Positions 1 through 64,000 of a stretch of 64,000 nucleotides of DNA are shown here, in pieces. Source of the DNA: Agathobacter sp. (lineage in GTDB: Bacteria; Bacillota; Clostridia; Lachnospirales; Lachnospiraceae); contig JALEKN010000036.1 in the NCBI GenBank assembly GCA_022769125.1, forward strand, positions 1-64,000. The letters are read 5' to 3'. The notes below the pieces were generated by a model. That model was not told the origin of the DNA and made no database searches. It saw only the letters and a list, made by a program, of their open reading frames with translations. The number at the start of each line of letters is the position of its first letter. The stretch's first letter is position 1. The translations under genes and the position numbers were made by a program.

Positions 1-2
1 TC

Positions 3-191
3 CTGAATCTTACCGGACCAATCGGACTTGTGATTGGAAATGAAGGGGAAGGCGTCAGCAAGCTCGTCAAAGAAAATTGTGATATGGTGGCATCTATTCC
101 GATGAAGGGAGACATTGATTCCCTGAATGCATCGGTTGCAGCAGGTGTTCTGGCATATGAAATTGTCCGCCAAAGAATCACAAAGGGGTAA
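3..191 (+). CDS. rlmB: RlmB/TrmH-family rRNA 2'-O-methyltransferase, C-terminal end (partial)
   Basis: Only the last 62 codons are present, entering from the left edge and ending with TAA at 189-191. The fragment carries the SpoU/TrmH-family SAM-binding knot: IGNEGEGVS near its start, then [16 protein letters not shown] and a short C-terminal helix. This matches the end of 23S rRNA Gm2251 methyltransferase RlmB (YacO type). In Firmicutes rlmB commonly lies just upstream of sigH, as here (5-nt gap), which supports RlmB over other SpoU paralogues. Family is near certain; the exact target nucleotide is inferred from gene order. Confidence 0.85.
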
Positions 192-196
192 GGTAT

Positions 197-802
197 TTGA
201 ACAAATATGACGATTATACAGATGAAGAGCTTATCCGTATGCTGCGGGAGCAGGGATTGGATGAGATCACCGATCATCTGATGGAAAAATATAAGCCGCT
301 CGTGCGGAAAAAGACAAATGCGCTTTTTTTGATCGGAGGCGAGACAGAGGATCTTATTCAGGAGGGAATGATCGGATTGTTTAAGGCAGTCCGCGATTTC
401 CGGGAGGATAAGGATACTAGTTTTTTCCATTTTGCTGAGTTGTGTATCAACCGCCAGCTGTACTCGGCTCTTCAGGCATCAAATCGAAAGAAGCATCAAC
501 CGCTTAACAGCTATGTATCATTGTCGGCGGAGGAACAGGAGGATGGAGCTACGATTGAAAATCTTCTTCCGGGATATATGGATAATCCGGAACAGATGGT
601 GATCGAGCAGGAAATCTGGGATGAATTCCAGAAGCGGTTGTGGGGAAATTTAAGCAAGCTGGAGCAACAGGTTTTACAGCGGTATTTAAACGGTGAGTCT
701 TATACGCAGATTGCGGAGGCAATGGATAAAGCACCAAAATCAATCGACAATGCACTTCAAAGAATCCGGCAGAAGATTGGAAATCTGAAGGTGGGTGATT
801 AG
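197..802 (+). CDS. sigH: RNA polymerase sigma factor SigH (sigma-30 type)
   Basis: A 201-residue sigma-70-family protein. Region 2 is visible around residues 25-90 (YKPLVRKKTNALFLIGGETEDLIQEG, then the tyrosine/phenylalanine-rich stretch up to CINRQL). Region 4 is the C-terminal HTH around residues 150-198 (LSKLEQQVLQRYLNGESYTQIA, then KSIDNALQRIRQKI). The N-terminus and length match SigH, the transition-state and early sporulation sigma factor. The start is TTG at 197, five bases after rlmB, and the gene reaches the first codons of mecA. The sequence gives the family; a role in sporulation in this organism is inferred, since no sporulation gene is in the window. Confidence 0.92.
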   Translation: MNKYDDYTDEELIRMLREQGLDEITDHLMEKYKPLVRKKTNALFLIGGETEDLIQEGMIGLFKAVRDFREDKDTSFFHFAELCINRQLYSALQASNRKKHQPLNSYVSLSAEEQEDGATIENLLPGYMDNPEQMVIEQEIWDEFQKRLWGNLSKLEQQVLQRYLNGESYTQIAEAMDKAPKSIDNALQRIRQKIGNLKVGD

Positions 803-803
803 A

Positions 804-1478
804 ATGAGATTTTCCCGAATCGGAGAGCACACAATTAAATGTATCATTACAGAGGAGGAGATCGGAGATCTTGGCTATACGCTTGATGAGATCATGAGCA
901 ATGGCGAGCGGACGCAGGAGTTTATGAATTACATCTTCGATCTTGCCGAGCAGGAATTTCAGACAAAGTTTGATATGGGCATAAAGACGGTTCGAGCTGA
1001 CTTTATGTCTGACCATACGTTGACGCTGACTTTTTCGGAACACCCGGGCTCAAGCGGGATGATGGAGCAGCTGAAGGATCTGGTAAACAGCCTGATCGGC
1101 TCTATTCCGAAGGAAAAGTGGGCAGAAATGCAGAATGCTGCCAGTCAGAGAAAACAGAAGGAAGACGGCGGTTCGCAAAAGGAACCGGTCACGGTCATCG
1201 TGCAATTCGTTTTTTCAGATATAGATATCCTGACTCGTTTTGCAAAGCTTGTGGATATGGAAGAAATTCCGTGGAATGCTTTGTACCGGTATCGGGATGA
1301 ATACCGGCTGATCATGGACTTGACAATGAGCAGTGAAGCGGATGTCACAAGGTTGTCTTCACTTACGGATGAGTATGCGCAGGACATCTGCATGGGCGCG
1401 GATAAGAAGGCGTTCATATTGGAGCATGGAAAGCCAATCCTAAGAGACCATGCGATCGAACAGTTAAGAGAATTATAG
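804..1478 (+). CDS. mecA: MecA-family adaptor protein for ClpC
   Basis: A 224-residue MecA family protein: an N-terminal substrate-binding domain (MRFSRIGEHTIKCIITEEEI), a charged linker near residues 108-125, and a C-terminal ClpC-binding domain rich in aromatic residues and ending HGKPILRDHAIEQL. In Bacillus, MecA delivers substrates to the ClpCP protease and controls competence; the role here is inferred from family. An in-frame GTG lies at 795, but ATG 804 is preferred: it follows the purine-rich AAGGTGGG at a good distance and gives the family N-terminus. The 5' end abuts the sigH stop, so the two are probably co-transcribed. A hairpin at 1496-1558 closes the unit. Confidence 0.9.
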   Translation: MRFSRIGEHTIKCIITEEEIGDLGYTLDEIMSNGERTQEFMNYIFDLAEQEFQTKFDMGIKTVRADFMSDHTLTLTFSEHPGSSGMMEQLKDLVNSLIGSIPKEKWAEMQNAASQRKQKEDGGSQKEPVTVIVQFVFSDIDILTRFAKLVDMEEIPWNALYRYRDEYRLIMDLTMSSEADVTRLSSLTDEYAQDICMGADKKAFILEHGKPILRDHAIEQLREL

Positions 1479-1495
1479 ATAAGTGCAAATAGAAT

Positions 1496-1558
1496 AAAAT
1501 CGGCAGGTTACGGCTGATGTCCCTAATTTGGATATCTACCGTGAACTGCCGATTTTTG
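1496..1558. terminator. Bidirectional terminator between mecA and the diguanylate cyclase
   Basis: An 18-bp imperfect inverted repeat (arms 1496-1513 and 1539-1556, two mismatches) is flanked by AAAAT on the left and ATTTTTG on the right. It sits between two convergent genes and can end transcription from both sides. Confidence 0.8.
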
Positions 1559-1560
1559 TG

Positions 1561-2871
1561 TTAGTTCGTATTTTCCTCCTGGTCTGGTATTACAAGCCGG
1601 TTACGTCCATTCTCCTTGCCATAGTAGAGCAGTGTGTCAACTACCTTTACCATTTCATCGGAAGAGGAATAGCCAGCTGCATCAATCAATCCGAATGTCA
1701 TGGTGACAGACAACTGTTGTCCGTTATAATCAACGATGGTGCCTCGGATCTGCTCGATGAGGGATTGCATGAGGCTGACATGCTCATCATAGCTGCCCTG
1801 CGTCAATACGATCAGAAATTCCTCGCCACCCCAGCGGATACAGTAGCCGTGATCCTTTGTGCATTCCCGCATGGTCTGAGAGACTGTCTGGAGAACAAGA
1901 TCGCCGCAGTCATGCCCGTAGGTATCGTTGAACTTTTTAAAAAAGTCAATGTCACCCATCGCGAGGGAGAAGCGTTTGTTTGTTCCGCTGGTGTTGGTGA
2001 TAAGCTGGTCAAGCTTCTGCTGACCGAAACGGCGGTTGGCAAGCCCGGTCAAAGCGTCCTGCTCGATGAGCAGACGAAGGGATGCCTGCATATCGACAAG
2101 CGAATGGGACATGGAACCAAATTCATCCTTGCGCGCCAACAGATCCGGTGGGACGGTATTGGATAAGAGCCCTTTGGACACCTTCTGAAAGGTCTGCTCT
2201 GTCTTTTGGAGAGCAGATACGAATTCGTGGGAACGCCGATAAGCCCAAAGCGATGCAATGATTATCGCAACGAAAGCAAGAATCAATATCGGGAGTGAGG
2301 CTTTTAAGGTCAGCTGCCGGACACGCCTGGCCGGAACAATGGCTGCAAACATACCGATACAGCTTCCATCAGAATTGTACAGCGGCGTGTAGTAGCACAG
2401 ATATGGCTGTCCGAAAATATCTACATTGCTGTAAAAGGATGGTGTCTGGTGATCAATGACATCTTTTACGATTGCTGGGTTGGCCTCGGTGCCGATCAGC
2501 CGTTGGCCACTATTGTCATAAAGTGTGGTGAGAATCCGCATCCCACCATAGAAGATGGTATAATCAATATCGGTCTGCTCTTTTAGCTTGTCTACTACAG
2601 CATACGTTGACTGGGTATTGAGAATGGTATCTCCTTTTACGACGAGTATTTCATCCGGATTCGAATACATTGCATAATCTCCCGGATATAACAAATCAAG
2701 AGTCTCGATGGCAGAACCAGCAAGACTCTTAAGCTCATTATGTACCTCAGACTCCAAAGAGGAAGATACCCAATATAAACTAAAAATAGTTGTAACAATG
2801 CCGAATAGCAGAAGCGGAAGAACAGTCATCTTTGTAAGTGTATGGGAAATTCCGGTTGTTCTCCGTTGCAT
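1561..2871 (-). CDS. Membrane-anchored diguanylate cyclase (Cache-like sensor, HAMP-like region, GGDEF)
   Basis: 436 residues. A first membrane helix lies near residues 13-32. An extracytoplasmic Cache-like domain spans about 35-190, with PYLCYYTPLYNSDGSCIG typical of single Cache sensors. A second helix lies near 192-210, then a HAMP-like linker, then a GGDEF domain from about 268 (DALTGLANRR, DIDFFKKFNDTYGHDCGD, and the active-site RWGGEEF). The GGEEF signature predicts active c-di-GMP synthesis. No RxxD inhibitory site precedes it, so product inhibition may be absent. It is the last gene of a minus-strand unit with cheC-like and cheY (17-nt gap), suggesting a link between c-di-GMP and chemotaxis signalling. 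The ligand is unknown. Confidence 0.88.
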   Translation of the reverse strand: MQRRTTGISHTLTKMTVLPLLLFGIVTTIFSLYWVSSSLESEVHNELKSLAGSAIETLDLLYPGDYAMYSNPDEILVVKGDTILNTQSTYAVVDKLKEQTDIDYTIFYGGMRILTTLYDNSGQRLIGTEANPAIVKDVIDHQTPSFYSNVDIFGQPYLCYYTPLYNSDGSCIGMFAAIVPARRVRQLTLKASLPILILAFVAIIIASLWAYRRSHEFVSALQKTEQTFQKVSKGLLSNTVPPDLLARKDEFGSMSHSLVDMQASLRLLIEQDALTGLANRRFGQQKLDQLITNTSGTNKRFSLAMGDIDFFKKFNDTYGHDCGDLVLQTVSQTMRECTKDHGYCIRWGGEEFLIVLTQGSYDEHVSLMQSLIEQIRGTIVDYNGQQLSVTMTFGLIDAAGYSSSDEMVKVVDTLLYYGKENGRNRLVIPDQEENTN

Positions 2872-2888
2872 ATGGCTATGCCTCCCGA

Positions 2889-3248
2889 TTATCCAAGAAT
2901 CTTACGGATGGATTCAAGTACACGGTCTGCCTGGAATGGCTTTACGATAAAGTCCTTTGCGCCGGACTGGATAGCTTCGATAACCATGGACTGCTGACCC
3001 ATTGCAGAACACATAACACATACTGCGCCCGGATCGGCTGCCTTGATTTCTTTTAATGCCTGAATTCCATCTTTGTTTGGCATGGTGATGTCAAGAGTCA
3101 CCAAATCAGGTTTTAATTCATTGTATTTGGCAACGGCTTCGTTACCGTCTGCTGCTTCTCCTGCAACTTCAAAGCCACCCTTTGTAAGAATGTCCTTTAA
3201 CATCATTCTCATGAATGCAGCATCATCAACAATCAAAATCTTTGCCAT
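2889..3248 (-). CDS. cheY: CheY-like single-domain response regulator
   Basis: A 119-residue stand-alone receiver. Acidic pocket D8/D9, phosphoacceptor D53 (TLDITMPNKDG), S81 and K103 (FIVKPF) are all in place, so it should be phosphorylatable. There is no output domain. It starts directly after the stop of the upstream CheC-like phosphatase gene (0-nt gap) and is followed by a diguanylate cyclase. Pairing with a CheC-type phosphatase supports a CheY role at the flagellar switch or in a parallel pathway. No che kinase or receptor genes are in the window. Confidence 0.9.
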   Translation of the reverse strand: MAKILIVDDAAFMRMMLKDILTKGGFEVAGEAADGNEAVAKYNELKPDLVTLDITMPNKDGIQALKEIKAADPGAVCVMCSAMGQQSMVIEAIQSGAKDFIVKPFQADRVLESIRKILG

Positions 3249-3830
3249 TTATATTTCCTCCTGTTTTATAATCTGTTTTACTATGCTGAGCGGAAACAAC
3301 TGTATCAGCTCACTGTCAACGAATCCCTCAACCGTCAGGTGAAAGATTACTTTTACAATGTCGGTTCCATTGCACAATTCATCCGGAATCTCAAAAGCGG
3401 TGTGATATCTTGAATTCACTAACGGAAAACCGATATCCGTAGGCTCGTCTAACAGAGAAGCCATCGAAGTCGCAATAGTTCCGCACATCTGGTTCATCGC
3501 CTCAGAAATGGCAGACAATGCCATCTCATCCATTGCCATGTGCGATACATCTGTTCCATCACCACCCATCATCAGATTAACGATGACAAGGGCATCACGT
3601 TCGCGCAGAACCATGAGATTGGTTCCATCAAGCCCTTTGGTGTAAGGAACTTTAACTAATATACAATCCGGGTCGGAAAGAGAAGATTCATCAGAGAGAA
3701 CTTCCACAACCGGTGCGGTTATATTAGTCGTGTGGTTTAACATCAGGCTGAGCGTCGTCGCAGCATTGCCGATACAGATATTGGCAACCTCACCGATGAC
3801 ATCAGCCTGATCTTTGGTTATCCCTTCCAT
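3249..3830 (-). CDS. cheC: CheC/CheX/FliY-type CheY-P phosphatase
   Basis: 193 residues, the usual size of CheC. Two copies of the phosphatase helix signature [DS]xxxExxN are visible: DVIGEVAN near residues 10-17 and SAISEAMN near 106-113, each followed by a glycine-containing helix. CheC dephosphorylates CheY-P, and the next gene is a CheY receiver, which gives a natural substrate. It opens the minus-strand operon. No separate chemotaxis genes (cheA, cheW, cheD) are nearby. It could be annotated as CheX; two signatures favour CheC. Confidence 0.8.
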   Translation of the reverse strand: MEGITKDQADVIGEVANICIGNAATTLSLMLNHTTNITAPVVEVLSDESSLSDPDCILVKVPYTKGLDGTNLMVLRERDALVIVNLMMGGDGTDVSHMAMDEMALSAISEAMNQMCGTIATSMASLLDEPTDIGFPLVNSRYHTAFEIPDELCNGTDIVKVIFHLTVEGFVDSELIQLFPLSIVKQIIKQEEI

Positions 3831-3862
3831 TTATAACCTCCCAAGTAAACATTTCCTGCTAT

Positions 3863-3871
3863 ATTATATCA
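3863..3871 (-). promoter_or_regulatory. Extended -10 promoter for the cheC-cheY-GGDEF operon
   Basis: Read on the minus strand the sequence is TGATATAAT, a perfect -10 TATAAT with a TG-like extension, about 35 nt upstream of the cheC-like start. No good -35 was found at the right spacing, so the call rests on the -10 alone. Confidence 0.4.
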
Positions 3872-3918
3872 GAGAAGTTGCAAATAGGAAAGGAAATATT
3901 TGTTTTTTTTGTTTTTTA

Positions 3919-3947
3919 TTGGCTTCAAATGGAGAATATGATAAAAT
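3919..3947 (+). promoter_or_regulatory. Promoter for the BMP-like gene
   Basis: TTGGCT, a 17-nt spacer and TAAAAT lie just upstream of the ribosome site AAGGAG (3958-3963). This implies a very short 5' UTR for the gene starting at 3971. Confidence 0.45.
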
Positions 3948-3970
3948 GATGCCGAAGAAGGAGCAAAAAT

Positions 3971-5875
3971 ATGGATGGACAAGAATATATAGAGGCTTTG
4001 AAGGCCGGTAAAAAAGAATACAAAGCAAAGATAACGCAGGGAGAATTTCCATATCTGCCTGTTCTGGATGATATATTATCACATGAGGAGGTTGTGGGCG
4101 AAGTACCACTTGGACTTGTGATGGCACCGCTTGAGTTTGTGGTCGGAACAAGTACTGCTGGCCGGACACAGGCGTTTGCCTCCAATTTTATGCCGATCCT
4201 GGATACGGGGACGGAGTTTGCCTGCAAGTGGCAGACGCTCGCAGAAGCGCAGGAGACGGAAGGTATCCGGGATCCGATCATTGCCTATGAATATCGTAAC
4301 CGTTATTATGTTGTGGAAGGTAACAAAAGAGTCAGTGTCCTCAAATTTTATGGGGCAGTATCAATCCCTGCGATCGTTACCAGAAAGATGCCGAAGCTGA
4401 CAGATGATGAAGATATTCAGCTTTACTATGAGTATCTCGAATTTAACCGTGTTTCCGGGTATAACACCATCGAGTTTACAAGACTTGGAAATTCAAAGCG
4501 CCTGTTGGAGCTGGTTGGTGTTGATGGCGTGTGGGATGAAAAGACAAGAGATGATTTCTCCAAGGTGCTGTTCCACTTTACCAAGGCTTTTAATTTCCAA
4601 AATGGAAAGAAGCTTCCGATTACGATAGGGGATGCGCTTGTCGCTTTTTTAAATGTGTACGGCTATTCAAATGCTGTCATGTTTAACCCTACGGAATATA
4701 ATGACAGGGTTGTAAAGGCGTGGAATGAGATTGTAATGATGCGTGAGCGTGATAAGGTTAATCTTGTCATGGATCCGAAGAAAGTGCAGGAAAAGAAACC
4801 GCTGTTATCATTTTTCCTGTCATCCGCTCCAAAGAAATATAAGGTTGCCTTTTTATATCCACGTTCCGCGGATACATCCGATTGGGTGTACGCGCATGAA
4901 CTTGGACGCAATTATCTGGAGGAAACATTCGGTGATCAGATGGAGACATTCTGTGTGAATAATGTGACACAGGATAACATCGAACAGGTGCTTACAAAGT
5001 GCATTGTGTCTGGTGCTGACATCATATTTGAAATTGCTCCCCAGCATATGCAGCAGAGTCTTAAAGTGGCGGTGGATCACCCGGAGGTCAAGATTTTAAA
5101 CTGTTCTTTAAATACGCCGCATAAGTTCATCCGGACATATTATGCCCGAATGTACGAGGCCAAATTTGTCTCCGGAATGATCGCAGGAGCCATGGCAGAG
5201 AATGACAAGATCGCCTATATTGCAGATTATCCGATCTACGGTATGATTTCCAATATCAATGCGTTTGCACTTGGTGCAGCAAGTACAAATCCACGAGCTA
5301 AGGTTTATCTGGAATGGTCGACAAAGAAAGACTACGACAGGGACAAATTTCTTACAGACAATGAAATCCATTTTGTGTCGGATCAGGATATGATCACGCC
5401 GAAGGACCCTTCCAGACAGTATGGACTGTATCGTTATGATAACAAGGCTGCGCAGAATCTTGTCATGCCGCTATGGAACTGGGGTGTTTTCTATGAGCGT
5501 CTGATCCAAAGCATTATGGCTGGAGCTTATCAGTCTGAAGGGGAGTCTGCAGGAAAAGCGTTGAATTATTGGTGGGGAATGTCTGCCGGTGTGATTGATC
5601 TGATCTGCTCGAGTCATATTCCTACGGGAGTACAAAGATTGGCAGATCACATTAAGCATGATATTTCAAACGGTCATGTTGTTCCATTCTATGGCGAGAT
5701 TTATGCACAGGATGGTTCGTTAAAGAATAAGGAACGGGAAGAAATGAGTCCGGAAGCAATCATGGAAATGGATTGGCTTGTGGAGAATGTTATAGGTACA
5801 ATTCCAACAATCGGTGAGCTGGTAGAAGGCGCAAAGCCGGTTGTTGAGGAAAAAGGGGTAGAGGAAACTCAATAA
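3971..5875 (+). CDS. Cytosolic BMP-family ligand-binding protein with ParB-like N-terminal domain
   Basis: 634 residues with no signal peptide or membrane segment. Residues of roughly 95-135 (DPIIAYEYRNRYYVVEGNKR, then VSVLKFYG) look like a ParB/Srx-type nucleotide-binding fold. From about 285 to 590 the protein resembles BMP/Med-type basic membrane lipoprotein binding domains (KYKVAFLYPRSADTSDWVYA, MYEAKFVSGMIAGAM, ALGAASTNPRAKVYLEW). BMP domains usually bind nucleosides outside the cell for ABC import; here the lack of a secretion signal implies an intracellular sensor or enzyme-associated role. ATG 3971 has AAGGAG seven bases upstream. A metallophosphoesterase follows after 7 nt. The function is not known to me; the domain calls come from residue patterns only. 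Confidence 0.75.
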   Translation: MDGQEYIEALKAGKKEYKAKITQGEFPYLPVLDDILSHEEVVGEVPLGLVMAPLEFVVGTSTAGRTQAFASNFMPILDTGTEFACKWQTLAEAQETEGIRDPIIAYEYRNRYYVVEGNKRVSVLKFYGAVSIPAIVTRKMPKLTDDEDIQLYYEYLEFNRVSGYNTIEFTRLGNSKRLLELVGVDGVWDEKTRDDFSKVLFHFTKAFNFQNGKKLPITIGDALVAFLNVYGYSNAVMFNPTEYNDRVVKAWNEIVMMRERDKVNLVMDPKKVQEKKPLLSFFLSSAPKKYKVAFLYPRSADTSDWVYAHELGRNYLEETFGDQMETFCVNNVTQDNIEQVLTKCIVSGADIIFEIAPQHMQQSLKVAVDHPEVKILNCSLNTPHKFIRTYYARMYEAKFVSGMIAGAMAENDKIAYIADYPIYGMISNINAFALGAASTNPRAKVYLEWSTKKDYDRDKFLTDNEIHFVSDQDMITPKDPSRQYGLYRYDNKAAQNLVMPLWNWGVFYERLIQSIMAGAYQSEGESAGKALNYWWGMSAGVIDLICSSHIPTGVQRLADHIKHDISNGHVVPFYGEIYAQDGSLKNKEREEMSPEAIMEMDWLVENVIGTIPTIGELVEGAKPVVEEKGVEETQ

Positions 5876-5882
5876 TATAATA

Positions 5883-6473
5883 ATGAAAATACTTTTTATT
5901 GCAGATCAAGAATCAGAAGCATTTTGGGACTATTTTCGCAAGGAGGATTTTGAGGGAATCGATCTGATCATATCCTGCGGTGACCTCAAAGCATCATATT
6001 TGTCTTTTCTTGCGACGATGGTCTCTGTTCCGGTACTCTATGTACATGGAAACCATGATGACAAATACAAATTCGACCCGCCGGAGGGGTGTATCTGTAT
6101 TGAAGACCAGATATACGAATATAATGGAATCCGTATTCTCGGGCTGGGAGGTTCGCATCGCTATAAATCGGGAGACAATCAGTATACCAACAAGCAGATG
6201 CGAAGACGCGTGAAGAAGCTGCGTTATAAGCTCTGGAAGAGCAAGGGGTTTGATATTCTGGTTGCACATTCGCCGGCACGCGGAGTGCATGACGATGAAG
6301 ACCCATGTCATCAGGGATTTCATGTCTTTAATGAGTTGATGGAACAATATCATCCGAAGTATTTTGTTCATGGACATGTGCACATGAATTATGGAAGAAA
6401 GTTTCCGCGTGAGGATATGGTCGGAGACACCAAAGTGATCAACGCATACGAGAAGTATATGGTTGAAATTTAG
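5883..6473 (+). CDS. Metallophosphoesterase family protein
   Basis: 196 residues with the calcineurin-like metal-binding motifs: D8 (ADQE, where many relatives have DxH), D34 (SCGDLK), N57-H58 (GNHDD), a histidine in VAHSPARG, and GHVH near residue 155. This matches small YfcE/MJ0936-like phosphodiesterases. E10 in place of the first histidine may be a trait of this subfamily rather than a defect. The substrate is unknown. It lies 7 nt after the BMP-like gene, so the two probably form an operon. Confidence 0.85.
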   Translation: MKILFIADQESEAFWDYFRKEDFEGIDLIISCGDLKASYLSFLATMVSVPVLYVHGNHDDKYKFDPPEGCICIEDQIYEYNGIRILGLGGSHRYKSGDNQYTNKQMRRRVKKLRYKLWKSKGFDILVAHSPARGVHDDEDPCHQGFHVFNELMEQYHPKYFVHGHVHMNYGRKFPREDMVGDTKVINAYEKYMVEI

Positions 6474-6530
6474 GAACGGAGCGGGCTGCGGCACAAAGAC
6501 AAATCGGATAAGAAAAATTTAAAATTTTTG

Positions 6531-6559
6531 TTGACATTTGATGCATCTTATTGTATTAT
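6531..6559 (+). promoter_or_regulatory. Promoter of tRNA-Thr
   Basis: TTGACA (6531-6536), a 17-nt spacer and TATTAT (6554-6559): a near-consensus vegetative promoter about 30 nt upstream of the mature tRNA 5' end. Confidence 0.85.
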
Positions 6560-6589
6560 GCAATAGTTGACGCAGTTAAGCGCCGATTT

Positions 6590-6662
6590 GCTGATATAGC
6601 TCAGGTGGTAGAGCGCTACATTGGTAATGTAGAGGTCACGGGTCCGACTCCCGTTATCAGCT
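6590..6662 (+). tRNA. tRNA-Thr (anticodon GGT)
   Basis: 73 nt. The acceptor stem GCTGATA/TATCAGC closes fully. The anticodon arm CTACA-TTGGTAA-TGTAG gives anticodon GGT, and the T-arm contains GGTCCGACTC. The 3' CCA is not encoded. It has its own promoter and a strong terminator, so it is a single-gene transcription unit. Confidence 0.97.
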
Positions 6663-6670
6663 TTTTTTAT

Positions 6671-6720
6671 GCCCGGAAAATGGCAAAAGTAATGATACTT
6701 AGCCATTTTCCGGGCTTTTT
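6671..6720 (+). terminator. Terminator of tRNA-Thr
   Basis: Perfect 14-bp inverted repeat GCCCGGAAAATGGC/GCCATTTTCCGGGC (6671-6684, 6702-6715) followed by TTTTTG. Confidence 0.92.
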
Positions 6721-6864
6721 GTTTTGCGGGGAAACTTTTTTCATAAAGTCAGGATGCTCTGTTGGGATGTACGTTATTTGAGGTATTTTTTCGCTAAAAT
6801 GTCGAGTGTTTTTCTTCCTCTGGATCATGGTATGATAAGAAAAAATAATAAAGGAGTTCACATT

Positions 6865-9279
6865 ATGAAACGAAGAAAACATTTGGCAGTTTTTCTGGCA
6901 TGCGTCATGCTTATCTCTCTCTTGGTTGCCGCTTGTGGCAAGACAGAAGAGACGGACAAGGATTCGACCCAGGTGTCAGAGACAACAGAGGCGCCGGACA
7001 CACAGGAAACAGACACACAGCAGGATACAGCTGATGTACAGCCTGATGTGACAGAAAAGCCGGAGGGGAATTTCATTGAGCTTGCTCTGAACGTCTATTA
7101 CAATGACAGTGATTCTGGTTATTACAGCAATGAAGCTGGGCCTTCTATCTACGTGACAGAGGAAGGGCAGTATACAGTTTCTTTCGACTGTGAGACAGAC
7201 TTGTCTTCGGATGCAGCATCTAAGGGCGTCCGTTATCTCAATAACCTGACCGCAGTATATATTCTGGATATGGGGGCTGCAAACGGCGAGCAGTCACCGC
7301 TGAAGGGCGCACAGATCAAATACGATGCGATTGAAGTTGACGGAACAGCGCTTACCATTACACAGACAGAACCAAAGAGTGCATTTAAGTCCTCCGGACT
7401 TTTTGACACCAACGACCCGATCAACGCATGGGATGGCTCTTATGTGGAAGAGGTATCAGCTTCTTCTGATCATGTAGCCAACTTTACAACAGTAGAGAAT
7501 CCGACAAAGATTTCAGTTACATTTACATTGTCTGATCTTGACTGGACCGGAAGTGAGGAGTCTGCAAATACAGATGCGGTTGGAAGCAATTACAAGAATA
7601 CAGCAGTATTCAGCGATATTGATTTCACCAATATGGATGCGCTGACCCTCAGCAAATATCTTGGAAACGGAATCAACCTTGGAAATACCATGGAAGCATA
7701 CGGACATGCGAACCTGGGAACCAATTCCAGCGTAAGCAATTACGAGACCTATTGGGGACAACCGGTTACTACTGCTGAGATGATCCAGGGAATGAAGAAC
7801 TGCGGATTTGATACACTTCGTATCCCGGTGGCATGGACCAACATGATGGATTATGAATCCGGGGATTACACGATCAATACCGCATATCTGGACCGTGTGG
7901 AAGAAATTGTAAATTACGCCCTTGATGCTGAAATGTTTGTCGTATTAAATGACCATTGGGACGGCGGCTGGTGGGCAATGTTCGGATCCTCCGATGCGAC
8001 CTCAGCGCAGAACGCATTTACCATGTACGAGACTATGTGGTCACAGATTGCGGACCGTTTCAAGGACTACTCTGACATGCTGATCTTTGAGTCTGCCAAC
8101 GAGGAGCTTGGTGATGGCTTAAATGATAATGCAGATTGGCCGGATTCCGGCAAGCTTACGCAGGACGAGTGCTATGCGCTCACCAACGAGATCAACCAGC
8201 ACTTTGTTGACCTGATCCGGTCAACCGGTGGCAACAATGATGACAGATTCCTTTTGATCGCCGGATACAATACAGACTTTGACATGACTGTGGATGATCG
8301 TTTCTGCATGCCGACCGACAGTGCCAACGGAAAGTTATTTGTTTCTGTTCATTACTATACACCGTGGAATTACTGTGGTGCCGAGACAGATGCCCGCTGG
8401 GGAATCAAAGATGATTATGCACTTATGGATACACAGTTTGCAAAACTCACCAAGTTCACAGATGCAGGATATGGTGTGATCATCGGAGAATACGGTGCAC
8501 TTCCTGTTTATGATTCTGCGACCGGAACAAGCACTGCAAAGCAGAACACAACAGAGTTCACAAAGCATCTGCTGGATCTGAGTGATATCTACAATTACTG
8601 TCCGCTTCTGTGGTCAACCAATGACTCATACAAGAAAGCAACCCAGACCATGTTAATTGACAGTCTGACTGAGCTCTTTACCTCAAGATGCTATGCTGAG
8701 GAGACTGTTGCAGGAGATGACTATCTTAACCAGGTACAGGCTTCCATGGATGAGGATGAAGCAAACGCAATCGATATGTGGGAGGATGTCACAACCTACG
8801 AACCTGGCACTCCGGTTGCATGGATCATGTGGAATGGCGGAGCCGGAACCTATTCCGTTGGTGATACTTATAATCCTGCAGATAACACTGCGGGAATTAC
8901 AGCGCATGATGTTGTCGTAGATGGCGCAGGGGAGTACACAGTAAGCCTTGACTTCGCAGGCGGCAATACAGGTGTAACTTTTGCGGCACTTGCCATCGCA
9001 GATGCAGAGGTTCTTTATCCGGGCTGTATCATCGACATTAAGGAGATCACCTATGACGGCAATCCGGTACAGCTTCAGAAGCTTGCATATACAAGCTCAG
9101 ATGATGGAATCTGCACCAGGGTCAATCTCTATAACGAGTGGGTAAAGGAACTTCCGGATGACGCAAGAAATAAATCCGGTATGCTTGGAATGGCAGGTCC
9201 TTGCATTCTCGACAAAACAGAAATCAATGATATCAAAAATATTACAATCACATTTGAACTGATCGTTCCGGAAGAATAG
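6865..9279 (+). CDS. Secreted GH5-family glycoside hydrolase lipoprotein (endoglucanase-like)
   Basis: 804 residues from ATG 6865, chosen because AAGGAG lies 8 bases upstream and because the protein then begins with a lipoprotein signal (KRRK, hydrophobic core, lipobox LVAAC); longer in-frame starts would bury the signal. After a Thr/Glu-rich linker there is a beta-rich module (residues of roughly 70-230). A GH5 TIM barrel follows from about 250: GNGINLGNTMEA, FDTLRIPVAW, LNDHWDGGWW, acid/base E413 in SANEE and nucleophile E542 in IGEYGA. A C-terminal beta-sandwich, probably a carbohydrate-binding module, spans about 640-804. It likely cleaves beta-1,4-glucans or a related hemicellulose at the cell surface. 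The substrate is inferred from family only. Monocistronic: a terminator precedes and follows it. Confidence 0.9.
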   Translation: MKRRKHLAVFLACVMLISLLVAACGKTEETDKDSTQVSETTEAPDTQETDTQQDTADVQPDVTEKPEGNFIELALNVYYNDSDSGYYSNEAGPSIYVTEEGQYTVSFDCETDLSSDAASKGVRYLNNLTAVYILDMGAANGEQSPLKGAQIKYDAIEVDGTALTITQTEPKSAFKSSGLFDTNDPINAWDGSYVEEVSASSDHVANFTTVENPTKISVTFTLSDLDWTGSEESANTDAVGSNYKNTAVFSDIDFTNMDALTLSKYLGNGINLGNTMEAYGHANLGTNSSVSNYETYWGQPVTTAEMIQGMKNCGFDTLRIPVAWTNMMDYESGDYTINTAYLDRVEEIVNYALDAEMFVVLNDHWDGGWWAMFGSSDATSAQNAFTMYETMWSQIADRFKDYSDMLIFESANEELGDGLNDNADWPDSGKLTQDECYALTNEINQHFVDLIRSTGGNNDDRFLLIAGYNTDFDMTVDDRFCMPTDSANGKLFVSVHYYTPWNYCGAETDARWGIKDDYALMDTQFAKLTKFTDAGYGVIIGEYGALPVYDSATGTSTAKQNTTEFTKHLLDLSDIYNYCPLLWSTNDSYKKATQTMLIDSLTELFTSRCYAEETVAGDDYLNQVQASMDEDEANAIDMWEDVTTYEPGTPVAWIMWNGGAGTYSVGDTYNPADNTAGITAHDVVVDGAGEYTVSLDFAGGNTGVTFAALAIADAEVLYPGCIIDIKEITYDGNPVQLQKLAYTSSDDGICTRVNLYNEWVKELPDDARNKSGMLGMAGPCILDKTEINDIKNITITFELIVPEE

Positions 9280-9293
9280 TATGGACAATATAG

Positions 9294-9328
9294 TGGCTGT
9301 GTGCATATAAGAGCACACAGCCATTTTA
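9294..9328 (+). terminator. Terminator after the GH5 gene
   Basis: Perfect 11-bp stem TGGCTGTGTGC/GCACACAGCCA with a 7-nt loop, followed by TTTTATG. Confidence 0.85.
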
Positions 9329-9366
9329 TGTTTGGAAACCTTTTTCGCACTTTTTGAGGTACATTG

Positions 9367-9395
9367 TTGACAGCGGTCTGATTCATTCGTAAGAT
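9367..9395 (+). promoter_or_regulatory. Promoter of the nifH-like/hyp/hyd cluster
   Basis: Consensus -35 TTGACA (9367-9372), exactly 17 nt, then -10 TAAGAT (9390-9395). The predicted start near 9402 leaves a leader of about 290 nt before the NifH-like start codon. It is the best promoter match upstream of the cluster, and no comparable one was noticed within it. Confidence 0.7.
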
Positions 9396-9401
9396 GAAAG
9401 A

Positions 9402-9694
9402 ATAATAGTAACGATTCAGTACAGAAATATGCGGTACGGAACAGTTACGAACAATACATGTAATGTATGCTGACCGGGCAAGCGGAGGCTTAACCGGAAA
9501 GCGTCGGATCATTCATACAGTAAGTACGATTCTATGACTGCGAGGTTTTTCCGAACGGAAACAGAAGGACTAAGGGACTCTTCTGCCTTGTGGTGGGAGA
9601 GCTTTTGTTTTATATAAAGCAAAAATGCACCTCACTTCTGACCGGAAATCCAGACACTATATACATTGCACAAAAGGGAAAGAAGGTATAACAC
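9402..9694 (+). ncRNA. Long structured 5' leader of the nifH-like cluster (candidate regulatory RNA)
   Basis: No open reading frame of note fills this stretch. Several hairpins can be drawn: GTAAC/GTTAC enclosing GTAC/GTAC (9408-9448); ATACAT/ATGTAT (9454-9468); CCGG/CCGG enclosing a purine-rich loop (9474-9497); CAGAAG/CTTCTG with the loop GACTAAGGGACT (9562-9585); and an A/T-rich hairpin near 9603-9625. A long leader before a metallocofactor operon suggests a riboswitch or attenuator. I could not match it to any class I know, and folding was done by eye. Confidence 0.45.
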
Positions 9695-10462
9695 ATGTTA
9701 AAAATTGCGATATACGGTAAAGGCGGAATCGGAAAATCAACGGTTACAAGCAATCTGGCTGCGGCATTTGCCTCTTTGGGAAAACGGGTCATACAGATTG
9801 GATGTGATCCGAAAGCAGATTCCACGATAAATCTGTTACATGGGGTTGCAGTGCAGCCGGTTATGACATACCTGAGAGAAAATGATGAAGATCCGACCGA
9901 TTATAAGGAGATCTCAAAGGAGGGATTCGGAGGGGTTCTTTGCATCGAGACAGGTGGGCCGACACCGGGACTTGGATGTGCCGGAAGAGGTATCATTGCG
10001 ACTTTCCAGCTTTTGGAGGATTTGGAGTTATTTGAGAAATGGAAACCGGATGTAGTGCTTTATGATGTCCTTGGGGATGTTGTATGTGGCGGGTTTGCCG
10101 CGCCAATCCGTGAGGGCTATGCCGAAAAAGTCCTAATCGTTACATCCGGAGAGAAGATGGCACTGTACGCGGCAGGAAATATTCATGCGGCAGTAAAGAA
10201 CTTTGAAGACCGCGGATATGCGAGCGTGTATGGAATTGTGCTCAATCACCGGAATGTAGAACATGAAAAGGAAAAGGTAGAGAATTTTGCAAAAGAAAGA
10301 GGTCTTCGAATCGTTGGCGAGATTCCAAGGAGCAATGAGATCAACCGCTATGAAGATGAAGGAAAGACCGTCATTGAAGCAGATGCCACACTTCCTGTCA
10401 GCAAATGCTTTTTGCAGTTGGCAGAGCAGCTGCTTGCTGAGAACAGTTGTATACAGATTTGA
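9695..10462 (+). CDS. NifH/BchL/CfbC-family [4Fe-4S] ATPase (nitrogenase reductase-like)
   Basis: 255 residues, a little shorter than NifH (about 275). The P-loop GKGGIGKST is at residues 8-16, GCDPKADST at 36-44, and the two cysteines that bridge the [4Fe-4S] cluster in NifH homodimers are at C95 (GLGCAGRG) and C131 ([14 protein letters not shown]). R98 matches the ADP-ribosylatable arginine of NifH. In this family an ATP-driven homodimer passes low-potential electrons to a component-1-like partner, and the next genes supply such partners. It opens a cluster with hyp and hyd maturases rather than nif, bch or cfb genes, so its electron acceptor is a new type of complex or assembly scaffold. 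Family is certain; role is inferred. Confidence 0.93.
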
Positions 10463-10495
10463 TACATGATAGAAAAAAGATTTGGAGTTTGATAG

Positions 10496-11839
10496 ATGTC
10501 AGAAAAGAAATGTGCGGTATATTATACCGCTGAAGAATTGACAGAACGTGGAAAAGAGAATATTCCGACCGAATTTGTCTCGGCAGATCATCTGATCTAC
10601 AGCTCTCCGGCAACGCTGGCTTTTAACTCACCGGGGGCAGAAGGCTTCGGAGTAAAGCGTGCGGGTCTTGCAGTCCCGGAATCGGTCATGCTGATTGTTT
10701 CTCCGGGGTGCTGTGGAAGAAATACTTCTCTGATCAGCAAAATACCGGAATACAACAACCGCTTTTTCTATCTGACGATGGATGAGACGGATATTATCAC
10801 AGGACGGCATTTAAAGAAGATTCCGCAGGCAGTCCGGGAGATTGTGGATTTTTTGGATAAAAAGCCATCTGTTGTGATGATCTGCATTACCTGTGTGGAC
10901 GCATTGCTTGGAACCGATATGGAGCGCGTTTGCAAAAAGGCAGAGGAAGAAACCCAAATACAGGTACGGCCGTGTTACATGTATGCGCTGACCAGGGAAG
11001 GGCGCAAGCCACCGATGGTGCATGTCAGACAGTCCATTTATTCACTGCTGGCACCGGCGAAAAGAAATCCGGCTGCAGTAGATATATTAGGCTTTTTTGC
11101 ACCGTTGGATGATACTTCCGAAATATATGCCATCTTACACGCGCTGGGTGTAAAAAAGACGATGGAAATCTCACGGATGAAGACCTACGAAGAGTATCTG
11201 CATATGTCGGAGGCCAATTTTGCATTGGTGCTGAACCCTGAGGCAAGATTTGCAGCCAGGGATTTTGAGGAAAGACTTTCCGTTCCTTCCATTGAGCTTA
11301 CAAGATTTTACGATATCGACCGCATCCAAAAACAGTATGCAGCACTTGGAAAAGCAATTGGCAGAAGGATCGATGATACTGCTTATTATCAAAAAGCAAA
11401 GGATTCTGTAGAGCAGTTTTATAAGAAGTTCGGGCCGGTGGCATTTTCAGTAGGAGAATGCTTAAATGCTGACCCATTTGAACTTTCGCTTGCGCTTTTA
11501 CGATACGGACATGTCGTACCGGAGATTTTTGGAACGATCACGGCGGAGAATTTTGTATACATAAAGCATATTGCACAGATCAGTCCGGATACGAGGGTAT
11601 ATTCTAATTTGCATCCTTCCATGATTTTCTATGAGGAAAACGCAAAAATGGAGGAAGAGAAAAAAAGGAATTTTGTTTCGCTTGGAAAAGATGCAGGCTA
11701 TTACCATGAGAGCAAACCGAATCTTGCATGGAACTCGGATGTGCAGCCATACGGCTATCAGGCTGTAGAAGCACTTTTCGGAGCTTTATACGAACTACTT
11801 GACGAGAGGGATGACGGCGGCCGGGAGGAAAGATCATGA
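10496..11839 (+). CDS. Nitrogenase component 1-like protein, pair A, large subunit
   Basis: 447 residues with the layout of NifD/E/K/N-superfamily proteins. C72-C73 (SPGCCGRN) occupy the first P-cluster-type cysteine position. MDETDIITGRHLKKI corresponds to the ExDxVxG motif, and C130/C133 (ICITCVDALLGTD) to the TC..LIGDD motif. The C-terminal part contains SLGKDAGYYHESKPN and a helical end. ATG 10496 follows GGAG at 10484-10487. The gene overlaps its partner by 4 nt (ATGA), so the two are likely made in equal amounts and form a heterodimer or heterotetramer served by the NifH-like protein. I cannot see the Cys/His ligand set of FeMo-co. The substrate or bound cofactor is unknown. Confidence 0.85.
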   Translation: MSEKKCAVYYTAEELTERGKENIPTEFVSADHLIYSSPATLAFNSPGAEGFGVKRAGLAVPESVMLIVSPGCCGRNTSLISKIPEYNNRFFYLTMDETDIITGRHLKKIPQAVREIVDFLDKKPSVVMICITCVDALLGTDMERVCKKAEEETQIQVRPCYMYALTREGRKPPMVHVRQSIYSLLAPAKRNPAAVDILGFFAPLDDTSEIYAILHALGVKKTMEISRMKTYEEYLHMSEANFALVLNPEARFAARDFEERLSVPSIELTRFYDIDRIQKQYAALGKAIGRRIDDTAYYQKAKDSVEQFYKKFGPVAFSVGECLNADPFELSLALLRYGHVVPEIFGTITAENFVYIKHIAQISPDTRVYSNLHPSMIFYEENAKMEEEKKRNFVSLGKDAGYYHESKPNLAWNSDVQPYGYQAVEALFGALYELLDERDDGGREERS

Positions 11840-12882
11840 AGGGACTCTTTAAATATCTGACACCATTTGCACCAGATCAGTCAGGCGTAGTATCAGTGCT
11901 TTATGAATTTGGAGGGCTGCTTGTAATTTGTGATGCGGGCGGCTGCGCGGGAAATATCTGTGGCTTTGACGAGCCGCGTTGGAGCACTGCAAAGAGTGCT
12001 ATTTTCAGCGCAGGACTTCGGGATATGGACGCGATCATGGGACGGGATGAGCGTCTCGTGAAGAAATTGGCACTTGCAGCAGAGCAGATATCCGGCAATT
12101 TTGCAGCCGTGATTGGTACGCCGGTGCCGGCTGTCATTGCAACGGATTATCACGCGCTTGCAGGAATGATAAAACGCAAGGTCAAACTTCCGGTCATTGC
12201 AATCAGTACAACCGGAATGTCGTATTATGACAAAGGGGCCGAGGCTGCATATCTGGAACTTGTGAGGCAATTCTGCGCGAAAAAGCAAAAAACAAAAAAT
12301 GACCGGATTGGTGTGTTCGGTGCAAATCCACTAGATATGGGCGACCTTATGGCGGCGGAGAAGCTGCAACGGTATTATGACACTATATCTGCCGGATGCA
12401 ATCTGGTCTGCTACGGAATGGGAGCAGGGCTTACAGAGCTTGCCGAAGCCTCTGACGTTCAAAAGAATCTGGTTGTTGCGCCGTCCGGATTAAGGGCAGC
12501 CCGGTATCTTGAAGAAATGTATAATATTCCATACGAAATTGCCAATCCACTTGCAATCGATTGTCTTTGGGATATTGATTACACGGGAAAGCGCGTGCTG
12601 ATCATTCATCAGCAGGTCAGTGCGTATACGCTGCGTAAGGAGTTAAAGCGTCGCAATGCGGCAGAGATTGTTGCGGCAAATTTCTTTATGCAGATACCGG
12701 AATTGGCAGAGGAACAGGATATCCGCCTGACAGAGGAGGAACAGTGTGAAGCACTTTTAAACGGCAACAAATTTGACATTGTTATTGCAGACGCTGTTTT
12801 TAAGAAGATGGCGAAAAATTTTTCCGGTATTTTTATGGAATACCCACAGTTTGCAGTTTCGGGAAAGCTGGTTGAAGCATGA
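11836..12882 (+). CDS. Nitrogenase component 1-like protein, pair A, small subunit
   Basis: 348 residues. The N-terminal pattern APDQSGVVSVLYEFGG, then LLVICDAGGCAGN and DEPRW, followed by SAGLRDMDAIMGRDERL, matches the start of component-1 subunits. C37 is the likely cluster ligand, with extra cysteines at C32 and C42. The position of the second cluster cysteine in the larger subunits reads GTPVPAVIATD here, without cysteine. The same arrangement is found in the 19324-20520 protein, to which it is plainly paralogous. Overlaps of 4 nt at both ends (with the large subunit and hypF) show tight translational coupling. Family is clear from motifs; function is unknown. Confidence 0.83.
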   Translation: MKGLFKYLTPFAPDQSGVVSVLYEFGGLLVICDAGGCAGNICGFDEPRWSTAKSAIFSAGLRDMDAIMGRDERLVKKLALAAEQISGNFAAVIGTPVPAVIATDYHALAGMIKRKVKLPVIAISTTGMSYYDKGAEAAYLELVRQFCAKKQKTKNDRIGVFGANPLDMGDLMAAEKLQRYYDTISAGCNLVCYGMGAGLTELAEASDVQKNLVVAPSGLRAARYLEEMYNIPYEIANPLAIDCLWDIDYTGKRVLIIHQQVSAYTLRKELKRRNAAEIVAANFFMQIPELAEEQDIRLTEEEQCEALLNGNKFDIVIADAVFKKMAKNFSGIFMEYPQFAVSGKLVEA

Positions 12883-15221
12883 TGCAGTATACAACCCAGG
12901 AGATAAAAGTATATGGAATTGTGCAGGGAGTGGGATTTCGGCCAACGGTAAGCAGGCATGCTGCATGCTGTGGAATTTACGGATATGTGTGCAATAAGGG
13001 ACCATATGTGCAGATTCTTGCACAGGGGGATGAAGGAGCAGTTTCGGATTTTGTGGCGAAAATTGAGAAGGAACCGCCGGATCGTGCGGTTATCCTGAAA
13101 ATTGACGCAGTACCGGTGGAATCCAGTGTTTCCTATGATTCGTTTGAAATAGTAGAAAGCGAAAAAGAAACAGGGGAAATATTTATTCCGCCTGATATTG
13201 CAATCTGCGAGGAATGCAAAAGAGAGCTTTATGACAAAACAGATCGCAGGTATCTGCATCCGTTCATCAACTGCACCTGCTGTGGGCCGAGGCTTACCAT
13301 ATTAGATTCACTCCCTTACGATAGGGAGCGAACCAGCATGAAGTCATTTGAAATGTGTCCATCCTGTAGGAATGAATATTACGATCCCAAAAGCCGGAGA
13401 TATGATGCGCAGCCTGTCTGCTGCAATGAATGCGGACCAAGGGTGTATCTGATTGGAAGACCGGAGCATGATCAGGCAGCGATACGTTATGCAAGACAAG
13501 TGCTGCATGACGGTGGAATCATTGCAGTGAAAGGAATCGGAGGATTTCATCTGTGCTGTGATGCAAAGAATGCATCGGCGGTAGAACGACTTCGCAGGCA
13601 GAAGAACCGGCCGGCAAAACCATTTGCAGTTATGATGAGAGATATAGAAACGGTGGAGAGGGAGTGCCTGCTTACAAAAGAGCAGAGAGACATCCTATGT
13701 GGCCATCAAAAGCCAATCCTGCTTCTTGAAAAGAGAAAGAAGAGCAGCCTTAGCAGGGCGATTGCGCCGGGAAATCCGAAGGTAGGAGTGATGCTTCCGT
13801 ATGCGCCGATCCAGTTACTTCTATTTGATAATCAGGATGAAGTAAATGTCAGTGATACACTCGTGATGACCAGTGGAAATACATCCGGTGCTCCAATCTG
13901 CAGAGAGGATGCAGATGCACAGGCAGAGCTGATTTCTCTTTGTGATATGGTTCTCTCACATGACAGGGATATCCGGATGAGAGCGGACGATACCGTTATG
14001 GATATGTTTGAGGGAAGGGAATATATGATCCGCCGTTCCAGGGGATATGCGCCATTGCCACAGTTTGTCCAATCCAATGGAGAGCAGCATATACAAGTGA
14101 TTGCAATGGGCGGAGAATTAAAAAACTCTTTCTGCGTGGGAAAGGGAGACCTCTTTTATATGTCACCTTACATCGGGGATATGGAGGACATCCGGACTGT
14201 GGAAGCACATCGGGAAAGTGCCGCCCGTTTTCTGGATATGCTTGAGGTTAAGCCTCAAGCGGCTGTATGCGACCTCCACCCAAAATATAACACAACTGTT
14301 CTGGCAGAGGAGTACAAAATACCTATCATACGGGTACAGCACCATTATGCACATATTGTAAGCTGCATGGCAGAAAACAATTATAAAGATCCGGTAATCG
14401 GAGTGTCATTTGATGGAACCGGGTATGGCACGGATCATACAATATGGGGAGGGGAGCTGCTGCTGGCAGATACATGCAGCTTCAAACGTGCAGGCCATAT
14501 TGCTTCATTCATCCAGATAGGCGGAGACTTGTCTGCAAAGGAGGGATGGAGAATCGCGGTCTCTATGCTCTATGGTCTGTACAAGGATGAGACAAAAACT
14601 CTCGAGGCGGTCACTGCACTTGGACTTTGCACGGAGGCGGACGCGAAAATCCTGATCCGTATGTATGATCGAAAGATGAATGCGGTTACTTCCACAAGTG
14701 CAGGAAGATTGTTTGATGCAGTCAGTGCGGTACTTGGAATATGCAGTCATTCAACCTTTGAAGGAGAGGCATCCACAGCCTTGCAATTTGCAGCAGAAGC
14801 ATATGAAAAGCAGGTACCACGGGGAGAACGCCTGCGGTGGACGGAGGACAAAGCCATTCCTGCATCAGCTGAAAGCAGTGATGATTCCGGATTTGCTTTG
14901 CAGACGGACCGGCTTTTTGCATGGATTGTACAGATGAGACAGACCGGAGCGGATGCCAGTGCACTTGCCTTCGCATTTCATGAGGCTCTCTCTGAAATGA
15001 TTGCAGAGGCGTGCGTGGAGCTTCGCAGGCAGACGAAGCGCAATACCGTGGCATTAAGCGGTGGCGTTTTCCAGAATCTGCTGCTCCTTAAGTTATGCAG
15101 ATCACAGCTTCAGGCGTTAGATTTCGAGGTGCTGATCCATCATCTGATTCCACCCAATGATGGCGGTCTTGCCCTCGGACAGGCAGTCGTAGCACGAAAC
15201 ATCATTCAAAATACCAAATAG
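12879..15221 (+). CDS. hypF: HypF carbamoyltransferase (cyanide ligand synthesis)
   Basis: 780 residues, full length for HypF. Domains in order: acylphosphatase (VYGIVQGVGFRPTVSRH, R21 and N39); zinc fingers with four CxxC motifs (CEEC, CTCC, CPSC, CNEC, residues of roughly 110-190); a YrdC/Sua5-like carbamoyl-AMP domain (AVKGIGGFHLCCDAKN, then RRQKNRPAKPFAVM); and a Kae1-like domain with HHYAHIVSCMAEN near 487 and VSFDGTGYGTD. HypF moves the carbamoyl group of carbamoyl phosphate to the C-terminal cysteine of HypE for dehydration to a thiocyanate. All catalytic parts look intact. It is coupled by overlap to the component-1-like pair, which ties cyanide chemistry to that pair. No [NiFe]-hydrogenase gene is present in the window. 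Confidence 0.96.
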   Translation: MMQYTTQEIKVYGIVQGVGFRPTVSRHAACCGIYGYVCNKGPYVQILAQGDEGAVSDFVAKIEKEPPDRAVILKIDAVPVESSVSYDSFEIVESEKETGEIFIPPDIAICEECKRELYDKTDRRYLHPFINCTCCGPRLTILDSLPYDRERTSMKSFEMCPSCRNEYYDPKSRRYDAQPVCCNECGPRVYLIGRPEHDQAAIRYARQVLHDGGIIAVKGIGGFHLCCDAKNASAVERLRRQKNRPAKPFAVMMRDIETVERECLLTKEQRDILCGHQKPILLLEKRKKSSLSRAIAPGNPKVGVMLPYAPIQLLLFDNQDEVNVSDTLVMTSGNTSGAPICREDADAQAELISLCDMVLSHDRDIRMRADDTVMDMFEGREYMIRRSRGYAPLPQFVQSNGEQHIQVIAMGGELKNSFCVGKGDLFYMSPYIGDMEDIRTVEAHRESAARFLDMLEVKPQAAVCDLHPKYNTTVLAEEYKIPIIRVQHHYAHIVSCMAENNYKDPVIGVSFDGTGYGTDHTIWGGELLLADTCSFKRAGHIASFIQIGGDLSAKEGWRIAVSMLYGLYKDETKTLEAVTALGLCTEADAKILIRMYDRKMNAVTSTSAGRLFDAVSAVLGICSHSTFEGEASTALQFAAEAYEKQVPRGERLRWTEDKAIPASAESSDDSGFALQTDRLFAWIVQMRQTGADASALAFAFHEALSEMIAEACVELRRQTKRNTVALSGGVFQNLLLLKLCRSQLQALDFEVLIHHLIPPNDGGLALGQAVVARNIIQNTK

Positions 15222-15357
15222 ACAATCACGGTGCCAAAAGAGCATTCGGCACAGAGCATTTGGGCTTTTCAGGGAAGTACATCTTGAAGAAGATAAAAAT
15301 TGTGAGGCAGGATGCAGGAAAATTTGTGATGAAGATATGAGAACAGGAGGAAAGAGT

Positions 15358-15573
15358 ATGTGTGTAGGATTATCGGCAAGAGTTGTAAAGATTGATAAGA
15401 AGACGGCGGTGGTAGATGCATCCGGTGCAAAGAGGGAGGTATCGGTATCACTGCTGGATGAACTGGAACCGGGAGATTATGTGATGGTGCATGCAGGAAT
15501 TGCGATTGCAAAGATCACCGATGAGGATGACAGTGAATCAGATGCCGTCATGGACGAGCTGCTGTCTGAGTAG
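15358..15573 (+). CDS. hypC: HypC-family Fe(CN)2CO scaffold chaperone
   Basis: 71 residues. ATG 15358 is chosen over the upstream in-frame ATG 15337 because AGGAGG precedes it and because HypC needs cysteine at position 2 (MCVGLSARVV). That cysteine binds the iron carrying CN and CO. The body (AVVDASGAKREVSVSLLDE, then GDYVMVHAGIAIAKI) fits the HypC/HupF family. The usual proline of the MClaiPgkV start is missing. The acidic tail is common in the family. HypC works with HypD and hands the Fe(CN)2CO unit to the target apoprotein, so its partner choice here is of interest. A gap of 136 nt separates it from hypF; no clear promoter was found there. Confidence 0.93.
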   Translation: MCVGLSARVVKIDKKTAVVDASGAKREVSVSLLDELEPGDYVMVHAGIAIAKITDEDDSESDAVMDELLSE

Positions 15574-16647
15574 ATGCCGAAAGAGGAACAGCGAATGGAA
15601 AATACAGGCGATAAGAGAACTGCAAGAGAAATAATTACGGGATATACGGGACCGAAACTGAGGATTATGGAAGTGTGCGGCACACATACCCATGAGATCT
15701 TCCGCTTGGGGATAAGAGCACTTTTACCCAAAAATATCGAACTGATTTCGGGACCGGGATGCCCGGTATGTGTAACCCCGACCGGATATATCGATGAAGC
15801 AATCTGGCTTGCAAAGGAAAAAAGTGCAACAATCTGTACCTTCGGGGACCTGGTGAGAGTACCGGGAAGCAGCAAAAGCCTCGCGGGGGAAAGAGCAGAG
15901 GGGGGACATATACAGGTTGTGTATTCGCCGCTGGATGCAGAAATATATGCGAAGGAACACCCTGGTGAGCAGGTAGTATTTTTGTCCGTTGGATTCGAGA
16001 CAACAACACCGGCAAGCTGTTTGGCAGTAAAACAGGCAATAGAGGACGGATTGGATAACTTTTCAATTCTCACGGCAAATAAGACGATGCCGAGTGCATA
16101 TTATGCACTGAAGGACTCCGTAGATGTATACCTGTATCCGGGACATGTAAATGCGATAACAGGAACAAAACTATGCGAATCCCTTGTTGCGGATGGAATC
16201 AGTGGAGTTGTTGCGGGATTTACGGCAAAGGAACTTATGACGGCCCTTGCAGCGGCAATTATCAAGTCGCAGGAGGGAAAACCATTTTTCGTGAATGCAT
16301 ACCCGCGTGTCGTGACAAGAGAGGGAAGCCGTGAGGCACAGAAGATTGTGGCAGACATGATGGAGCCATGTGATGCGCAGTGGAGAGGGCTTGGAGTGAT
16401 AAAAAATTCAGGCATGAAACTTCGCAGTGCATATGGTTTGTACGATGCCAGATGTAAGTATCAGATTCCTGCAATCGAGGGCCATGAAAATCCTGCGTGC
16501 AGATGTGGAGAGGTATTACAGGGAAAATGTAAGTCTTCGGACTGCCCGCTTTTTGGAAAAAACTGTACCCCGGAACATCCGGTGGGAGCATGCATGGTAT
16601 CCAATGAGGGCGCATGCAGTGCATATTACTCTTACGCGAATATGTAA
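15574..16647 (+). CDS. hypD: HypD Fe-S scaffold protein for Fe(CN)2CO assembly
   Basis: 357 residues from ATG 15574; a second ATG at 15595 has a better ribosome site and would remove seven residues. Conserved elements are C35 in EVCGTHTHE, C63/C66 in GPGCPVC, SVGFETTTPA, YPGHVNAITG, and the C-terminal cysteine set that binds a [4Fe-4S] cluster (CRCGEVLQGKC, CPLFGKNCTPEHPVGACMVS, GACSAYY). HypD with HypC takes up iron and receives cyanide from HypE. It follows hypC with no gap. All catalytic residues I can recognise are present, so the Fe(CN)2CO unit should be made. Confidence 0.97.
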   Translation: MPKEEQRMENTGDKRTAREIITGYTGPKLRIMEVCGTHTHEIFRLGIRALLPKNIELISGPGCPVCVTPTGYIDEAIWLAKEKSATICTFGDLVRVPGSSKSLAGERAEGGHIQVVYSPLDAEIYAKEHPGEQVVFLSVGFETTTPASCLAVKQAIEDGLDNFSILTANKTMPSAYYALKDSVDVYLYPGHVNAITGTKLCESLVADGISGVVAGFTAKELMTALAAAIIKSQEGKPFFVNAYPRVVTREGSREAQKIVADMMEPCDAQWRGLGVIKNSGMKLRSAYGLYDARCKYQIPAIEGHENPACRCGEVLQGKCKSSDCPLFGKNCTPEHPVGACMVSNEGACSAYYSYANM

Positions 16648-16708
16648 ATATAAATATTTATTATAGAATATCAGATTCACCTGAATAGAAGATAAGGAGA
16701 AAAACAGA

Positions 16709-17713
16709 ATGAGTGAAACAGTTACCCTAGCGCATGGCGCAGGCGGACGTCAGACCAGTGAACTGATCGACCGGGTATTTAAGAGCCATTTTTCAAATTC
16801 CGATCTAACCGCGGATGATGCGGCAGTACTTACCCCTCCGGCGGGGCGTATGGCAATGACTACGGATGGATTTATTGTATCGCCTGCCTTTTTTGCAGGG
16901 GGAAATATCGGAAAGCTTTCTATCTGCGGTACAGTAAATGATTTGTCCTGCATGGGCGCAAAGCCGCTCTATCTGACCTGCTCATTTGTAATCGAAGAGG
17001 GATTTGAGATGGAAAAGCTGGAGCAGATAGCAGACGCGATGGCAAAGACGGCCGCAGAATGCGGAGTACGGATTGTGGCCGGAGATACCAAGGTCGCAGG
17101 GAAAGGACAGGTTGATGGTGTATTTATCACAACGACAGGTGTGGGAGAAATCCCGGATGGTGTGGAAACATCCGGTGCGAAAGCAAAGCCGGGAGATGTT
17201 ATTCTTGTGACCGGAGATATCGGCAGACATGGATGTACAATCCTTCTGGAGCGGGAAGACTTCGGAATTGATGCCAAGGTGACTAGTGACTGTGCACCGC
17301 TGTGGAATTGTGTCAAGGCGATGCTTGAAGTGACAAAAGATATTCATGTTATCCGCGATGCGACAAGAGGCGGTGTCGGAACGGTTCTATATGAGATTGC
17401 GGGGCAGAGTAATGTCGGAGTAAAAATCGATTCCGAAAAAGTTCCGGTTGAGCCACAGGTAAAGGGAGTGTGCAGGATGCTTGGATTAGAACCACTCTAT
17501 CTGGCCTGTGAGGGCCGCCTTGTTGTGGTTGTGCCAAGAGAACACGCCAATGAAGTTCTTACAACACTAAAGAATTGTAAGTATTCAGAAGGAGCCGCAG
17601 TTATCGGAGAAATTACAAAGGAACATGCAAAGAGTGTTGTAATGACAACGGAGATCGGTTCACAGACGATGCTTCCAAGACCGGGCGGGGAGCTTTTGCC
17701 GCGGATCTGCTAA
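16709..17713 (+). CDS. hypE: HypE carbamoyl dehydratase
   Basis: 334 residues of the PurM-like family. LAHGAGGRQTSELID, the glycine-rich MTTDGFIVSPAFF, VNDLSCMGAKP, IVAGDTKV and RDATRGGVGT are typical. The protein ends PRIC, so its last residue C334 is the cysteine that HypF carbamoylates and HypE dehydrates with ATP to a thiocyanate. It is intact, lies 61 nt after hypD and has its own ribosome site (AAGGAG). With HypF, HypC and HypD it completes the cyanide/iron branch. HypA and HypB, which insert nickel, and a hydrogenase protease are not seen nearby. Confidence 0.97.
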   Translation: MSETVTLAHGAGGRQTSELIDRVFKSHFSNSDLTADDAAVLTPPAGRMAMTTDGFIVSPAFFAGGNIGKLSICGTVNDLSCMGAKPLYLTCSFVIEEGFEMEKLEQIADAMAKTAAECGVRIVAGDTKVAGKGQVDGVFITTTGVGEIPDGVETSGAKAKPGDVILVTGDIGRHGCTILLEREDFGIDAKVTSDCAPLWNCVKAMLEVTKDIHVIRDATRGGVGTVLYEIAGQSNVGVKIDSEKVPVEPQVKGVCRMLGLEPLYLACEGRLVVVVPREHANEVLTTLKNCKYSEGAAVIGEITKEHAKSVVMTTEIGSQTMLPRPGGELLPRIC

Positions 17714-17735
17714 TAGAAAAGAGTGGGAGGAAGAT

Positions 17736-18005
17736 ATGACAACGAGAGTTGCGGTAATATCAATTATTGTGGAGCAAAACGGGGATACTGAGGAGCTGAA
17801 TCATCTGCTTAGTACATATGGAAATTATATTATCGGAAGAATGGGAATTCCCTACCGAAAGAAAAATATCAGCATCATCAGCGTTGCCATTGACGCACCG
17901 CAGGATGTTACAAGTACCCTGACCGGAAACATTGGCCAGCTTCAGGGAATCAGCAGTAAGACCGTCTATTCCCAGATTATCAGTGACATAGAGGAAACAT
18001 GTTAA
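17736..18005 (+). CDS. TM1266-type putative iron-only hydrogenase system regulator
   Basis: 89 residues matching the small ACT/NikR-C-like family named after TM1266, usually encoded beside [FeFe]-hydrogenase maturases. Typical features are ISIIVEQNG, the LNxxLSxYxxYIIGRMGIPY pattern and SVAIDAPQDVTSTLTG. It has no DNA-binding domain of its own, so regulation would need a partner. Here it sits between hypE and a second component-1-like pair and overlaps the next start by 7 nt. Its presence argues that the hydE/hydF part descends from an H-cluster maturation operon. Its molecular role is not established to my knowledge. Confidence 0.88.
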   Translation: MTTRVAVISIIVEQNGDTEELNHLLSTYGNYIIGRMGIPYRKKNISIISVAIDAPQDVTSTLTGNIGQLQGISSKTVYSQIISDIEETC

Positions 18006-19327
18006 AACAGATCGGAACGTATGGCGAAAATCGAAAAGATGAGATAAAAATCAAAAATGCGGAATTTCCGGCAATATTCCATGCCGGGCTCGAGTTTAAT
18101 GCTCCGGTGCACGGAACATGGAATATTGTCCATATAGGAATGCAGCTGCCGGAATCAATTCAGATTTATGTGTGCGCGCAAAACTGTATGCGGGGAGTTG
18201 TCCTTACTGCAGCAGAGATGAACGCAGCAGACCGTTTTTCATATGTGGTATTATCCGAAAGAGATATGATTGCCGGAGATGTTGAGGAAATAACAATCCG
18301 TGGTGTTATTGATGTTTTACAAAAGAGACAGCAGTTACCCCGGGCAGTTTTACTTTTTACGGTATGTGTGCATCACTTTTTGGGGTGTGATTATAACCGT
18401 ATTTACCGGGAATTGGAACAAAAATTTCCACAGATTGATTTTGTGAGGTGCTACATGGATCCCATTATGCAGAAGCAGGGCCTGACACCGGATCAGAAGC
18501 TGCGGCGTGCGATCTTGGAAAAACTCCCCCAATACTCCTCGATAGAAAGAAAACTTGCTATTTTAGGGAGCGATTTTGCTTACGATACCGAAAGCGGATT
18601 GTTCGGGCTGTTAAGGCAGGAAGGCTGCGAAATCGTGCAGAGCAGAACCTGCAGCACTTACGATGAATTTTTGCAGATGGCACAGGCAGAAGTATTTGTC
18701 TGCGTGTACCCTCCGGCGAAAATCGGCACAGAGCAGACGGCAAAACGGCTGGGGCGCACATTTTTCTACTTACCAGCAAGCTTTGACTATGCATTGATTG
18801 AACGACAGGCGGAAATCCTTGGAAACTATTTCGCAGTTACAACAAAAGAATTGAAAAATGAGAGAAGGCTGGCAGAGGAGGCGTTAGATAAGGCATTTTC
18901 TGTCATAGGGACAACACCAATTGCAATCGACTATACCGTGCACCCACGTCCACTTGGACTGGCGAGGCTGTTGCTGTCCCATGGATTTTTTGTTGATACG
19001 ATCTATATAGATACGGTGAGCAAAGAGGAGGAAGCAGACTTTATTTGGCTGAAAGAGCATGTGCCGGAATTAAAACTTTCTGCTACCATACAGGTGTCAA
19101 AACGCATCGCGGTACGAGGAAGAAACAAAAAGGTGCTCGCAATCGGACAAAAGGCTGCATGGTTTGAAGACACACCATGGTTTGTCAATATGGTATCCGG
19201 AGGAAATCTATATGGATACTCCGGGATCTGCGAGATGACCAATCTTATGACGGATGCATTTTTAAACCCAAAAGATACGAAGGATATTGTGCCGCGCAAG
19301 GGATGGGGGTGTGACAGCTGCCTATGA
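17999..19327 (+). CDS. Nitrogenase component 1-like protein, pair B, large subunit
   Basis: 442 residues, distantly paralogous to the 10496-11839 protein. C59 and C63 (VCAQNCMRG) sit at the first cluster-cysteine position, LSERDMIAGDVEEIT is the ExDxxxG motif, and C123/C130 (LFTVCVHHFLGCD) stand at the second. The protein ends GWGCDSCL, a CxxC tail absent from pair A that could bind metal or take part in thiol exchange. It overlaps the TM1266-type gene by 7 nt and its partner by 4 nt. By analogy with NifDK and NifEN, one pair may be the catalytic complex and the other the assembly scaffold; which is which cannot be read from sequence alone. Confidence 0.82.
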   Translation: MLKQIGTYGENRKDEIKIKNAEFPAIFHAGLEFNAPVHGTWNIVHIGMQLPESIQIYVCAQNCMRGVVLTAAEMNAADRFSYVVLSERDMIAGDVEEITIRGVIDVLQKRQQLPRAVLLFTVCVHHFLGCDYNRIYRELEQKFPQIDFVRCYMDPIMQKQGLTPDQKLRRAILEKLPQYSSIERKLAILGSDFAYDTESGLFGLLRQEGCEIVQSRTCSTYDEFLQMAQAEVFVCVYPPAKIGTEQTAKRLGRTFFYLPASFDYALIERQAEILGNYFAVTTKELKNERRLAEEALDKAFSVIGTTPIAIDYTVHPRPLGLARLLLSHGFFVDTIYIDTVSKEEEADFIWLKEHVPELKLSATIQVSKRIAVRGRNKKVLAIGQKAAWFEDTPWFVNMVSGGNLYGYSGICEMTNLMTDAFLNPKDTKDIVPRKGWGCDSCL

Positions 19328-20520
19328 ATCATACATATCGAATCATTCCGGTATACACCGGTGATGTGTCAGGAGTTGCCTCTGCGTTATACGAGCTTGG
19401 GGGGATGGTGGTAATCCATGATCCTTCCGGGTGCAATTCAACTTATAATACGCATGATGAAACCAGATGGTATGACAAAGAGAGCCTGATCTTTATTTCC
19501 GGACTTTCTGAGAGGGATGCTGTTTTAGGAAACGACCGGAAGCTGATCGAGGATGTCACGGAGGCTGCACTTGAACTTCATCCGGCATTTATTGCACTTA
19601 CAAACTCTCCGATTCCATTCATGAATGGAACGGATTTTCTGGCGATTGCCAGAGTAATAGAAAAGAGAACAGGTATTCCGGCTTTTTATGTTCCGGCAAA
19701 CGGAATGCACGATTATACAGTCGGTGCAGGTGCGGCTTTTGCAGCGCTTGCAGGCTATATGAACAAAGAATGCATTGCTCAGCGGGTGGAGAAAGAAAAT
19801 GTTGTCAAAATGAATATTTTAGGAGTGACTCCATTGGATTTTGATGCGGCAGGCGCCGTCATGAAAATGGAGAACATGATGACGGCTCATGGATTCGAAA
19901 TCGTAGCGGATCTTGGAATGGGAGAACATGCAGACAATTGGAAAAATGCGCCCCATGCACAGGTAAATCTGGTCGTTTCAGCAGCGGGTCTTCCTCTGGC
20001 AGAGGAGATGGAAAAGCGCTACCGGATTCCATATGTTGTGGGAATTCCAACCGGGAAATTTGCAAAGATATTGTTTGAATCATTGAGGAAAGCAGCGCAG
20101 AGTGGGAAAAATGTGGATGCATTTCAAGCTGCTATGGAACAGGCAGACATCAGGGAAAAGAAAAATTTCCTCTTTATTGGTGAAGCGGTAACGATGAAAT
20201 CAATTGCGGCGGCAATTGCATTGGAAAAGGGTGTGATTGTGCGTATCGTGTGCCCGCTTGAGAACGGAGCAAAGCTGTTGACCGGGGAGGATGCACAGAT
20301 AGAAGGGGAAGAAGAACTCGAAATGCTGCTCGGGCAGCAGGCAAAGGAGGAGACAACTGTTGTTGCGGACCCTTTGTACGAGCCGGTCATGCCGGAGAAC
20401 GTGCGTTTTATTCCGCTGTCCCACGAGGCCTTTTCCGGGCGTTGTTTTGCAAAACAAAGAATCTGCACGGTGGGGGATCCGGCAGATGTTTTAACATACC
20501 TGGAAGAACAGGGCGTGTAG
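19324..20520 (+). CDS. Nitrogenase component 1-like protein, pair B, small subunit
   Basis: 398 residues, paralogous to the 11836-12882 protein. Shared N-terminal features are TGDVSGVASALYELGG, HDPSGCNST with C37, DETRW, and SGLSERDAVLGNDRKL. The second cluster position reads LTNSPIPFMNGTD, again without cysteine. HDPSGC resembles the HGPxGC motif of NifD/E-type proteins more closely than the CDAGGC of pair A. The C-terminal third is acidic and ends with a short helix. It starts inside the stop of the preceding gene (ATGA), consistent with a stoichiometric complex. Function is unknown; it is most likely a component of a scaffold or reductase that receives electrons from the NifH-like protein. 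Confidence 0.82.
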   Translation: MNHTYRIIPVYTGDVSGVASALYELGGMVVIHDPSGCNSTYNTHDETRWYDKESLIFISGLSERDAVLGNDRKLIEDVTEAALELHPAFIALTNSPIPFMNGTDFLAIARVIEKRTGIPAFYVPANGMHDYTVGAGAAFAALAGYMNKECIAQRVEKENVVKMNILGVTPLDFDAAGAVMKMENMMTAHGFEIVADLGMGEHADNWKNAPHAQVNLVVSAAGLPLAEEMEKRYRIPYVVGIPTGKFAKILFESLRKAAQSGKNVDAFQAAMEQADIREKKNFLFIGEAVTMKSIAAAIALEKGVIVRIVCPLENGAKLLTGEDAQIEGEEELEMLLGQQAKEETTVVADPLYEPVMPENVRFIPLSHEAFSGRCFAKQRICTVGDPADVLTYLEEQGV

Positions 20521-20536
20521 AAAAGGAGGTCATTGT

Positions 20537-21736
20537 ATGTCATTGAATGAGACCCCATCCGGGGAACGTGTACACATTGGATTTTTTGGAAGGGGAAATG
20601 CTGGCAAGTCAAGTCTGGTGAATGCGGTTACAAGACAGGAACTGTCGGTTGTATCGGATACACTTGGAACAACGACCGATGCGGTAAGCAAGGCAATGGA
20701 GCTTCTTCCGATGGGACCGGTCGTTATCATTGATACACCGGGATTTGATGATGAGGGAAGCCTCGGACAGCTGCGTGTGAAGAAAACCAGGCAGGTACTT
20801 GCAAAAACAGATATTGCGGTGCTGGTTGCAGACATTGGTGCAGGACTTGGGGTCTGCGAGTTGGAGCTGATTGATATATTTAAGGAACAGAAGACTCCCT
20901 TTCTCATAGCCTGGAATAAGGCAGACCTGCTGGAAGAAGATGCAATACGGCCTGCTGTGGATGGATGTGAGCAGATGTATGTCAGCGCTCTTGCAAAGAC
21001 GAATATCGAGGAACTGAAAGAAAAAATTGCATCAATGACGGTTTCATCACAGACAGCGCCTCCAATCGTGGGCGATCTTGTAAAACCAATGGCAAAGGTG
21101 GTTCTTGTCATACCGATTGACGAATCGGCACCGAAAGGACGTCTTATTCTGCCACAGCAACAGGTAATCCGTGAGCTGCTGGAGGCTGGCGCTGTTTCTA
21201 TCTGTGTCAGGGAGACGGAGCTGGCAGGATTACTTAACGATATGATGCCGCAAAAGCCGGATCTGGTCATTACGGATAGCCAGGCATTTAAACGCGTGGC
21301 AGCGGATGTCCCAAAGGATGTACTTCTCACTTCGTTTTCGATTCTGATGGCACGCCATAAGGGTTTTCTGGAGGAGGCAGTGCAGGGATGCCGCATGATT
21401 GACAAACTGAAGGAAAACGATAAGGTGCTGATTGCGGAAGGATGTACACATCACAGACAGTGCAATGACATCGGGAGTGTGAAAATTCCGCGGTGGCTGA
21501 GAGAACATGTGGGCGCACAGCTTATGATTGAAACATGCTCAGGAAGGGATTTCCCGGATGATTTAAGTCAATATGCGCTGGTTATTCACTGTGGCGGTTG
21601 TATGTTAAATGAGAGAGAAGTGCTTTCGCGCATGGAGCGTGCAAAGAGACAGGGAGTTCCATTTACCAATTATGGGACAGCAATTGCCTATATGAACGGA
21701 ATCTTAGAGCGCAGCATTGAGGTTATTTACGGATAG
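20537..21736 (+). CDS. hydF: HydF, [FeFe]-hydrogenase H-cluster maturation GTPase
   Basis: 399 residues. The N-terminal GTPase domain has G1 GRGNAGKSS, G3 DTPG and G4 NKAD. A dimerisation region follows, then the C-terminal cluster domain with the HydF signature CxHx45HCxxC (GCTHHRQC, then HCGGCM). HydF is the scaffold on which the [2Fe] H-subcluster is built before transfer to HydA. All motifs look intact. It follows pair B by 16 nt and precedes hydE. No hydA or hydG is present in the window, so this copy may be dedicated to the local cluster or may also serve a hydrogenase encoded elsewhere. Confidence 0.96.
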   Translation: MSLNETPSGERVHIGFFGRGNAGKSSLVNAVTRQELSVVSDTLGTTTDAVSKAMELLPMGPVVIIDTPGFDDEGSLGQLRVKKTRQVLAKTDIAVLVADIGAGLGVCELELIDIFKEQKTPFLIAWNKADLLEEDAIRPAVDGCEQMYVSALAKTNIEELKEKIASMTVSSQTAPPIVGDLVKPMAKVVLVIPIDESAPKGRLILPQQQVIRELLEAGAVSICVRETELAGLLNDMMPQKPDLVITDSQAFKRVAADVPKDVLLTSFSILMARHKGFLEEAVQGCRMIDKLKENDKVLIAEGCTHHRQCNDIGSVKIPRWLREHVGAQLMIETCSGRDFPDDLSQYALVIHCGGCMLNEREVLSRMERAKRQGVPFTNYGTAIAYMNGILERSIEVIYG

Positions 21737-21760
21737 AAAATAAGCCGAAAGGATGTAGAG

Positions 21761-22810
21761 ATGACAACGGAAAAGATGAATTTGATTGAAAAACTGTATC
21801 AGACACACGACTTAAGTGATGATGGATTTCTATGTCTGCTCGGAGGAATGACAGAAGCGGAAACACAGCTGCTGTATGAGAAGGCGAGATTGGCTGCGAC
21901 AAAGATATATCAGAAGCAGATTTATCTGCGCGGGCTGATCGAATTCACAAATATCTGTAAGAATAATTGCTTCTATTGCGGAATACGAAGGGGCAATACA
22001 AACGTGCATCGTTACCGGCTCGGGGAAGAAGAAATCGTTGCCTGTGCAAAAAAGGGATATGCACTCGGATTCCGGACAATCGTGTTGCAGGGCGGTGAAG
22101 ATCCTTACTATACAGATGAGCAGATCTGCTCCATTGTCAGAAAAATCAAACAGGAATGTCCGGATGCCGCTGTGACACTGTCAATCGGAGAGAAAGAACA
22201 TGACAGTTACCAGGCTTATTTTGATGCGGGCGCTGATCGATATTTATTGCGGCATGAAACCGCAGATGAGAAGCACTACGGAATGCTTCATCCGGCAGAA
22301 CTTTCCGGAGCACATCGAAAAAGGTGTCTGAGAGATTTGAAGGAGATTGGTTATCAGGTGGGATGCGGGATCATGGTCGGAGCTCCTTATCAGACAAGGG
22401 AGCATATTCTTGAGGATATTCGGTTTATGCAGGAATTGCAGCCACATATGATTGGAATCGGACCATTTATTCCACATAAGGATACGCCATTTGCAAAGGA
22501 ACCTGCGGGAACCCTTTCGGATACACTTGCACTTCTTGGAATCCTGAGACTGGCTTTTCCGAATGTTTTACTCCCTGCGACAACTGCACTAGGGACAATT
22601 CATCCACAAGGGAGAGAACTTGGTGTTCTTGCAGGTGCGAATGTCATTATGCCAAATCTGTCTCCGACAAGCGTCAGAAAAGATTATATGCTGTATGATG
22701 GAAAGATCTGTACCGGAGAAGAGGCTGCGGAATGCCACCACTGCATTGAGCGCAGAATGGAACGAATCGGATATCAGGTTGTCGTGGAACGCGGTGATTA
22801 CAGGGAATAA
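21761..22810 (+). CDS. hydE: HydE, radical SAM protein of H-cluster assembly
   Basis: 349 residues. The radical SAM triad CxxxCxxC is C66, C70, C73 (NICKNNCFYCG). VLQGGEDPYYTD, GCGIMVGAPYQT and GIGPFIPHKDTPF are HydE-like. A second cysteine set C317, C325, C328 has the spacing (Cx7Cx2C) of the accessory cluster in Thermotoga HydE. HydE acts on the Fe(CO)2(CN)-cysteine synthon from HydG during H-cluster assembly. HydG is not seen here while HypCDEF are, so the iron-CO/CN donor for this HydE could be different. BioB and PylB are relatives, but the motifs and the hydF neighbour favour HydE. Confidence 0.94.
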   Translation: MTTEKMNLIEKLYQTHDLSDDGFLCLLGGMTEAETQLLYEKARLAATKIYQKQIYLRGLIEFTNICKNNCFYCGIRRGNTNVHRYRLGEEEIVACAKKGYALGFRTIVLQGGEDPYYTDEQICSIVRKIKQECPDAAVTLSIGEKEHDSYQAYFDAGADRYLLRHETADEKHYGMLHPAELSGAHRKRCLRDLKEIGYQVGCGIMVGAPYQTREHILEDIRFMQELQPHMIGIGPFIPHKDTPFAKEPAGTLSDTLALLGILRLAFPNVLLPATTALGTIHPQGRELGVLAGANVIMPNLSPTSVRKDYMLYDGKICTGEEAAECHHCIERRMERIGYQVVVERGDYRE

Positions 22811-22827
22811 AGGAAAGGTGTCCTAAA

Positions 22828-23481
22828 ATGATAGAGGTATCTCATATACAAAAGACCTACGGAAAAAAGAAAGTACTTACAGATATCAGTTTCTGTGCAA
22901 AGCCCGGAGAGTGCATTGCAATTGCAGGAAAAAACGGATGTGGAAAATCAACTTTGCTGCAGATACTTTCGGGTGTTGTAAGGGCGGATAGCGGATCAAT
23001 ACAGCTATGGAATGAGGCTGCAACACCAAAGACAATACGAAAATACTGCGGCTATGTACCGCAGGAGAATCCACTCATGGAAGAGATGAGCGTCCGGGAT
23101 AATCTGCGTTTGTGGAAGGGAAAAAACAGGCATATGACGGAACAGGTGATCCGGCAGTTTGAGCTGGACGATCTGCTGGGGCAGAAAGTAAGGACGCTTT
23201 CCGGGGGGATGAAGCGGCGGCTGGCAATCGCGTGTGCACTTTTAAAGCTGCCACCTGTCATGATCATGGATGAACCGACTACCGCATTGGATTTATATTA
23301 CAAGGAAAGTATCCGGCAGTGGATGGGGCAGTACCTTGCGGGAAATGGCACCATCCTCATGACAACGCACGATGAGGCGGAGATTGCAAATGCAACGAGG
23401 TGCTTTGTCCTAAGAGAGGGAGTGTTGTCGGAAACACCGAAGGAATCTGTAAGGGATGCAATCCTCTCAGAGAAAGAGTAG
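22828..23481 (+). CDS. ABC transporter ATP-binding protein
   Basis: 217 residues with a complete set of motifs: Walker A AGKNGCGKSTLL, Q-loop GYVPQEN, signature LSGGMKRRL, Walker B PPVMIMDEP and H-loop MTTHDE. The size and following permeases fit an ABC-2 type exporter (CcmA/DrrA-like). It starts 17 nt after hydE and is followed by two permease genes, so it is the last functional block of the cluster. The cargo is unknown; the linkage suggests it may be related to the metallocofactor pathway, but this is inference. Confidence 0.9.
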   Translation: MIEVSHIQKTYGKKKVLTDISFCAKPGECIAIAGKNGCGKSTLLQILSGVVRADSGSIQLWNEAATPKTIRKYCGYVPQENPLMEEMSVRDNLRLWKGKNRHMTEQVIRQFELDDLLGQKVRTLSGGMKRRLAIACALLKLPPVMIMDEPTTALDLYYKESIRQWMGQYLAGNGTILMTTHDEAEIANATRCFVLREGVLSETPKESVRDAILSEKE

Positions 23482-23493
23482 GGAATAACGGAT

Positions 23494-24711
23494 ATGGGGC
23501 TTTTTATCAGATATTTCGCAATTGAATGGAAGAGAAGCTGCAAGGTATGGTTAAAAACGCTGATTACCGGTGTAATCGTGACGGTGCTTCTTACGGTTGC
23601 AGCAATGGGACTTACAGCAATCATGAGACATTTATCTTCGTTTGAAACAGTCCGGGTAGGAATGGTAATACCGGAGGATGAAGCAGATGAAGATACAATG
23701 TTTGCGGTCTCTTTCCTGACTGCTATGGACAGTGTGAAAAGTGTTGGCAGTTTTACTTATTATGGGTCCGAGGAGGAGGCTCTTTTGGCGTTGAAAGAGG
23801 GAAAGGTGCAGACGGTTATCTCACTTCCACCTTTTTTCTATGAGAGTGTGGACAATGGGGTGAATGAACCTGCAACTCTTTATATTTCGCAGAATGCGGA
23901 TCTGAATGTGCGGATTTTTGCAGAATTGCTAAAAAGCGGTGTCCGGATGCTTCAGACTGCGGAGGCGGGAGCATATGCCATGCTCGATATTGCACAGGAG
24001 GACCGTCCGGTGGAGGAAAGTTGGAATGAGGCGGGAAATGTAGTGGCGTATACATATCTGGCAGAGGCACTGACAAGGAGCAGAGTGTTTGACCGGCAGC
24101 TTTTGTCCTCAATCGGGAGTGTAAATTATGCACAGTTCTATTTTTTGGCGGCAATGCTTGTGATATTGCTGTTGCAGGGGTGGAATTTTGCACACTTATA
24201 TCAGAAGAAAAACAGAGTATTGATGCAGAAATTAAGAGTGGAGGGACTCGGTTGTGCAGGACAGACATTTGTGCGGCTTATGGTGATGACACTTCTCTTG
24301 TGGCTGCAGGCACTGATCCTGTATTATGGGGCATATATGATTACCCGCGTATTTCACATTCCGATGCTCCTAAGTGATGGAATCATTGTATGCGGGCTGT
24401 TTTTGCTCGCATTTTCGATAGCCTGTTTCTTTCACTTTATCTATGCAGTTGCGGGTGGAGACATATCCGGGTGCGTACTTTTATTTGCGATAATCCTTTT
24501 CATGATTCTTGTGTCGGGAATATGGATTCCGGGTAATTATATGCCAAAGATCCTGCAGAGTATCTCCGGTTTTGTGCCTCTTAAATGGTGGGAAACATTT
24601 GCCTTGCAGGTATTTTACGGGGAATGGCCCGGCAGACATGCGCTGCTGTTATGTGTGGTGTCGACCGTCACAGCAATTGTGGGAGGAGGCGTGCTATGCA
24701 AAAATACATAA
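23494..24711 (+). CDS. ABC-2 type permease, first subunit
   Basis: 405 residues. An N-terminal membrane helix near residues 20-45 is followed by a long extracytoplasmic domain (residues of roughly 50-210) and then about five to six membrane segments, including MLVILLLQGWNF, LLLWLQALILYYGAYM and FAIILFMILVSGIWIPGNYM. This is the layout of ABC-2/YhgE-like exporters. It lies 12 nt after the ATPase gene and overlaps the second permease gene by 16 nt, which implies a heterodimeric membrane part. The substrate is unknown. Confidence 0.82.
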   Translation: MGLFIRYFAIEWKRSCKVWLKTLITGVIVTVLLTVAAMGLTAIMRHLSSFETVRVGMVIPEDEADEDTMFAVSFLTAMDSVKSVGSFTYYGSEEEALLALKEGKVQTVISLPPFFYESVDNGVNEPATLYISQNADLNVRIFAELLKSGVRMLQTAEAGAYAMLDIAQEDRPVEESWNEAGNVVAYTYLAEALTRSRVFDRQLLSSIGSVNYAQFYFLAAMLVILLLQGWNFAHLYQKKNRVLMQKLRVEGLGCAGQTFVRLMVMTLLLWLQALILYYGAYMITRVFHIPMLLSDGIIVCGLFLLAFSIACFFHFIYAVAGGDISGCVLLFAIILFMILVSGIWIPGNYMPKILQSISGFVPLKWWETFALQVFYGEWPGRHALLLCVVSTVTAIVGGGVLCKNT

Positions 24712-25724
24712 CATGGTACTGGCTTCTTCTAAAGGAAAAACTTCATACGGCAGGTGTGTATCTGCAGATTGCGTCGGTGCTTCTGGTGGCATTTACGATT
24801 ACACAGACAACGATTCCGGATACGGAAAATGTAACGGTGGGAATTGTGTGCAACAACAGCAGCAAAGCGGAACAGGTCATGGAACAATTAGTTTCGTTTT
24901 CGGATGTGTACGATTTTGTTGCAGTAGATTCGGAGGAGACACTTCGGGCGCAAGTAGAACGAGCGGAGTTCGAATGCGGATTTGTGTTTGATGAAGCGTT
25001 TGACCGGATGATGGAGAGAGAAAGCCTGACGGATTCCATCCGCTTTTACTGTTCGCAGGCCACAAATAAGGGGGATGCGATAGTAGAAACCGTGTATTCA
25101 GCTGTATTGGAGGCTTATAGCGGAACACTTTTGGAGGAGGTGCAACAGAAGCTCTACAAGGAAAAGAACCCTCGGCGTCAGGAAAAAATAATGGATCGTT
25201 TTTATGGATATCTGGATTCGGATGAAGTATTTCAGGTAACAATCTGCAGAGTAGAGACAACATCTTCGGAAAAAAACAATAAAATTGCTATATATCCGCT
25301 TCAGGGCTGGATGGGAATGCTGGTTGCTCTTGGCATTTTCTTATCAGGGCTTAGACGCTGGGAGCAGGGATGTTTTTTCTATAAGGCACTTGATAAAAGG
25401 GAGGCAGAGCGCTTCTTTGCAATAGATACATGTGCCTCTGGAACGATTCCAGCTCTTATATGCCTATGTATTTCTATTGCAGGCCCATATTCAAGAGGCT
25501 GTGTCAGTGAAGTATGCCACATGGCCGGATTCTTCCTATACACCGTCTTATGGTGTGCGATAGCCGGAAAACTGTTTCGAAGTTATCTTGGGATGCTGGC
25601 GGCGGTGCCAGTGTATGTTGTGGCAAATGTGTTGATTTGTCCGGTGATATTTGATATAGTGACTTATGTTCCGGCAATGCAGTATGTCCGGATACTATTC
25701 CCATTAGGAATATACTTGCTTTAA
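24696..25724 (+). CDS. ABC-2 type permease, second subunit
   Basis: 342 residues from ATG 24696, chosen because GGGAGGAGG precedes it and the longer in-frame start would overlap the previous gene by over 120 nt. An N-terminal membrane helix (residues 17-37, LHTAGVYLQIASVLLVAF), an extracytoplasmic domain of about 170 residues and about five C-terminal membrane segments mirror the first permease. Last gene of the tightly spaced cluster; the zinc-ribbon gene follows after 37 nt with no terminator between, so transcription may continue to 28203. Confidence 0.78.
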   Translation: MQKYITWYWLLLKEKLHTAGVYLQIASVLLVAFTITQTTIPDTENVTVGIVCNNSSKAEQVMEQLVSFSDVYDFVAVDSEETLRAQVERAEFECGFVFDEAFDRMMERESLTDSIRFYCSQATNKGDAIVETVYSAVLEAYSGTLLEEVQQKLYKEKNPRRQEKIMDRFYGYLDSDEVFQVTICRVETTSSEKNNKIAIYPLQGWMGMLVALGIFLSGLRRWEQGCFFYKALDKREAERFFAIDTCASGTIPALICLCISIAGPYSRGCVSEVCHMAGFFLYTVLWCAIAGKLFRSYLGMLAAVPVYVVANVLICPVIFDIVTYVPAMQYVRILFPLGIYLL

Positions 25725-25761
25725 TGGGAAAATTATTAAAACGAAAGAAAAGGGAAAAGTG

Positions 25762-28188
25762 ATGAAGTGTGTAAAATGTGGTAATGAATTACAACCGGGC
25801 GCACGTTTCTGCGTATACTGTGGCGCAGCGGTTGAAGCAACACCAGCAGTCGAGACTGCTCCGTCAGTCGAGGAAACACCAGTAGTCGAGGAAACTCCGG
25901 CAGAGGAGGAGAATGCAGCAGCAGAGGCGGCTCCTGTAGCAGAAGAAGTTCCGAGGACAGAGGCGGCTCCGGCAGCGGAGGAGACCCCTGTAACAGAGGA
26001 AGCTCCGGCAGCACCGCAGCCGCAGAGTTACAATGCGCCGGAGGCGAACCCTGCTCCGGCATATGGCGTCCCACAGCAGAATGGTGCGCCGCAGCAGGCT
26101 GTACCTCCGGTATATAACCAGCCACAGATGCCGCAATCGGATACGAAGAAGAAAGGCTCAAAGGCTGTTGTCGGTATTGTAATCGCTGTTATTGTTTTAC
26201 TGCTTATTCTTGCGGCGGCAATTTTTGGAATTGTTTTTCTTGCAGGAAGAAATTCCGGGGATGCCAGTGACAGCCTGTCCTATGTAAAGAACGGAAAATT
26301 ATATTATGTCAAAGATATCCGCAAGGATGACGAGCCGGTTGTTGTATGTGATATCAAGAATGGTGATGAGTATGATGACGGTAGTCTTGCAGGCAAGTTT
26401 ACGGATGATGGAAAGTATCTTTACTTTTTCAATAAGGTAGAGAACTCATATACCGGAAAGCTTTGCCGTATTGAAGTATCTAAGATCAAGAAAGATGAAA
26501 GTAAGACGGAGGATGCAATCGAAGAACTTGTATCCGGTGTTACTTACTTCCAGCTGATTGATGACACCCGTTTTGTTTATCTGAATGATTCAAACGAAGT
26601 GTATTATTTTGACGGGGAAGATAAGAACAAGATCGCGGCAAATGTATATACATTTGATCTCACCGAGGACGGAAAGGTTGAATACAATACTTCGGACGGA
26701 GCCGTTGGCCGTTATTCCATTGAAGATGATTCCACTGAGACAATTATTGAAAATTGCTCATATATCATTTCCAATACATCTGATGGATATTTCTACGCAG
26801 TGTATAACGAAGACAGTGACCGGTATGACATGTATTACAGCTCAAAGAACGGGGAGACAGAGAAGATTGCAGAAAATACCTATAATATCATAGGTGCGAG
26901 TGATGTAAAGAATACCGTATTTTATTTGACGGAGCGCGTAGAGAATGTCTGCTACTATGATCTCGTAAATGACACTTATGCGGAATCCGATGCAAGTCTT
27001 ACGGCTCCGGTATTTAGCGATTACCTGACTCCATGTACCGAGTATGATGCAATGAGTGACTGGGATCGTGAATACTATAGTGAATATCCGGAATACATTG
27101 ATTCTTTCTACAATTGGCTGAGCAGTGATTATTATTACGATTCTGGAATGCTTTATAACTATACTTATCATGAAGATGAAGATGGTAATTATATTTACAA
27201 CTATTACTTCTATGATCAGGATAATGCACAGTGGTATGTATTTGATGAGGAAGGATATCGTGAAGCTCAGGATGCATATGATTCCGTTGGCTCCCGTGAG
27301 GAACTGCGTCAGAGTTTAAAAGATTCTTATACGGACATCACATACTATGATGTACATAGCTGGTCTGTTGCCGACAAAGATAGTGTTGTTGCGGAGAATG
27401 TAAACCCATCTTACGTATATTGTGTCGGAAATACCGGAATTGTCACATACCAGAAATACGGCAATATTGACAAGATTGACTGGCCGGAGGATGCATATGG
27501 CACATGGTTTGTCGACGATTATATTTATGAGGCAAGATATGGTGACAGCGTAGACCAGAGCGTGTATTACGCATCAAATGGTGCAGAGCATGCATGGGAC
27601 AGCGAATGGGGAAGCATGGAGAATGGTATTACATTTGACACTGCTTCAAGCGGAAACTATGCAATGGCATTTTCCTATAGCTATGATGATGATTACAATT
27701 ATACCTATACAATGAGTGCATTCCAGATTGAAAATGGGGAACTTTCCATGCTCGAGACAGGCATGAATGCTGCATCCCTGGGTGTATGGGTTGGAGATGA
27801 CTACTATTATTTTGAGGCAGAGAGTGGCAACGAGGGAAATCTGTGCTGCTTCTCCAACGGAAAATCATCAACGGTATTAAAGAATATCAGCAATGCTTCC
27901 GTTAAGCGTTTTGAAAATGGCAGTATCTGTGCATACTCAGATTATAGCGGTTACGATGATTACTCCAGTGGAGCCGGTACTCTTAAATTATTTGGAGAAG
28001 ATGGAGACTCTGTAAAGATCGATAAAGATGTGAACTCATACTGCTATCTGAATGATGAACTTATCGTTTATCTGAGTGATGGTAAGCTTTATGTTTATCG
28101 TGGAGAGGACAAGGAGAAGTTTAAGATTGACGGTTCTGTTACCTCATTTAACTGTGATCAGGCTTCCTATGAGTCTTTGTCATATTAA
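25762..28188 (+). CDS. Zinc-ribbon, single-membrane-span protein with large extracytoplasmic domain
   Basis: 808 residues from ATG 25762 (a GTG at 25759 directly precedes it). An N-terminal zinc ribbon (C3, C6, C17, C20; CVKCGNE and CVYCG) is followed by a Glu/Ala/Pro-rich low-complexity linker (residues of roughly 25-125), one membrane helix near 134-158, and about 640 residues of extracytoplasmic sequence rich in Tyr, Asp and Ser. The latter shows repeats of short beta-strand units (KNGKLYYVKD, DDGKYLYFFNK, DGKLYVYRGED) resembling the DUF5050/beta-propeller-like proteins of Lachnospiraceae. Function unknown. It may be co-transcribed with the metallocofactor cluster. Confidence 0.8.
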   Translation: MKCVKCGNELQPGARFCVYCGAAVEATPAVETAPSVEETPVVEETPAEEENAAAEAAPVAEEVPRTEAAPAAEETPVTEEAPAAPQPQSYNAPEANPAPAYGVPQQNGAPQQAVPPVYNQPQMPQSDTKKKGSKAVVGIVIAVIVLLLILAAAIFGIVFLAGRNSGDASDSLSYVKNGKLYYVKDIRKDDEPVVVCDIKNGDEYDDGSLAGKFTDDGKYLYFFNKVENSYTGKLCRIEVSKIKKDESKTEDAIEELVSGVTYFQLIDDTRFVYLNDSNEVYYFDGEDKNKIAANVYTFDLTEDGKVEYNTSDGAVGRYSIEDDSTETIIENCSYIISNTSDGYFYAVYNEDSDRYDMYYSSKNGETEKIAENTYNIIGASDVKNTVFYLTERVENVCYYDLVNDTYAESDASLTAPVFSDYLTPCTEYDAMSDWDREYYSEYPEYIDSFYNWLSSDYYYDSGMLYNYTYHEDEDGNYIYNYYFYDQDNAQWYVFDEEGYREAQDAYDSVGSREELRQSLKDSYTDITYYDVHSWSVADKDSVVAENVNPSYVYCVGNTGIVTYQKYGNIDKIDWPEDAYGTWFVDDYIYEARYGDSVDQSVYYASNGAEHAWDSEWGSMENGITFDTASSGNYAMAFSYSYDDDYNYTYTMSAFQIENGELSMLETGMNAASLGVWVGDDYYYFEAESGNEGNLCCFSNGKSSTVLKNISNASVKRFENGSICAYSDYSGYDDYSSGAGTLKLFGEDGDSVKIDKDVNSYCYLNDELIVYLSDGKLYVYRGEDKEKFKIDGSVTSFNCDQASYESLSY

Positions 28189-28202
28189 TTGTATGGATGA
28201 GA

Positions 28203-28245
28203 GGGGCTGTGTGCGGATTAATCCGCACCACAGCTCCCTTTTTTC
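28203..28245 (+). terminator. Strong terminator after the zinc-ribbon gene
   Basis: Stem-loop with arms 28203-28217 and 28220-28237 (GGGGCTGTG and TGCGGAT paired with ATCCGCA and CACAGCTCCC) followed by TTTTTT. It is the first clear terminator downstream of 9367. Confidence 0.9.
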
Positions 28246-28286
28246 CGCTTGCTGCAATCCGGTAATATGAAAGGAGGCAAAAGAGA

Positions 28287-29180
28287 ATGCCAAGAAAAAA
28301 GAACAGACCGACAAGTGATGATCAGATGGAACGGTTGTTTTACCCGGAGGGCAATATAGCATTCCTGGATGCCGAGTTTAATGCCGGAATGAATATGCGG
28401 ACAAAGGAGAAGATCAGCGAAATCATTTCCATCGGGATTATCATCTGTGATCGTGACTACAACGGAATCAAAAAATTCTATACGCTGGTAAGTCCGCTTA
28501 CCCAGACAAAGGTATTCCCAATGATTTCCAAAATGACGGGAATCACTACGGAGATGCTGAAAGGACAGCCGACGTTTGCAGAGATGTCTGTAAACGTAAC
28601 AGAATTGATGAAGCACTATGATGTGAAAAAAATCTATACATGGGGAGCAGCGGATAAACATAGTCTGCTACAGGAACGTGATGAGATGAAAGAACGCAGG
28701 ATAAGTGGTCATCAGGCATCAAATAAATGGAATTATATGGATATGTGTACCGATATTTCCGGGCTGATTTCCAATCAGATGCTCGGAATCAGGGGAGGAC
28801 TTTCCATTAATATGGAGAACCTTATGTTCTTTTGTGATATTGATGAGCAACAGGACCATAACGCCCTTTCGGATGCGTATTATCTATATAAGTGCATGCA
28901 GTATCTGCGGGCATATTTTCCGAAGGTAAAGCAGGATAGTGAATTCCAAAGAAAGCAGGATCTGATCGACCGCTATTATCAGGAACGTTCGCTGTATAAT
29001 TCGTTTCGGAGATTCCGGAGTACCTCCAAGGGATGTGACCTGTATCGCAAGTGGGGAACCCGATCAAAGGAGGAAGATATACGACTGAAAGCATTCGAGG
29101 ATGATCTGAAATTCTTAAAAGGAGAGATTCCTTACGAGCTGGAATTCGATACGATCCAGGAATACTTCCAGAAGAACTAG
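28287..29180 (+). CDS. DEDDh-family 3'-5' exonuclease
   Basis: 297 residues. The exonuclease domain covers about 20-215: FLDAEFN supplies the first D and E, TWGAADKHSL an acidic residue in the middle motif, and DHNALSDAYYLY the final H and D of DEDDh enzymes. The spacing resembles KapD/ERI-1-like RNases rather than the DNA polymerase epsilon subunit. The C-terminal 80 residues are basic and aromatic (YRKWGTRSKEED) and may bind nucleic acid. It has AAAGGAGG upstream. Substrate unknown. Confidence 0.85.
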   Translation: MPRKKNRPTSDDQMERLFYPEGNIAFLDAEFNAGMNMRTKEKISEIISIGIIICDRDYNGIKKFYTLVSPLTQTKVFPMISKMTGITTEMLKGQPTFAEMSVNVTELMKHYDVKKIYTWGAADKHSLLQERDEMKERRISGHQASNKWNYMDMCTDISGLISNQMLGIRGGLSINMENLMFFCDIDEQQDHNALSDAYYLYKCMQYLRAYFPKVKQDSEFQRKQDLIDRYYQERSLYNSFRRFRSTSKGCDLYRKWGTRSKEEDIRLKAFEDDLKFLKGEIPYELEFDTIQEYFQKN

Positions 29181-29207
29181 AAAATTATCGGATGGGGTGC
29201 AGGATTT

Positions 29208-29726
29208 TTATTCTTCTACACCGGCTTTAAGATCTGCTGCGATTTTGCCATCGGCGATTGTTTTTTGCAACCATAACTGCAGCGAATCAACGGATTGGGA
29301 GATACGGTTTAACTGTCCCTGAATCTTGGTGAAATCATGATATTCGTCCTCAGTAATTTCTCCGTCTGCAGTGATCTCAATGAGACGTTCTTTTTCCTTT
29401 TCCAGATTGTTGAGTGATGCGAGCATCTCAAGAACAATCTGGGAGAGATCTTTCATCTTTAATTCCGGGACATATTCCTGTCCGATCGGACATTCATGCG
29501 AACAGTAATAATTGCATAAATCCGGCGATTTGTAGCACTTGGACATTGCAAGGATTTCATCCGGATGAGGAAGTGATTTTTCACTTTCTATTTTTTCAAT
29601 ACGGTCTGCCGACATGAAGGCAAGCTGTTCACTTGCACGCTCGCGCGTCCATTCCATCTCTTCACGGCGCAGCTGATAAATATTTTTATTTTCTTTTGTT
29701 GATCGTTTTCCCATTTTAATTCTCAT
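29208..29726 (-). CDS. XRE-like helix-turn-helix protein with cysteine cluster
   Basis: 172 residues. An N-terminal HTH similar to XRE repressors spans about 15-70 (LRREEMEWTRERASEQL, then DRIEKIESEKSLPHPDEIL). It is followed by CYKSPDLCNYYCSHECPIG, where four cysteines could bind a metal or a cluster, and then a long C-terminal helical part suited to coiled-coil pairing. An alternative start at 29714 would remove four residues. It stands alone, convergent with the exonuclease gene. I recognise the architecture from Clostridia but not a function. Confidence 0.78.
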   Translation of the reverse strand: MRIKMGKRSTKENKNIYQLRREEMEWTRERASEQLAFMSADRIEKIESEKSLPHPDEILAMSKCYKSPDLCNYYCSHECPIGQEYVPELKMKDLSQIVLEMLASLNNLEKEKERLIEITADGEITEDEYHDFTKIQGQLNRISQSVDSLQLWLQKTIADGKIAADLKAGVEE

Positions 29727-29890
29727 TACTTTCTATATATTTTTCATAAGGAATCGGTACCGCCGGCAGGATGTATGCAAGCAACCGCCATTTCACTATT
29801 ATATCGGATGACAGGGGGCATGGCAAGTATGGCAAAGCAATAACATTTATGTTACAATCATTTAAAATTTGATGAAAAGGTGGAGAATAA

Positions 29891-30535
29891 ATGAAAACAC
29901 TTGCAATATTGGGAGATTCCTATTCTACATATCTGGGCTGGATTCCGGAGGATTATCTGCATTGGTATGCAGACAGCGGCAATGACTGCGAAAACGATAT
30001 GTCCTCGGTGGAGGATACCTGGTGGCGGCTTTTGATAAAACAGTATGATCTGGAGCTGATCGCAAATTGCAGTTACAGCGGAAGCACGGTATGCAATACC
30101 GGGTATGATGCACAGGATGCCTCCGGGACATCCTTTATCCACCGCATGAAAAGGGAACTTGGTGAAGAAAGGAAAGGCGGTAGGCAGCCGGATATCCTTA
30201 TTGTATTTGGTGGAACCAATGACTTCTGGGCGGGCAGTCCGGTGGGGAACATTCAATACGAGGGGCAGACAGACGAGGATAAAAAGGCGTTTGCTCCCGC
30301 ATTTTGTTACATGATGGAATATTTAAAGCGATATAATCCTTATTCTGTCATATACAATGTGATAAATGACGAGATTACCGGACCAATCCGTGAAGTTATG
30401 GAAGAGGTGTGCCGCCATTATTCGATCCAAAATATCAATCTGGAGGGAATCGACAAGCAGAACGGACATCCGAATACGGCGGGCATGGCACGGATAGCGG
30501 AACAGATTGCAAAAGCAACCTCTTGGGGCAGATAA
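29891..30535 (+). CDS. SGNH/GDSL-family hydrolase
   Basis: 214 residues. The catalytic blocks are GDS at residues 8-10 (nucleophile S10), the glycine/asparagine block near residues 55-70, GGTND near 112 and the His block NGHPNTAGM near 195. No signal peptide, so it is cytoplasmic. Enzymes of this fold are esterases or acyl-hydrolases of varied substrate; none can be assigned. It has a good ribosome site (AAAAGGTGG) and ends 103 nt before a LytTR regulator. Confidence 0.88.
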   Translation: MKTLAILGDSYSTYLGWIPEDYLHWYADSGNDCENDMSSVEDTWWRLLIKQYDLELIANCSYSGSTVCNTGYDAQDASGTSFIHRMKRELGEERKGGRQPDILIVFGGTNDFWAGSPVGNIQYEGQTDEDKKAFAPAFCYMMEYLKRYNPYSVIYNVINDEITGPIREVMEEVCRHYSIQNINLEGIDKQNGHPNTAGMARIAEQIAKATSWGR

Positions 30536-30638
30536 ATTACCACTTACCGGAAAGGTCTTTACAGAGGGAGCGCTTTTTTCTATACTCGGTTTATCCGAAC
30601 AGGAGATAAGATCTGCGCAGATCTGCAAGGAGTAAACA

Positions 30639-31100
30639 ATGAAAATTAAAATTGAGATTGACGAGAGCCTGCAGGAGGATGAAGTACTCATCCGATGTGG
30701 GGAGCTGACCGATGAGGTTTCACAGATCCAGCGTCTGGTCAGTGATGTGGTCAATGCGGGACAGAAATATGTGTTCTATAAGGGGAACACTGAGTATTAT
30801 CTTCCACTGAAGGATATCCTCTTTTTCCAGACGGAAGGGGAGCAGATTCTTGCCTATACCAAGGAGGATGTTTACGAGACGAAGTATAAGCTGTACCAGT
30901 TGGAGGAAATGCTGCCGGGATTTTTTATGAGAGTATCCAAGTCAGCGATCCTCAACACGAACCATATCTATTCCATCAGCCGCAATCTGACGGCATCGAG
31001 CACGGTAACATTCGTCGGAACCTGTAAGCAGGTTCTGGTATCGAGGTATTATTACAAGCCCTTGATCAGTAAATTAGAAGAAAAGAGGTTACATCAATGA
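30639..31100 (+). CDS. LytTR-domain DNA-binding regulator
   Basis: 153 residues. After a 40-residue N-terminal segment there is a LytTR domain (about 45-150): YFQTEGEQILAYT-like beta-strand (FFQTEGEQILAYTK), LPGFFMRVSKSAILN and the C-terminal GTCKQVLVSRYYYK. No receiver domain, so it belongs to the stand-alone LytTR class that is usually paired with a membrane protein. The next gene, a LiaF-like membrane protein, overlaps by 4 nt, which fits the known LytTR-plus-inhibitor membrane protein arrangement. Confidence 0.88.
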   Translation: MKIKIEIDESLQEDEVLIRCGELTDEVSQIQRLVSDVVNAGQKYVFYKGNTEYYLPLKDILFFQTEGEQILAYTKEDVYETKYKLYQLEEMLPGFFMRVSKSAILNTNHIYSISRNLTASSTVTFVGTCKQVLVSRYYYKPLISKLEEKRLHQ

Positions 31101-31810
31101 GATTAAGTAAAAACACAGGAAAAATTTTCTGGGGACTGCTGTTTATTCTGGGAGCTGTTTACATGATCGTAAGCAGAGTGTGGACGCTTCCGAAGATCAG
31201 TCTGTTCAGCATCATATTTACGATCTTTTTTGCATGGATGCTCATCTGCGGTATCCGGCAGATCAACTTCTGGGAGATCTTGTTCTCCATCGCGTTCCTG
31301 TGCATCATCTACGACGATCTGCTTGGAATTAAGGAATTTACACCGTGGCCGGTACTCGGAGCAGCCTTGTTTGGAAGCATCGGTCTGTCCATGATCTTTA
31401 AAAAAAAGCACACCTTCCGCATTGAGGGAAATGTAGAAAATGTGACGTTCGGCTCTAAGGGAACGGAGCAGTGCAATGGCAGCAACCTACGGTTTGAGAA
31501 CAACTTCGGGGAGACAATCAAATACGTCAACACCGATGATCTGTGCAATGTAGACATTGAAAATAATTTCGGCTCCATGCAGGTTTATTTCGATAACGCC
31601 ATCATCCAGAATGAATGCGCGTATGTGAATGTCGACAATAATTTCGGCGAGGTACGGCTGTATGTGCCGCGGGCATGGATCGTGGAAAAGGATATTGAGA
31701 AGGGCTTCGGAGGTGTCAATGAGCGAGGACACATGGAGGGAAGCAGTACGCACCGCCTGATCATTCATGGTGACACGAATTTTGGAGCGGTCACGATCGT
31801 GTATATGTAA
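31097..31810 (+). CDS. LiaF-like membrane protein, partner of the LytTR regulator
   Basis: 237 residues. Four hydrophobic segments lie in the first 105 residues (FWGLLFILGAVYMIV, LFSIIFTIFFAWMLI, ILFSIAFLCIIYDDL, VLGAALFGSIGLSMI). The C-terminal half is a beta-solenoid-like domain with repeats of NNFG (ENNFGE, ENNFGS, DNNFGE, DTNFGA) typical of the LiaF/VraT C-terminal domain. In other Firmicutes LiaF restrains a cell-envelope stress regulator; here the regulator is LytTR. Translationally coupled to it by a 4-nt overlap. Confidence 0.82.
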   Translation: MRLSKNTGKIFWGLLFILGAVYMIVSRVWTLPKISLFSIIFTIFFAWMLICGIRQINFWEILFSIAFLCIIYDDLLGIKEFTPWPVLGAALFGSIGLSMIFKKKHTFRIEGNVENVTFGSKGTEQCNGSNLRFENNFGETIKYVNTDDLCNVDIENNFGSMQVYFDNAIIQNECAYVNVDNNFGEVRLYVPRAWIVEKDIEKGFGGVNERGHMEGSSTHRLIIHGDTNFGAVTIVYM

Positions 31811-31824
31811 ATAGTAAGAAACAA

Positions 31825-31853
31825 GAAGGCTGCCTGTTGTGGCAGCCTTCTTT
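31825..31853 (+). terminator. Terminator after the LytTR/LiaF-like pair
   Basis: Perfect 10-bp stem GAAGGCTGCC/GGCAGCCTTC with loop TGTTGT, followed by TTT. Confidence 0.82.
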
Positions 31854-31907
31854 GGTCAATAAATACCATTTCTTTTCGGTTTAATGAGCTACTTAACCGT
31901 AAATATA

Positions 31908-31937
31908 TTGAAGTGGAACATAGGGATTGAGTATGAT
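31908..31937 (+). promoter_or_regulatory. Promoter of the methyltransferase gene
   Basis: TTGAAG (31908-31913), an 18-nt spacer and TATGAT (31932-31937), about 50 nt upstream of the start codon at 31989. Confidence 0.45.
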
Positions 31938-31988
31938 AAAATCAAAATGTTACAGCAAAGTTAGGTTTTATATGGGAGGTGAAATATC

Positions 31989-32780
31989 ATGGAAATAATC
32001 AATAAGAATATTGATCATGGAAAAGCATTTGACTGGGGAAAAACTTCTGAAGACTATGCAAAGTACCGTGATATTTATCCAAAAAAATTTTATGCAAAAT
32101 TAGCGGAATTATCGATAGGAGTAAAAGGGCAAAATGTACTGGATTTGGGAACAGGAACTGGTGTGATCCCAAGAAATATGCATTCCTACGGAGCAAAATG
32201 GACAGGGGCAGATATTTCGGAGAATCAGATTTTATACGCAGAGAAACTTAGCAAAAATGCGGGGATGGACATTGATTATATTGTTGCTGCGGCAGAAGAT
32301 GTTGATTTCCCAGACAGAACATTTGATGTGATTACAGCATGTCAATGTTTTATGTATTTTGATAAATCGGTTGTCTTGCCGAAAGTTTACCACATGTTAA
32401 AGGATAAAGGTCATTTTGCGATTTTGTTTATGGCATGGTTGCCAGAAGAGAGTGAGATTGCCAAAACAAGTGAAGATCTTGTTTTGAAATATAACCCTGC
32501 ATGGACGGGTGGAAGAATGACAAGATATGAATTGCAGGAGCCGCCTTGGTGTGAAGGAATGTTTAAGGCTGCAAATATGCTAACATATGATCTGCCAGTA
32601 CATTTTACAAGAGAATCATGGCATGGAAGGATGAAAGCCTGTCGAGGAATTGGAGCGAGTGGATTGAAAGAAAGTGAAATTCAGAAATGGGAGAAGGAGC
32701 ATTGGGAATATATGCAATCACTGCCGGAAGAATTTGATATTCTGCATTACGTTTCAATCTTGGATTTAGAGAAGATATAA
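31989..32780 (+). CDS. Class I SAM-dependent methyltransferase
   Basis: 263 residues. Motif I VLDLGTGTGVIP (near 51-62), the acidic turn GADISENQI, and FDVITACQCFMYF form the Rossmann-type SAM site. The rest resembles small-molecule methyltransferases of the UbiE/Methyltransf_11 group. Good ribosome site (GGGAGG) before ATG 31989. It is more A/T-rich than its neighbours and stands alone next to a repeat array, which may point to a separate origin. Substrate unknown. Confidence 0.88.
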   Translation: MEIINKNIDHGKAFDWGKTSEDYAKYRDIYPKKFYAKLAELSIGVKGQNVLDLGTGTGVIPRNMHSYGAKWTGADISENQILYAEKLSKNAGMDIDYIVAAAEDVDFPDRTFDVITACQCFMYFDKSVVLPKVYHMLKDKGHFAILFMAWLPEESEIAKTSEDLVLKYNPAWTGGRMTRYELQEPPWCEGMFKAANMLTYDLPVHFTRESWHGRMKACRGIGASGLKESEIQKWEKEHWEYMQSLPEEFDILHYVSILDLEKI

Positions 32781-32887
32781 AAGATTTTGTAAAAGAAAAT
32801 TAGAGAAAAGAAATAAGTAAATTGGAATTTTCCGAGTTCCTTAGAGCGAGGGGACTTTTTGCCCGAAGGGCAGGAAGATGGAATAAT
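32781..32887. other. Short non-coding stretch before the repeat array
   Basis: No gene, promoter or terminator of quality was recognised. It contains a small GCCCGAAGGGC-type inverted repeat near 32862-32872 and leads into a degenerate first unit of the array. Confidence 0.4.
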
Positions 32888-33305
32888 TATCCATCGTGGG
32901 AAAGCCACAAAAAGTAATGACTAAACGGGAAAATGTGCAATAGCCATCACATGAAACGCGCAAAGAGTAATGGCTAAACGGGGAAATGCGCAATAGCCAT
33001 CACATGAGTGTCGTAAAATGTGATGGCTAAGTGTGAAAATGTGCAATAGCCATTACATGAAATGCTTAAAGAGTAATGGCTAAGTGGGAAAATGCGCAGT
33101 AGCCATCACATGAACGTCGTAAAATGTGATGGCTAGGTGGAAAAATGTGCAATAGCCATCACATGAAATGAGCAAAGTGTAATGGCTAAGTGAGAAAATG
33201 TGCAATAGCCATCACAGGAATGCCGTAAAATGTGATGGCTAGGTGAGAAAATGCGCAGTAGCCATCACAGGGATGCCATAAAGAATAGTGAGAAATGAAA
33301 AAAAC
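32888..33305. repeat. 53-bp tandem hairpin repeat array with alternating (106-bp) sub-structure
   Basis: TAGCCAT recurs at 32941, 32994, 33047, 33100, 33153, 33206 and 33259: a period of exactly 53 bp. Six full units are followed by a degraded seventh, and a poorly conserved unit starts at 32888. Each unit contains an inverted repeat (TAGCCATCACAT/ATGTGATGGCTA in units 2 and 4), then a TGxGAAAATGYGCAR linker. Odd units carry GTAATGGCTA and even units GTGATGGCTA, so the array is built from 106-bp dimers. Unit 3 has TAGCCATTAC matching GTAATGGCTA, a compensatory change that keeps the stem. No coding frame runs through it. Confidence 0.92.
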
Positions 33306-33408
33306 GGAAGTTATGGAGGTAAATATATACTGAGGGTGAGAAGAAAAAACTTACATGAAATGCAAAAAGATGATAAAATAAGGTTATAAACCGAGTACAA
33401 TTTACATG

Positions 33409-33457
33409 AAAGGGACTATTTCATTCAAATGCTACCGAGTGAAATAGTCTCTTTTTT
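33409..33457 (+). terminator. Hairpin with T-run upstream of the CarD-like gene
   Basis: Stem arms AAGGGACTATTTCA and TGAAATAGTCTCTT (33410-33423 and 33440-33453, one mismatch) followed by TTTTTTG. It has the form of an intrinsic terminator 39 nt upstream of the next start codon, with no gene ahead of it but the repeat array. It may therefore end a small RNA or act as an attenuator. Confidence 0.7.
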
Positions 33458-33495
33458 GTAAGAACTTTGAGGATTGGAAAAAGGGAGGCAGGATC

Positions 33496-34038
33496 ATGTA
33501 TCAAAGAGGAGACTATGTTGTGAAAGTTCCGGAGGGAGTATGTAAGATTGAGGATATTGGACAGTTTGACATCTCCGGGACGGATAGGGAGTATTATCTT
33601 TTGGTGCCGATAGCGGAGCGATCCTCCAGAATATATGTTCCGACGGATAACGCGGCAGGACGAATCCGAAGCGTGATCAAGAAAGCGGAGGCAATGCAGC
33701 TTATAAAATCAATTCCGAGGATAAATGAAAAAGAGATTTCCTGTGAGAAGATGCGTGAGCAGGAATACAAAGAGACAATTTTAAGCGGAAATCCGGAAAA
33801 AATTATAAGTATTATAAAGCTGCTGTACAGCCGCAGACAGGAGCGGTTAGAACAGGGGAAAAAGGCTACTGCAACAGATGACAGATATTTTAAACAGGCG
33901 GAAGCTGTTCTTTTTGCGGAACTTTCCTTTGCACTTGATATTCCGAAGGAAAATATGGAGCAGTTTATCGCACTGACGATTGAACAGAGGGAAAATTCGG
34001 TTTGTTCCAAAGTCTGCACGGGAGTCTTGAAAAATTAA
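33496..34038 (+). CDS. CarD/CdnL/TRCF-interaction-domain transcription factor
   Basis: 180 residues. The N-terminal Tudor-like RNAP-interaction domain is seen in YQRGDYVVKVPEGVCKIEDI and YYLLVPIAERSSRIYVP. The C-terminal helical part (residues of roughly 75-170) resembles the DNA-contacting domain of CarD-type factors. Such proteins bind the RNA polymerase beta subunit and tune initiation. Start ATG 33496 follows GGGAGGCAGG. It stands alone, between a terminator-like hairpin and a strong terminator. Confidence 0.85.
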   Translation: MYQRGDYVVKVPEGVCKIEDIGQFDISGTDREYYLLVPIAERSSRIYVPTDNAAGRIRSVIKKAEAMQLIKSIPRINEKEISCEKMREQEYKETILSGNPEKIISIIKLLYSRRQERLEQGKKATATDDRYFKQAEAVLFAELSFALDIPKENMEQFIALTIEQRENSVCSKVCTGVLKN

Positions 34039-34111
34039 ATAAGGTGTGGTATCTTTTTTGTGGGAATGAGGTTCTCCCGAAGTATCGTTTGTATACTTAA
34101 ACCGCTTAGAT

Positions 34112-34159
34112 AAGCTGATGACTTCTGCGATTAACACTCGCAGTGGCATCAGCTTTTTT
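34112..34159 (+). terminator. Terminator after the CarD-like gene
   Basis: Two nested stems, AAGCTGATG/CATCAGCTT and CTGCGA/TCGCAG, followed by TTTTTTG. Confidence 0.9.
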
Positions 34160-34208
34160 GTTATTTATCCAGAAAAAATTTAGAAAATAAGAAAGAGGAG
34201 AAAAGAAA

Positions 34209-35390
34209 ATGTTATTAAGTATTGCACTGATTTTGATAGTTGGGATGGCGATGGGGTGGATCTGTAAAAAGATAAAGCTTCCGAGCCTGTTTGGTATGCT
34301 TGGAACGGGAATCGTGCTCGGACCGTATGTACTTGATCTGCTTGATCCGTCAATTCTTGGAATCTCGGCAGAACTTCGCAAGATCGCGCTTATCATTATC
34401 CTGACGAGAGCGGGACTGGGGCTGGATGTAAGCGGATTAAAAAAGCTCGGACGACCGGCGATACTCATGTGTTTTGTCCCGGCGACGTTTGAACTGGTCG
34501 GGATGTTATTGCTTGCACCGAAGGTCATGGGGATCTCCGTCGCGGAGGCAGCAGTCATGGGAGCGGTGCTTGCAGCAGTCTCCCCGGCAGTGGTCGTGCC
34601 GCGTATGGTCAGACTGATGGAGGAGGGTTACGGAACGAAGCAGGGAATTCCGCAGCTTATTCTCGCGGGCGCCTCTGTGGATGATGTGTATGTGATCGTG
34701 CTGTTCTCCACATTCACTGGAATGCTTCAGGGCAGGCAGACTTCGGTTCTTAGCTTTGTAAATATTCCGGTGTCTATTATACTCGGTATTGGAATCGGCT
34801 CACTGCTTGGGTATGTGCTCGCCGTCTTTTTCGCAAAGGTGCATATACGGGACACTTCAAAGGTACTTTTGATCTTAAGTGCTTCCTTTCTGCTTGTGGC
34901 AGCGGAGGATGCACTTACTACAACGATCACGTTTTCGGCGCTCATTGCGATCATGTTTGTGGGAGTAGGATTGCAGAAAAAAAGAGAGAATGTAGCGAAA
35001 CGGCTGGCAGTCAAATATGGTAAGCTGTGGGTTGCGGCAGAGGTATTTTTGTTTGTGCTGGTCGGTGCGACGGTCAATATCCATTATATAGGGAAAGTGG
35101 GCGTTAAGGCATTGATCGTGATTTTCGGAGCACTAGTATTCCGGATGCTTGGGGTATTTGTCTGTATGCTTGGAACAGATACCACGAAAAAGGAGCGCTT
35201 GTTTGCGATGCTTGCGTACACGCCCAAAGCAACCGTGCAGGCAGCTATCGGTGGAATCCCGCTCGCAATGGGACTTCCCTGCGGGGAGGTTGTACTGTCC
35301 GTTGCAGTGCTGGCAATCGTGCTTACCGCACCGCTTGGCGCATTTGCAATTGATGTGTCGTATAAGAAGCTGCTAAGTAAGGGGTATTAG
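34209..35390 (+). CDS. CPA-type cation:proton antiporter
   Basis: 393 residues with about 12 membrane helices and no cytoplasmic regulatory domain. Recognisable features are the N-terminal IKLPSLFGMLGTGIVLGPYV, the ALIIILTRAGLGLD segment of the core, VSPAVVVPRMVRLMEEGYG, AGASVDDVYVIVLFST with acidic residues in the ion path, and the C-terminal AYTPKATVQAAIGGIPLAMG. The order matches Na+/H+ exchangers of the CPA1/CPA2 type (NhaP-like). It moves Na+ or K+ against H+; the ion is not readable from sequence. Single gene with ribosome site GAGGAG upstream. Confidence 0.88.
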   Translation: MLLSIALILIVGMAMGWICKKIKLPSLFGMLGTGIVLGPYVLDLLDPSILGISAELRKIALIIILTRAGLGLDVSGLKKLGRPAILMCFVPATFELVGMLLLAPKVMGISVAEAAVMGAVLAAVSPAVVVPRMVRLMEEGYGTKQGIPQLILAGASVDDVYVIVLFSTFTGMLQGRQTSVLSFVNIPVSIILGIGIGSLLGYVLAVFFAKVHIRDTSKVLLILSASFLLVAAEDALTTTITFSALIAIMFVGVGLQKKRENVAKRLAVKYGKLWVAAEVFLFVLVGATVNIHYIGKVGVKALIVIFGALVFRMLGVFVCMLGTDTTKKERLFAMLAYTPKATVQAAIGGIPLAMGLPCGEVVLSVAVLAIVLTAPLGAFAIDVSYKKLLSKGY

Positions 35391-35586
35391 TACTAAGTTT
35401 ATTTTAGCAATCAAAACAATCAGCACAGCAAAAAAGAAAAGGTCAAAATCGCGGAGAATCCGTTGCACAATCCGAACTGACATGATATGCTTATGAAGGT
35501 AAAGAGGGATAAAATAATTGGCTGCTATCCGGTTTAGACAACCGGAGCATCCGAACGGTAATTTAGGGAAAAGGAGCATATGGGAT

Positions 35587-37095
35587 ATGGCAAAACTGAT
35601 CATCAATGAGGAAAATAAACTTGGAACAATTGCACCGGAGATATACGGACATTTTTCTGAGCATCTTGGGCGCTGCATCTATGAGGGGATTTATGTCGGA
35701 GAACATTCAGATATTCCGAACGTAAACGGGATGCGCATAGATGTCGTGGAGGCATTAAAGGAGTTACAGGTTCCGGTACTTCGCTGGCCGGGGGGCTGTT
35801 TCGCGGATGAGTACCACTGGAAGGACGGAATCGGACCGAAGGAAAAGAGAAAGAAGATGATCAACACCCATTGGGGCGGTGTCGTGGAGGATAACAGCTT
35901 TGGAACTCATGAATTCATGGAACTTTGCCGTCAGATCGGATGCAAGACCTACATCAACGGCAATCTCGGAAGCGGAACGGTACAGGAGATGTCCGAATGG
36001 GTGGAATATATGACCTTTAACGGGGTATCCCCGATGGCAGAATTAAGAGAAAAGAATGGAAGCAGGGAGCCGTGGAAAGTTGATTTCTTCGGTGTTGGAA
36101 ATGAAAATTGGGGCTGTGGCGGGAACATGACACCGGAATACTATGGCAATGAGTATCGCCGCTACCAGACTTATGTGCGGAACTATGATCCGAATCAGCC
36201 GATTGCAAAGGTGTGCTGCGGTGCGAGCGCAGATGATTACCATTGGACGGAAGGGGTTCTTAAGACTTGCTATGATCATACACCGGGTGATCTGCATGGA
36301 TTTATGGATTATCTGTCCCTGCACTATTATGTAGTCCCGGAAGGCTGGGAGATGAAGGGAAGCTCCACCGACTTTTCCGAGGAAGCATGGTATAAGACTC
36401 TCAGCAAGGCTCTGTATATGGAGACGCTGATCAAGGGGCATGCGGCAATCATGGATCAGTATGATCCTGTGAAAAAGATAGGAATGAGTGTGGATGAGTG
36501 GGGTACCTGGTATACCTGCGAGCCGGGCACCAACCCGGGATTTCTGTATCAGCAGAATACAGTGCGCGACGCACTTGTAGCGGGAATCACACTTAACATA
36601 TTCAATAAGCATTGTGACCGTGTCAGGATGGCGGCGCTTGCACAGATGGTAAATGTACTGCAGTCGGTTCTTCTGACAGAGGGCGACCAGATGATCAAAA
36701 CACCGACCTATCATGTCATGCATATGTACCGTCATCATCAGGGCGCAACACTGCTGGAATCATCACTGACTAATGTTGAACCGGTTGGCCCGGATGAGTG
36801 GGTAGTTCCAAAGGTAACGGAGTCTGTATCCGAAAATGAGCAAGGAATCATCACGATAACTTTGAACAACCTGTCTGTTGAATCGGTCGAGAAGGTTGAA
36901 GTGCAGTTCGCAAGAAGTGGTTATCAGGTGGTGGAAGCACATATCGTAAGTGATGCGGATATGCATGCGCACAACACCTTCGAAGCACCGGAAACCGTAA
37001 CGGAAAAAGTGTTTGCCGGTTACGAAGTGGAACCGCACGGACTTAACGTAACACTTCCGTGCAATAGTGTGGTAGAAATCCGGGTCGCAAGATAA
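35587..37095 (+). CDS. Intracellular alpha-L-arabinofuranosidase, GH51
   Basis: 502 residues from ATG 35587; a longer in-frame start at 35518 would add 23 residues with no family match. It shows the GH51 features [38 protein letters not shown], acid/base E173 (GNENWGCGG) and nucleophile E304 (SVDEWGTWY), with a C-terminal beta-sandwich. No signal peptide, so it works on arabino-oligosaccharides inside the cell. Length is typical of the family. The gene for an ArsR-type regulator with a large sensor domain is convergent, 260 nt beyond its end, and may control it. A small Cys-rich gene follows at once. Confidence 0.95.
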
Positions 37096-37344
37096 ATGGA
37101 ACATATTTGTAAACGGTGTCTGCTCCGCGAAATGGCAGGAGCAGATGCTCTGATGATTGAAAAATATAAAGAGGCGATTAAAAAGAAGGACCGGGTCTGT
37201 GATGAAATCTACGAGACCCGGTTAGCTATATGTAAGTCCTGTGAAAAACTAAATGCAGGAACATGCAATGCCTGTGGATGTTATGTGGAACTTCGTGCAC
37301 TCTCTCCTATGAGCAGATGCCCATACCGTAAATGGACAACATAA
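37096..37344 (+). CDS. Small cysteine-rich protein (DUF6171-like)
   Basis: 82 residues starting directly after the GH51 stop codon, so translation is coupled. Cysteines are arranged as CxxC (CKRC), then CKSCEKL, CNACGCYVE and a final C (SRCPYRKW), a pattern for one or two zinc sites. It resembles small DUF6171-type proteins of Lachnospiraceae; the function is unknown. The placement after a glycosidase gene may be incidental. Confidence 0.78.
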   Translation: MEHICKRCLLREMAGADALMIEKYKEAIKKKDRVCDEIYETRLAICKSCEKLNAGTCNACGCYVELRALSPMSRCPYRKWTT

Positions 37345-37351
37345 AAGCTGT

Positions 37352-38281
37352 TTATGGTTCATCCGGGTGCATTGGGGCATAGTTGATACTGACTTTGATA
37401 TCCTGTCCGTAGTTACCGAAGGTCTTTCCAAAGATGGTAAGCCCTCCGGCATGCTCCGCATTATCATCAACCCCCATGCGGAAGCGGATGCTGCTGCGGT
37501 AGTCCAGATAAAAACTGTCAATCGTGACATCGGAAATCTTTACGCCATCGATGAAAGTTCCATTCTGGTTGATAACAAGCAGCTTTAACAGTCCATGCTG
37601 GTTCCAGTTCGGATACCACCAATCCGGGGTAAAAAGCCCTTTGGCATCGCCATAATCTCCCGGGGAAGTCCATTTGCCAATGCAGACATCATTCAGGTAA
37701 AAGCTGATATCGCTTGGCAGGTTATTGCTCACTCCAGGCGCCGCAGAAGAAAGTTCAGCAGAAATCGTGATTTGGGTAATCTTCTGGGAAGCAGGAATGA
37801 AGTTAGGAATCACATATTCAATGTAACCCTTGGTAAACCATATAATGTCAGCATCATAGCGGTCCGGATGTTCAAAGTAGCGCACATCGTCAACTTCGCC
37901 GATGAGAGCATCAGAAGTGGCGAGTCCACAGCCGGGGCAGAGTTTGTAATTGGAATAATGTCCAACCGGAATCCCGGTGTTATATACGCTGCCATATTCT
38001 TCCGGCCTGTCAAGATCAATCAGAATTTTGTCGAAGCTGATGGAGCAGATCTTCTGATTGCCGTGGCCGGCGGATTCACTGGAGGTTGTGATAAGACCGC
38101 AGTTTTCAAGCTTTTTGATATGGCTGGTCAGTGCTCCGTTTGTAATATTCAGACGGGATGCCAATTCGTTCATATTCATATTCTTGTTTTCAAGAAGAAG
38201 GTTTAAGATTTCAACGCGCATATCGGAACCAAGCGCCTTAAACAGCTCAAGTCCTTCGGAGAGTGATGTAATGTGCAGCAT
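37352..38281 (-). CDS. ArsR-type winged-helix regulator with a large C-terminal sensor domain
   Basis: 309 residues from the ATG at 38281, which gives the HTH-proximal start MLHITSLSEGLEL; an upstream in-frame ATG at 38299 is possible. Residues of roughly 5-80 form an ArsR-like winged helix (LGSDMRVEILNLLLE, ELASRLNITNGALTSHIKKLE). The rest, about 200 residues, is beta-rich with a CPGCG motif near 115-119 and PDWWYPNWNQHG, suggestive of a carbohydrate-binding jelly-roll fold. It lies convergent to the GH51 arabinofuranosidase gene and probably senses arabinose-type sugars. This regulator family with a sugar-binding-like domain is known from Firmicutes; the ligand is inferred. Confidence 0.8.
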   Translation of the reverse strand: MLHITSLSEGLELFKALGSDMRVEILNLLLENKNMNMNELASRLNITNGALTSHIKKLENCGLITTSSESAGHGNQKICSISFDKILIDLDRPEEYGSVYNTGIPVGHYSNYKLCPGCGLATSDALIGEVDDVRYFEHPDRYDADIIWFTKGYIEYVIPNFIPASQKITQITISAELSSAAPGVSNNLPSDISFYLNDVCIGKWTSPGDYGDAKGLFTPDWWYPNWNQHGLLKLLVINQNGTFIDGVKISDVTIDSFYLDYRSSIRFRMGVDDNAEHAGGLTIFGKTFGNYGQDIKVSINYAPMHPDEP

Positions 38282-38314
38282 ATATAAGTACCCCCGCAAA
38301 TTTTTATTTGATTT

Positions 38315-38343
38315 ATTATAGTAAAATCTAATGTTTCAGTCAA
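38315..38343 (-). promoter_or_regulatory. Promoter of the ArsR-type regulator
   Basis: On the minus strand: TTGACT (38343-38338), 17 nt, then a perfect TATAAT (38320-38315), about 34 nt upstream of the start codon. Confidence 0.75.
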
Positions 38344-38479
38344 CAATTGGAAATTCATTCTTAAAAAATGTCGAAATGTGATTTTTTTTGATTGTTTTTG
38401 TATGTTAGCTGATATGGAACGATATATTGTTTTAACAGATATGAAATATTTTAGAATAAATTAAAAATGAGAAAACAAC

Positions 38480-38525
38480 AACCGGCCGCTCCGTGCGGAG
38501 TCCACATGGGTGCGGCCGGAAACCA
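38480..38525. repeat. GC-rich inverted repeat between the regulator and the EF-hand-like gene
   Basis: CCGGCCGC (from 38482) pairs with GCGGCCGG (to 38520), with an inner CTCCG/CGGAG stem. There is no T-run on the plus strand side. It may be a transcription block or a protein-binding site. Confidence 0.5.
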
Positions 38526-38559
38526 GAGAACCTGTGTCATTAAGTACTTGTGAGGAGGG

Positions 38560-38598
38560 CAGCTGGATGAAAATTACCTAGGAGGTAAGATCCAGCTG
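38560..38598. repeat. Long nested inverted repeat across the 3' end of the EF-hand-like gene
   Basis: CAGCTGGAT/ATCCAGCTG flank TTACCT/AGGTAA, so the stop region of the minus-strand gene folds back on itself. The tail on the minus strand is not T-rich (CCTCCTCACAAG), so it is not a standard terminator. Confidence 0.6.
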
Positions 38599-39609
38599 AT
38601 GTACGGCGAGATCCATCTGCTGCATTGTGCCGGCAGAGCCGTCCTCATACAAAAAGACGCCGGTGCGCCGGATGACGGCGTTGGTGGAGTTGTCTGCCCC
38701 TTTTAGTGAAAAGCCTGTGTCGTTGCTGCCAAGATAAATGGCGCCGACACCGGCTTCTTTTAAGTCTATGAGGGTACTGTTACCGCTTTCATCCATGCTC
38801 CAGATCTTAAGTTTGGAGAAGATTGGATCAGCTTCGTCGATCCAGCCGTTGCCATCGGAATCATAAGCCATGAGATCGGCAAAGCCGTTGCCGCTTTTGA
38901 CACCGAACAGTTCACTGCCGTTGTTGATGACTCCATCGCCGCTTTTGTCCAAAGCAAGATAACCGCTGCCGGCACTCAGCTGGGAAATTTCTTCCTCTGT
39001 TCCGTCCACATCGAGATCAAAGAAGAAGGTCTGATCGGAGACTGTTGCAGGGGAGGAGGTCAGGTTGATCACCAGAGGATCGCAGAGTACCGGCTGAGTA
39101 TAATCAATGAACTCGGAGGTCGCTTCCGTAAAGGAACGCGACATAATCAGATTGAGATTGATGTCAAGGGAACGCCCATCTGCAGTATTGACGGTTCCTG
39201 CTGCTGAAAAGCTCGTTGTCTCGGATTCGGAATAGACAAAACTGGTCTCATAGCGTGTGGTCTGCATAATGGTAAGCGAATCCGAGGACGAAGCGGTACT
39301 GCTATCGGTATAGTCATCGGTTGATGCACCACCAAAGAGCAGGCGGAACAGGTAGTCTAACATCTGGCTGCGGATCTGACGGATCGTATCTGCCTGATCG
39401 AGTGCAGAATCATAGCTGACCCGCCTGGAGGCCTGATAACGATCAACGAGATCTGTAAAGGAATTGCTCTTATTTCCAGCCGTTTTGGCTTGATTGATTC
39501 CTGTCGGTTGAGCAATCGTTTTTAAGATGGAAGTGGAGGACGAAGAAGTCGTCCGCTGCTGATAGCTCCGCTGGGAAGCCATACTTAAGTTACTTGATTG
39601 AATAATCAT
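38578..39609 (-). CDS. EF-hand/RTX-like calcium-binding protein, cell-surface or flagellum-associated candidate
   Basis: 343 residues from the ATG at 39609 (MIIQSSNLSMASQRS), chosen because AAGGGGTGAA precedes it; a longer start at 39654 exists. The first 130 residues are Ser/Thr-rich and probably disordered. The C-terminal half carries calcium-loop-like acidic repeats: DLDVDGTEEE, DKSGDGVINNGSELFG, DSDGNGWIDEADP. These look like EF-hand or dockerin-type loops found in bacterial structural proteins. No signal peptide is seen. It precedes a lytic transglycosylase gene on the same strand in gene order (separated by a terminator). Function unknown. Confidence 0.72.
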   Translation of the reverse strand: MIIQSSNLSMASQRSYQQRTTSSSSTSILKTIAQPTGINQAKTAGNKSNSFTDLVDRYQASRRVSYDSALDQADTIRQIRSQMLDYLFRLLFGGASTDDYTDSSTASSSDSLTIMQTTRYETSFVYSESETTSFSAAGTVNTADGRSLDINLNLIMSRSFTEATSEFIDYTQPVLCDPLVINLTSSPATVSDQTFFFDLDVDGTEEEISQLSAGSGYLALDKSGDGVINNGSELFGVKSGNGFADLMAYDSDGNGWIDEADPIFSKLKIWSMDESGNSTLIDLKEAGVGAIYLGSNDTGFSLKGADNSTNAVIRRTGVFLYEDGSAGTMQQMDLAVHQLDLTS

Positions 39610-39674
39610 AATTTCACCCCTTGGCGGGACGAAACCGATTATTTCTAAATGCATCCTTGTAAAAAGAAATAAAA

Positions 39675-39721
39675 GGACGGTAATCGAAAAAGAAATTCCA
39701 TTTCTTTCTCTGTTACCGTCC
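39675..39721 (-). terminator. Terminator of the lytic transglycosylase gene
   Basis: On the minus strand GGACGGTAA pairs with TTACCGTCC, with an inner AAAGAAAT/ATTTCTTT stem, followed by a T-rich tract (CTTTTATTTCTTTTT). Confidence 0.85.
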
Positions 39722-39800
39722 CTGGTTTGCCCGAAAATAATATGCGTTTGCCGGCCGGCAAAGCCGCTTACTATTATTATCGGACGAATTGAAAAATAGT

Positions 39801-40667
39801 TTAGCTGTTATAGTGGGATAAGACTTTTTTGACGTAGTTTTGCGTCTCCGTGTAAGGCGGGATGCCGTTGTATTTGGCAACTGCACCGCTTCCTGCATTG
39901 TATGCGGCTGCAGCAAGTGCGATATCACCATCGTATTTGTCTAAAAGTTGTGAGATCAGCTTGGCACCGCCCATGATGTTCTCATAGGCATCATAAGGGT
40001 GTTCAACGCCAAGCTCTTTGGCAGTCTCCGGCATGAGCTGCATGACACCCATGGCACCTGCACTGCTTGTGCAGTCCGGGTTAAAGTCGGACTCGACGAG
40101 TGCGATGCTCTTTAAGAGCTTAAGGTCGACTTCATAAGTGGAGGATGCCTCCTCAAAGTATTCCTCCAATGTATCGGAGCAGGCAAACTCATCTCCAAAG
40201 TAAGCGGCATTATCTGCGGAAACAGAGGCACTGGCATGGGTATCCGATGTGGTTCCTGAGGTTGAAACACTATCGGAAGCAGCAGATGTATCGGAAGCCG
40301 AAACAACATTTGCGGTGCGGCGTGCGGCATCAGCAGCACTCTCAACTTGTATGGAACTAGTATCGGTAGCCGAATCACCGGATAGTCCGGCCGGCGCGTT
40401 AAGACCCAATGATTTTGCAAGAGCTGAATCCAAGGAAAGACCATAGCCTCCGCTTTGACGAATTGCATCGACAGCAGCATCTACGGTGACTGCGCGGATG
40501 GCGTTTTTCTGAGCCTGGTCCAATTCGTCGCTTGCAAGAAGATCCTGCGCAGACGCAAGTGCATCAGCGAAAGAAACTTCGATACTGCTGACGGAGCCGG
40601 CAGATTGTGTCGAAGCACTTCTGCTTAGAAGAGCTTCATCAATAGAAGAAAGTACTTTGATACTCAT
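39801..40667 (-). CDS. Soluble lytic murein transglycosylase (SLT domain)
   Basis: 288 residues. A long Ala/Ser-rich N-terminal region (1-160) precedes a goose-type SLT domain: catalytic E192 in SIALVESDFNPDCTS, then AGAMGVMQLMPETAKELG, and AAAAYNAGSGAVAKYNG-IPPYTETQNYV. No signal peptide is visible, which is odd for a wall enzyme and typical of transglycosylases exported by the flagellar system (FlgJ-like or similar). This suggests a role in flagellar rod penetration, consistent with the CheC/CheY genes; that is inference. Well-formed minus-strand terminator downstream. Confidence 0.88.
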   Translation of the reverse strand: MSIKVLSSIDEALLSRSASTQSAGSVSSIEVSFADALASAQDLLASDELDQAQKNAIRAVTVDAAVDAIRQSGGYGLSLDSALAKSLGLNAPAGLSGDSATDTSSIQVESAADAARRTANVVSASDTSAASDSVSTSGTTSDTHASASVSADNAAYFGDEFACSDTLEEYFEEASSTYEVDLKLLKSIALVESDFNPDCTSSAGAMGVMQLMPETAKELGVEHPYDAYENIMGGAKLISQLLDKYDGDIALAAAAYNAGSGAVAKYNGIPPYTETQNYVKKVLSHYNS

Positions 40668-40758
40668 AGGCTGTTATCCTTTGTTAAGCGTGTTTTATCA
40701 TTTTCATATCTATAATACCACAAAGTTTTTCATTTTTCACGAAAGACTTTAAAATCCC

Positions 40759-40787
40759 TTGAAATTCAAAGAAAGTTGATGTAGCAT
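40759..40787 (+). promoter_or_regulatory. Promoter of the LysA-like gene
   Basis: TTGAAA (40759-40764), 17 nt, TAGCAT (40782-40787), 39 nt upstream of the start codon. Confidence 0.5.
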
Positions 40788-40825
40788 GGATACAGTTTAA
40801 TGTTTGATACTGCAAGGAGAAAAAG

Positions 40826-42094
40826 ATGAAAAAGACACCATTCGTGACGAAGCAGCAGGTTGAGGAAATTGTAAAAAAATATCCGACGCCTTTCCATATT
40901 TATGATGAGAAGGGAATCCGGGAGAATGCAAAGGCAGTGAAAGAGGCATTTGCATGGAACAAGGGATTTCGCGAGTATTTTGCAGTTAAGGCGACTCCGA
41001 ATCCATATATTTTAAAAATTTTACAGGAATATGATATGGGATGCGATTGCTCCTCCTATACAGAACTGATGCTGGCAAAGTCCTGCGGATTCGATGGTGA
41101 GCATATCATGTTTTCCGCAAATGAGACACCGGCAGAGGAATTTGCCTATGCAAATGAACTTGGAGCAATCATTAATCTGGACGATTTTACCCATATTGAT
41201 TATCTGGAGAAAACGATCGGCTATATTCCGGAGACAATAAGCTGCCGCTACAATCCGGGCGGAGTGTTTGAACTGAGCAACGGAATCATGGACAATCCGG
41301 GCGATGCAAAGTACGGAATGACCAAGGATCAGATGATTGAGGGATATAAGATCTTAAAGGCAAAGGGCGCAAAGAATTTCGGCATCCATGCATTTTTGGC
41401 AAGCAATACCGTGACGAACGAATATTATCCGGCACTTGCCCGCCAGCTGTTCGAACTTGTTGTCGAATTGAAAGAGAAGACAGGCTGTCATATCACCTTT
41501 GTAAATCTTTCCGGTGGAGTAGGAATTCCATATACGCCGGATAAAGAGCCAAATGACATTGCAGTTATAGGAGAGGGAGTCCGCAAAGCGTTTGAAGAGG
41601 TTTTGGTACCTGCCGGAATGGACGACGTTGCAATCTACTGCGAGATGGGGCGTTTCATGCTCGGACCATATGGCGCTCTCGTGACACAGGCAATCCATGA
41701 AAAGCATACCTACAAAGAGTACATCGGAGTGGACGCATGTGCGGCAAATCTGATGAGACCGGCGATTTACGGGGCATACCATCATCTGACTGTCCTTGGA
41801 AAAGAGGACGCTCCGTTAGATCATGTGTATGATGTGGTGGGAAATCTTTGTGAGAACTGTGATAAGTTTGCGATTGACCGCAAGCTTCCAAAGATTGACA
41901 TCGGAGATTATATTTATATCCATGATACCGGGGCACATGGTTTTTCCATGGGTTACAACTACAACGGACGGTTACGTTCAGCCGAGCTTCTGCTAAAGGA
42001 AGATGGAAGCGTAAAACTGATCCGCCGTGCAGAGACACCGGAAGATTATTTTGCAACATTTGACTGTTTTGATGATATCAAGATCTGCCGTTAA
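40826..42094 (+). CDS. lysA: LysA-like PLP-dependent amino acid decarboxylase (diaminopimelate decarboxylase type)
   Basis: 422 residues of the fold-III PLP decarboxylase family. The Schiff-base lysine is K55 in YFAVKATPNP. NLSGGVGIPY is the glycine-rich phosphate loop, CEMGRFMLGP is at the EPGR position, NLCENCDKFAIDRKLP carries the C-terminal cysteine that completes the active site, and GAHGFSMGYNYNGR matches the GAYxxSM..YN motif. Meso-DAP to lysine is the usual reaction. Several motifs depart from canonical LysA (HAFLASN in place of HIGSQ; EMGR in place of EPGR), so a related substrate is possible. The O-acetylhomoserine sulfhydrylase gene follows after 21 nt. Confidence 0.82.
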   Translation: MKKTPFVTKQQVEEIVKKYPTPFHIYDEKGIRENAKAVKEAFAWNKGFREYFAVKATPNPYILKILQEYDMGCDCSSYTELMLAKSCGFDGEHIMFSANETPAEEFAYANELGAIINLDDFTHIDYLEKTIGYIPETISCRYNPGGVFELSNGIMDNPGDAKYGMTKDQMIEGYKILKAKGAKNFGIHAFLASNTVTNEYYPALARQLFELVVELKEKTGCHITFVNLSGGVGIPYTPDKEPNDIAVIGEGVRKAFEEVLVPAGMDDVAIYCEMGRFMLGPYGALVTQAIHEKHTYKEYIGVDACAANLMRPAIYGAYHHLTVLGKEDAPLDHVYDVVGNLCENCDKFAIDRKLPKIDIGDYIYIHDTGAHGFSMGYNYNGRLRSAELLLKEDGSVKLIRRAETPEDYFATFDCFDDIKICR

Positions 42095-42115
42095 TTTGAT
42101 TTCAGGGGGATTAGA

Positions 42116-43399
42116 ATGAGCGAATATACAATTAATACAAAGTGCGTACAGGCAGGCTATACGCCGGGAAACGGAGAACCGAGACAAATTCCGATCATCC
42201 AGTCTACCACATTCAAATATGACACCAGCGAAGATATGGGAAAGCTGTTTGATCTTGAGGCAGAGGGATATTTTTATACACGCCTGCAGAATCCGACAAA
42301 TGATCATGTGGCTGCGAAAATCGCGGCACTTGAGGGTGGCACGGCAGCGATGCTGACATCTTCCGGGCAGGCAGCCAATTTCTTTGCGCTGTTTAATATC
42401 TGCGAATGCGGCAGTCATATTGTTTCGTCCTCTTCCATTTATGGTGGAACGTTTAATCTGATCGCCGTTACAATGGCAAAGATGGGAGTTGAGGTTACAT
42501 TTGTTTCCCCGGATTGTACGGAGGATGAACTGAATGCAGCCTTTAAGGAGAATACACGCGCTGTATTTGGAGAGACAATTGCCAATCCGGCACTGACTGT
42601 ACTTGATATTGAAAAGTTTGCGAAGGCTGCACACGCACACGGGGTACCGCTCATTGTTGACAACACGTTTCCGACTCCTGTAAATTGCCGGCCGATCGAG
42701 TGGGGAGCAGACATCGTTACCCATTCCACCACAAAGTATATGGACGGACATGGTGCGGCTGTCGGCGGCGCTATCGTAGACGGTGGCAACTTTGACTGGA
42801 TGGCGCACGCAGATAAATTTCCGGGACTTTGTACACCGGATGAGTCATACCACGGAATTACCTATGCAGAGAAATTTGGCAAGGAGGGAGCATTTATTAC
42901 GAAGTGTACCTCTCAGTTGATGCGTGATTTGGGATGCATCCAATCACCTCAGCATGCGTTTATTTTAAATCTGGGGCTGGAATCTTTACATGTCCGTATG
43001 CCGCGTCATGTCGAAAACGGACAGGCTGTTGCAGAGTTCTTAGAGAGCCATCCGAAGGTGACAAAAGTAAATTACCCGGGATTAAAGAGCAATCCGTATT
43101 ATGAAATCGCGCAGAAGTATCTTCCGAATGGCGGATGTGGTGTGGTATCTTTCGAGCTTGAAGGAGGAAGAGAGGCTGCGGAGAAGTTTATGAAGAATTT
43201 AAAGCTTGCGGCAATCGAAACACATGTTGCGGATGCCCGCACCTGCTGCCTGAATCCTGCAACATCGACACATCGTCAGATGAATGAAGAACAATTAAAG
43301 GAGGCCGGAGTTCCAGCCGGACTTGTCCGTATTTCCTGCGGACTTGAGGATAAAGCAGATCTGATTGCAGATCTTGCCCAGGCACTTGAGGCAGTTTGA
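42116..43399 (+). CDS. O-acetylhomoserine sulfhydrylase (Cys/Met metabolism PLP enzyme)
   Basis: 427 residues, the length of MetY-type enzymes (longer than cystathionine gamma-synthase). YFYTRLQNPTNDHVAAKIAALEGGTAA, the PLP lysine K207 in THSTTKYMDGHG, and the C-terminal ATSTHRQM and VRISCGLED are characteristic. It makes homocysteine from O-acetylhomoserine and sulfide in the cytoplasm. Other members of the family are possible but length and motifs favour this one. Co-directional with lysA-like, then terminated at 43416. Confidence 0.88.
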   Translation: MSEYTINTKCVQAGYTPGNGEPRQIPIIQSTTFKYDTSEDMGKLFDLEAEGYFYTRLQNPTNDHVAAKIAALEGGTAAMLTSSGQAANFFALFNICECGSHIVSSSSIYGGTFNLIAVTMAKMGVEVTFVSPDCTEDELNAAFKENTRAVFGETIANPALTVLDIEKFAKAAHAHGVPLIVDNTFPTPVNCRPIEWGADIVTHSTTKYMDGHGAAVGGAIVDGGNFDWMAHADKFPGLCTPDESYHGITYAEKFGKEGAFITKCTSQLMRDLGCIQSPQHAFILNLGLESLHVRMPRHVENGQAVAEFLESHPKVTKVNYPGLKSNPYYEIAQKYLPNGGCGVVSFELEGGREAAEKFMKNLKLAAIETHVADARTCCLNPATSTHRQMNEEQLKEAGVPAGLVRISCGLEDKADLIADLAQALEAV

Positions 43400-43415
43400 T
43401 ATCCGGATCATAATA

Positions 43416-43453
43416 GCGAGAACATGTTGTATTTGCATGCTCTCGCGTTTTTA
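43416..43453 (+). terminator. Terminator after the sulfhydrylase gene
   Basis: Stem GCGAGA-CATG/CATG-TCTCGC with loop TTGTATTTG, then GTTTTTAT. Confidence 0.85.
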
Positions 43454-43497
43454 TATTCTTTGGTAAGAAAACAGATACATAAGGAGTTATGGAGCAA

Positions 43498-44331
43498 ATG
43501 AAAAGAAAACTGTGGGAAAAAGTTATTGTCTGGCTGGGGCTTGGGATTACTTTGATGGCGTTGTGTACTAGCTGCAAAAACACGCAGAAGGAAGGAAATG
43601 CAGCAGAGCAGGCACTTGTACCGATCATTGTCGGAAGCGATGATTAACCGCCGTACAGCTATCCGGACACAGACGGTGAACCGACCGGCATTGATGTAGA
43701 GCTTGCCACGGAGGCATTTCACAGAATGGGGTATGAACCTGTATTCTCCTACATTAACTGGGAGGAGAAGAAGACGCTTCTGGAGAATGGGCAGATCGAT
43801 TGTATCTGGTGCAGTTTTACCATGGATGGCAGAGAGGATATGTATAAGTGGAGCGGCCCTTATATGATCAGCCGTCAGGTTATTGCAGTTAACAAGGACA
43901 GCGACATTTATACGCTGGAAGATCTGGAGGGGAAGAATATAGCTGTTCAGTCTACCACGAAGCCGGAAGAGATTTTTGTTTCCCATAGTGATCCGAGGAT
44001 TCCGGAGATTGGGGAACTATTTTCGCTCCAGAACAGAGAACTCTTATATCCGTTTTTAAGTAAAGGATATGCCGATGCGATTGCAGCACATGAAACTTCC
44101 ATTTTGCAATGCATGCTGGATTATGACTTGGAATACCGCATTCTGGATGAACCGCTGCTAAATGTAGGTCTGGGAGTCGCTTTTTCTTTAAGCGATGATC
44201 GCGGTCTGGATGAGAAATTGTCCAGAACATTAAAAGAGATGCAGGAAGACGGCACAACAGAGCAGATCATTGGTAAATATCTGGAGAATCCGCAAGATTA
44301 TCTTTGGGAGGTGTCCGATGAAGAAAAATAG
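43498..44331 (+). pseudogene. Extracellular solute-binding (SBP_bac_3) lipoprotein, interrupted by an in-frame stop
   Basis: From ATG 43498 the frame encodes a lipoprotein signal (hydrophobic core, lipobox ALCTSC) and the start of the binding fold (VPIIVGSDD), then meets TAA at 43645-43647. The same frame then continues without a break to 44331 with PPYSYPDTDGEPTGIDVELA, WEEKKTLLENGQIDCIWC, LEDLEGKNIAVQST and GVAFSLSDD, all typical of SBP family 3. Relatives have a tyrosine codon before PPY, so TAT or TAC to TAA is the likely change. The next gene, a hybrid kinase, overlaps by 14 nt. Sequencing error or a true nonsense mutation are both possible. Confidence 0.85.
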
Positions 44332-46545
44332 CAGTAAAAAACATCTTGACTGGATGCTCGCCTTTGAAATTCTAGTTGGAGTGTTTCTACTTGGAAGTGT
44401 TTTTATCCTTGCAGTTAATATTGACCTGCATGAAACGGAAAAGAGTCTGTCAAATACAATTACTTATATCAAGGAGCAGTATATCCAATATCAGCGGCTG
44501 AATCTTGCATCTGAAACAAAGAGCGTGATGCGGATGATCGAGAGCGCACGCCAGATAGAGCAAGAGCTTGACACGCTGCAACCACAGGATGCTGCTTTCT
44601 TAGACAAAGAAACACTGAAAGACTATGCAGACAGAACATATGTAAATGGAGTTCTTTTGCTGAATGAGGATGGAGAGGTAGAGGCATCATATTGTGAGAA
44701 AAAACCAGACCGCAGGAGATGGATGCCCAGCTGAAAACAAAGGCAGTTCTGGAAACTTTGTCATTTCCGGAGAAGGCATATGCGGCCCGGATTCACTGCG
44801 AGGATGGTTCTTATGTAGATATTGCAGCAGTCGGAAGGACGAAAAAGGCGCAGATCATAGTAGTGTATTATCGCACACCGGCTGAGTATATCAATTCTTT
44901 CAGTCTTTCGGTGGAGGCGCTTCTTACAGGATATAAGCTTGATCGTGACGGGACGATTATTGTAAGTAATGGGGGCGAGATTGTTGCATCCAACGACGAA
45001 GAACTTATCGGAAAGGGAACGGATGAGATTGGAATTTTAAAGCGGATCAACCAGGAGGCTGAGTGCGGGAAATTAGTTCATACAAACAGGGATGCAGGAT
45101 CCATTTCCCAATATTTTGGGCTGATGGAGCATGGACGCGACTTCTATTTCTATGCCTATATGCCGGAAAAGGATGTTTTTTCCACTACGTTCCAGAATGT
45201 CTTGTATTCGCTGATTGTCTATATCCTTATTCTCGTTGCGATTAACATGGTCCGTTGGAGAACGGCTCAAGGCTATAAAGAGCAGCAGCTTGTGATCCAG
45301 CGGGAATATACAGAGAGCCTTCAGCAGAAGAATGAGCAGCTTAGAGCGGCAGTCACACAGGCTGAGTATGCAAATGCAGCAAAGACCAATTTTCTTTCAA
45401 GGATGAGCCATGATATCCGTACTCCGTTAAACGGGATTATCGGATTGCTCGAGATCAATGAGCTGCATGCAGATGACCTTGGACTGATCCGGGAGAATTG
45501 CAGGAAAATGAAAGTATCTGCCAATCATCTGCTTTCGCTGATTAATGATGTCCTTCAGATGAGTAAGCTTGAGAGCGGAGAGATTGTATTGAATGTCGAG
45601 CCGATCAATCTGAGTGAGCTTTCGAAGTCGGTGCTTACTATCGTCGGGCAGCGTGCCGCTGATGCGGGAATTACATGGGAGTATGATGGGAATGGAGATG
45701 ATGTGTGCTATGCAGACGTATACGGAAGTCCGCTTCATATACGACAGATTTTCCTGAATATCTATGGAAACTGTATTAAGTATAATAAGGTTGGCGGTAA
45801 GATCACCACATCATGTACCTGTCTTGGTGTCGCAGATGGAATCGTAACGTATCAGTGGAAAATCCGGGACACAGGCATTGGCATGAGTGAGGAGTTTGTA
45901 AAGCATATATTTGAACCGTTCTCACAGGAACATACAGATGCGCGCAGTGTCTATAATGGTACAGGACTTGGAATGTCAATTGTTAAGAACCTGATCGATA
46001 AGATGCATGGAGAGATTGAAGTGACAAGTGAGGAGGGCGTCGGTTCGCTTTTTGTGGTAACATTGCCGTTTCGGATTGCAAAAGAGACATCAGAACACAG
46101 ACAGGATGTGGGGGAAGTTCAAACAACAAGCATGGAAGGAATGGAACTTCTTCTGGTGGAAGATAATGAGCTGAATGCCGAAATTGCACAGACACTTTTG
46201 GAAGATAAAGGCTTTAAGATCACGCGTGCATGTGATGGCAGGCAGGCAATTGACCTGTTTTGTGCAAATGCGCCGGGGACATTTGATGCAATTCTGATGG
46301 ATGTAATGATTCCGGTTATTGATGGAATCACAGCGACAAAAATGATCCGTGAACTAGACCGGGAGGATGCTAGGTCGATTCCAATCATTGCAATGACCGC
46401 GAACGCATTTGACGAAGACGCAAACCGGTGTCTGGCAGCCGGAATGAACGCACACCTGGCGAAGCCGCTTCAAATGGATAAATTGATGGAAACACTCAGA
46501 CGGTATTGCGGGCAGGCAAAAATGCACGACACGAAGGAAGCCTAA
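44318..46545 (+). pseudogene. Hybrid sensor histidine kinase, disrupted by a frameshift
   Basis: ATG 44318 starts a frame with a membrane helix (residues 13-35) and part of an extracytoplasmic sensor domain. The frame changes near 44697-44702, in a run of six A: the first frame ends at 44734, and the rest of the protein continues in the -1 frame (TRPQEMDAQLKTKAVLET). One more A would restore a single protein of about 742 residues. Downstream are a second helix, HisKA (SRMSHDIRTPLNG), N and G boxes (DTGIGM, GTGLGMSI) and a C-terminal receiver (ILMDVMIPVIDG). With the preceding SBP gene it forms a sensor pair, both broken. Both halves are otherwise well preserved, which suggests a recent event, error or slippage. 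Confidence 0.85.
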
Positions 46546-46577
46546 AGAGCGGGGAATGAAGGGAATAGTAAGATTAT

Positions 46578-47117
46578 ATGCAACGTTGTAAATGGTGTAA
46601 TCTAAAAAATCCACGTTATATACAATATCACGATGAAGAATGGGGAAAAGAAAGATTGGACGATGCGTATCTGTTTGAAATGCTGGTGCTGGAGAGCTTT
46701 CAGGCAGGACTGTCATGGGAGTGTGTACTGAACAAACGCGAGAACTTTAAAGAGGCGTTTGACGGCTTTGATGTACACAAGATTGCTTTGTATGATGAGG
46801 AAAAACAGCAGGAGCTTGCCGGGAACGCCGGCATTATCCGTAATCGCAGAAAAATTGCTTCAACAGTAAAAAATGCTGCTGTATTCTTGGATATCTGTGA
46901 CGAATGCGGAAGCTTTGAATCGTATTTGCGCTGCTTCTGGGATGGAAATACGATCTATGAGAACACGCTTACGCATTCACCACTTTCCGATGCAATTTCC
47001 GTGGATCTTCAGAAACGAGGGATGCGGTTTGTAGGAACAACGATTATCTATTCGTATCTGCAGGCAGTTGGCGTGATCAGCTCCCATGAAAAGGGGTGTT
47101 TTCTGTATCATGCGTAG
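46578..47117 (+). CDS. tag: DNA-3-methyladenine glycosylase I
   Basis: 179 residues, the normal size. Zinc ligands C4 and H18 (MQRCKWC, YHDEEWG) and the C-terminal pair H170/C174 (SHEKGCFLYHA) match the snap-type zinc site of Tag. FEMLVLESFQAGLSWECVLNKRENF and the RFVGTTIIYSYLQAVG helix are family signatures. It removes 3-methyladenine from DNA in base-excision repair. It is read away from the kinase pseudogene and ends before a bidirectional hairpin. Confidence 0.96.
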   Translation: MQRCKWCNLKNPRYIQYHDEEWGKERLDDAYLFEMLVLESFQAGLSWECVLNKRENFKEAFDGFDVHKIALYDEEKQQELAGNAGIIRNRRKIASTVKNAAVFLDICDECGSFESYLRCFWDGNTIYENTLTHSPLSDAISVDLQKRGMRFVGTTIIYSYLQAVGVISSHEKGCFLYHA

Positions 47118-47210
47118 ACCTATCCGTGGAAGTGCAGATACTGTTTCTTGCTGTAATGCTGGCAAGCATATCGCTTAATACGACAAGATCTGCAGCGAGA
47201 AGGACAATAA

Positions 47211-47238
47211 AAAAAGAAGCAGATATCTGCTTCTTTTT
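47211..47238. terminator. Bidirectional terminator for tag and tRNA-Leu
   Basis: Perfect 14-bp palindrome, AAAAAGAAGCAGAT followed by its complement, ending in T5 on both strands. Confidence 0.88.
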
Positions 47239-47240
47239 AA

Positions 47241-47323
47241 TGCCGGCAATGGGACTTGAACCCATACGGTGTTGCCACCAACAGATTTTGAGTCTGCCTC
47301 GTCTGCCATTCCGACACGCCGGC
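47241..47323 (-). tRNA. tRNA-Leu (anticodon CAA)
   Basis: 83 nt on the minus strand with the acceptor stem GCCGGCG/TGCCGGC (one G-T pair), a long variable arm (TGTTGGTGGCAACACC region) as expected for leucine, and anticodon loop CTCAAAA giving CAA, which reads UUG. CCA is not encoded. Confidence 0.96.
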
Positions 47324-47349
47324 ATTTGTTCGGTCACCGAACAATCAGT

Positions 47350-47378
47350 ATATTATCATATCGGAATGGGATTTGCAA
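47350..47378 (-). promoter_or_regulatory. Promoter of tRNA-Leu
   Basis: On the minus strand: TTGCAA (47378-47373), 17 nt, TAATAT (47355-47350), about 27 nt upstream of the tRNA. Confidence 0.65.
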
Positions 47379-47506
47379 CAAAAATTTTACCAAGAAATTT
47401 TCGGCAATTTTAGTTTGATAAATGGGGAATTTTAATTGCCCTTTTATCGAGACGGGGGTATACTTATGAATAGAAATAATGGAATCAGCTGTGGGGGATT
47501 TTACAT

Positions 47507-49396
47507 ATGAAGAAAATTGCCATCATCGAAAATGGATGGGCGAAATCTATTAATTATGCATGGACGCTTGGAATAAAGCAGTACATGGATGAGCGCGGGA
47601 TAGATGCGGATATTTATATTTTCAACAGCTTTGGCGATGTCGGAATGGATGAAAAATTCAACCATGGAGAATACAATATAACCAAACTGTCGGATCTTAC
47701 CATGTTTGATGGGATTTTTCTCGAACTTACAAACATCGGAGACGAGAAAGAGAAGGAAGAGATTATCAATCGCGTGAAGGCGTCAAAAGTTCCTGCTATT
47801 TCGTTAGTTGAGAAGATACCAGGATTGTATTATGCGGGAATTGATAACTATAATGCGATGGCAAAGATGGTGGAACATCTGATAACAGTTCACCATTGCA
47901 GAAAGATTAATTTTGTCGGAGGACCTCCGACTAATCAGGAAAATATCGCGAGATTAGCTGCTTACCGTGATGTGTTGGCAAAGCACGATATTGCGGTGGA
48001 GGAGGAGAGAATCTTCCAATGTAATTATGAGATTATCACAGGAGAGATGGCATTTGAACATTTTCACGGGAAGGAACTTCTGCCGGAGGCTTTTGTGTGT
48101 GCAAACGACAATATTGCCGTGGGTATATGCCATGAATCGGAGAAGTACGGTTACAATGTTCCGGGGGATTTTCTGGTGACCGGTTTTGATGATTTTGATA
48201 AGGCATCCTATTACAGCCCGCGTATATCAACGATCGGATTCCGAAGAGAGTCTATTTCTTACGCTGCAATGGGAATGATGTGCAGAATCTGGGATGGCAC
48301 GCAAAAGGAGGATGCGGTCTATATTGAGGCAAAGACTACATTCCAGGATAGTTGTGGATGTGTTCCGGAAACGGTAAGAGACCGTGGACAGTATGTCAAT
48401 GACCGTATCATGGCAGAGGATCGTCAGAGCCGTTTGCAGACAAAGCTCTATGAGTTAAAGCGCGAAATGATCAATTGTAACAGCTATGTTGAGATTGCGG
48501 CATGTCTGCCGAAGAGCCTTTCGATGCTTGGATATGGTGAGATGTATATTCTTCTCAACAAGGACCTCGACGAGATGCTTGAACATGAGGAGGAACCGGA
48601 ATACCGTATCAACGGGTACCCGGATAATATGAACGTCTTATTTGCCGCAAAGAAAGACCAGATTCTGACCGGAATTAAGAGAATGCCCGGACAACTTATT
48701 CCGGGAGGTGATGAGCAGCCTGCAAAGTCGGGAAGCACCTATCTGTTTTCACCGCTTCATATCCGTGACAGGGAGATTGGGTATACCATATTGAAGAACT
48801 GTGATCATCTGATGGATTCGCAGATGCTTTATGAGGTGCTCAACGCGTTTCTCGAGACGATACAGAACATGTATCACCGGATGACATTGGCCAGAATGAA
48901 TGATAAGCTGTCGAACCTTTATATAAGAGATTCACTGACGGGGTTGTATAACCGGATGGCATATAACAAGCTGGCAATTCCGGAATATGAGCGTTGTATG
49001 CAGAATGATGAATCACTACTCATCATGTTCTGGGATTTGGATTGCCTGAAGTATATCAATGATAATTTTGGTCATGATATGGGAAATGAGGCAATACGGG
49101 TCGTCACAGACTCCATTCGCGAGTGTTGTCCGAAGGAAGCAATTGCAATGCGTTACGGCGGCGATGAGTTTGTGGTTTTGGTCCCGGAATATTCAGAGGA
49201 CAAAGCCGATGCTCTGGTAAGAAGCATTGAACGGCGCATTTTAGAGAAAGCGGGAAAACTGAATGTTCCGTTTGACATTCAGGCAAGTGTCGGGTATGTG
49301 ATCGCAGACAATCCTTCCAAGAGCCTGAATGATTACATCAACATTGCAGATGATGCCATGTACCGGAATAAAAAGGCTCGAAAAGCTATAAAATAG
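47507..49396 (+). CDS. Cytosolic PBP1/LacI-type sensor fused to a GGDEF diguanylate cyclase
   Basis: 629 residues, no signal peptide or membrane helix. Residues of roughly 1-285 have the periplasmic-binding-protein-like fold of LacI regulators without their HTH (VEHLITVHHCRKINFVGGP, EAFVCANDNIAVGICHESEKYGY, ITGFDD-like VTGFDDFDKASYYSP). A GAF-like linker follows, then a GGDEF domain from about 465 (RDSLTGLYNRMAYNK, DLDCLKYINDNFGHD, RYGGDEFVVLV). The intact GGDEF predicts c-di-GMP synthesis in response to an intracellular small molecule, most likely a sugar. No RxxD I-site is seen. This architecture is frequent in Lachnospiraceae; the ligand is unknown. Confidence 0.88.
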   Translation: MKKIAIIENGWAKSINYAWTLGIKQYMDERGIDADIYIFNSFGDVGMDEKFNHGEYNITKLSDLTMFDGIFLELTNIGDEKEKEEIINRVKASKVPAISLVEKIPGLYYAGIDNYNAMAKMVEHLITVHHCRKINFVGGPPTNQENIARLAAYRDVLAKHDIAVEEERIFQCNYEIITGEMAFEHFHGKELLPEAFVCANDNIAVGICHESEKYGYNVPGDFLVTGFDDFDKASYYSPRISTIGFRRESISYAAMGMMCRIWDGTQKEDAVYIEAKTTFQDSCGCVPETVRDRGQYVNDRIMAEDRQSRLQTKLYELKREMINCNSYVEIAACLPKSLSMLGYGEMYILLNKDLDEMLEHEEEPEYRINGYPDNMNVLFAAKKDQILTGIKRMPGQLIPGGDEQPAKSGSTYLFSPLHIRDREIGYTILKNCDHLMDSQMLYEVLNAFLETIQNMYHRMTLARMNDKLSNLYIRDSLTGLYNRMAYNKLAIPEYERCMQNDESLLIMFWDLDCLKYINDNFGHDMGNEAIRVVTDSIRECCPKEAIAMRYGGDEFVVLVPEYSEDKADALVRSIERRILEKAGKLNVPFDIQASVGYVIADNPSKSLNDYINIADDAMYRNKKARKAIK

Positions 49397-49406
49397 AATC
49401 AGCGAT

Positions 49407-49450
49407 AAAGCCTGTAAAATCTTGAAAAACAATAGATTTGCAGGCTTTTA
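49407..49450 (+). terminator. Terminator after the PBP-GGDEF gene
   Basis: Stem AAAGCCTGTAAAATCT/AGATTTGCAGGCTTT (one bulge) with an 11-nt A-rich loop, followed by TTATC. Confidence 0.82.
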
Positions 49451-49453
49451 TCA

Positions 49454-49482
49454 TTGACAAAAGTTATCATATATGATAACAT
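49454..49482 (+). promoter_or_regulatory. Promoter with perfect palindromic operator (XRE pair)
   Basis: TTGACA (49454-49459), 17 nt, TAACAT (49477-49482). The 18-bp perfect palindrome GTTATCATATATGATAAC (49463-49480) fills the spacer and enters the -10. It is well placed for repression by the XRE protein encoded just downstream. Confidence 0.82.
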
Positions 49483-49508
49483 AGAAGAGAAGTAAAGGTA
49501 GGGCTTAT

Positions 49509-49721
49509 ATGAAGAATGAAGATACGAGAGAGGCGGTTGTTTCCCAGCTTCGGACGCTTCGTAAGGAGCAGGGGATGACGCAGGAACATCTGGCAGAGAT
49601 TGTTGGAACGAAGAAATCAAATATCTCCCGTCTGGAGAGCGGACGATATAATCCGAGCCTTGACTTTTTGATAAAAGTCGCGGACGGCTTGGGTAAACAG
49701 ATTACGGTTAAGATACGATAG
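49509..49721 (+). CDS. Small XRE-family HTH regulator
   Basis: 70 residues, almost all HTH: QLRTLRKEQGMTQEHLAEIV, then TKKSNISRLESGRYNPSLDFL. The size is like antitoxin-type or phage-type repressors. The promoter ahead of it carries a perfect palindrome, suggesting autoregulation. A 93-residue gene follows 17 nt later and is likely its operon partner. Confidence 0.88.
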   Translation: MKNEDTREAVVSQLRTLRKEQGMTQEHLAEIVGTKKSNISRLESGRYNPSLDFLIKVADGLGKQITVKIR

Positions 49722-49738
49722 TGAAGGAGACGATATAC

Positions 49739-50020
49739 ATGCAGGCGAAGAAATTAGGTAATTTTACAGGAAACGACATCGAACTCTGCAGGACCACGAA
49801 TGTGAGTGTGTCCAACCGGACGGCAGAGCTGCTTTTAGAGGAACAGATTCCGTTTACAAAGAACTGCCGCAAGATTCCCTTTTTCAGGAGAGACAAGTAT
49901 GCGGGAGCGAGCAAGGTGTATGTGATCAGCATTAATCCGCACCGGTATGGGCAGGCACGCAGATTGCTTGACACGATGGATCTTCCGCACAGAAAGCGTC
50001 TGGTATTGAGTAATTACTAA
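49739..50020 (+). CDS. Small basic protein of unknown function, partner of the XRE regulator
   Basis: 93 residues from ATG 49739, which has AAGGAG nine bases upstream; a GTG at 49721 overlapping the previous stop is less likely. It is rich in Lys and Arg, with GNFTGNDIELCRTTNVSVSN, FFRRDKYAGASKVYVISIN and a basic C-terminus (PHRKRLVL). I do not recognise a toxin fold such as RelE, HigB or HipA. As the second gene of an autoregulated XRE pair it could be the effector of a small regulatory or toxin-antitoxin-like unit, or simply an accessory protein. Confidence 0.7.
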   Translation: MQAKKLGNFTGNDIELCRTTNVSVSNRTAELLLEEQIPFTKNCRKIPFFRRDKYAGASKVYVISINPHRYGQARRLLDTMDLPHRKRLVLSNY

Positions 50021-50037
50021 TATGTTTCAAATTTAAG

Positions 50038-50078
50038 GCAGGTGTGCTAGAATCAGATTTAGTGCATCTGCTTTTTTT
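50038..50078 (+). terminator. Terminator after the XRE pair
   Basis: 12-bp stem with G-U pairs (GCAGGTGTGCTA/TAGTGCATCTGC) followed by seven T. Confidence 0.75.
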
Positions 50079-50143
50079 GCAGTCCTTCTTTGGACAGAAG
50101 GCATCGGATAGGGCGGATGTTCATGGAAAGATGAGGGATATTT

Positions 50144-51877
50144 ATGGAAAAGGTATTAAGAACCCTGAAATGCCTGATATTTTTAATAGCGCCTGTGGTT
50201 ATTTTTATTCTGATGGAGTCCTATGAACACAATCCATTCGCAGAGGTCAGACCGGAAGCATTTTGGTTTAATATAATTTTATTTGAACTTCTGGCATTGA
50301 TCCTTCTTGGAATTGCAGGAAATGGCAGAGGAAGCCTTCGGATCCTTGCAGTCCTTGCCATGGCATTTGGAATCACGAATCACTATGTGATGGCATTTCG
50401 TTCAACTCCGTTTGTACCGTGGGATCTGTTATCAATCCGCACTGCGGCAAGCGTCGCGGGAAATTATGACTTTACGCCGGATGGAAGGATGATCATAGTA
50501 ACACTTTTATTTCTGGCGCTGATCGGCTGCCTGCATTTCCTTAAGCCACAGACAGGCGGATTATATGCCGGACGCCGCCGGATTGTGTATGGTATCATGG
50601 CGCTTGTATCGACATGTATTCTTATTGGCTTTACGGGGCGCCTTCAGGATGAGAGTTTTCAGAACAGACACCGGCTGTATCCGTTTTTGTTCACACCAGC
50701 CTATATGACGAAGGTAAATGGCATGGCGGTTACGTTTACGATGAACCTGGCCTACTTAAAGATTGATAAGCCGGCGGGGTACCGGACAGAGGATGCCGAG
50801 GCACTTTTGCAGCAATATGCCGGTGAGGAAGAGGAGAAAACAGACGTTGTCTATCCGAATATTATAGTTATCATGGATGAGGCTTTTTCGGATCTTGCGG
50901 TGCTTGGAGAGGTGAATGCATCACAAGATTATATGCCGTTTGTGCATAGCCTGCAGGAAGGGGCACAGAATACGATCACCGGATATCTGAATGTGTCTGT
51001 GTGTGGCGGCAATACAGCGGATACGGAGTATGAGTTTTTGACAGGAAATACCATGCGGTTTCTGCCGGCGGGAAGTATTCCGTATCAGCAGTATATAAAG
51101 AATGAGATGCCTTCATTGGCCAGCTATCTGACAGATCTTGGATATGCGTCCTATACGCTGCATCCGTACTATGCGAGCGGGTGGGAACGGAATCGCGTAT
51201 ATCCGCTGCTGGGATTTGATACGTCATATTTTATCGAGGATCTTACACATCCGGCATATCTGCGTAAATATGTCAGCGACAAGTCCGATATGGAGGAGAT
51301 CATCCGGATCTACGAAAGTAAAAAAGAGGGGACACCCGCGTTCATCTTTAATGTTACGATGCAGAATCATGGAGGATACACAGACACGTACAATAATTTC
51401 CGGGAGGATATTACGGCAGAGGGGAAAAACAATGCCTCGCTGGATCAGTATCTGTCGCTTATTAAAAGAACAGATGAAGCATTTGAGGAGCTGATCGCGT
51501 ATTTCAAAGAGCAGGAGGAGCCAACGATCCTATTGCTTTTTGGGGATCATCAGCCGAACAATGCGGTAGCAAAATCGTTTGACTGCACAGATGAGACACT
51601 TCGGTATCAGGTGCCGTATGTGATATGGGCAAATTATGACATCCCGGGGCAGAGTGGCGTGGATACGAGCGTGAATTACCTTTCGACACATCTGCTGGAT
51701 GCTGCGGGGGTTCCCCGTTATGATTATCAGAATTTCCTGGCAGATCTGGAGCAGTATTACCCAATCCTGTCCGCTGCAAGGCAGGAGACGGCAGGGGCTG
51801 GCAATGAGGAGCTTCTTGCGGACTATGACAAGCTGCAATATTACCTGCTGTTTGACCGGAAAGGAGAATCTAAATGA
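50144..51877 (+). CDS. LTA synthase-family membrane phosphotransferase (sulfatase fold)
   Basis: 577 residues. Five N-terminal membrane helices (up to about residue 170) are followed by an extracytoplasmic alkaline-phosphatase-superfamily domain. Metal- and substrate-site motifs are IIVIMDEAFSD (acidic metal ligand), GGNTADTEYEFLTG (candidate catalytic threonine), HPYYASGWERNRVYPLLGF, MQNHGGY and FGDHQPN. These match LtaS-type glycerol-phosphate or ethanolamine-phosphate transferases. It likely modifies wall or membrane glycopolymers. It overlaps the YfhO gene by 4 nt, which suggests that the two act on one envelope polymer. Confidence 0.85.
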   Translation: MEKVLRTLKCLIFLIAPVVIFILMESYEHNPFAEVRPEAFWFNIILFELLALILLGIAGNGRGSLRILAVLAMAFGITNHYVMAFRSTPFVPWDLLSIRTAASVAGNYDFTPDGRMIIVTLLFLALIGCLHFLKPQTGGLYAGRRRIVYGIMALVSTCILIGFTGRLQDESFQNRHRLYPFLFTPAYMTKVNGMAVTFTMNLAYLKIDKPAGYRTEDAEALLQQYAGEEEEKTDVVYPNIIVIMDEAFSDLAVLGEVNASQDYMPFVHSLQEGAQNTITGYLNVSVCGGNTADTEYEFLTGNTMRFLPAGSIPYQQYIKNEMPSLASYLTDLGYASYTLHPYYASGWERNRVYPLLGFDTSYFIEDLTHPAYLRKYVSDKSDMEEIIRIYESKKEGTPAFIFNVTMQNHGGYTDTYNNFREDITAEGKNNASLDQYLSLIKRTDEAFEELIAYFKEQEEPTILLLFGDHQPNNAVAKSFDCTDETLRYQVPYVIWANYDIPGQSGVDTSVNYLSTHLLDAAGVPRYDYQNFLADLEQYYPILSAARQETAGAGNEELLADYDKLQYYLLFDRKGESK

Positions 51878-54411
51878 AGAAGAACCGCTATTGGTACGCG
51901 CTTGCGTTTTTCCTTCCGCTTATGATAACAAGTGTGATCTGCATTGCAAATGGGGTATTCCCCTTTGGAGAGAACTGCATTCTGCATGTGGATATGTATC
52001 ATCAATATTGTCCGTTCTTCACGGAATTTGCGGATAAGCTGCAAAATGGTAATAGTCTTATGTTCTCCTGGAGACAGGGACTTGGTGCAGACTTTGTGGC
52101 GTTATATGCATATTACCTTGCAAGCCCGCTGAACTGGCTGCTTGTCCTCTGGCCAAAGAGCTACGTGATCGAGTTTATGACGCTTACGATCCTCTTTAAG
52201 ATTGCGCTGGCAGGGCTTTGCATGTATGGCTATCTTGACTACCGCTTCCGGTTGGAGAAGAAGGGCGAGCGGCTGCATTACCTTGCAGTTGTCTTTGCGG
52301 CAGCATATGCATTGTCTGGGTTTATCGCAGCGTATAGCTGGGATGTCATGTGGCTGGACGGCGTAGCGCTTGCCCCACTTGTTTTTGTCGGGCTGATGAA
52401 GCTGGTCGGGGAGAAAAAGCCGACACTCTATTATGTGAGTCTTTCCATTGTCATATTGTCAAATTACTATATTGCAATGCTCATCTGCATCTTTTTGATG
52501 TTTTACTTTCTGCTGCTGGTCGCAGAGCAAAAAGAGGAGCGTTTGCAGGCAGCTGCCCGCTTTGCGTGGTATTCCCTTCTGGCGGGAGCTTCCGCGGCGA
52601 TCCTTCTGATTCCGGAAGCAATCGTGCTAAGTTACAGCGGCTCATCCGGGATAAAGCTGCCGGATACCATGAAATGGTATTTTGGATTTTTGCAGGAGTT
52701 TTCGAGAAGTTGTACGGCTGCCTCCGTCTATACAGGAGCCGACCATTGGCCGAACCTTTATGCAGGAGCATTTTCACTGATTCTCGTGATCCTGTACACA
52801 TGGAACCGTAAAATCCGTGTGAGGCAGAAGCTTCCGCGCCTTGGAATGGTTGCATTTTTTTTCGCCAGCTTTTCCAATAATTTTCTGGATTTTTTCTGGC
52901 ATGGGCTTCATTTCCCGGATTCACTTCCGGGGCGGCAGTCCTTTTTGTACATTTTTGTTGTTCTGGTTCTCGGATTTGAAGCACTCGAATATTGGAAGGA
53001 CATCAGTGTCAGCAAGATCGCAATTTCGTCTGCGGTTATCATAGGGCTTCTTTTTGCAAGCTCGCGGCTGACAGAGGAGAAGATTACAGATTCATTTGCA
53101 TTTCTCATCACGGGATTGTTTGTTGCCTGCTATATGATTCTGTTTATGCTTTCAAAGCTGGTGGAGCAACAGAAAAGGAATCGTGTGTGGGGAGCAATCT
53201 GTATCCTCGCAATCTCGGAGCTCGTGATCAATATGGCAATCACAGGCTTCTATACGACAAGCAGGACAACATATCTTGCCAAGCGGGAAGATTACCTGGC
53301 ATTGCTTTCGCAGATGGAGGACGAGGAGAATGATTCTGCTTCATTTTACCGGGTGGAAAATCTGCGGCGCCTGACCAAGAATGACAGCGATCTGTACGGA
53401 TATAATTCTGCGACGGAATTTTCGTCTCTTATGAATATCAATGTAAGCCACTTGTATCAGGGCTTGTATATGGAGGGCGGCAAGAATTATTACTGTTACA
53501 ATGGCGCAACACCGCTAACCTCTGCGATGCTGTCCGTAAAATATGTTTTGTCTGACAATGCACTGGAAGAAAGTGCAATCCGCGTAAAGGTAGCAGAATC
53601 CAATGGCCAGTATCTGTATGAGAACAAATATTGGCTTCCGCTTGGCTATATGATTCCGGAGCGTGCCATGACAACATGGAACAATTCCAGACGTTCCGAT
53701 CTTCGAAATCTGAATCATCTGGCAAAAGCCTTGGGTGCGGAGGGCGAGATGATCACCGACGCGTCCTTTGAGCAGGAAGTAAGCGAAGGCAAAACGATCC
53801 TGACTCCGGATGAGAGCGGTTTTTATTATGCAGCATACGTCAAGTGCGATGCAGATACATTGACTGCTGCTACGGAGGATGGTTGGGAGCGTAAATTTGC
53901 AAAGACATCGCATCGCTATCTGTTAGAGCTTGGTGAGAGAAAGGCGGGAGAGCCGATCACGATCGAGAACAGCAAGTCGGAGGAAATCACGTTTTATCTG
54001 TACCGCTTGAATCTTGACGCGGTGGATCGGGCGTATGAGACTCTTTCCAGGGACACACTTGATGTAACCGAACAATCTGATACGCATATTCTGGGAAGTG
54101 TGACTGTTTCGGAGAATGGGACGCTGATCCTGTCTGTTCCGTATCAAAAGGGATGGACGATCCGGGTGGACGGCGAAATCGTGCAGGCAGAGGCGTATCA
54201 GGAGGCCTTATTTGCAATTCCACTTACAACAGGGACGCATGAGATTGAACTTAACTATATGACACCGGGACTTTTGCAAGGTGCAGTGATTAGTGCGGGA
54301 AGTATTTTACTTTTCGTGCTTTCACTTGTTATAAGAAGGCTGGCGGCAAAGCGGCAGCACAGTCAGAGGAAGGAAATAGAGGATGAAAGTGTTATTGGAA
54401 TTTTATATTGA
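51874..54411 (+). CDS. YfhO-family membrane protein
   Basis: 845 residues with about 13 membrane helices, starting FFLPLMITSVICIANGVFPFG, and an extracytoplasmic loop with DMYHQYCPFF and DFVALYAYYLASPLNW, typical of YfhO (a GT-C-like membrane protein; in Gram-positives members glycosylate teichoic acids). The C-terminal 250 residues are soluble and extracytoplasmic, with a final helix near 815-835. Catalytic residues cannot be assigned with certainty. Paired with an LTA synthase-like gene by a 4-nt overlap, it probably decorates lipoteichoic or related polymers. The downstream helicase starts inside its end. Confidence 0.83.
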   Translation: MKKNRYWYALAFFLPLMITSVICIANGVFPFGENCILHVDMYHQYCPFFTEFADKLQNGNSLMFSWRQGLGADFVALYAYYLASPLNWLLVLWPKSYVIEFMTLTILFKIALAGLCMYGYLDYRFRLEKKGERLHYLAVVFAAAYALSGFIAAYSWDVMWLDGVALAPLVFVGLMKLVGEKKPTLYYVSLSIVILSNYYIAMLICIFLMFYFLLLVAEQKEERLQAAARFAWYSLLAGASAAILLIPEAIVLSYSGSSGIKLPDTMKWYFGFLQEFSRSCTAASVYTGADHWPNLYAGAFSLILVILYTWNRKIRVRQKLPRLGMVAFFFASFSNNFLDFFWHGLHFPDSLPGRQSFLYIFVVLVLGFEALEYWKDISVSKIAISSAVIIGLLFASSRLTEEKITDSFAFLITGLFVACYMILFMLSKLVEQQKRNRVWGAICILAISELVINMAITGFYTTSRTTYLAKREDYLALLSQMEDEENDSASFYRVENLRRLTKNDSDLYGYNSATEFSSLMNINVSHLYQGLYMEGGKNYYCYNGATPLTSAMLSVKYVLSDNALEESAIRVKVAESNGQYLYENKYWLPLGYMIPERAMTTWNNSRRSDLRNLNHLAKALGAEGEMITDASFEQEVSEGKTILTPDESGFYYAAYVKCDADTLTAATEDGWERKFAKTSHRYLLELGERKAGEPITIENSKSEEITFYLYRLNLDAVDRAYETLSRDTLDVTEQSDTHILGSVTVSENGTLILSVPYQKGWTIRVDGEIVQAEAYQEALFAIPLTTGTHEIELNYMTPGLLQGAVISAGSILLFVLSLVIRRLAAKRQHSQRKEIEDESVIGILY

Positions 54412-56359
54412 GCAATATCGCAGCGTGTGCAGACAGTCGGGTGCCAAGGCAAGAATGCAGAAGTATCAGCACAAGATCAACGCGAAGATCAACCAGATCA
54501 GGAATACACATGCTTCGTATGGCAGGGAGGAAATGGTCTGCGAGTTTCACAAGGACGTGAAGCGTCTGGCACAGGCGGCATACTTTTCAAACAATAAAGA
54601 GTGTATCCGAAAGATCAATACCGAGCTTCTTCCGGAGCTTGTCCGTATGGATCTGGAACTATTTTCGGAGCAGGAGAGAGAACTTTTGGAAAACAGTTTA
54701 AGCGATGAGAATTTCTTAAAGAGGCTCTCAAAAGATTCCTATGGAAAGATCTGCAATGTTTCGATGACCCAGCTATATCGTGAAAGTATGCAAAAAGCGC
54801 TGAATAAGCAGATTGTAGAACTTGTTCCGGCGAGACCCGAAATGGAGTTTCCGAAGGCACGGGAGATGAACCGGCATTTTGTTCTACATGTCGGTCCAAC
54901 AAACAGCGGCAAGACATATCATGCACTGGAACGTCTGAAAGATGCAGCAAGCGGCGTGTATCTTGGACCATTACGCCTGCTTGCCCTTGAAGTATATGAG
55001 CGGATGAAGGAATATGGGACACCATGCACGATGCTGACCGGGCAGGAGTGTATCGAGGAGCCGGACAGCCGGATCACGGCATCAACCATTGAGATGCTTG
55101 ACATTGATAAAGAGTACGAGATCGCCGTGATCGATGAGGTACAGATGGTTGCGGATGAGCTTCGCGGTCATTCGTGGACAAGGGCAATCCTTGGAGTGCG
55201 GGCAAAAGAGATCCACCTGTGCATGAGCCCTGCAGCAGAGGATGTTGTCAAACATCTGATTGAGCTTGGAAACGGATCCTATGAGGTATGCAGATATGAG
55301 AGAAAGACACCACTTGAATTGCAGGACAAACCGATTACGTTTCCGGATGACGTACAGGATGGGGATGCGCTGATCGTTTTTTCCAAGAAGGCAGTCCTAA
55401 ATGTTGCTGGAAGACTGGAGAGCCAGGGAATCGCTGCAAGTGTGATCTATGGAAGTCTTCCTCCGGAGATCCGAAGACGTCAGATGCATCTGTTTAATTC
55501 CGGCAAAACCAAGGTGGTTGTCTCTACGGATGCAATCGGAATGGGATTAAACCTTCCGGTCCGACGGATCGTCTTTATGGAGATTGAGAAGTACGATGGG
55601 AATACGACGCGCGCGTTAGATATATCCGAGATCAAGCAGATCGCCGGGCGTGCGGGGAGATACGGACTTTATGAGAGCGGTTATGTGACCGCGATGGATG
55701 AGCAGAAGCTGCGTTTCTTACAGAGGCAGTGGAACAATGAGGAGCAGCCGATCGAGCGCGTCAGCCTAGGATTCCCGCAGGTGCTTCTGACGATGGATGC
55801 ACCGCTTGACGTTGTGCTGCAGCTGTGGCATGATGCAACACCATCCGCACCATTTGTCAAGATCAATGTGGACGATATGCTCTTTCTCTACCGGGAGGCA
55901 TATAAGATGCGCGCATATATTGCGGATTTTGACGATAAGTATGTACTATACCGGATGATCACCTGTCCGATCGACATCAAGGATCCGGAGGTCGTGCGCC
56001 TCTGGGGTGAGTATTGCATGAACTATACGGCAGATATTTCCTTGGAGCAGCCGCGACCGTTCAGCCGCTATCAGGGACTCCAGAAGTATGAGTCCTATTA
56101 TAAGAAGCTGGATCTGTATTATCAGATGTCCATGCGTCTGGGCAAGCTGATAGACAGTGAATGGCTTGATCATGAACGCGAAAAAACGCAGGACACCATC
56201 ATGCAGCTTCTGACGAAGGACAAGCATGAATATATTCTGCGATGCAAGTATTGTGGACGCATTCTTCCGGTTGACTCGCCATTTCGAGTGTGCAGCGACT
56301 GCCGGAGAGACACTGGGGAACTGCATTCGGTGCACCATCATCGCAGAAGGCGCAGATAA
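54383..56359 (+). CDS. SUV3-like ATP-dependent RNA/DNA helicase with zinc-finger tail
   Basis: 658 residues. An N-terminal helical part (1-160) precedes a superfamily 2 core: Walker A GPTNSGKT near 171-178, DEVQM near 250-254, FSKKAVLNVAGRLES, STDAIGMGLNLPVRRIVF and QIAGRAGRYG. The layout matches mitochondrial SUV3/degradosome helicases more than bacterial DEAD-box proteins. The C-terminus holds a zinc ribbon (CKYCGRILP and CSDCRRD). It overlaps the YfhO gene by 29 nt. SUV3-type helicases unwind RNA 3'-5' with exoribonucleases, so a role in RNA turnover is plausible here. Confidence 0.88.
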   Translation: MKVLLEFYIEQYRSVCRQSGAKARMQKYQHKINAKINQIRNTHASYGREEMVCEFHKDVKRLAQAAYFSNNKECIRKINTELLPELVRMDLELFSEQERELLENSLSDENFLKRLSKDSYGKICNVSMTQLYRESMQKALNKQIVELVPARPEMEFPKAREMNRHFVLHVGPTNSGKTYHALERLKDAASGVYLGPLRLLALEVYERMKEYGTPCTMLTGQECIEEPDSRITASTIEMLDIDKEYEIAVIDEVQMVADELRGHSWTRAILGVRAKEIHLCMSPAAEDVVKHLIELGNGSYEVCRYERKTPLELQDKPITFPDDVQDGDALIVFSKKAVLNVAGRLESQGIAASVIYGSLPPEIRRRQMHLFNSGKTKVVVSTDAIGMGLNLPVRRIVFMEIEKYDGNTTRALDISEIKQIAGRAGRYGLYESGYVTAMDEQKLRFLQRQWNNEEQPIERVSLGFPQVLLTMDAPLDVVLQLWHDATPSAPFVKINVDDMLFLYREAYKMRAYIADFDDKYVLYRMITCPIDIKDPEVVRLWGEYCMNYTADISLEQPRPFSRYQGLQKYESYYKKLDLYYQMSMRLGKLIDSEWLDHEREKTQDTIMQLLTKDKHEYILRCKYCGRILPVDSPFRVCSDCRRDTGELHSVHHHRRRRR

Positions 56360-56385
56360 AGAAATCTATTTATAACGCAGATCAC

Positions 56386-56419
56386 CGCCGGAACATGGCT
56401 TTGCCTGTCCGGCGTTTTT
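56386..56419 (+). terminator. Terminator after the helicase gene
   Basis: Stem CGCCGGAACA/TGTCCGGCG (one bulge) with loop TGGCTTTGCC, followed by TTTTTG. Confidence 0.88.
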
Positions 56420-56492
56420 GTTTTCTATAAATGAAAGAACAATCAATACCAATCATAAACAATCAAAAACATTCAAAAAGATAAAAAAGTGA

Positions 56493-56521
56493 TTGACAAT
56501 GACTGAAAATGATGATAATAT
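56493..56521 (+). promoter_or_regulatory. Promoter of the fru-pts operon
   Basis: TTGACA (56493-56498), 17 nt, TAATAT (56516-56521). It lies inside a stretch of direct repeats that probably bind the DeoR-type regulator encoded first in the operon. Confidence 0.82.
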
Positions 56522-56571
56522 CCAATTAAAGATGAACGGAAATGAATGAATATGAACAGTAATGACTGAAA
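56498..56571 (+). promoter_or_regulatory. Direct-repeat operator for the DeoR-type fructose regulator
   Basis: AATGACTGAAA occurs exactly at 56498-56508 and 56561-56571 (63 bp apart, six helical turns), with related AATGAATGAA and GATGAACGGA between them. Upstream, related AATCAxxAAC and ATTCAAAA copies lie on the other strand at 56440-56480. DeoR-family FruR proteins bind such spaced direct repeats. Confidence 0.6.
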
Positions 56572-56634
56572 CAAACTCGTTACGATTCATAAAGAACACA
56601 GATAGATACAAAACAGAATCACAGGAGGAGTTAT

Positions 56635-57387
56635 ATGCTGACAGAGGAGAGATTTGCGGCGATATTGGAGGAGCTTCGCACGAAGAATGCCGTGAGTGTG
56701 ACAGAGCTGGTTGATAAACTTGGTGCATCGGAGTCTACAATCCGCAGAGATCTAAATACACTTGATGAGATGGGAAAGCTTAAGAAGGTTCACGGGGGCG
56801 CGACTTCGATGGACCGGGAATATATTGCGAATGAGCCTTCCGTAACAGACAAAATAAATTTACATGTTGAGGAAAAGCGTGCGATCGGTCAATATGCAGC
56901 TTCCATGATTCACGATGACGATTTTGTTTTTATTGATGCAGGAACGAGTACTGAGTGGATGATTGAATATATCAGGGATACACGGGCAACCTTTATTACG
57001 AACGGAATTGCTCATGCGAAGAAGCTTCTGAATAAGAACCTAAAGACCTACATCATCGGTGGAATGCTAAAACCTGCGACCGAAGCAATCATCGGTGCAG
57101 AGGCGGTGCAGAATATGCGCAAGTTCAATTTTACAAAGAGTTTTCTCGGAACGAACGGCATTCATCTCGACTATGGATTTACCACGACCGACATGGAGGA
57201 AGCGATGGTCAAGATGGAAGCGGCAAACCGCTCATTTGCGCGTGTGGTGCTTGCGGATAACAGCAAATTTGACAAGGTTACTTCCGTGACCTTTGCAGGA
57301 ATTGAAAAAGCGTGTGTAATTACGGATCGTTTGACAAATGATAAGTATATAGATGCAACTGTGATAAAGGAGGTCATGAAATTATGA
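56635..57387 (+). CDS. fruR: DeoR-family transcriptional regulator (FruR-like)
   Basis: 250 residues. An N-terminal DeoR HTH (TEERFAAILEELRTKNAVSVTEL, then GASESTIRRDLNTLDEMGKLKKVHGG) is followed by the sugar-phosphate-binding C-terminal domain with DDDFVFIDAGTSTEWMIEYI and NGIAHAKKLLNK. In Firmicutes this family regulates fructose operons with fructose-1-phosphate as effector. It is the first gene of the operon, overlapping fruK by 4 nt, and the promoter has suitable repeats, so autoregulation is likely. Confidence 0.92.
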   Translation: MLTEERFAAILEELRTKNAVSVTELVDKLGASESTIRRDLNTLDEMGKLKKVHGGATSMDREYIANEPSVTDKINLHVEEKRAIGQYAASMIHDDDFVFIDAGTSTEWMIEYIRDTRATFITNGIAHAKKLLNKNLKTYIIGGMLKPATEAIIGAEAVQNMRKFNFTKSFLGTNGIHLDYGFTTTDMEEAMVKMEAANRSFARVVLADNSKFDKVTSVTFAGIEKACVITDRLTNDKYIDATVIKEVMKL

Positions 57388-58286
57388 TTTACACTGTGAC
57401 ATTTAATCCGGCGCTGGACTATGTGATCCGGATGGAAAAACTGAACCTTGGAATGGTCAACAGAAGCAGTGCAGAGGCAATCTTCTACGGAGGAAAGGGG
57501 ATCAATGTATCCACAGTCCTTAACAACATAGGTGTGGAATCTGTTGCACTTGGATTTGTTGCCGGTTTTACAGGACGGGAGATCGAGGAGGGTGTCAAGG
57601 ATCTTGGGGTAACAACCGATTTCATCCATCTGCCGGACGGGTTAAGCCGCATCAACGTAAAAATCAAGGCGGAGCAGGAGACTGAGATCAATGGTCAGGG
57701 ACCACAGATTGAGATGGATCAGGTAGAGACATTGTTTGAAAAGCTGCAAAAACTAAAAGAAGGCGACTGTCTTGTCCTTGCAGGCACAATTCCATCTTCT
57801 CTTCCGTCTGACATCTATGAACAGATTATGGAGAGACTGCAGGGAAAAGGGATTCACATTGTGGTGGATGCAACGAAGGATCTGCTGCTTAATGTTTTAA
57901 AATACCATCCGTTTTTGATCAAGCCCAATAACCATGAGCTCGGCGAGATATTCCATACGGTATTAAAGAGCACAGATGAGATTGTAACATATGCAAAGAA
58001 ATTACAGGAGATGGGTGCCAGAAATGTTCTGGTATCGATGGCAGGTGACGGTGCAATCCTGGTTACTGAGACAAATGAGGTACACAGGATTGGAGTACCG
58101 AAGGGAACCGTGGTTAATTCTGTCGGAGCAGGGGACTCTATGGTGGCAGGATTTATCGCAAGCTATTTTAAAGAGCATGACTACCTTAAGGCACTTAAGT
58201 TTGGCACGGCAACCGGAAGTGCGACCGCATTTTCGGAAGGGCTGGCAACGAAGGAGAAGGTAGAAGAACTATTAAGCACATTATAA
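57384..58286 (+). CDS. fruK: 1-phosphofructokinase
   Basis: 300 residues of the PfkB/ribokinase family. The N-terminus MIYTVTFNPALDYVIRMEKL is specific for 1-phosphofructokinases and tagatose kinases, GGKGINVSTVLNNIG is the substrate motif, and VNSVGAGDSMVAGF contains the catalytic aspartate. It phosphorylates fructose-1-phosphate to fructose-1,6-bisphosphate with ATP. The gene order with fruR and the fructose PTS supports FruK over LacC. Confidence 0.94.
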   Translation: MIYTVTFNPALDYVIRMEKLNLGMVNRSSAEAIFYGGKGINVSTVLNNIGVESVALGFVAGFTGREIEEGVKDLGVTTDFIHLPDGLSRINVKIKAEQETEINGQGPQIEMDQVETLFEKLQKLKEGDCLVLAGTIPSSLPSDIYEQIMERLQGKGIHIVVDATKDLLLNVLKYHPFLIKPNNHELGEIFHTVLKSTDEIVTYAKKLQEMGARNVLVSMAGDGAILVTETNEVHRIGVPKGTVVNSVGAGDSMVAGFIASYFKEHDYLKALKFGTATGSATAFSEGLATKEKVEELLSTL

Positions 58287-58301
58287 GGAGGGTACTTTAT
58301 T

Positions 58302-60371
58302 ATGAGAATTACAGAATTACTTACAAAAGAAAGCATCTCTTTGGGTGTGAAGCTTGATTCAAAGGATGCGGCGATCGATTACCTGATCGATCTGCATGAG
58401 AAAGCCGGCAATATTACAGACCGTGCGGTTTTCAAGGAGGGGATCGTAAAGCGTGAGGAGAGCGGCTCGACTGCAATCGGAGAGGGAATTGCTATTCCGC
58501 ATGCGAAGAACCGTGCTGTAAAAAGAGCTGCCCTTGCAGCAGTTACCGTGCCGGACGGAGTTGATTATGATGCACTTGATGGACAGCCGACCAATCTCAT
58601 TTTTATGATCGCTGCACCGGAAGGCGGTTCGGATGTACATCTGGAGGTGCTTTCAAGACTGAGCATGCTGCTGATCGATGAGGATTTTCGCAAGGATCTG
58701 CTCGCCTGTGGCACAGTACAGGATTTCCTGAACGTCTGTGATAAGTATGAGGCAGAGAAGTTCCCGGAAGAGGTTAGCACGAAGGAAGAAGCAAAGGAAA
58801 CCAATAATTCAGAGCAGAAATCAAATGGATACCGTGTGCTTGCTGTCACAGCATGCCCTACCGGAATCGCCCATACATACATGGCGGCCGAGGCATTGGA
58901 GAAAGAAGGACAGAAGCTTGGAATTCCTGTAAAGGCAGAGACAAACGGTTCCGGTGGAGCAAAAAATATCCTGACAGATGAGGAGATCGCAGCGTGCGAC
59001 GGAATCATCGTAGCAGCGGATAAGAATGTCGAAACAGCACGTTTTGATGGCAAACCGGTTTTGTTCGTAAAGGTTGCAGACGGAATCCATAAACCGGCAG
59101 AACTGATAAATAAGATTGAGAGCGGCGAGGTCCCGATTCATCATGAAAAGGGAGCTGTGAAGTCCTCTGTAAAAGCAGAGGGCAGCGTTGGAAGCCGCAT
59201 CTATAAACATCTAATGAATGGTGTATCACATATGCTCCCATTTGTCATCGGTGGAGGTATCCTGACCGCATTGGCATTTTTGATTGACAGTATCTGCGGT
59301 TATGGTGCGACAGGAGGAAGCAACTTCGGTTCCTGCACTCCGCTTGCTGCATTTTTCAAATATGCAGGCGGATTGGCAATGAGTGTCATGGTTCCGGTTC
59401 TTGCAGGGTTTATCGCAGAGTCCATCGCAGACCGTCCGGGACTTGCAGTTGGTTTCCTTGGAGGACTTCTGGCAACATCGGGAAATGCATCAATTGCAGG
59501 ATATGCCTGGGCAAATGACAGTTTGTCCGGTTTCCAGAACTTTATCGCAAGGTTCGGATTTACTTCACCGACTAGCGGTAATACGGTATCCGGTTTCCTG
59601 GGCGGTATTGTAGCAGGATTTTTAGCAGGATATATTGTACTAGGACTCCGCAAGCTGTGTGACAAGTTCCCGCAGTCTCTGGAAGGAATCAAGCCGACAC
59701 TGATTTATCCGCTCGTAGGTATGTTTGCAGTCGCAGTGCTTATGATTTTCATCTTCAATCCGCTGATCGGTGTTGTAAATACCGGGCTTAGCAACATGCT
59801 TTCTGCATTGGCAGAGAAGAATCTGCTCATAGTCCTCGGGCTGATCCTTGCCGGAATGATGGCAATCGATATGGGAGGCCCAATCAACAAGGCAGCATAT
59901 TTATACGGAACAATGGTACTCGGAACTGCGAATGAGCTGATCAGCGCGGGAGCGACACTCTCCGACCCGGCAGTACAGGCTTGCTATATTTCTATGGCAG
60001 CGGTTATGGTAGGTGGTATGGTTCCTCCGCTTGGAATCGCACTTGCTTGTATCTTCTTCCCGAAAAAGTTTACAGCAGCTGAGAAGAATTCCACAATTTC
60101 CAATATTGTAATGGGATGCGGATTCATTACAGAGGGAGCAATTCCGTTTGCAGCAGCAGATCCAGGGCATGTGATTCCGTGCACCTTCATTGGAGCAGCA
60201 GCAGCGGGGGCACTTTCCGCGGCTTTCAAATGTACACTTATGGCTCCGCACGGTGGATTGTTCGTAGTTGCTACAGTAGGACATCCGCTTATGTATATTG
60301 TATCATGGCTGGTTGGATCCGCAGTAACGTGTGTACTGCTGGGATTCTTTAAGAAAAATGTTCAGGAATAA
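58302..60371 (+). CDS. fruA: PTS fructose transporter subunit IIABC
   Basis: 689 residues holding all three modules. EIIA (1-150) has the phosphorylatable H67 (EGIAIPHAKN). EIIB (about 175-275) has C185 (VTACPTGIAHTYMAAEA). EIIC (about 300-689) has about nine to ten membrane segments and the GFITEGAIPFAAADP motif typical of fructose permeases. It takes up fructose as fructose-1-phosphate. It sits between fruK and ptsH, 15 nt after the former. Confidence 0.95.
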   Translation: MRITELLTKESISLGVKLDSKDAAIDYLIDLHEKAGNITDRAVFKEGIVKREESGSTAIGEGIAIPHAKNRAVKRAALAAVTVPDGVDYDALDGQPTNLIFMIAAPEGGSDVHLEVLSRLSMLLIDEDFRKDLLACGTVQDFLNVCDKYEAEKFPEEVSTKEEAKETNNSEQKSNGYRVLAVTACPTGIAHTYMAAEALEKEGQKLGIPVKAETNGSGGAKNILTDEEIAACDGIIVAADKNVETARFDGKPVLFVKVADGIHKPAELINKIESGEVPIHHEKGAVKSSVKAEGSVGSRIYKHLMNGVSHMLPFVIGGGILTALAFLIDSICGYGATGGSNFGSCTPLAAFFKYAGGLAMSVMVPVLAGFIAESIADRPGLAVGFLGGLLATSGNASIAGYAWANDSLSGFQNFIARFGFTSPTSGNTVSGFLGGIVAGFLAGYIVLGLRKLCDKFPQSLEGIKPTLIYPLVGMFAVAVLMIFIFNPLIGVVNTGLSNMLSALAEKNLLIVLGLILAGMMAIDMGGPINKAAYLYGTMVLGTANELISAGATLSDPAVQACYISMAAVMVGGMVPPLGIALACIFFPKKFTAAEKNSTISNIVMGCGFITEGAIPFAAADPGHVIPCTFIGAAAAGALSAAFKCTLMAPHGGLFVVATVGHPLMYIVSWLVGSAVTCVLLGFFKKNVQE

Positions 60372-60421
60372 GTCACTTGAAATTATAGAAAATAGAGAAA
60401 AGAGAAAAGGAGAACACTATC

Positions 60422-60685
60422 ATGGTAGCAAAGGACGTAAAAATCATTAACGAGCAGGGACTTCATATGAGACCGGCAGGTGAATTCGCGAAGGAAATGA
60501 CAAAGTTTGATTCTGATGTGACATTGGTATTTGGAGGAAAGAGAATCAACGCAAAGAGCGTGATGCTGATCATCTCCGCATGCATTAAGTGTGGGGCTGA
60601 ACTTACGATCGAGTGCAGCGGAACCGACGAAGAGGCTGCTCTTGCAAAGGCTGTGGAACTGGTGGAATCCGGTTTCGGTGAGTAG
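60422..60685 (+). CDS. ptsH: Phosphocarrier protein HPr
   Basis: 87 residues. H15 (EQGLHMRPAG) is the phosphorylation site used by enzyme I, and S46 (INAKSVMLI) is the HPr-kinase site of Firmicutes. This copy is in the fructose operon, so fructose induces general PTS supply. Its own ribosome site AAAGGAG is present. It may be the main HPr or a second copy; only the genome can show this. Confidence 0.96.
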   Translation: MVAKDVKIINEQGLHMRPAGEFAKEMTKFDSDVTLVFGGKRINAKSVMLIISACIKCGAELTIECSGTDEEAALAKAVELVESGFGE

Positions 60686-60705
60686 ATAAAAAGGGGAGAA
60701 GAACG

Positions 60706-62409
60706 ATGGTAAAGGGCATAGGCGGTTCAGCAGGATATGGTGTTGGAAAAATTGTGATCATCTCAAATGCAAAACCGGAATATACGGTCAGGCCGGTTAA
60801 AGATACGGAGGCTGAGGTAAAGCGTTATGAGGATGCAGTGGAGGCTTTTGAAGCAAAAACGCAGGCAATGGCTGATTCCATGCGGGGAAAAGTGGGAGAC
60901 CACAACGCGGAAATCCTTGAGGGACACATTCTGCTTTTGAAAGACCCGGGAATGGAAGAAATCGTAAAAAGTACGATAAAGAGCGGCACATGCGCGGAAG
61001 CGGCATTTGAGAGTGCGTGTGATATGTTTATCCAGATGTTCCAGTCAACAGGGGATGAATTATTGCAACAGCGTGTGACGGATATGAATGATATCCGCAC
61101 ACGGATGCTGAAGATTCTGACGAACACCCCGGATATCAACATTGCAGATGTACCGGAGGGAACTGTCCTTGTGGCGGAAGATCTTACACCATCTATGACG
61201 GCGGGGATTGTAAAAGAACATGTGACCGGTATCATAACGGAGGTGGGAGGCAAGACTTCCCACTCCGCAATTCTGGCGAGGGCCTTGCAGATTCCGGCAG
61301 TCTTAAGCGTCAGTGGAATTGTTTCCATGGTACATGACGGAATGGAAGCTGCGGTTGACGGTGTGGCAGGAACCTGCATTCTTGAGCCGGATGAGGCAGA
61401 GAAAGAAGCGTATCTGACCAAGCGTGCGGATTTTCTGCGTGAGCAGGAGATGCTTGTGATCTACAAAGGCAAGGACACGCAGACAGCGGATGGCTGCAAG
61501 GTGGAGCTGTTTGGCAATATCGGTAATCCGGATGAGGCAGAGCAGGTAGTTTCCTGTGACGGAGAAGGAGTCGGACTGTTCCGCACAGAGTTTTTGTTCA
61601 TGGGTGCAAGCAGCCTGCCATCAGAGGAAGACCAGTTTGCTGCATACAAAAAGGCAGCAGAGACAATGCAGGGAAAGGCTGTGATCATCCGGACGCTCGA
61701 TGTAGGTGGCGACAAGGATATTCCATACCTCGGACTTACGAAGGAGGATAATCCATTTTTGGGATATCGGGCAGTACGTTACTGCCTGCAGCATGAGGAA
61801 ATGTACCGGGGACAGCTTCGCGCCCTGCTTCGCGCAAGTGCATTTGGCGATATCCGGATCATGGTTCCGCTTGTAACCTGTGTGGAAGAAATCCGGCAGG
61901 TGAAGGAACTCTTAAAAGAACTCATGAGTGAATTGGATGCAGAGGGAAGAAAGTATAACAAGGATATTCCGGTTGGTGTGATGATCGAGACTCCGGCGGC
62001 AAGCCTGATCGCTGACCTGCTTGCAAAGGAAGCGGATTTCTTCAGTATCGGAACGAATGATCTGACCCAGTACACGATGGCGGTCGATCGTGGAAACGCA
62101 AAAGTTTCCTATCTGTATTCGGCATATCAGCCGGCAGTTCTCCGATCCATCAAGCATATCATTGAAGCCGGAAAAGAAGCCGGGATACCGGTCGGAATGT
62201 GTGGGGAGGCGGCTGCAGACCCGCTGCTGATTCCGCTTCTGATTTCCTTTGGGCTGGATGAATATTCCGTAAGTGCGACCTCGGTTCTGGCAACGAGAGG
62301 TACCATTGCAAAATGGACAAAGGCTGAGGCAGATGTACTTGCAAAAAAGGCACTATCACTCACAACGGAGCAGGAAGTTGAAGCACTGCTCGCTGGTGAA
62401 AAAAGATAA
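60706..62409 (+). CDS. ptsI: PTS enzyme I
   Basis: 567 residues, full length. VGGKTSHSAILARALQIPAV holds the phosphorylated histidine. The PEP-binding barrel shows GVGLFRTEFLFM, VIIRTLDVGGDKDIPYL, VGVMIETPAASLIADLLAKE and the C-terminal CGEAAADP. It passes phosphate from PEP to HPr. It lies 20 nt after ptsH and ends at a strong terminator. The combination fruR-fruK-fruA-ptsH-ptsI gives a self-sufficient fructose PTS. Confidence 0.97.
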   Translation: MVKGIGGSAGYGVGKIVIISNAKPEYTVRPVKDTEAEVKRYEDAVEAFEAKTQAMADSMRGKVGDHNAEILEGHILLLKDPGMEEIVKSTIKSGTCAEAAFESACDMFIQMFQSTGDELLQQRVTDMNDIRTRMLKILTNTPDINIADVPEGTVLVAEDLTPSMTAGIVKEHVTGIITEVGGKTSHSAILARALQIPAVLSVSGIVSMVHDGMEAAVDGVAGTCILEPDEAEKEAYLTKRADFLREQEMLVIYKGKDTQTADGCKVELFGNIGNPDEAEQVVSCDGEGVGLFRTEFLFMGASSLPSEEDQFAAYKKAAETMQGKAVIIRTLDVGGDKDIPYLGLTKEDNPFLGYRAVRYCLQHEEMYRGQLRALLRASAFGDIRIMVPLVTCVEEIRQVKELLKELMSELDAEGRKYNKDIPVGVMIETPAASLIADLLAKEADFFSIGTNDLTQYTMAVDRGNAKVSYLYSAYQPAVLRSIKHIIEAGKEAGIPVGMCGEAAADPLLIPLLISFGLDEYSVSATSVLATRGTIAKWTKAEADVLAKKALSLTTEQEVEALLAGEKR

Positions 62410-62430
62410 ATGGAGACGTAAATGAGGACA

Positions 62431-62471
62431 AGGTCGCAAACCGCAAAACATGCAGTTTGCGACCTTTTTTT
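62431..62471 (+). terminator. Terminator after ptsI
   Basis: 11-bp stem AGGTCGCAAAC/GTTTGCGACCT with a 13-nt loop, followed by T6. Confidence 0.92.
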
Positions 62472-62543
62472 GACAGATTTTTCCATATCATATATAATCT
62501 CTTATCATAAAACGAATCCCGGCAGGAGGAGGAAACGATTCAA

Positions 62544-64000
62544 ATGAAACGGATATGTAAAGTATTTGGATTTTTTGCGGCTTTTTGTTGTGCATTGTGC
62601 ATCGGATGCACAAGCAATCAGGAAAAGGAAGCAGAACCGGAGAGTGCTTTGGTTCTGTCCGATACAGAGGATACCCAGACGGAGAATGAGAATGAGACAG
62701 TAAGCTTGATCCGTCAGTATGGACTTGATATTCTCCCAAGCATAAAGGTGGAGGCAGGAAGCCCGGCACTGCTTCCGGAGTATTTCTTTGAGAATTATGA
62801 AAATCAGGAAATCGAGGTTGGACAGAGCCTGACAGCAGACGAACTAGCTGTCTGCAAAGCCGTGTATCAGATCCCTGTCACGTATCAGGAGCACGATCTG
62901 ACAATTGAGGTGGAGATCGTAGATACAACAGCGCCTGTCATCACGAAGGTGTCAGATATTTTGGTTAAGAGCGGCGATACGGTTGCATATAAAAAGGCAG
63001 TGGAGTATTCCGATAACAGCAGTAACGCGCTGACGCTCTCCATTGACAACTCGGCGGTTGATTTACAGACACCGGGCGAGTACAGCGTAAGCTATACAGT
63101 CACGGACGAGGGTGGAAATACCGCAACGATCGATGTACCACTTACGGTTGTGGAAGCTACGTCACACACGGAAGATGATGTCAGGGATCTGGCTCTTGCG
63201 GTTGTGGAAGAGATTGTGGATGAAAATGCGTCCAAGTATGATAATGCAAAAGAACTGTTCCAATGGGTACATTCAAACATACGTTACCAGCATGCCGCGG
63301 GAGACCGCAGTTCTGTCTGGGCGGGTGCGTATGAAGGGCTGCATGACGGCGCAGGAGACTGCTATGCGTTTTACGCAACGTATTCTGTGCTTCTGACCTA
63401 TGCGGGAATTGATAACCTTTGCGTTGCAAGAGTAAGTGACAGCAGCCATCATTGGTGGAATCTTGTAAATACCGGAGATGGCTGGTATCATTGCGATGCA
63501 AGTCCAAGACGTAACGGAGATAGATATTATTGTTTTATGCAGACGGATGCACAGGTTGCGGCATATACGAGGGCATATCCGGAGAAACCGGATTATTATA
63601 CCTTTGACGGTTCGCTGCTGCCGGAGCGTGAGACAACAATTATCGTGGGATATGATCCGGACACAATCTATGAAAAGTACAATACGGATGCGGTGGAACG
63701 CTATCTGGCAAGCATTCGTAAGGAAGCGGAAGACGATGAAGAGGCTTTGACGGACGACATTGATCAGGACGCGGATCTTGAGATTGAAGAGAATGAAGCA
63801 GAGAATGAAGCAGATAATGATGCGGAGAATGAAGCGGATAATGATGCGGATGATGATGACGAAAAGACGGATAAGAAGAAAGACAATAAAAACAGCAAAA
63901 AGAAAAAAAGTGATGAATCAGATATAAAAGATAAGACCAGTAATCCAGAAGATACGCAGGAAGAGGAGACAACAAAATCTTCAACCGAAAAGAAAAAGAA
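62544..64000 (+). CDS. Transglutaminase-like lipoprotein with acidic repeat tail (partial, runs off the window)
   Basis: At least 485 residues; the frame is open to the right edge. ATG 62544 follows AGGAGGAAACG and begins a lipoprotein signal (MKRICKVFGFFAAFCCALC, lipobox CIGC). Residues of roughly 90-200 contain one or two Ig-like domains (VDTTAPVITKVSD, DLQTPGEYSVSYTVTDEGGN). A transglutaminase/protease fold follows: Cys in GAGDCYAFYATYSVLL, His in SHHWWNLV and Asp in HCDASPRR form the triad. Beyond about 400 there is a low-complexity run of E/N/A/D repeats and then Lys/Ser-rich sequence. Likely a surface enzyme or peptidase of unknown substrate. Confidence 0.88.
   Translation, partial: MKRICKVFGFFAAFCCALCIGCTSNQEKEAEPESALVLSDTEDTQTENENETVSLIRQYGLDILPSIKVEAGSPALLPEYFFENYENQEIEVGQSLTADELAVCKAVYQIPVTYQEHDLTIEVEIVDTTAPVITKVSDILVKSGDTVAYKKAVEYSDNSSNALTLSIDNSAVDLQTPGEYSVSYTVTDEGGNTATIDVPLTVVEATSHTEDDVRDLALAVVEEIVDENASKYDNAKELFQWVHSNIRYQHAAGDRSSVWAGAYEGLHDGAGDCYAFYATYSVLLTYAGIDNLCVARVSDSSHHWWNLVNTGDGWYHCDASPRRNGDRYYCFMQTDAQVAAYTRAYPEKPDYYTFDGSLLPERETTIIVGYDPDTIYEKYNTDAVERYLASIRKEAEDDEEALTDDIDQDADLEIEENEAENEADNDAENEADNDADDDDEKTDKKKDNKNSKKKKSDESDIKDKTSNPEDTQEEETTKSSTEKKK

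Follow-up and report, generated by a model that had tools for sequence, protein, structure and literature searches.

The cluster and its genes

The window analysed here is a 64,000-nucleotide stretch of an Agathobacter sp. contig (JALEKN010000036.1). The fifteen same-strand genes claimed by a first-pass annotation are all present, at positions 9695-25724:

9695..10462, + strand: H1, NifH-like ATPase, 255 aa (Pfam Fer4_NifH, 294 bits)
10496..11839, + strand: A1, component-1-like alpha subunit, 447 aa (Oxidored_nitro, 96 bits)
11836..12882, + strand: A2, component-1-like partner of A1, 348 aa (Oxidored_nitro, 69 bits)
12879..15221, + strand: hypF (TIGR00143, 756 bits, cut-off 466)
15358..15573, + strand: hypC (TIGR00074, 66 bits, cut-off 48)
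15574..16647, + strand: hypD (TIGR00075, 381 bits, cut-off 193)
16709..17713, + strand: hypE (TIGR02124, 435 bits, cut-off 252)
17736..18005, + strand: TM1266-family protein (TIGR03959, 107 bits, cut-off 61)
17999..19327, + strand: B1, component-1-like subunit, 442 aa (Oxidored_nitro, 45 bits)
19324..20520, + strand: B2, component-1-like partner of B1, 398 aa (Oxidored_nitro, 86 bits)
20537..21736, + strand: hydF (TIGR03918, 553 bits, cut-off 326)
21761..22810, + strand: hydE (TIGR03956, 570 bits, cut-off 255)
22828..23481, + strand: ABC-2 transporter ATPase
23494..24711, + strand: ABC-2 permease 1 (Pfam ABC2_membrane_3)
24585..25724, + strand: ABC-2 permease 2 (Pfam ABC2_membrane_3, below its cut-off)

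HypF, HypC, HypD, HypE, the TM1266-family protein, HydF and HydE each score above their own NCBIfam family cut-off. Among the cluster genes examined there was no HypA or HypB, and an Rfam scan of positions 6000-29000 returned one tRNA and nothing else.

The ABC-2 exporter, initially counted as part of the cluster, is probably a neighbour outside the system. Its permeases (23494-25724) have no match in 22 loci of the family, 11 of which extend at least 2.7 kb past the downstream end of the module, although these loci leave little room directly after hydE, so that this position was covered only over short stretches, and the 39 full-flank loci described below are too short there.

Conservation of the gene set

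Orthologues of A1 with 52-65% identity occur in 18 other Lachnospiraceae genomes, and the gene set recurs in all of them as far as contig ends permit. The conserved order is nifH-like, A1-A2, hypF-C-D-E, TM1266 and B1-B2, with hydE and hydF either adjoining or elsewhere in the genome. In many relatives a second NifH gene, which the window lacks, lies directly upstream of B1, and we refer to this second NifH, B1 and B2 as module B. It precedes H1 in three genomes (G183, G243, G167), is on the opposite strand in one (G203) and is on a separate contig in four (G136, G091, G230, G071); in G230, hydE-hydF is inserted between A1 and A2, and the G091 contig stops after A2. An assembly artefact as the source of the gene order was rejected, given that the same set recurs in other genomes.

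A wider search through A1 found 80 species loci, of which the 39 with enough flank were used for gene counts. These hold H1 in 38, A2 in 39, B1 in 38, B2 in 35, the TM1266 gene in 26 and the second NifH in 24 cases, together with hypF (39), hypC (32), hypD (37), hypE (39), hydF (13) and hydE (7). Relatives of the cluster are found in Blautia, Roseburia, Coprococcus, Clostridium and Coriobacteria, the last apparently by transfer, and the gene set persists in two phyla. This recurrence bears out the earlier proposal that the nitrogenase-like genes, HypCDEF and HydE/HydF-TM1266 form one conserved unit.

Cluster genomes keep HydE, HydF and HydA and nearly always lack HydG

HydG is the tyrosine lyase that makes the CO and CN ligands of the [FeFe]-hydrogenase active site. 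We compared 19 cluster-bearing Lachnospiraceae genomes, chosen by A1, with 42 cluster-free controls. HydG scored above cut-off in none of the 19 cluster genomes and in 19 of the 42 controls, whereas HydE was found in all 19 (in one cut by a contig end) and in 18 controls, every one of which also has HydG. Among HydE-bearing genomes, with four genomes that carry only module B dropped, the association between cluster and HydG gives a Fisher p of about 6e-11, a nominal value because the rows are related. HydF and the HydA domain (PF02906) are likewise present in 19/19 cluster genomes, and the three H-cluster motifs are complete in all 12 of the cluster-genome HydA loci read. The HydA of the window's genome is of another type, whose cysteine motifs were missed by the motif pattern and read by eye.

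Weaker HydG matches (about 160-204 bits) occur in 14 of the 19 cluster genomes. An atypical HydG hidden under the cut-off was rejected as their explanation: all eight sub-threshold matches tested, from six of these 14 genomes and from two other carriers, pass the ThiH cut-off.

Further carriers of the cluster agree with this distribution. HydG is absent in 52 of 54, three of the 54 overlapping with the 19 case genomes and four belonging to other families of the class; in the other two, C. drakei and C. thailandense, HydG and cluster are both present. Within the same genus, G292 lacks the cluster and carries hydE, hydG, hydF and hydA as neighbours. Its HydA shares 58% identity with the HydA of the window's genome, where the cluster is present and HydG absent; taken by itself that absence is weak evidence, because the window's genome is 93% complete.

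Loss of HydG alone is not special in Lachnospiraceae, where many controls have HydA and no known maturase. The HydA domain is kept by 20 of the 22 controls without HydE, HydF and HydG, in 12 of these above 300 bits, and nitrogenase-like genes exceed the cut-off in two of the 22.

In a tree of 34 HydE sequences, those from cluster genomes and those from HydG genomes interleave, and the cluster label requires at least six changes on well-supported branches. The cluster genomes still group to some degree, since values as low arose in 12 of 500 shuffles of the label. At 70%, none of the HydE residues tells the two kinds apart. The number of label changes and the lack of a separating residue point to repeated exchange of cluster and HydG with HydE unchanged.

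The HypCDEF set mostly lacks a [NiFe]-hydrogenase

The cluster shares with [NiFe]-hydrogenase maturation all four HypCDEF proteins, including Cys2 of HypC and the C-terminal cysteine of HypE (Cys334), each kept in 16/16 sequences. It differs in that its HypCDEF genes are linked to HydE/HydF and mostly have no [NiFe] large subunit to serve: this subunit is absent from 16 of the 19 case genomes and from 50 of the 54 further carriers, and in the remaining three case genomes the contig with the [NiFe] subunit also holds a second hypD. The earlier observation of no hydrogenase subunit concerned the window; elsewhere in the genome, contig C48 encodes a HydA and contig C25 a [NiFe] large subunit, which we read as Ech-like and which has another hypD-hypE on the same contig.

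The presence of that large subunit would suit a reading in which HypCDEF serve an ordinary [NiFe]-hydrogenase and HydE/HydF an ordinary [FeFe]-hydrogenase, the nitrogenase-like neighbours being incidental. We give this reading hardly any credence, and the distribution already largely refutes it, since most carriers have no large subunit, the [NiFe]-hydrogenase of the window's genome shares its contig with another hypD-hypE and the gene set is conserved in two phyla. Service to a [NiFe]-hydrogenase was accordingly rejected as the role of the cluster's HypCDEF in most carriers, in line with the first-pass annotation. The supply of HydE/HydF by HypCDEF, another element of the first-pass annotation, is the simplest reading.

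The nitrogenase-like proteins

H1, A1, A2, B1 and B2 have the same design, a NifH-like ATPase with component-1-like pairs, as NifEN, DPOR (BchLNB), CfbCD and other nitrogenase-like reductases. They differ from these in their tie to hydrogenase maturation genes and in falling below the NCBIfam equivalog cut-offs for NifH, NifD/E, BchL/N/B and Cfb; for H1 the scores are 304 bits against 394 for NifH, 298 against 402 for CfbC, 204 against 345 for BchL and 197 against 331 for BchX. Cysteines C95 and C131 of H1 are kept in 19/19 sequences, C37 and C42 of A2 in 17/17, C59, C63 and C123 of B1 in 22/22 and C37 of B2 in 22/23. A1 and A2 are fused in some relatives.

When the A1 profile was compared with solved structures, the best matches were nitrogenase alpha chains and NifE. 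C72 and C133 of A1 are invariant in 13/13 sequences, and by our reading of the alignments A1 has fewer cysteines at P-cluster positions than nitrogenase-like reductases. The FeMo-cofactor of NifDK is bound by alpha Cys275 and His442; at the position of this cysteine, as judged from alignments with NifE, A1 proteins have asparagine, histidine or, once, aspartate, and no cysteine equivalent. A1A2 and B1B2 resemble DPOR/NifEN-type two-electron reductases more than enzymes that reduce N2, and most likely act as assembly reductases or scaffolds.

The first-pass annotation went further and proposed a new organometallic cofactor as the product of the cluster, carried by pair A or pair B as the final enzyme. 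Scores under the equivalog cut-offs for NifDK, NifEN, DPOR and Cfb would fit such a product, and so would the two cluster species that keep HydG, where the cluster may therefore act otherwise. The proposal fares badly against the remaining evidence and we consider it quite improbable: HydE, HydF and HydA are retained and HydG is missing in each of the 19 carriers, HydE shows neither a specialised clade nor specialised residues, and A1 has no counterpart of the FeMo-cofactor cysteine. The retained HydA/HydE/HydF, the missing HydG and the intermixed HydE make an ordinary H-cluster the most likely product.

A proposed replacement for HydG in H-cluster assembly

On the genomic evidence, we consider it likely that the cluster replaces HydG in the assembly of the ordinary [FeFe]-hydrogenase H-cluster. 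Cluster genomes share with HydE-HydF-HydG maturation the HydE and HydF orthologues, TM1266 and the HydA targets, and differ from it in having nitrogenase-like pairs and HypCDEF in the place of HydG. HypF and HypE would convert carbamoyl phosphate into a cyanide donor, and HypC-HypD would load the cyanide onto an iron atom. The NifH-driven A1A2 and B1B2 could then supply CO or exchange CN for CO and pass an iron-CO-CN unit to HydE, after which HydE and HydF would build the [2Fe] unit as usual. Since the HypCD product carries two CN ligands and a single CO, against one CN and two CO in the HydG product, a conversion step must be assumed. We put forward this exact division of labour only tentatively.

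In more general terms there would be a second, HydG-free route to the CO and CN of the H-cluster, in which HypCDEF chemistry known from [NiFe]-hydrogenase maturation would act with two nitrogenase-like, ATP-driven reductases to form the iron-CO-CN unit that HydE uses. The route and HydG would have replaced one another on several occasions among gut anaerobes; we favour this with some reserve, and it may also offer an anaerobic source of the CO ligand. Such a route would explain [FeFe]-hydrogenases without HydG in many gut bacteria and possibly in industrial acetogens, provide roles for orphan HypCDEF sets and for a branch of the nitrogenase superfamily still without a characterised function, and connect how two unrelated hydrogenases are assembled.

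PMC9431212 reports HydE, HydF and hypCDEF for all eight of the acetogenic Clostridium considered, but a typical HydG for three and hypAB likewise for three. Replacement of HydG would explain the acetogens there that have HydE/HydF and hypCDEF and no typical HydG or HypAB; its authors suggested other explanations, among them free ligands and a radical SAM protein that resembles HydG but is atypical. In the main text of a C. autoethanogenum TraDIS paper (PMC9004356), words that start with nif, nitrogenase or maturation do not occur. Although the first-pass annotation knew of no description of such a system, one sentence of Dos Santos et al. 2012 (PMC3464626) notes that Firmicutes such as Coprococcus catus have NifHEN-like genes next to genes for hydrogenase maturation, and a possible role in assembly of the active-site metallocluster is suggested there. 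This neighbourhood is very probably the same as the cluster; the HydG test, the split into two modules and the argument from orphan HypCDEF are absent from the passages concerned.

Genomes with module B alone

Four genomes have module B without module A and HypD, and one of these has HydG. The other three (G227, G117, G134) have HydE, HydF and module B and neither HydG nor HypD, which would be expected if module B alone replaced HydG, with module A and HypCDEF serving a different product or an optional supply of ligands. We regard this as unlikely: B1 (38/39) and B2 (35/39) show that modules A and B go together in the full-flank loci, which were found through A1, and HypD could have been missed in G227, a genome that is 87% complete. 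Under replacement of HydG by the whole cluster, module B would be the constant part, and module A with HypCDEF would be its feed in most genomes.

In further accord with module B acting alone, a FecCD-type importer adjoins it in G227, G117 and G134, and in G227 a TM1266 domain is fused to the importer ATPase.

Composition and conservation of the cluster

All fifteen same-strand genes claimed by the first-pass annotation were found (9695-25724, + strand) in the window, which belongs to contig 42 in a 68-contig assembly of 2.75 Mb that is 93% complete. HypF, HypC, HypD, HypE, TM1266, HydF and HydE exceed their NCBIfam family cut-offs. Pfam assigns the NifH-like ATPase (H1) to Fer4_NifH and the component-1-like pairs (A1/A2, module A; B1/B2, module B) to Oxidored_nitro, and none of these five proteins reached a curated nitrogenase, DPOR, COR or Cfb equivalog cut-off. 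Just past the cluster (25759-28188) a large protein carries, by eye, a zinc-ribbon-like CxxC...CxxC motif at its start.

When 299 genomes of the same family (Lachnospiraceae) were searched with A1, 18 of them besides the window's own proved to encode a close orthologue, 52-65% identical. As far as contig ends permit, the order H1-A1-A2-hypF-hypC-hypD-hypE-(TM1266)-(second NifH)-B1-B2 recurs in these 19 genomes, with hydF and hydE adjoining the cluster or located elsewhere in the genome. The order varies between genomes. Three place module B ahead of H1, one has it on the opposite strand and four carry it on another contig. The complete B1-B2 pair was detected in 18/19, whereas in G167, where the contig stops, only part of B2 was seen. 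In G230, hydE and hydF are inserted between A1 and A2, and two loci (L047 10354 and L048 7448) present an apparent A1-A2 fusion as a single protein of 812 and 854 aa, respectively.

A scan of 84,980 species genomes gave 476 stretches with A1 relatives, from which the best 80 were kept. Among these 80, H1, A2, hypFCDE, B1 and B2 are each present in 32 to 39 of the 39 loci with sufficient flank, hypC being the lowest. The ABC-2 exporter with which the first-pass annotation ended the cluster is probably not part of the system, the window's two permeases having no match in 22 family loci. Hosts among the best 80 of 476 include Blautia massiliensis, B. luti, B. schinkii, Faecalicatena contorta, Coprococcus comes, Eubacterium ramulus, Roseburia faecis, Clostridium drakei, C. 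muellerianum, C. thailandense and Coriobacteriaceae or Atopobiaceae assemblies. In a tree of the 80 A1 proteins, 21/22 coriobacterial rows form one well-supported clade inside Bacillota rows (the one outside is a fragment), a nesting that suggests that the cluster moved between phyla.

HydE and HydF are kept without HydG

We compared 65 family genomes: 19 with A1 (cases), 4 with a module-B locus and no A1 (B-only) and 42 with no close A1 (controls). HydE and HydF were detected in all cases and all B-only genomes, and in 18/42 and 19/42 controls, respectively (one HydF fragmented); a HydA domain is present in 62/65 genomes, including every case. HydG above cut-off was found in 0/19 cases, 1/4 B-only genomes and 19/42 controls. 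All 18 HydE-bearing controls have HydG versus none of the 19 cases (exact test on HydE-positive genomes, p ~6e-11 without and 9e-11 with B-only genomes, nominal values since the genomes are related). Sub-threshold matches to the HydG model occur in 14/19 cases (~160-204 bits, cut-off 312). A hidden HydG among these was considered and rejected, as all six case proteins tested, and two from other carriers, passed the ThiH cut-off.

A further 54 carriers (50 of the best-80 named loci and four genomes from other families of the class, three of the 54 being exact matches to first-set cases) included two with HydG above cut-off, giving 2/70 for both sets merged, where the four class-level genomes may overlap named loci. 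Within the window's genus, G292 has adjacent hydE, hydG, hydF and hydA but lacks the cluster. In the window's genome the cluster is present and HydG absent, and the HydA encoded there is 58% identical to that of G292.

In a tree of 34 HydE proteins (17/19 cases, 13/18 HydG controls and the four B-only genomes), case and HydG-control labels interleave, with at least six case-label changes forced by well-supported branches, the case label being more clustered than in most shuffles (12/500 as low). No residue separates the two groups at 70%. Given this interleaving and the lack of a separating residue, one and the same HydE seems able to function whichever supplier is present.

A proposed HydG-independent route to the H-cluster

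HydG converts tyrosine to Fe(CO)2(CN), HypCDEF makes Fe(CN)2(CO), using carbamoyl phosphate as the cyanide source, and HydE and HydF complete the [2Fe] unit; NifH proteins are able to form CO from CO2 in vitro. If HydE has not changed, what the cluster delivers should be the iron synthon of HydG or a similar one, and we consider HydG-independent H-cluster assembly its most likely function. HypCDEF would place CN on iron and a reductive step would have to furnish CO, and because NifH proteins are capable of such a reduction we propose that module A could act on HypCD-bound iron and module B could pass the product to HydE. This division of labor is a guess; that the whole cluster replaces HydG is the better-supported claim. 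The first-pass annotation had read the cluster as a new organometallic cofactor system with pair A or B as the final enzyme: the observation stands and that interpretation is supported in part, the function being read here instead as most likely H-cluster assembly.

The component families are known and the functional proposal is new as far as the literature searched shows (few subscription journals, bioRxiv preprints excluded), in which we found no description of a HydG replacement. The part of PMC9431212 consulted restates some of the HydG, HypCDEF and HydE-HydF chemistry and reports, for eight acetogenic Clostridium, HydE and HydF in 8/8, typical HydG in 3/8, HypCDEF in 8/8 and HypAB in 3/8; it gives no straightforward explanation there, offering an atypical HydG-like radical SAM protein (seven species) or free-ligand uptake. 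HypF, C, D and E locus numbers in that part are consecutive and in the cluster's order in most of these species. In the consulted part of PMC3464626, NifHEN-like genes of Coprococcus catus accompany hydrogenase maturation genes and a metallocluster assembly role is suggested.

Some results go against the proposal. Two Clostridium species, C. drakei (L219) and C. thailandense (L220), combine HydG with the cluster and also encode a [NiFe] large subunit. Among the 22 controls without HydE, HydF and HydG, 20 retain a HydA domain, which scores over 300 bits in 12 (G019, G055, G075, G089, G135, G141, G149, G161, G169, G201, G247 and G283), and five of six HydA read from these genomes (L077, L087, L089, L097, L100, L101) have all three H-cluster motifs. 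No nitrogenase-like gene above cut-off was found in 20 of the 22; among the twelve, only G161 has one. It is thus common in this family for hydrogenase genes to occur without known maturases, so HydG absence alone proves little, and the argument is that HydE and HydF are kept without it.

HypCDEF and [NiFe]-hydrogenase

The alternative raised in the first-pass annotation, that HypCDEF serves a [NiFe]-hydrogenase encoded elsewhere, was rejected on the distribution of these genes. Among the controls HypD occurs in 3/42, all three with a [NiFe] large subunit (a fourth [NiFe] control, G129, 86% complete, has no HypD). Among the cases HypD is in 19/19 (B-only, 0/4) and the large subunit in 3/19, all three with a second hypD on the [NiFe]-hydrogenase contig, ~2 kb away in G230 and G069 and ~17 kb away in the window's genome, where it sits with hypE. 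The large subunit is present in 4/54 further carriers, or 7/70 with both sets merged (the four class-level genomes may overlap named loci). Cluster copies keep the HypE C-terminal cysteine and HypC Cys2 (16/16 each).

B-only loci

Three B-only genomes have neither HydG nor HypD. At L060, L065 and L068, module B occurs without module A or hypCDEF, and a FecCD/periplasmic-binding-protein importer is found there instead; L062 is similar in appearance. The importer ATPase beside module B in L060 (13217-14353, - strand) has a C-terminal TM1266 domain, a fusion that would tie a metal-chelate-type importer to hydrogenase maturation. These arrangements suggest that module B is the constant part, the importer replacing module A and HypCDEF in three B-only genomes, where it may supply what B needs.

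Nitrogenase-like pairs

Conserved cysteines are C72 and C133 in A1, C37 and C42 in A2, C59, C63 and C123 in B1, and C37 in B2. By our reading of the alignment, those of A1 and A2 would occupy nitrogenase P-cluster ligand positions. At the NifE cofactor cysteine position the residue in A1 rows is asparagine or histidine, and in one case aspartate. This pattern is more in keeping with a [4Fe-4S] protein acting as two-electron reductase or as scaffold than with an enzyme that reduces N2. Other loci with NifH and two component-1-like genes (L052-L059, L061, L066, L067, L071), with ABC-transporter genes near and no hydE/hydF in view, are perhaps a separate nitrogenase-like group.
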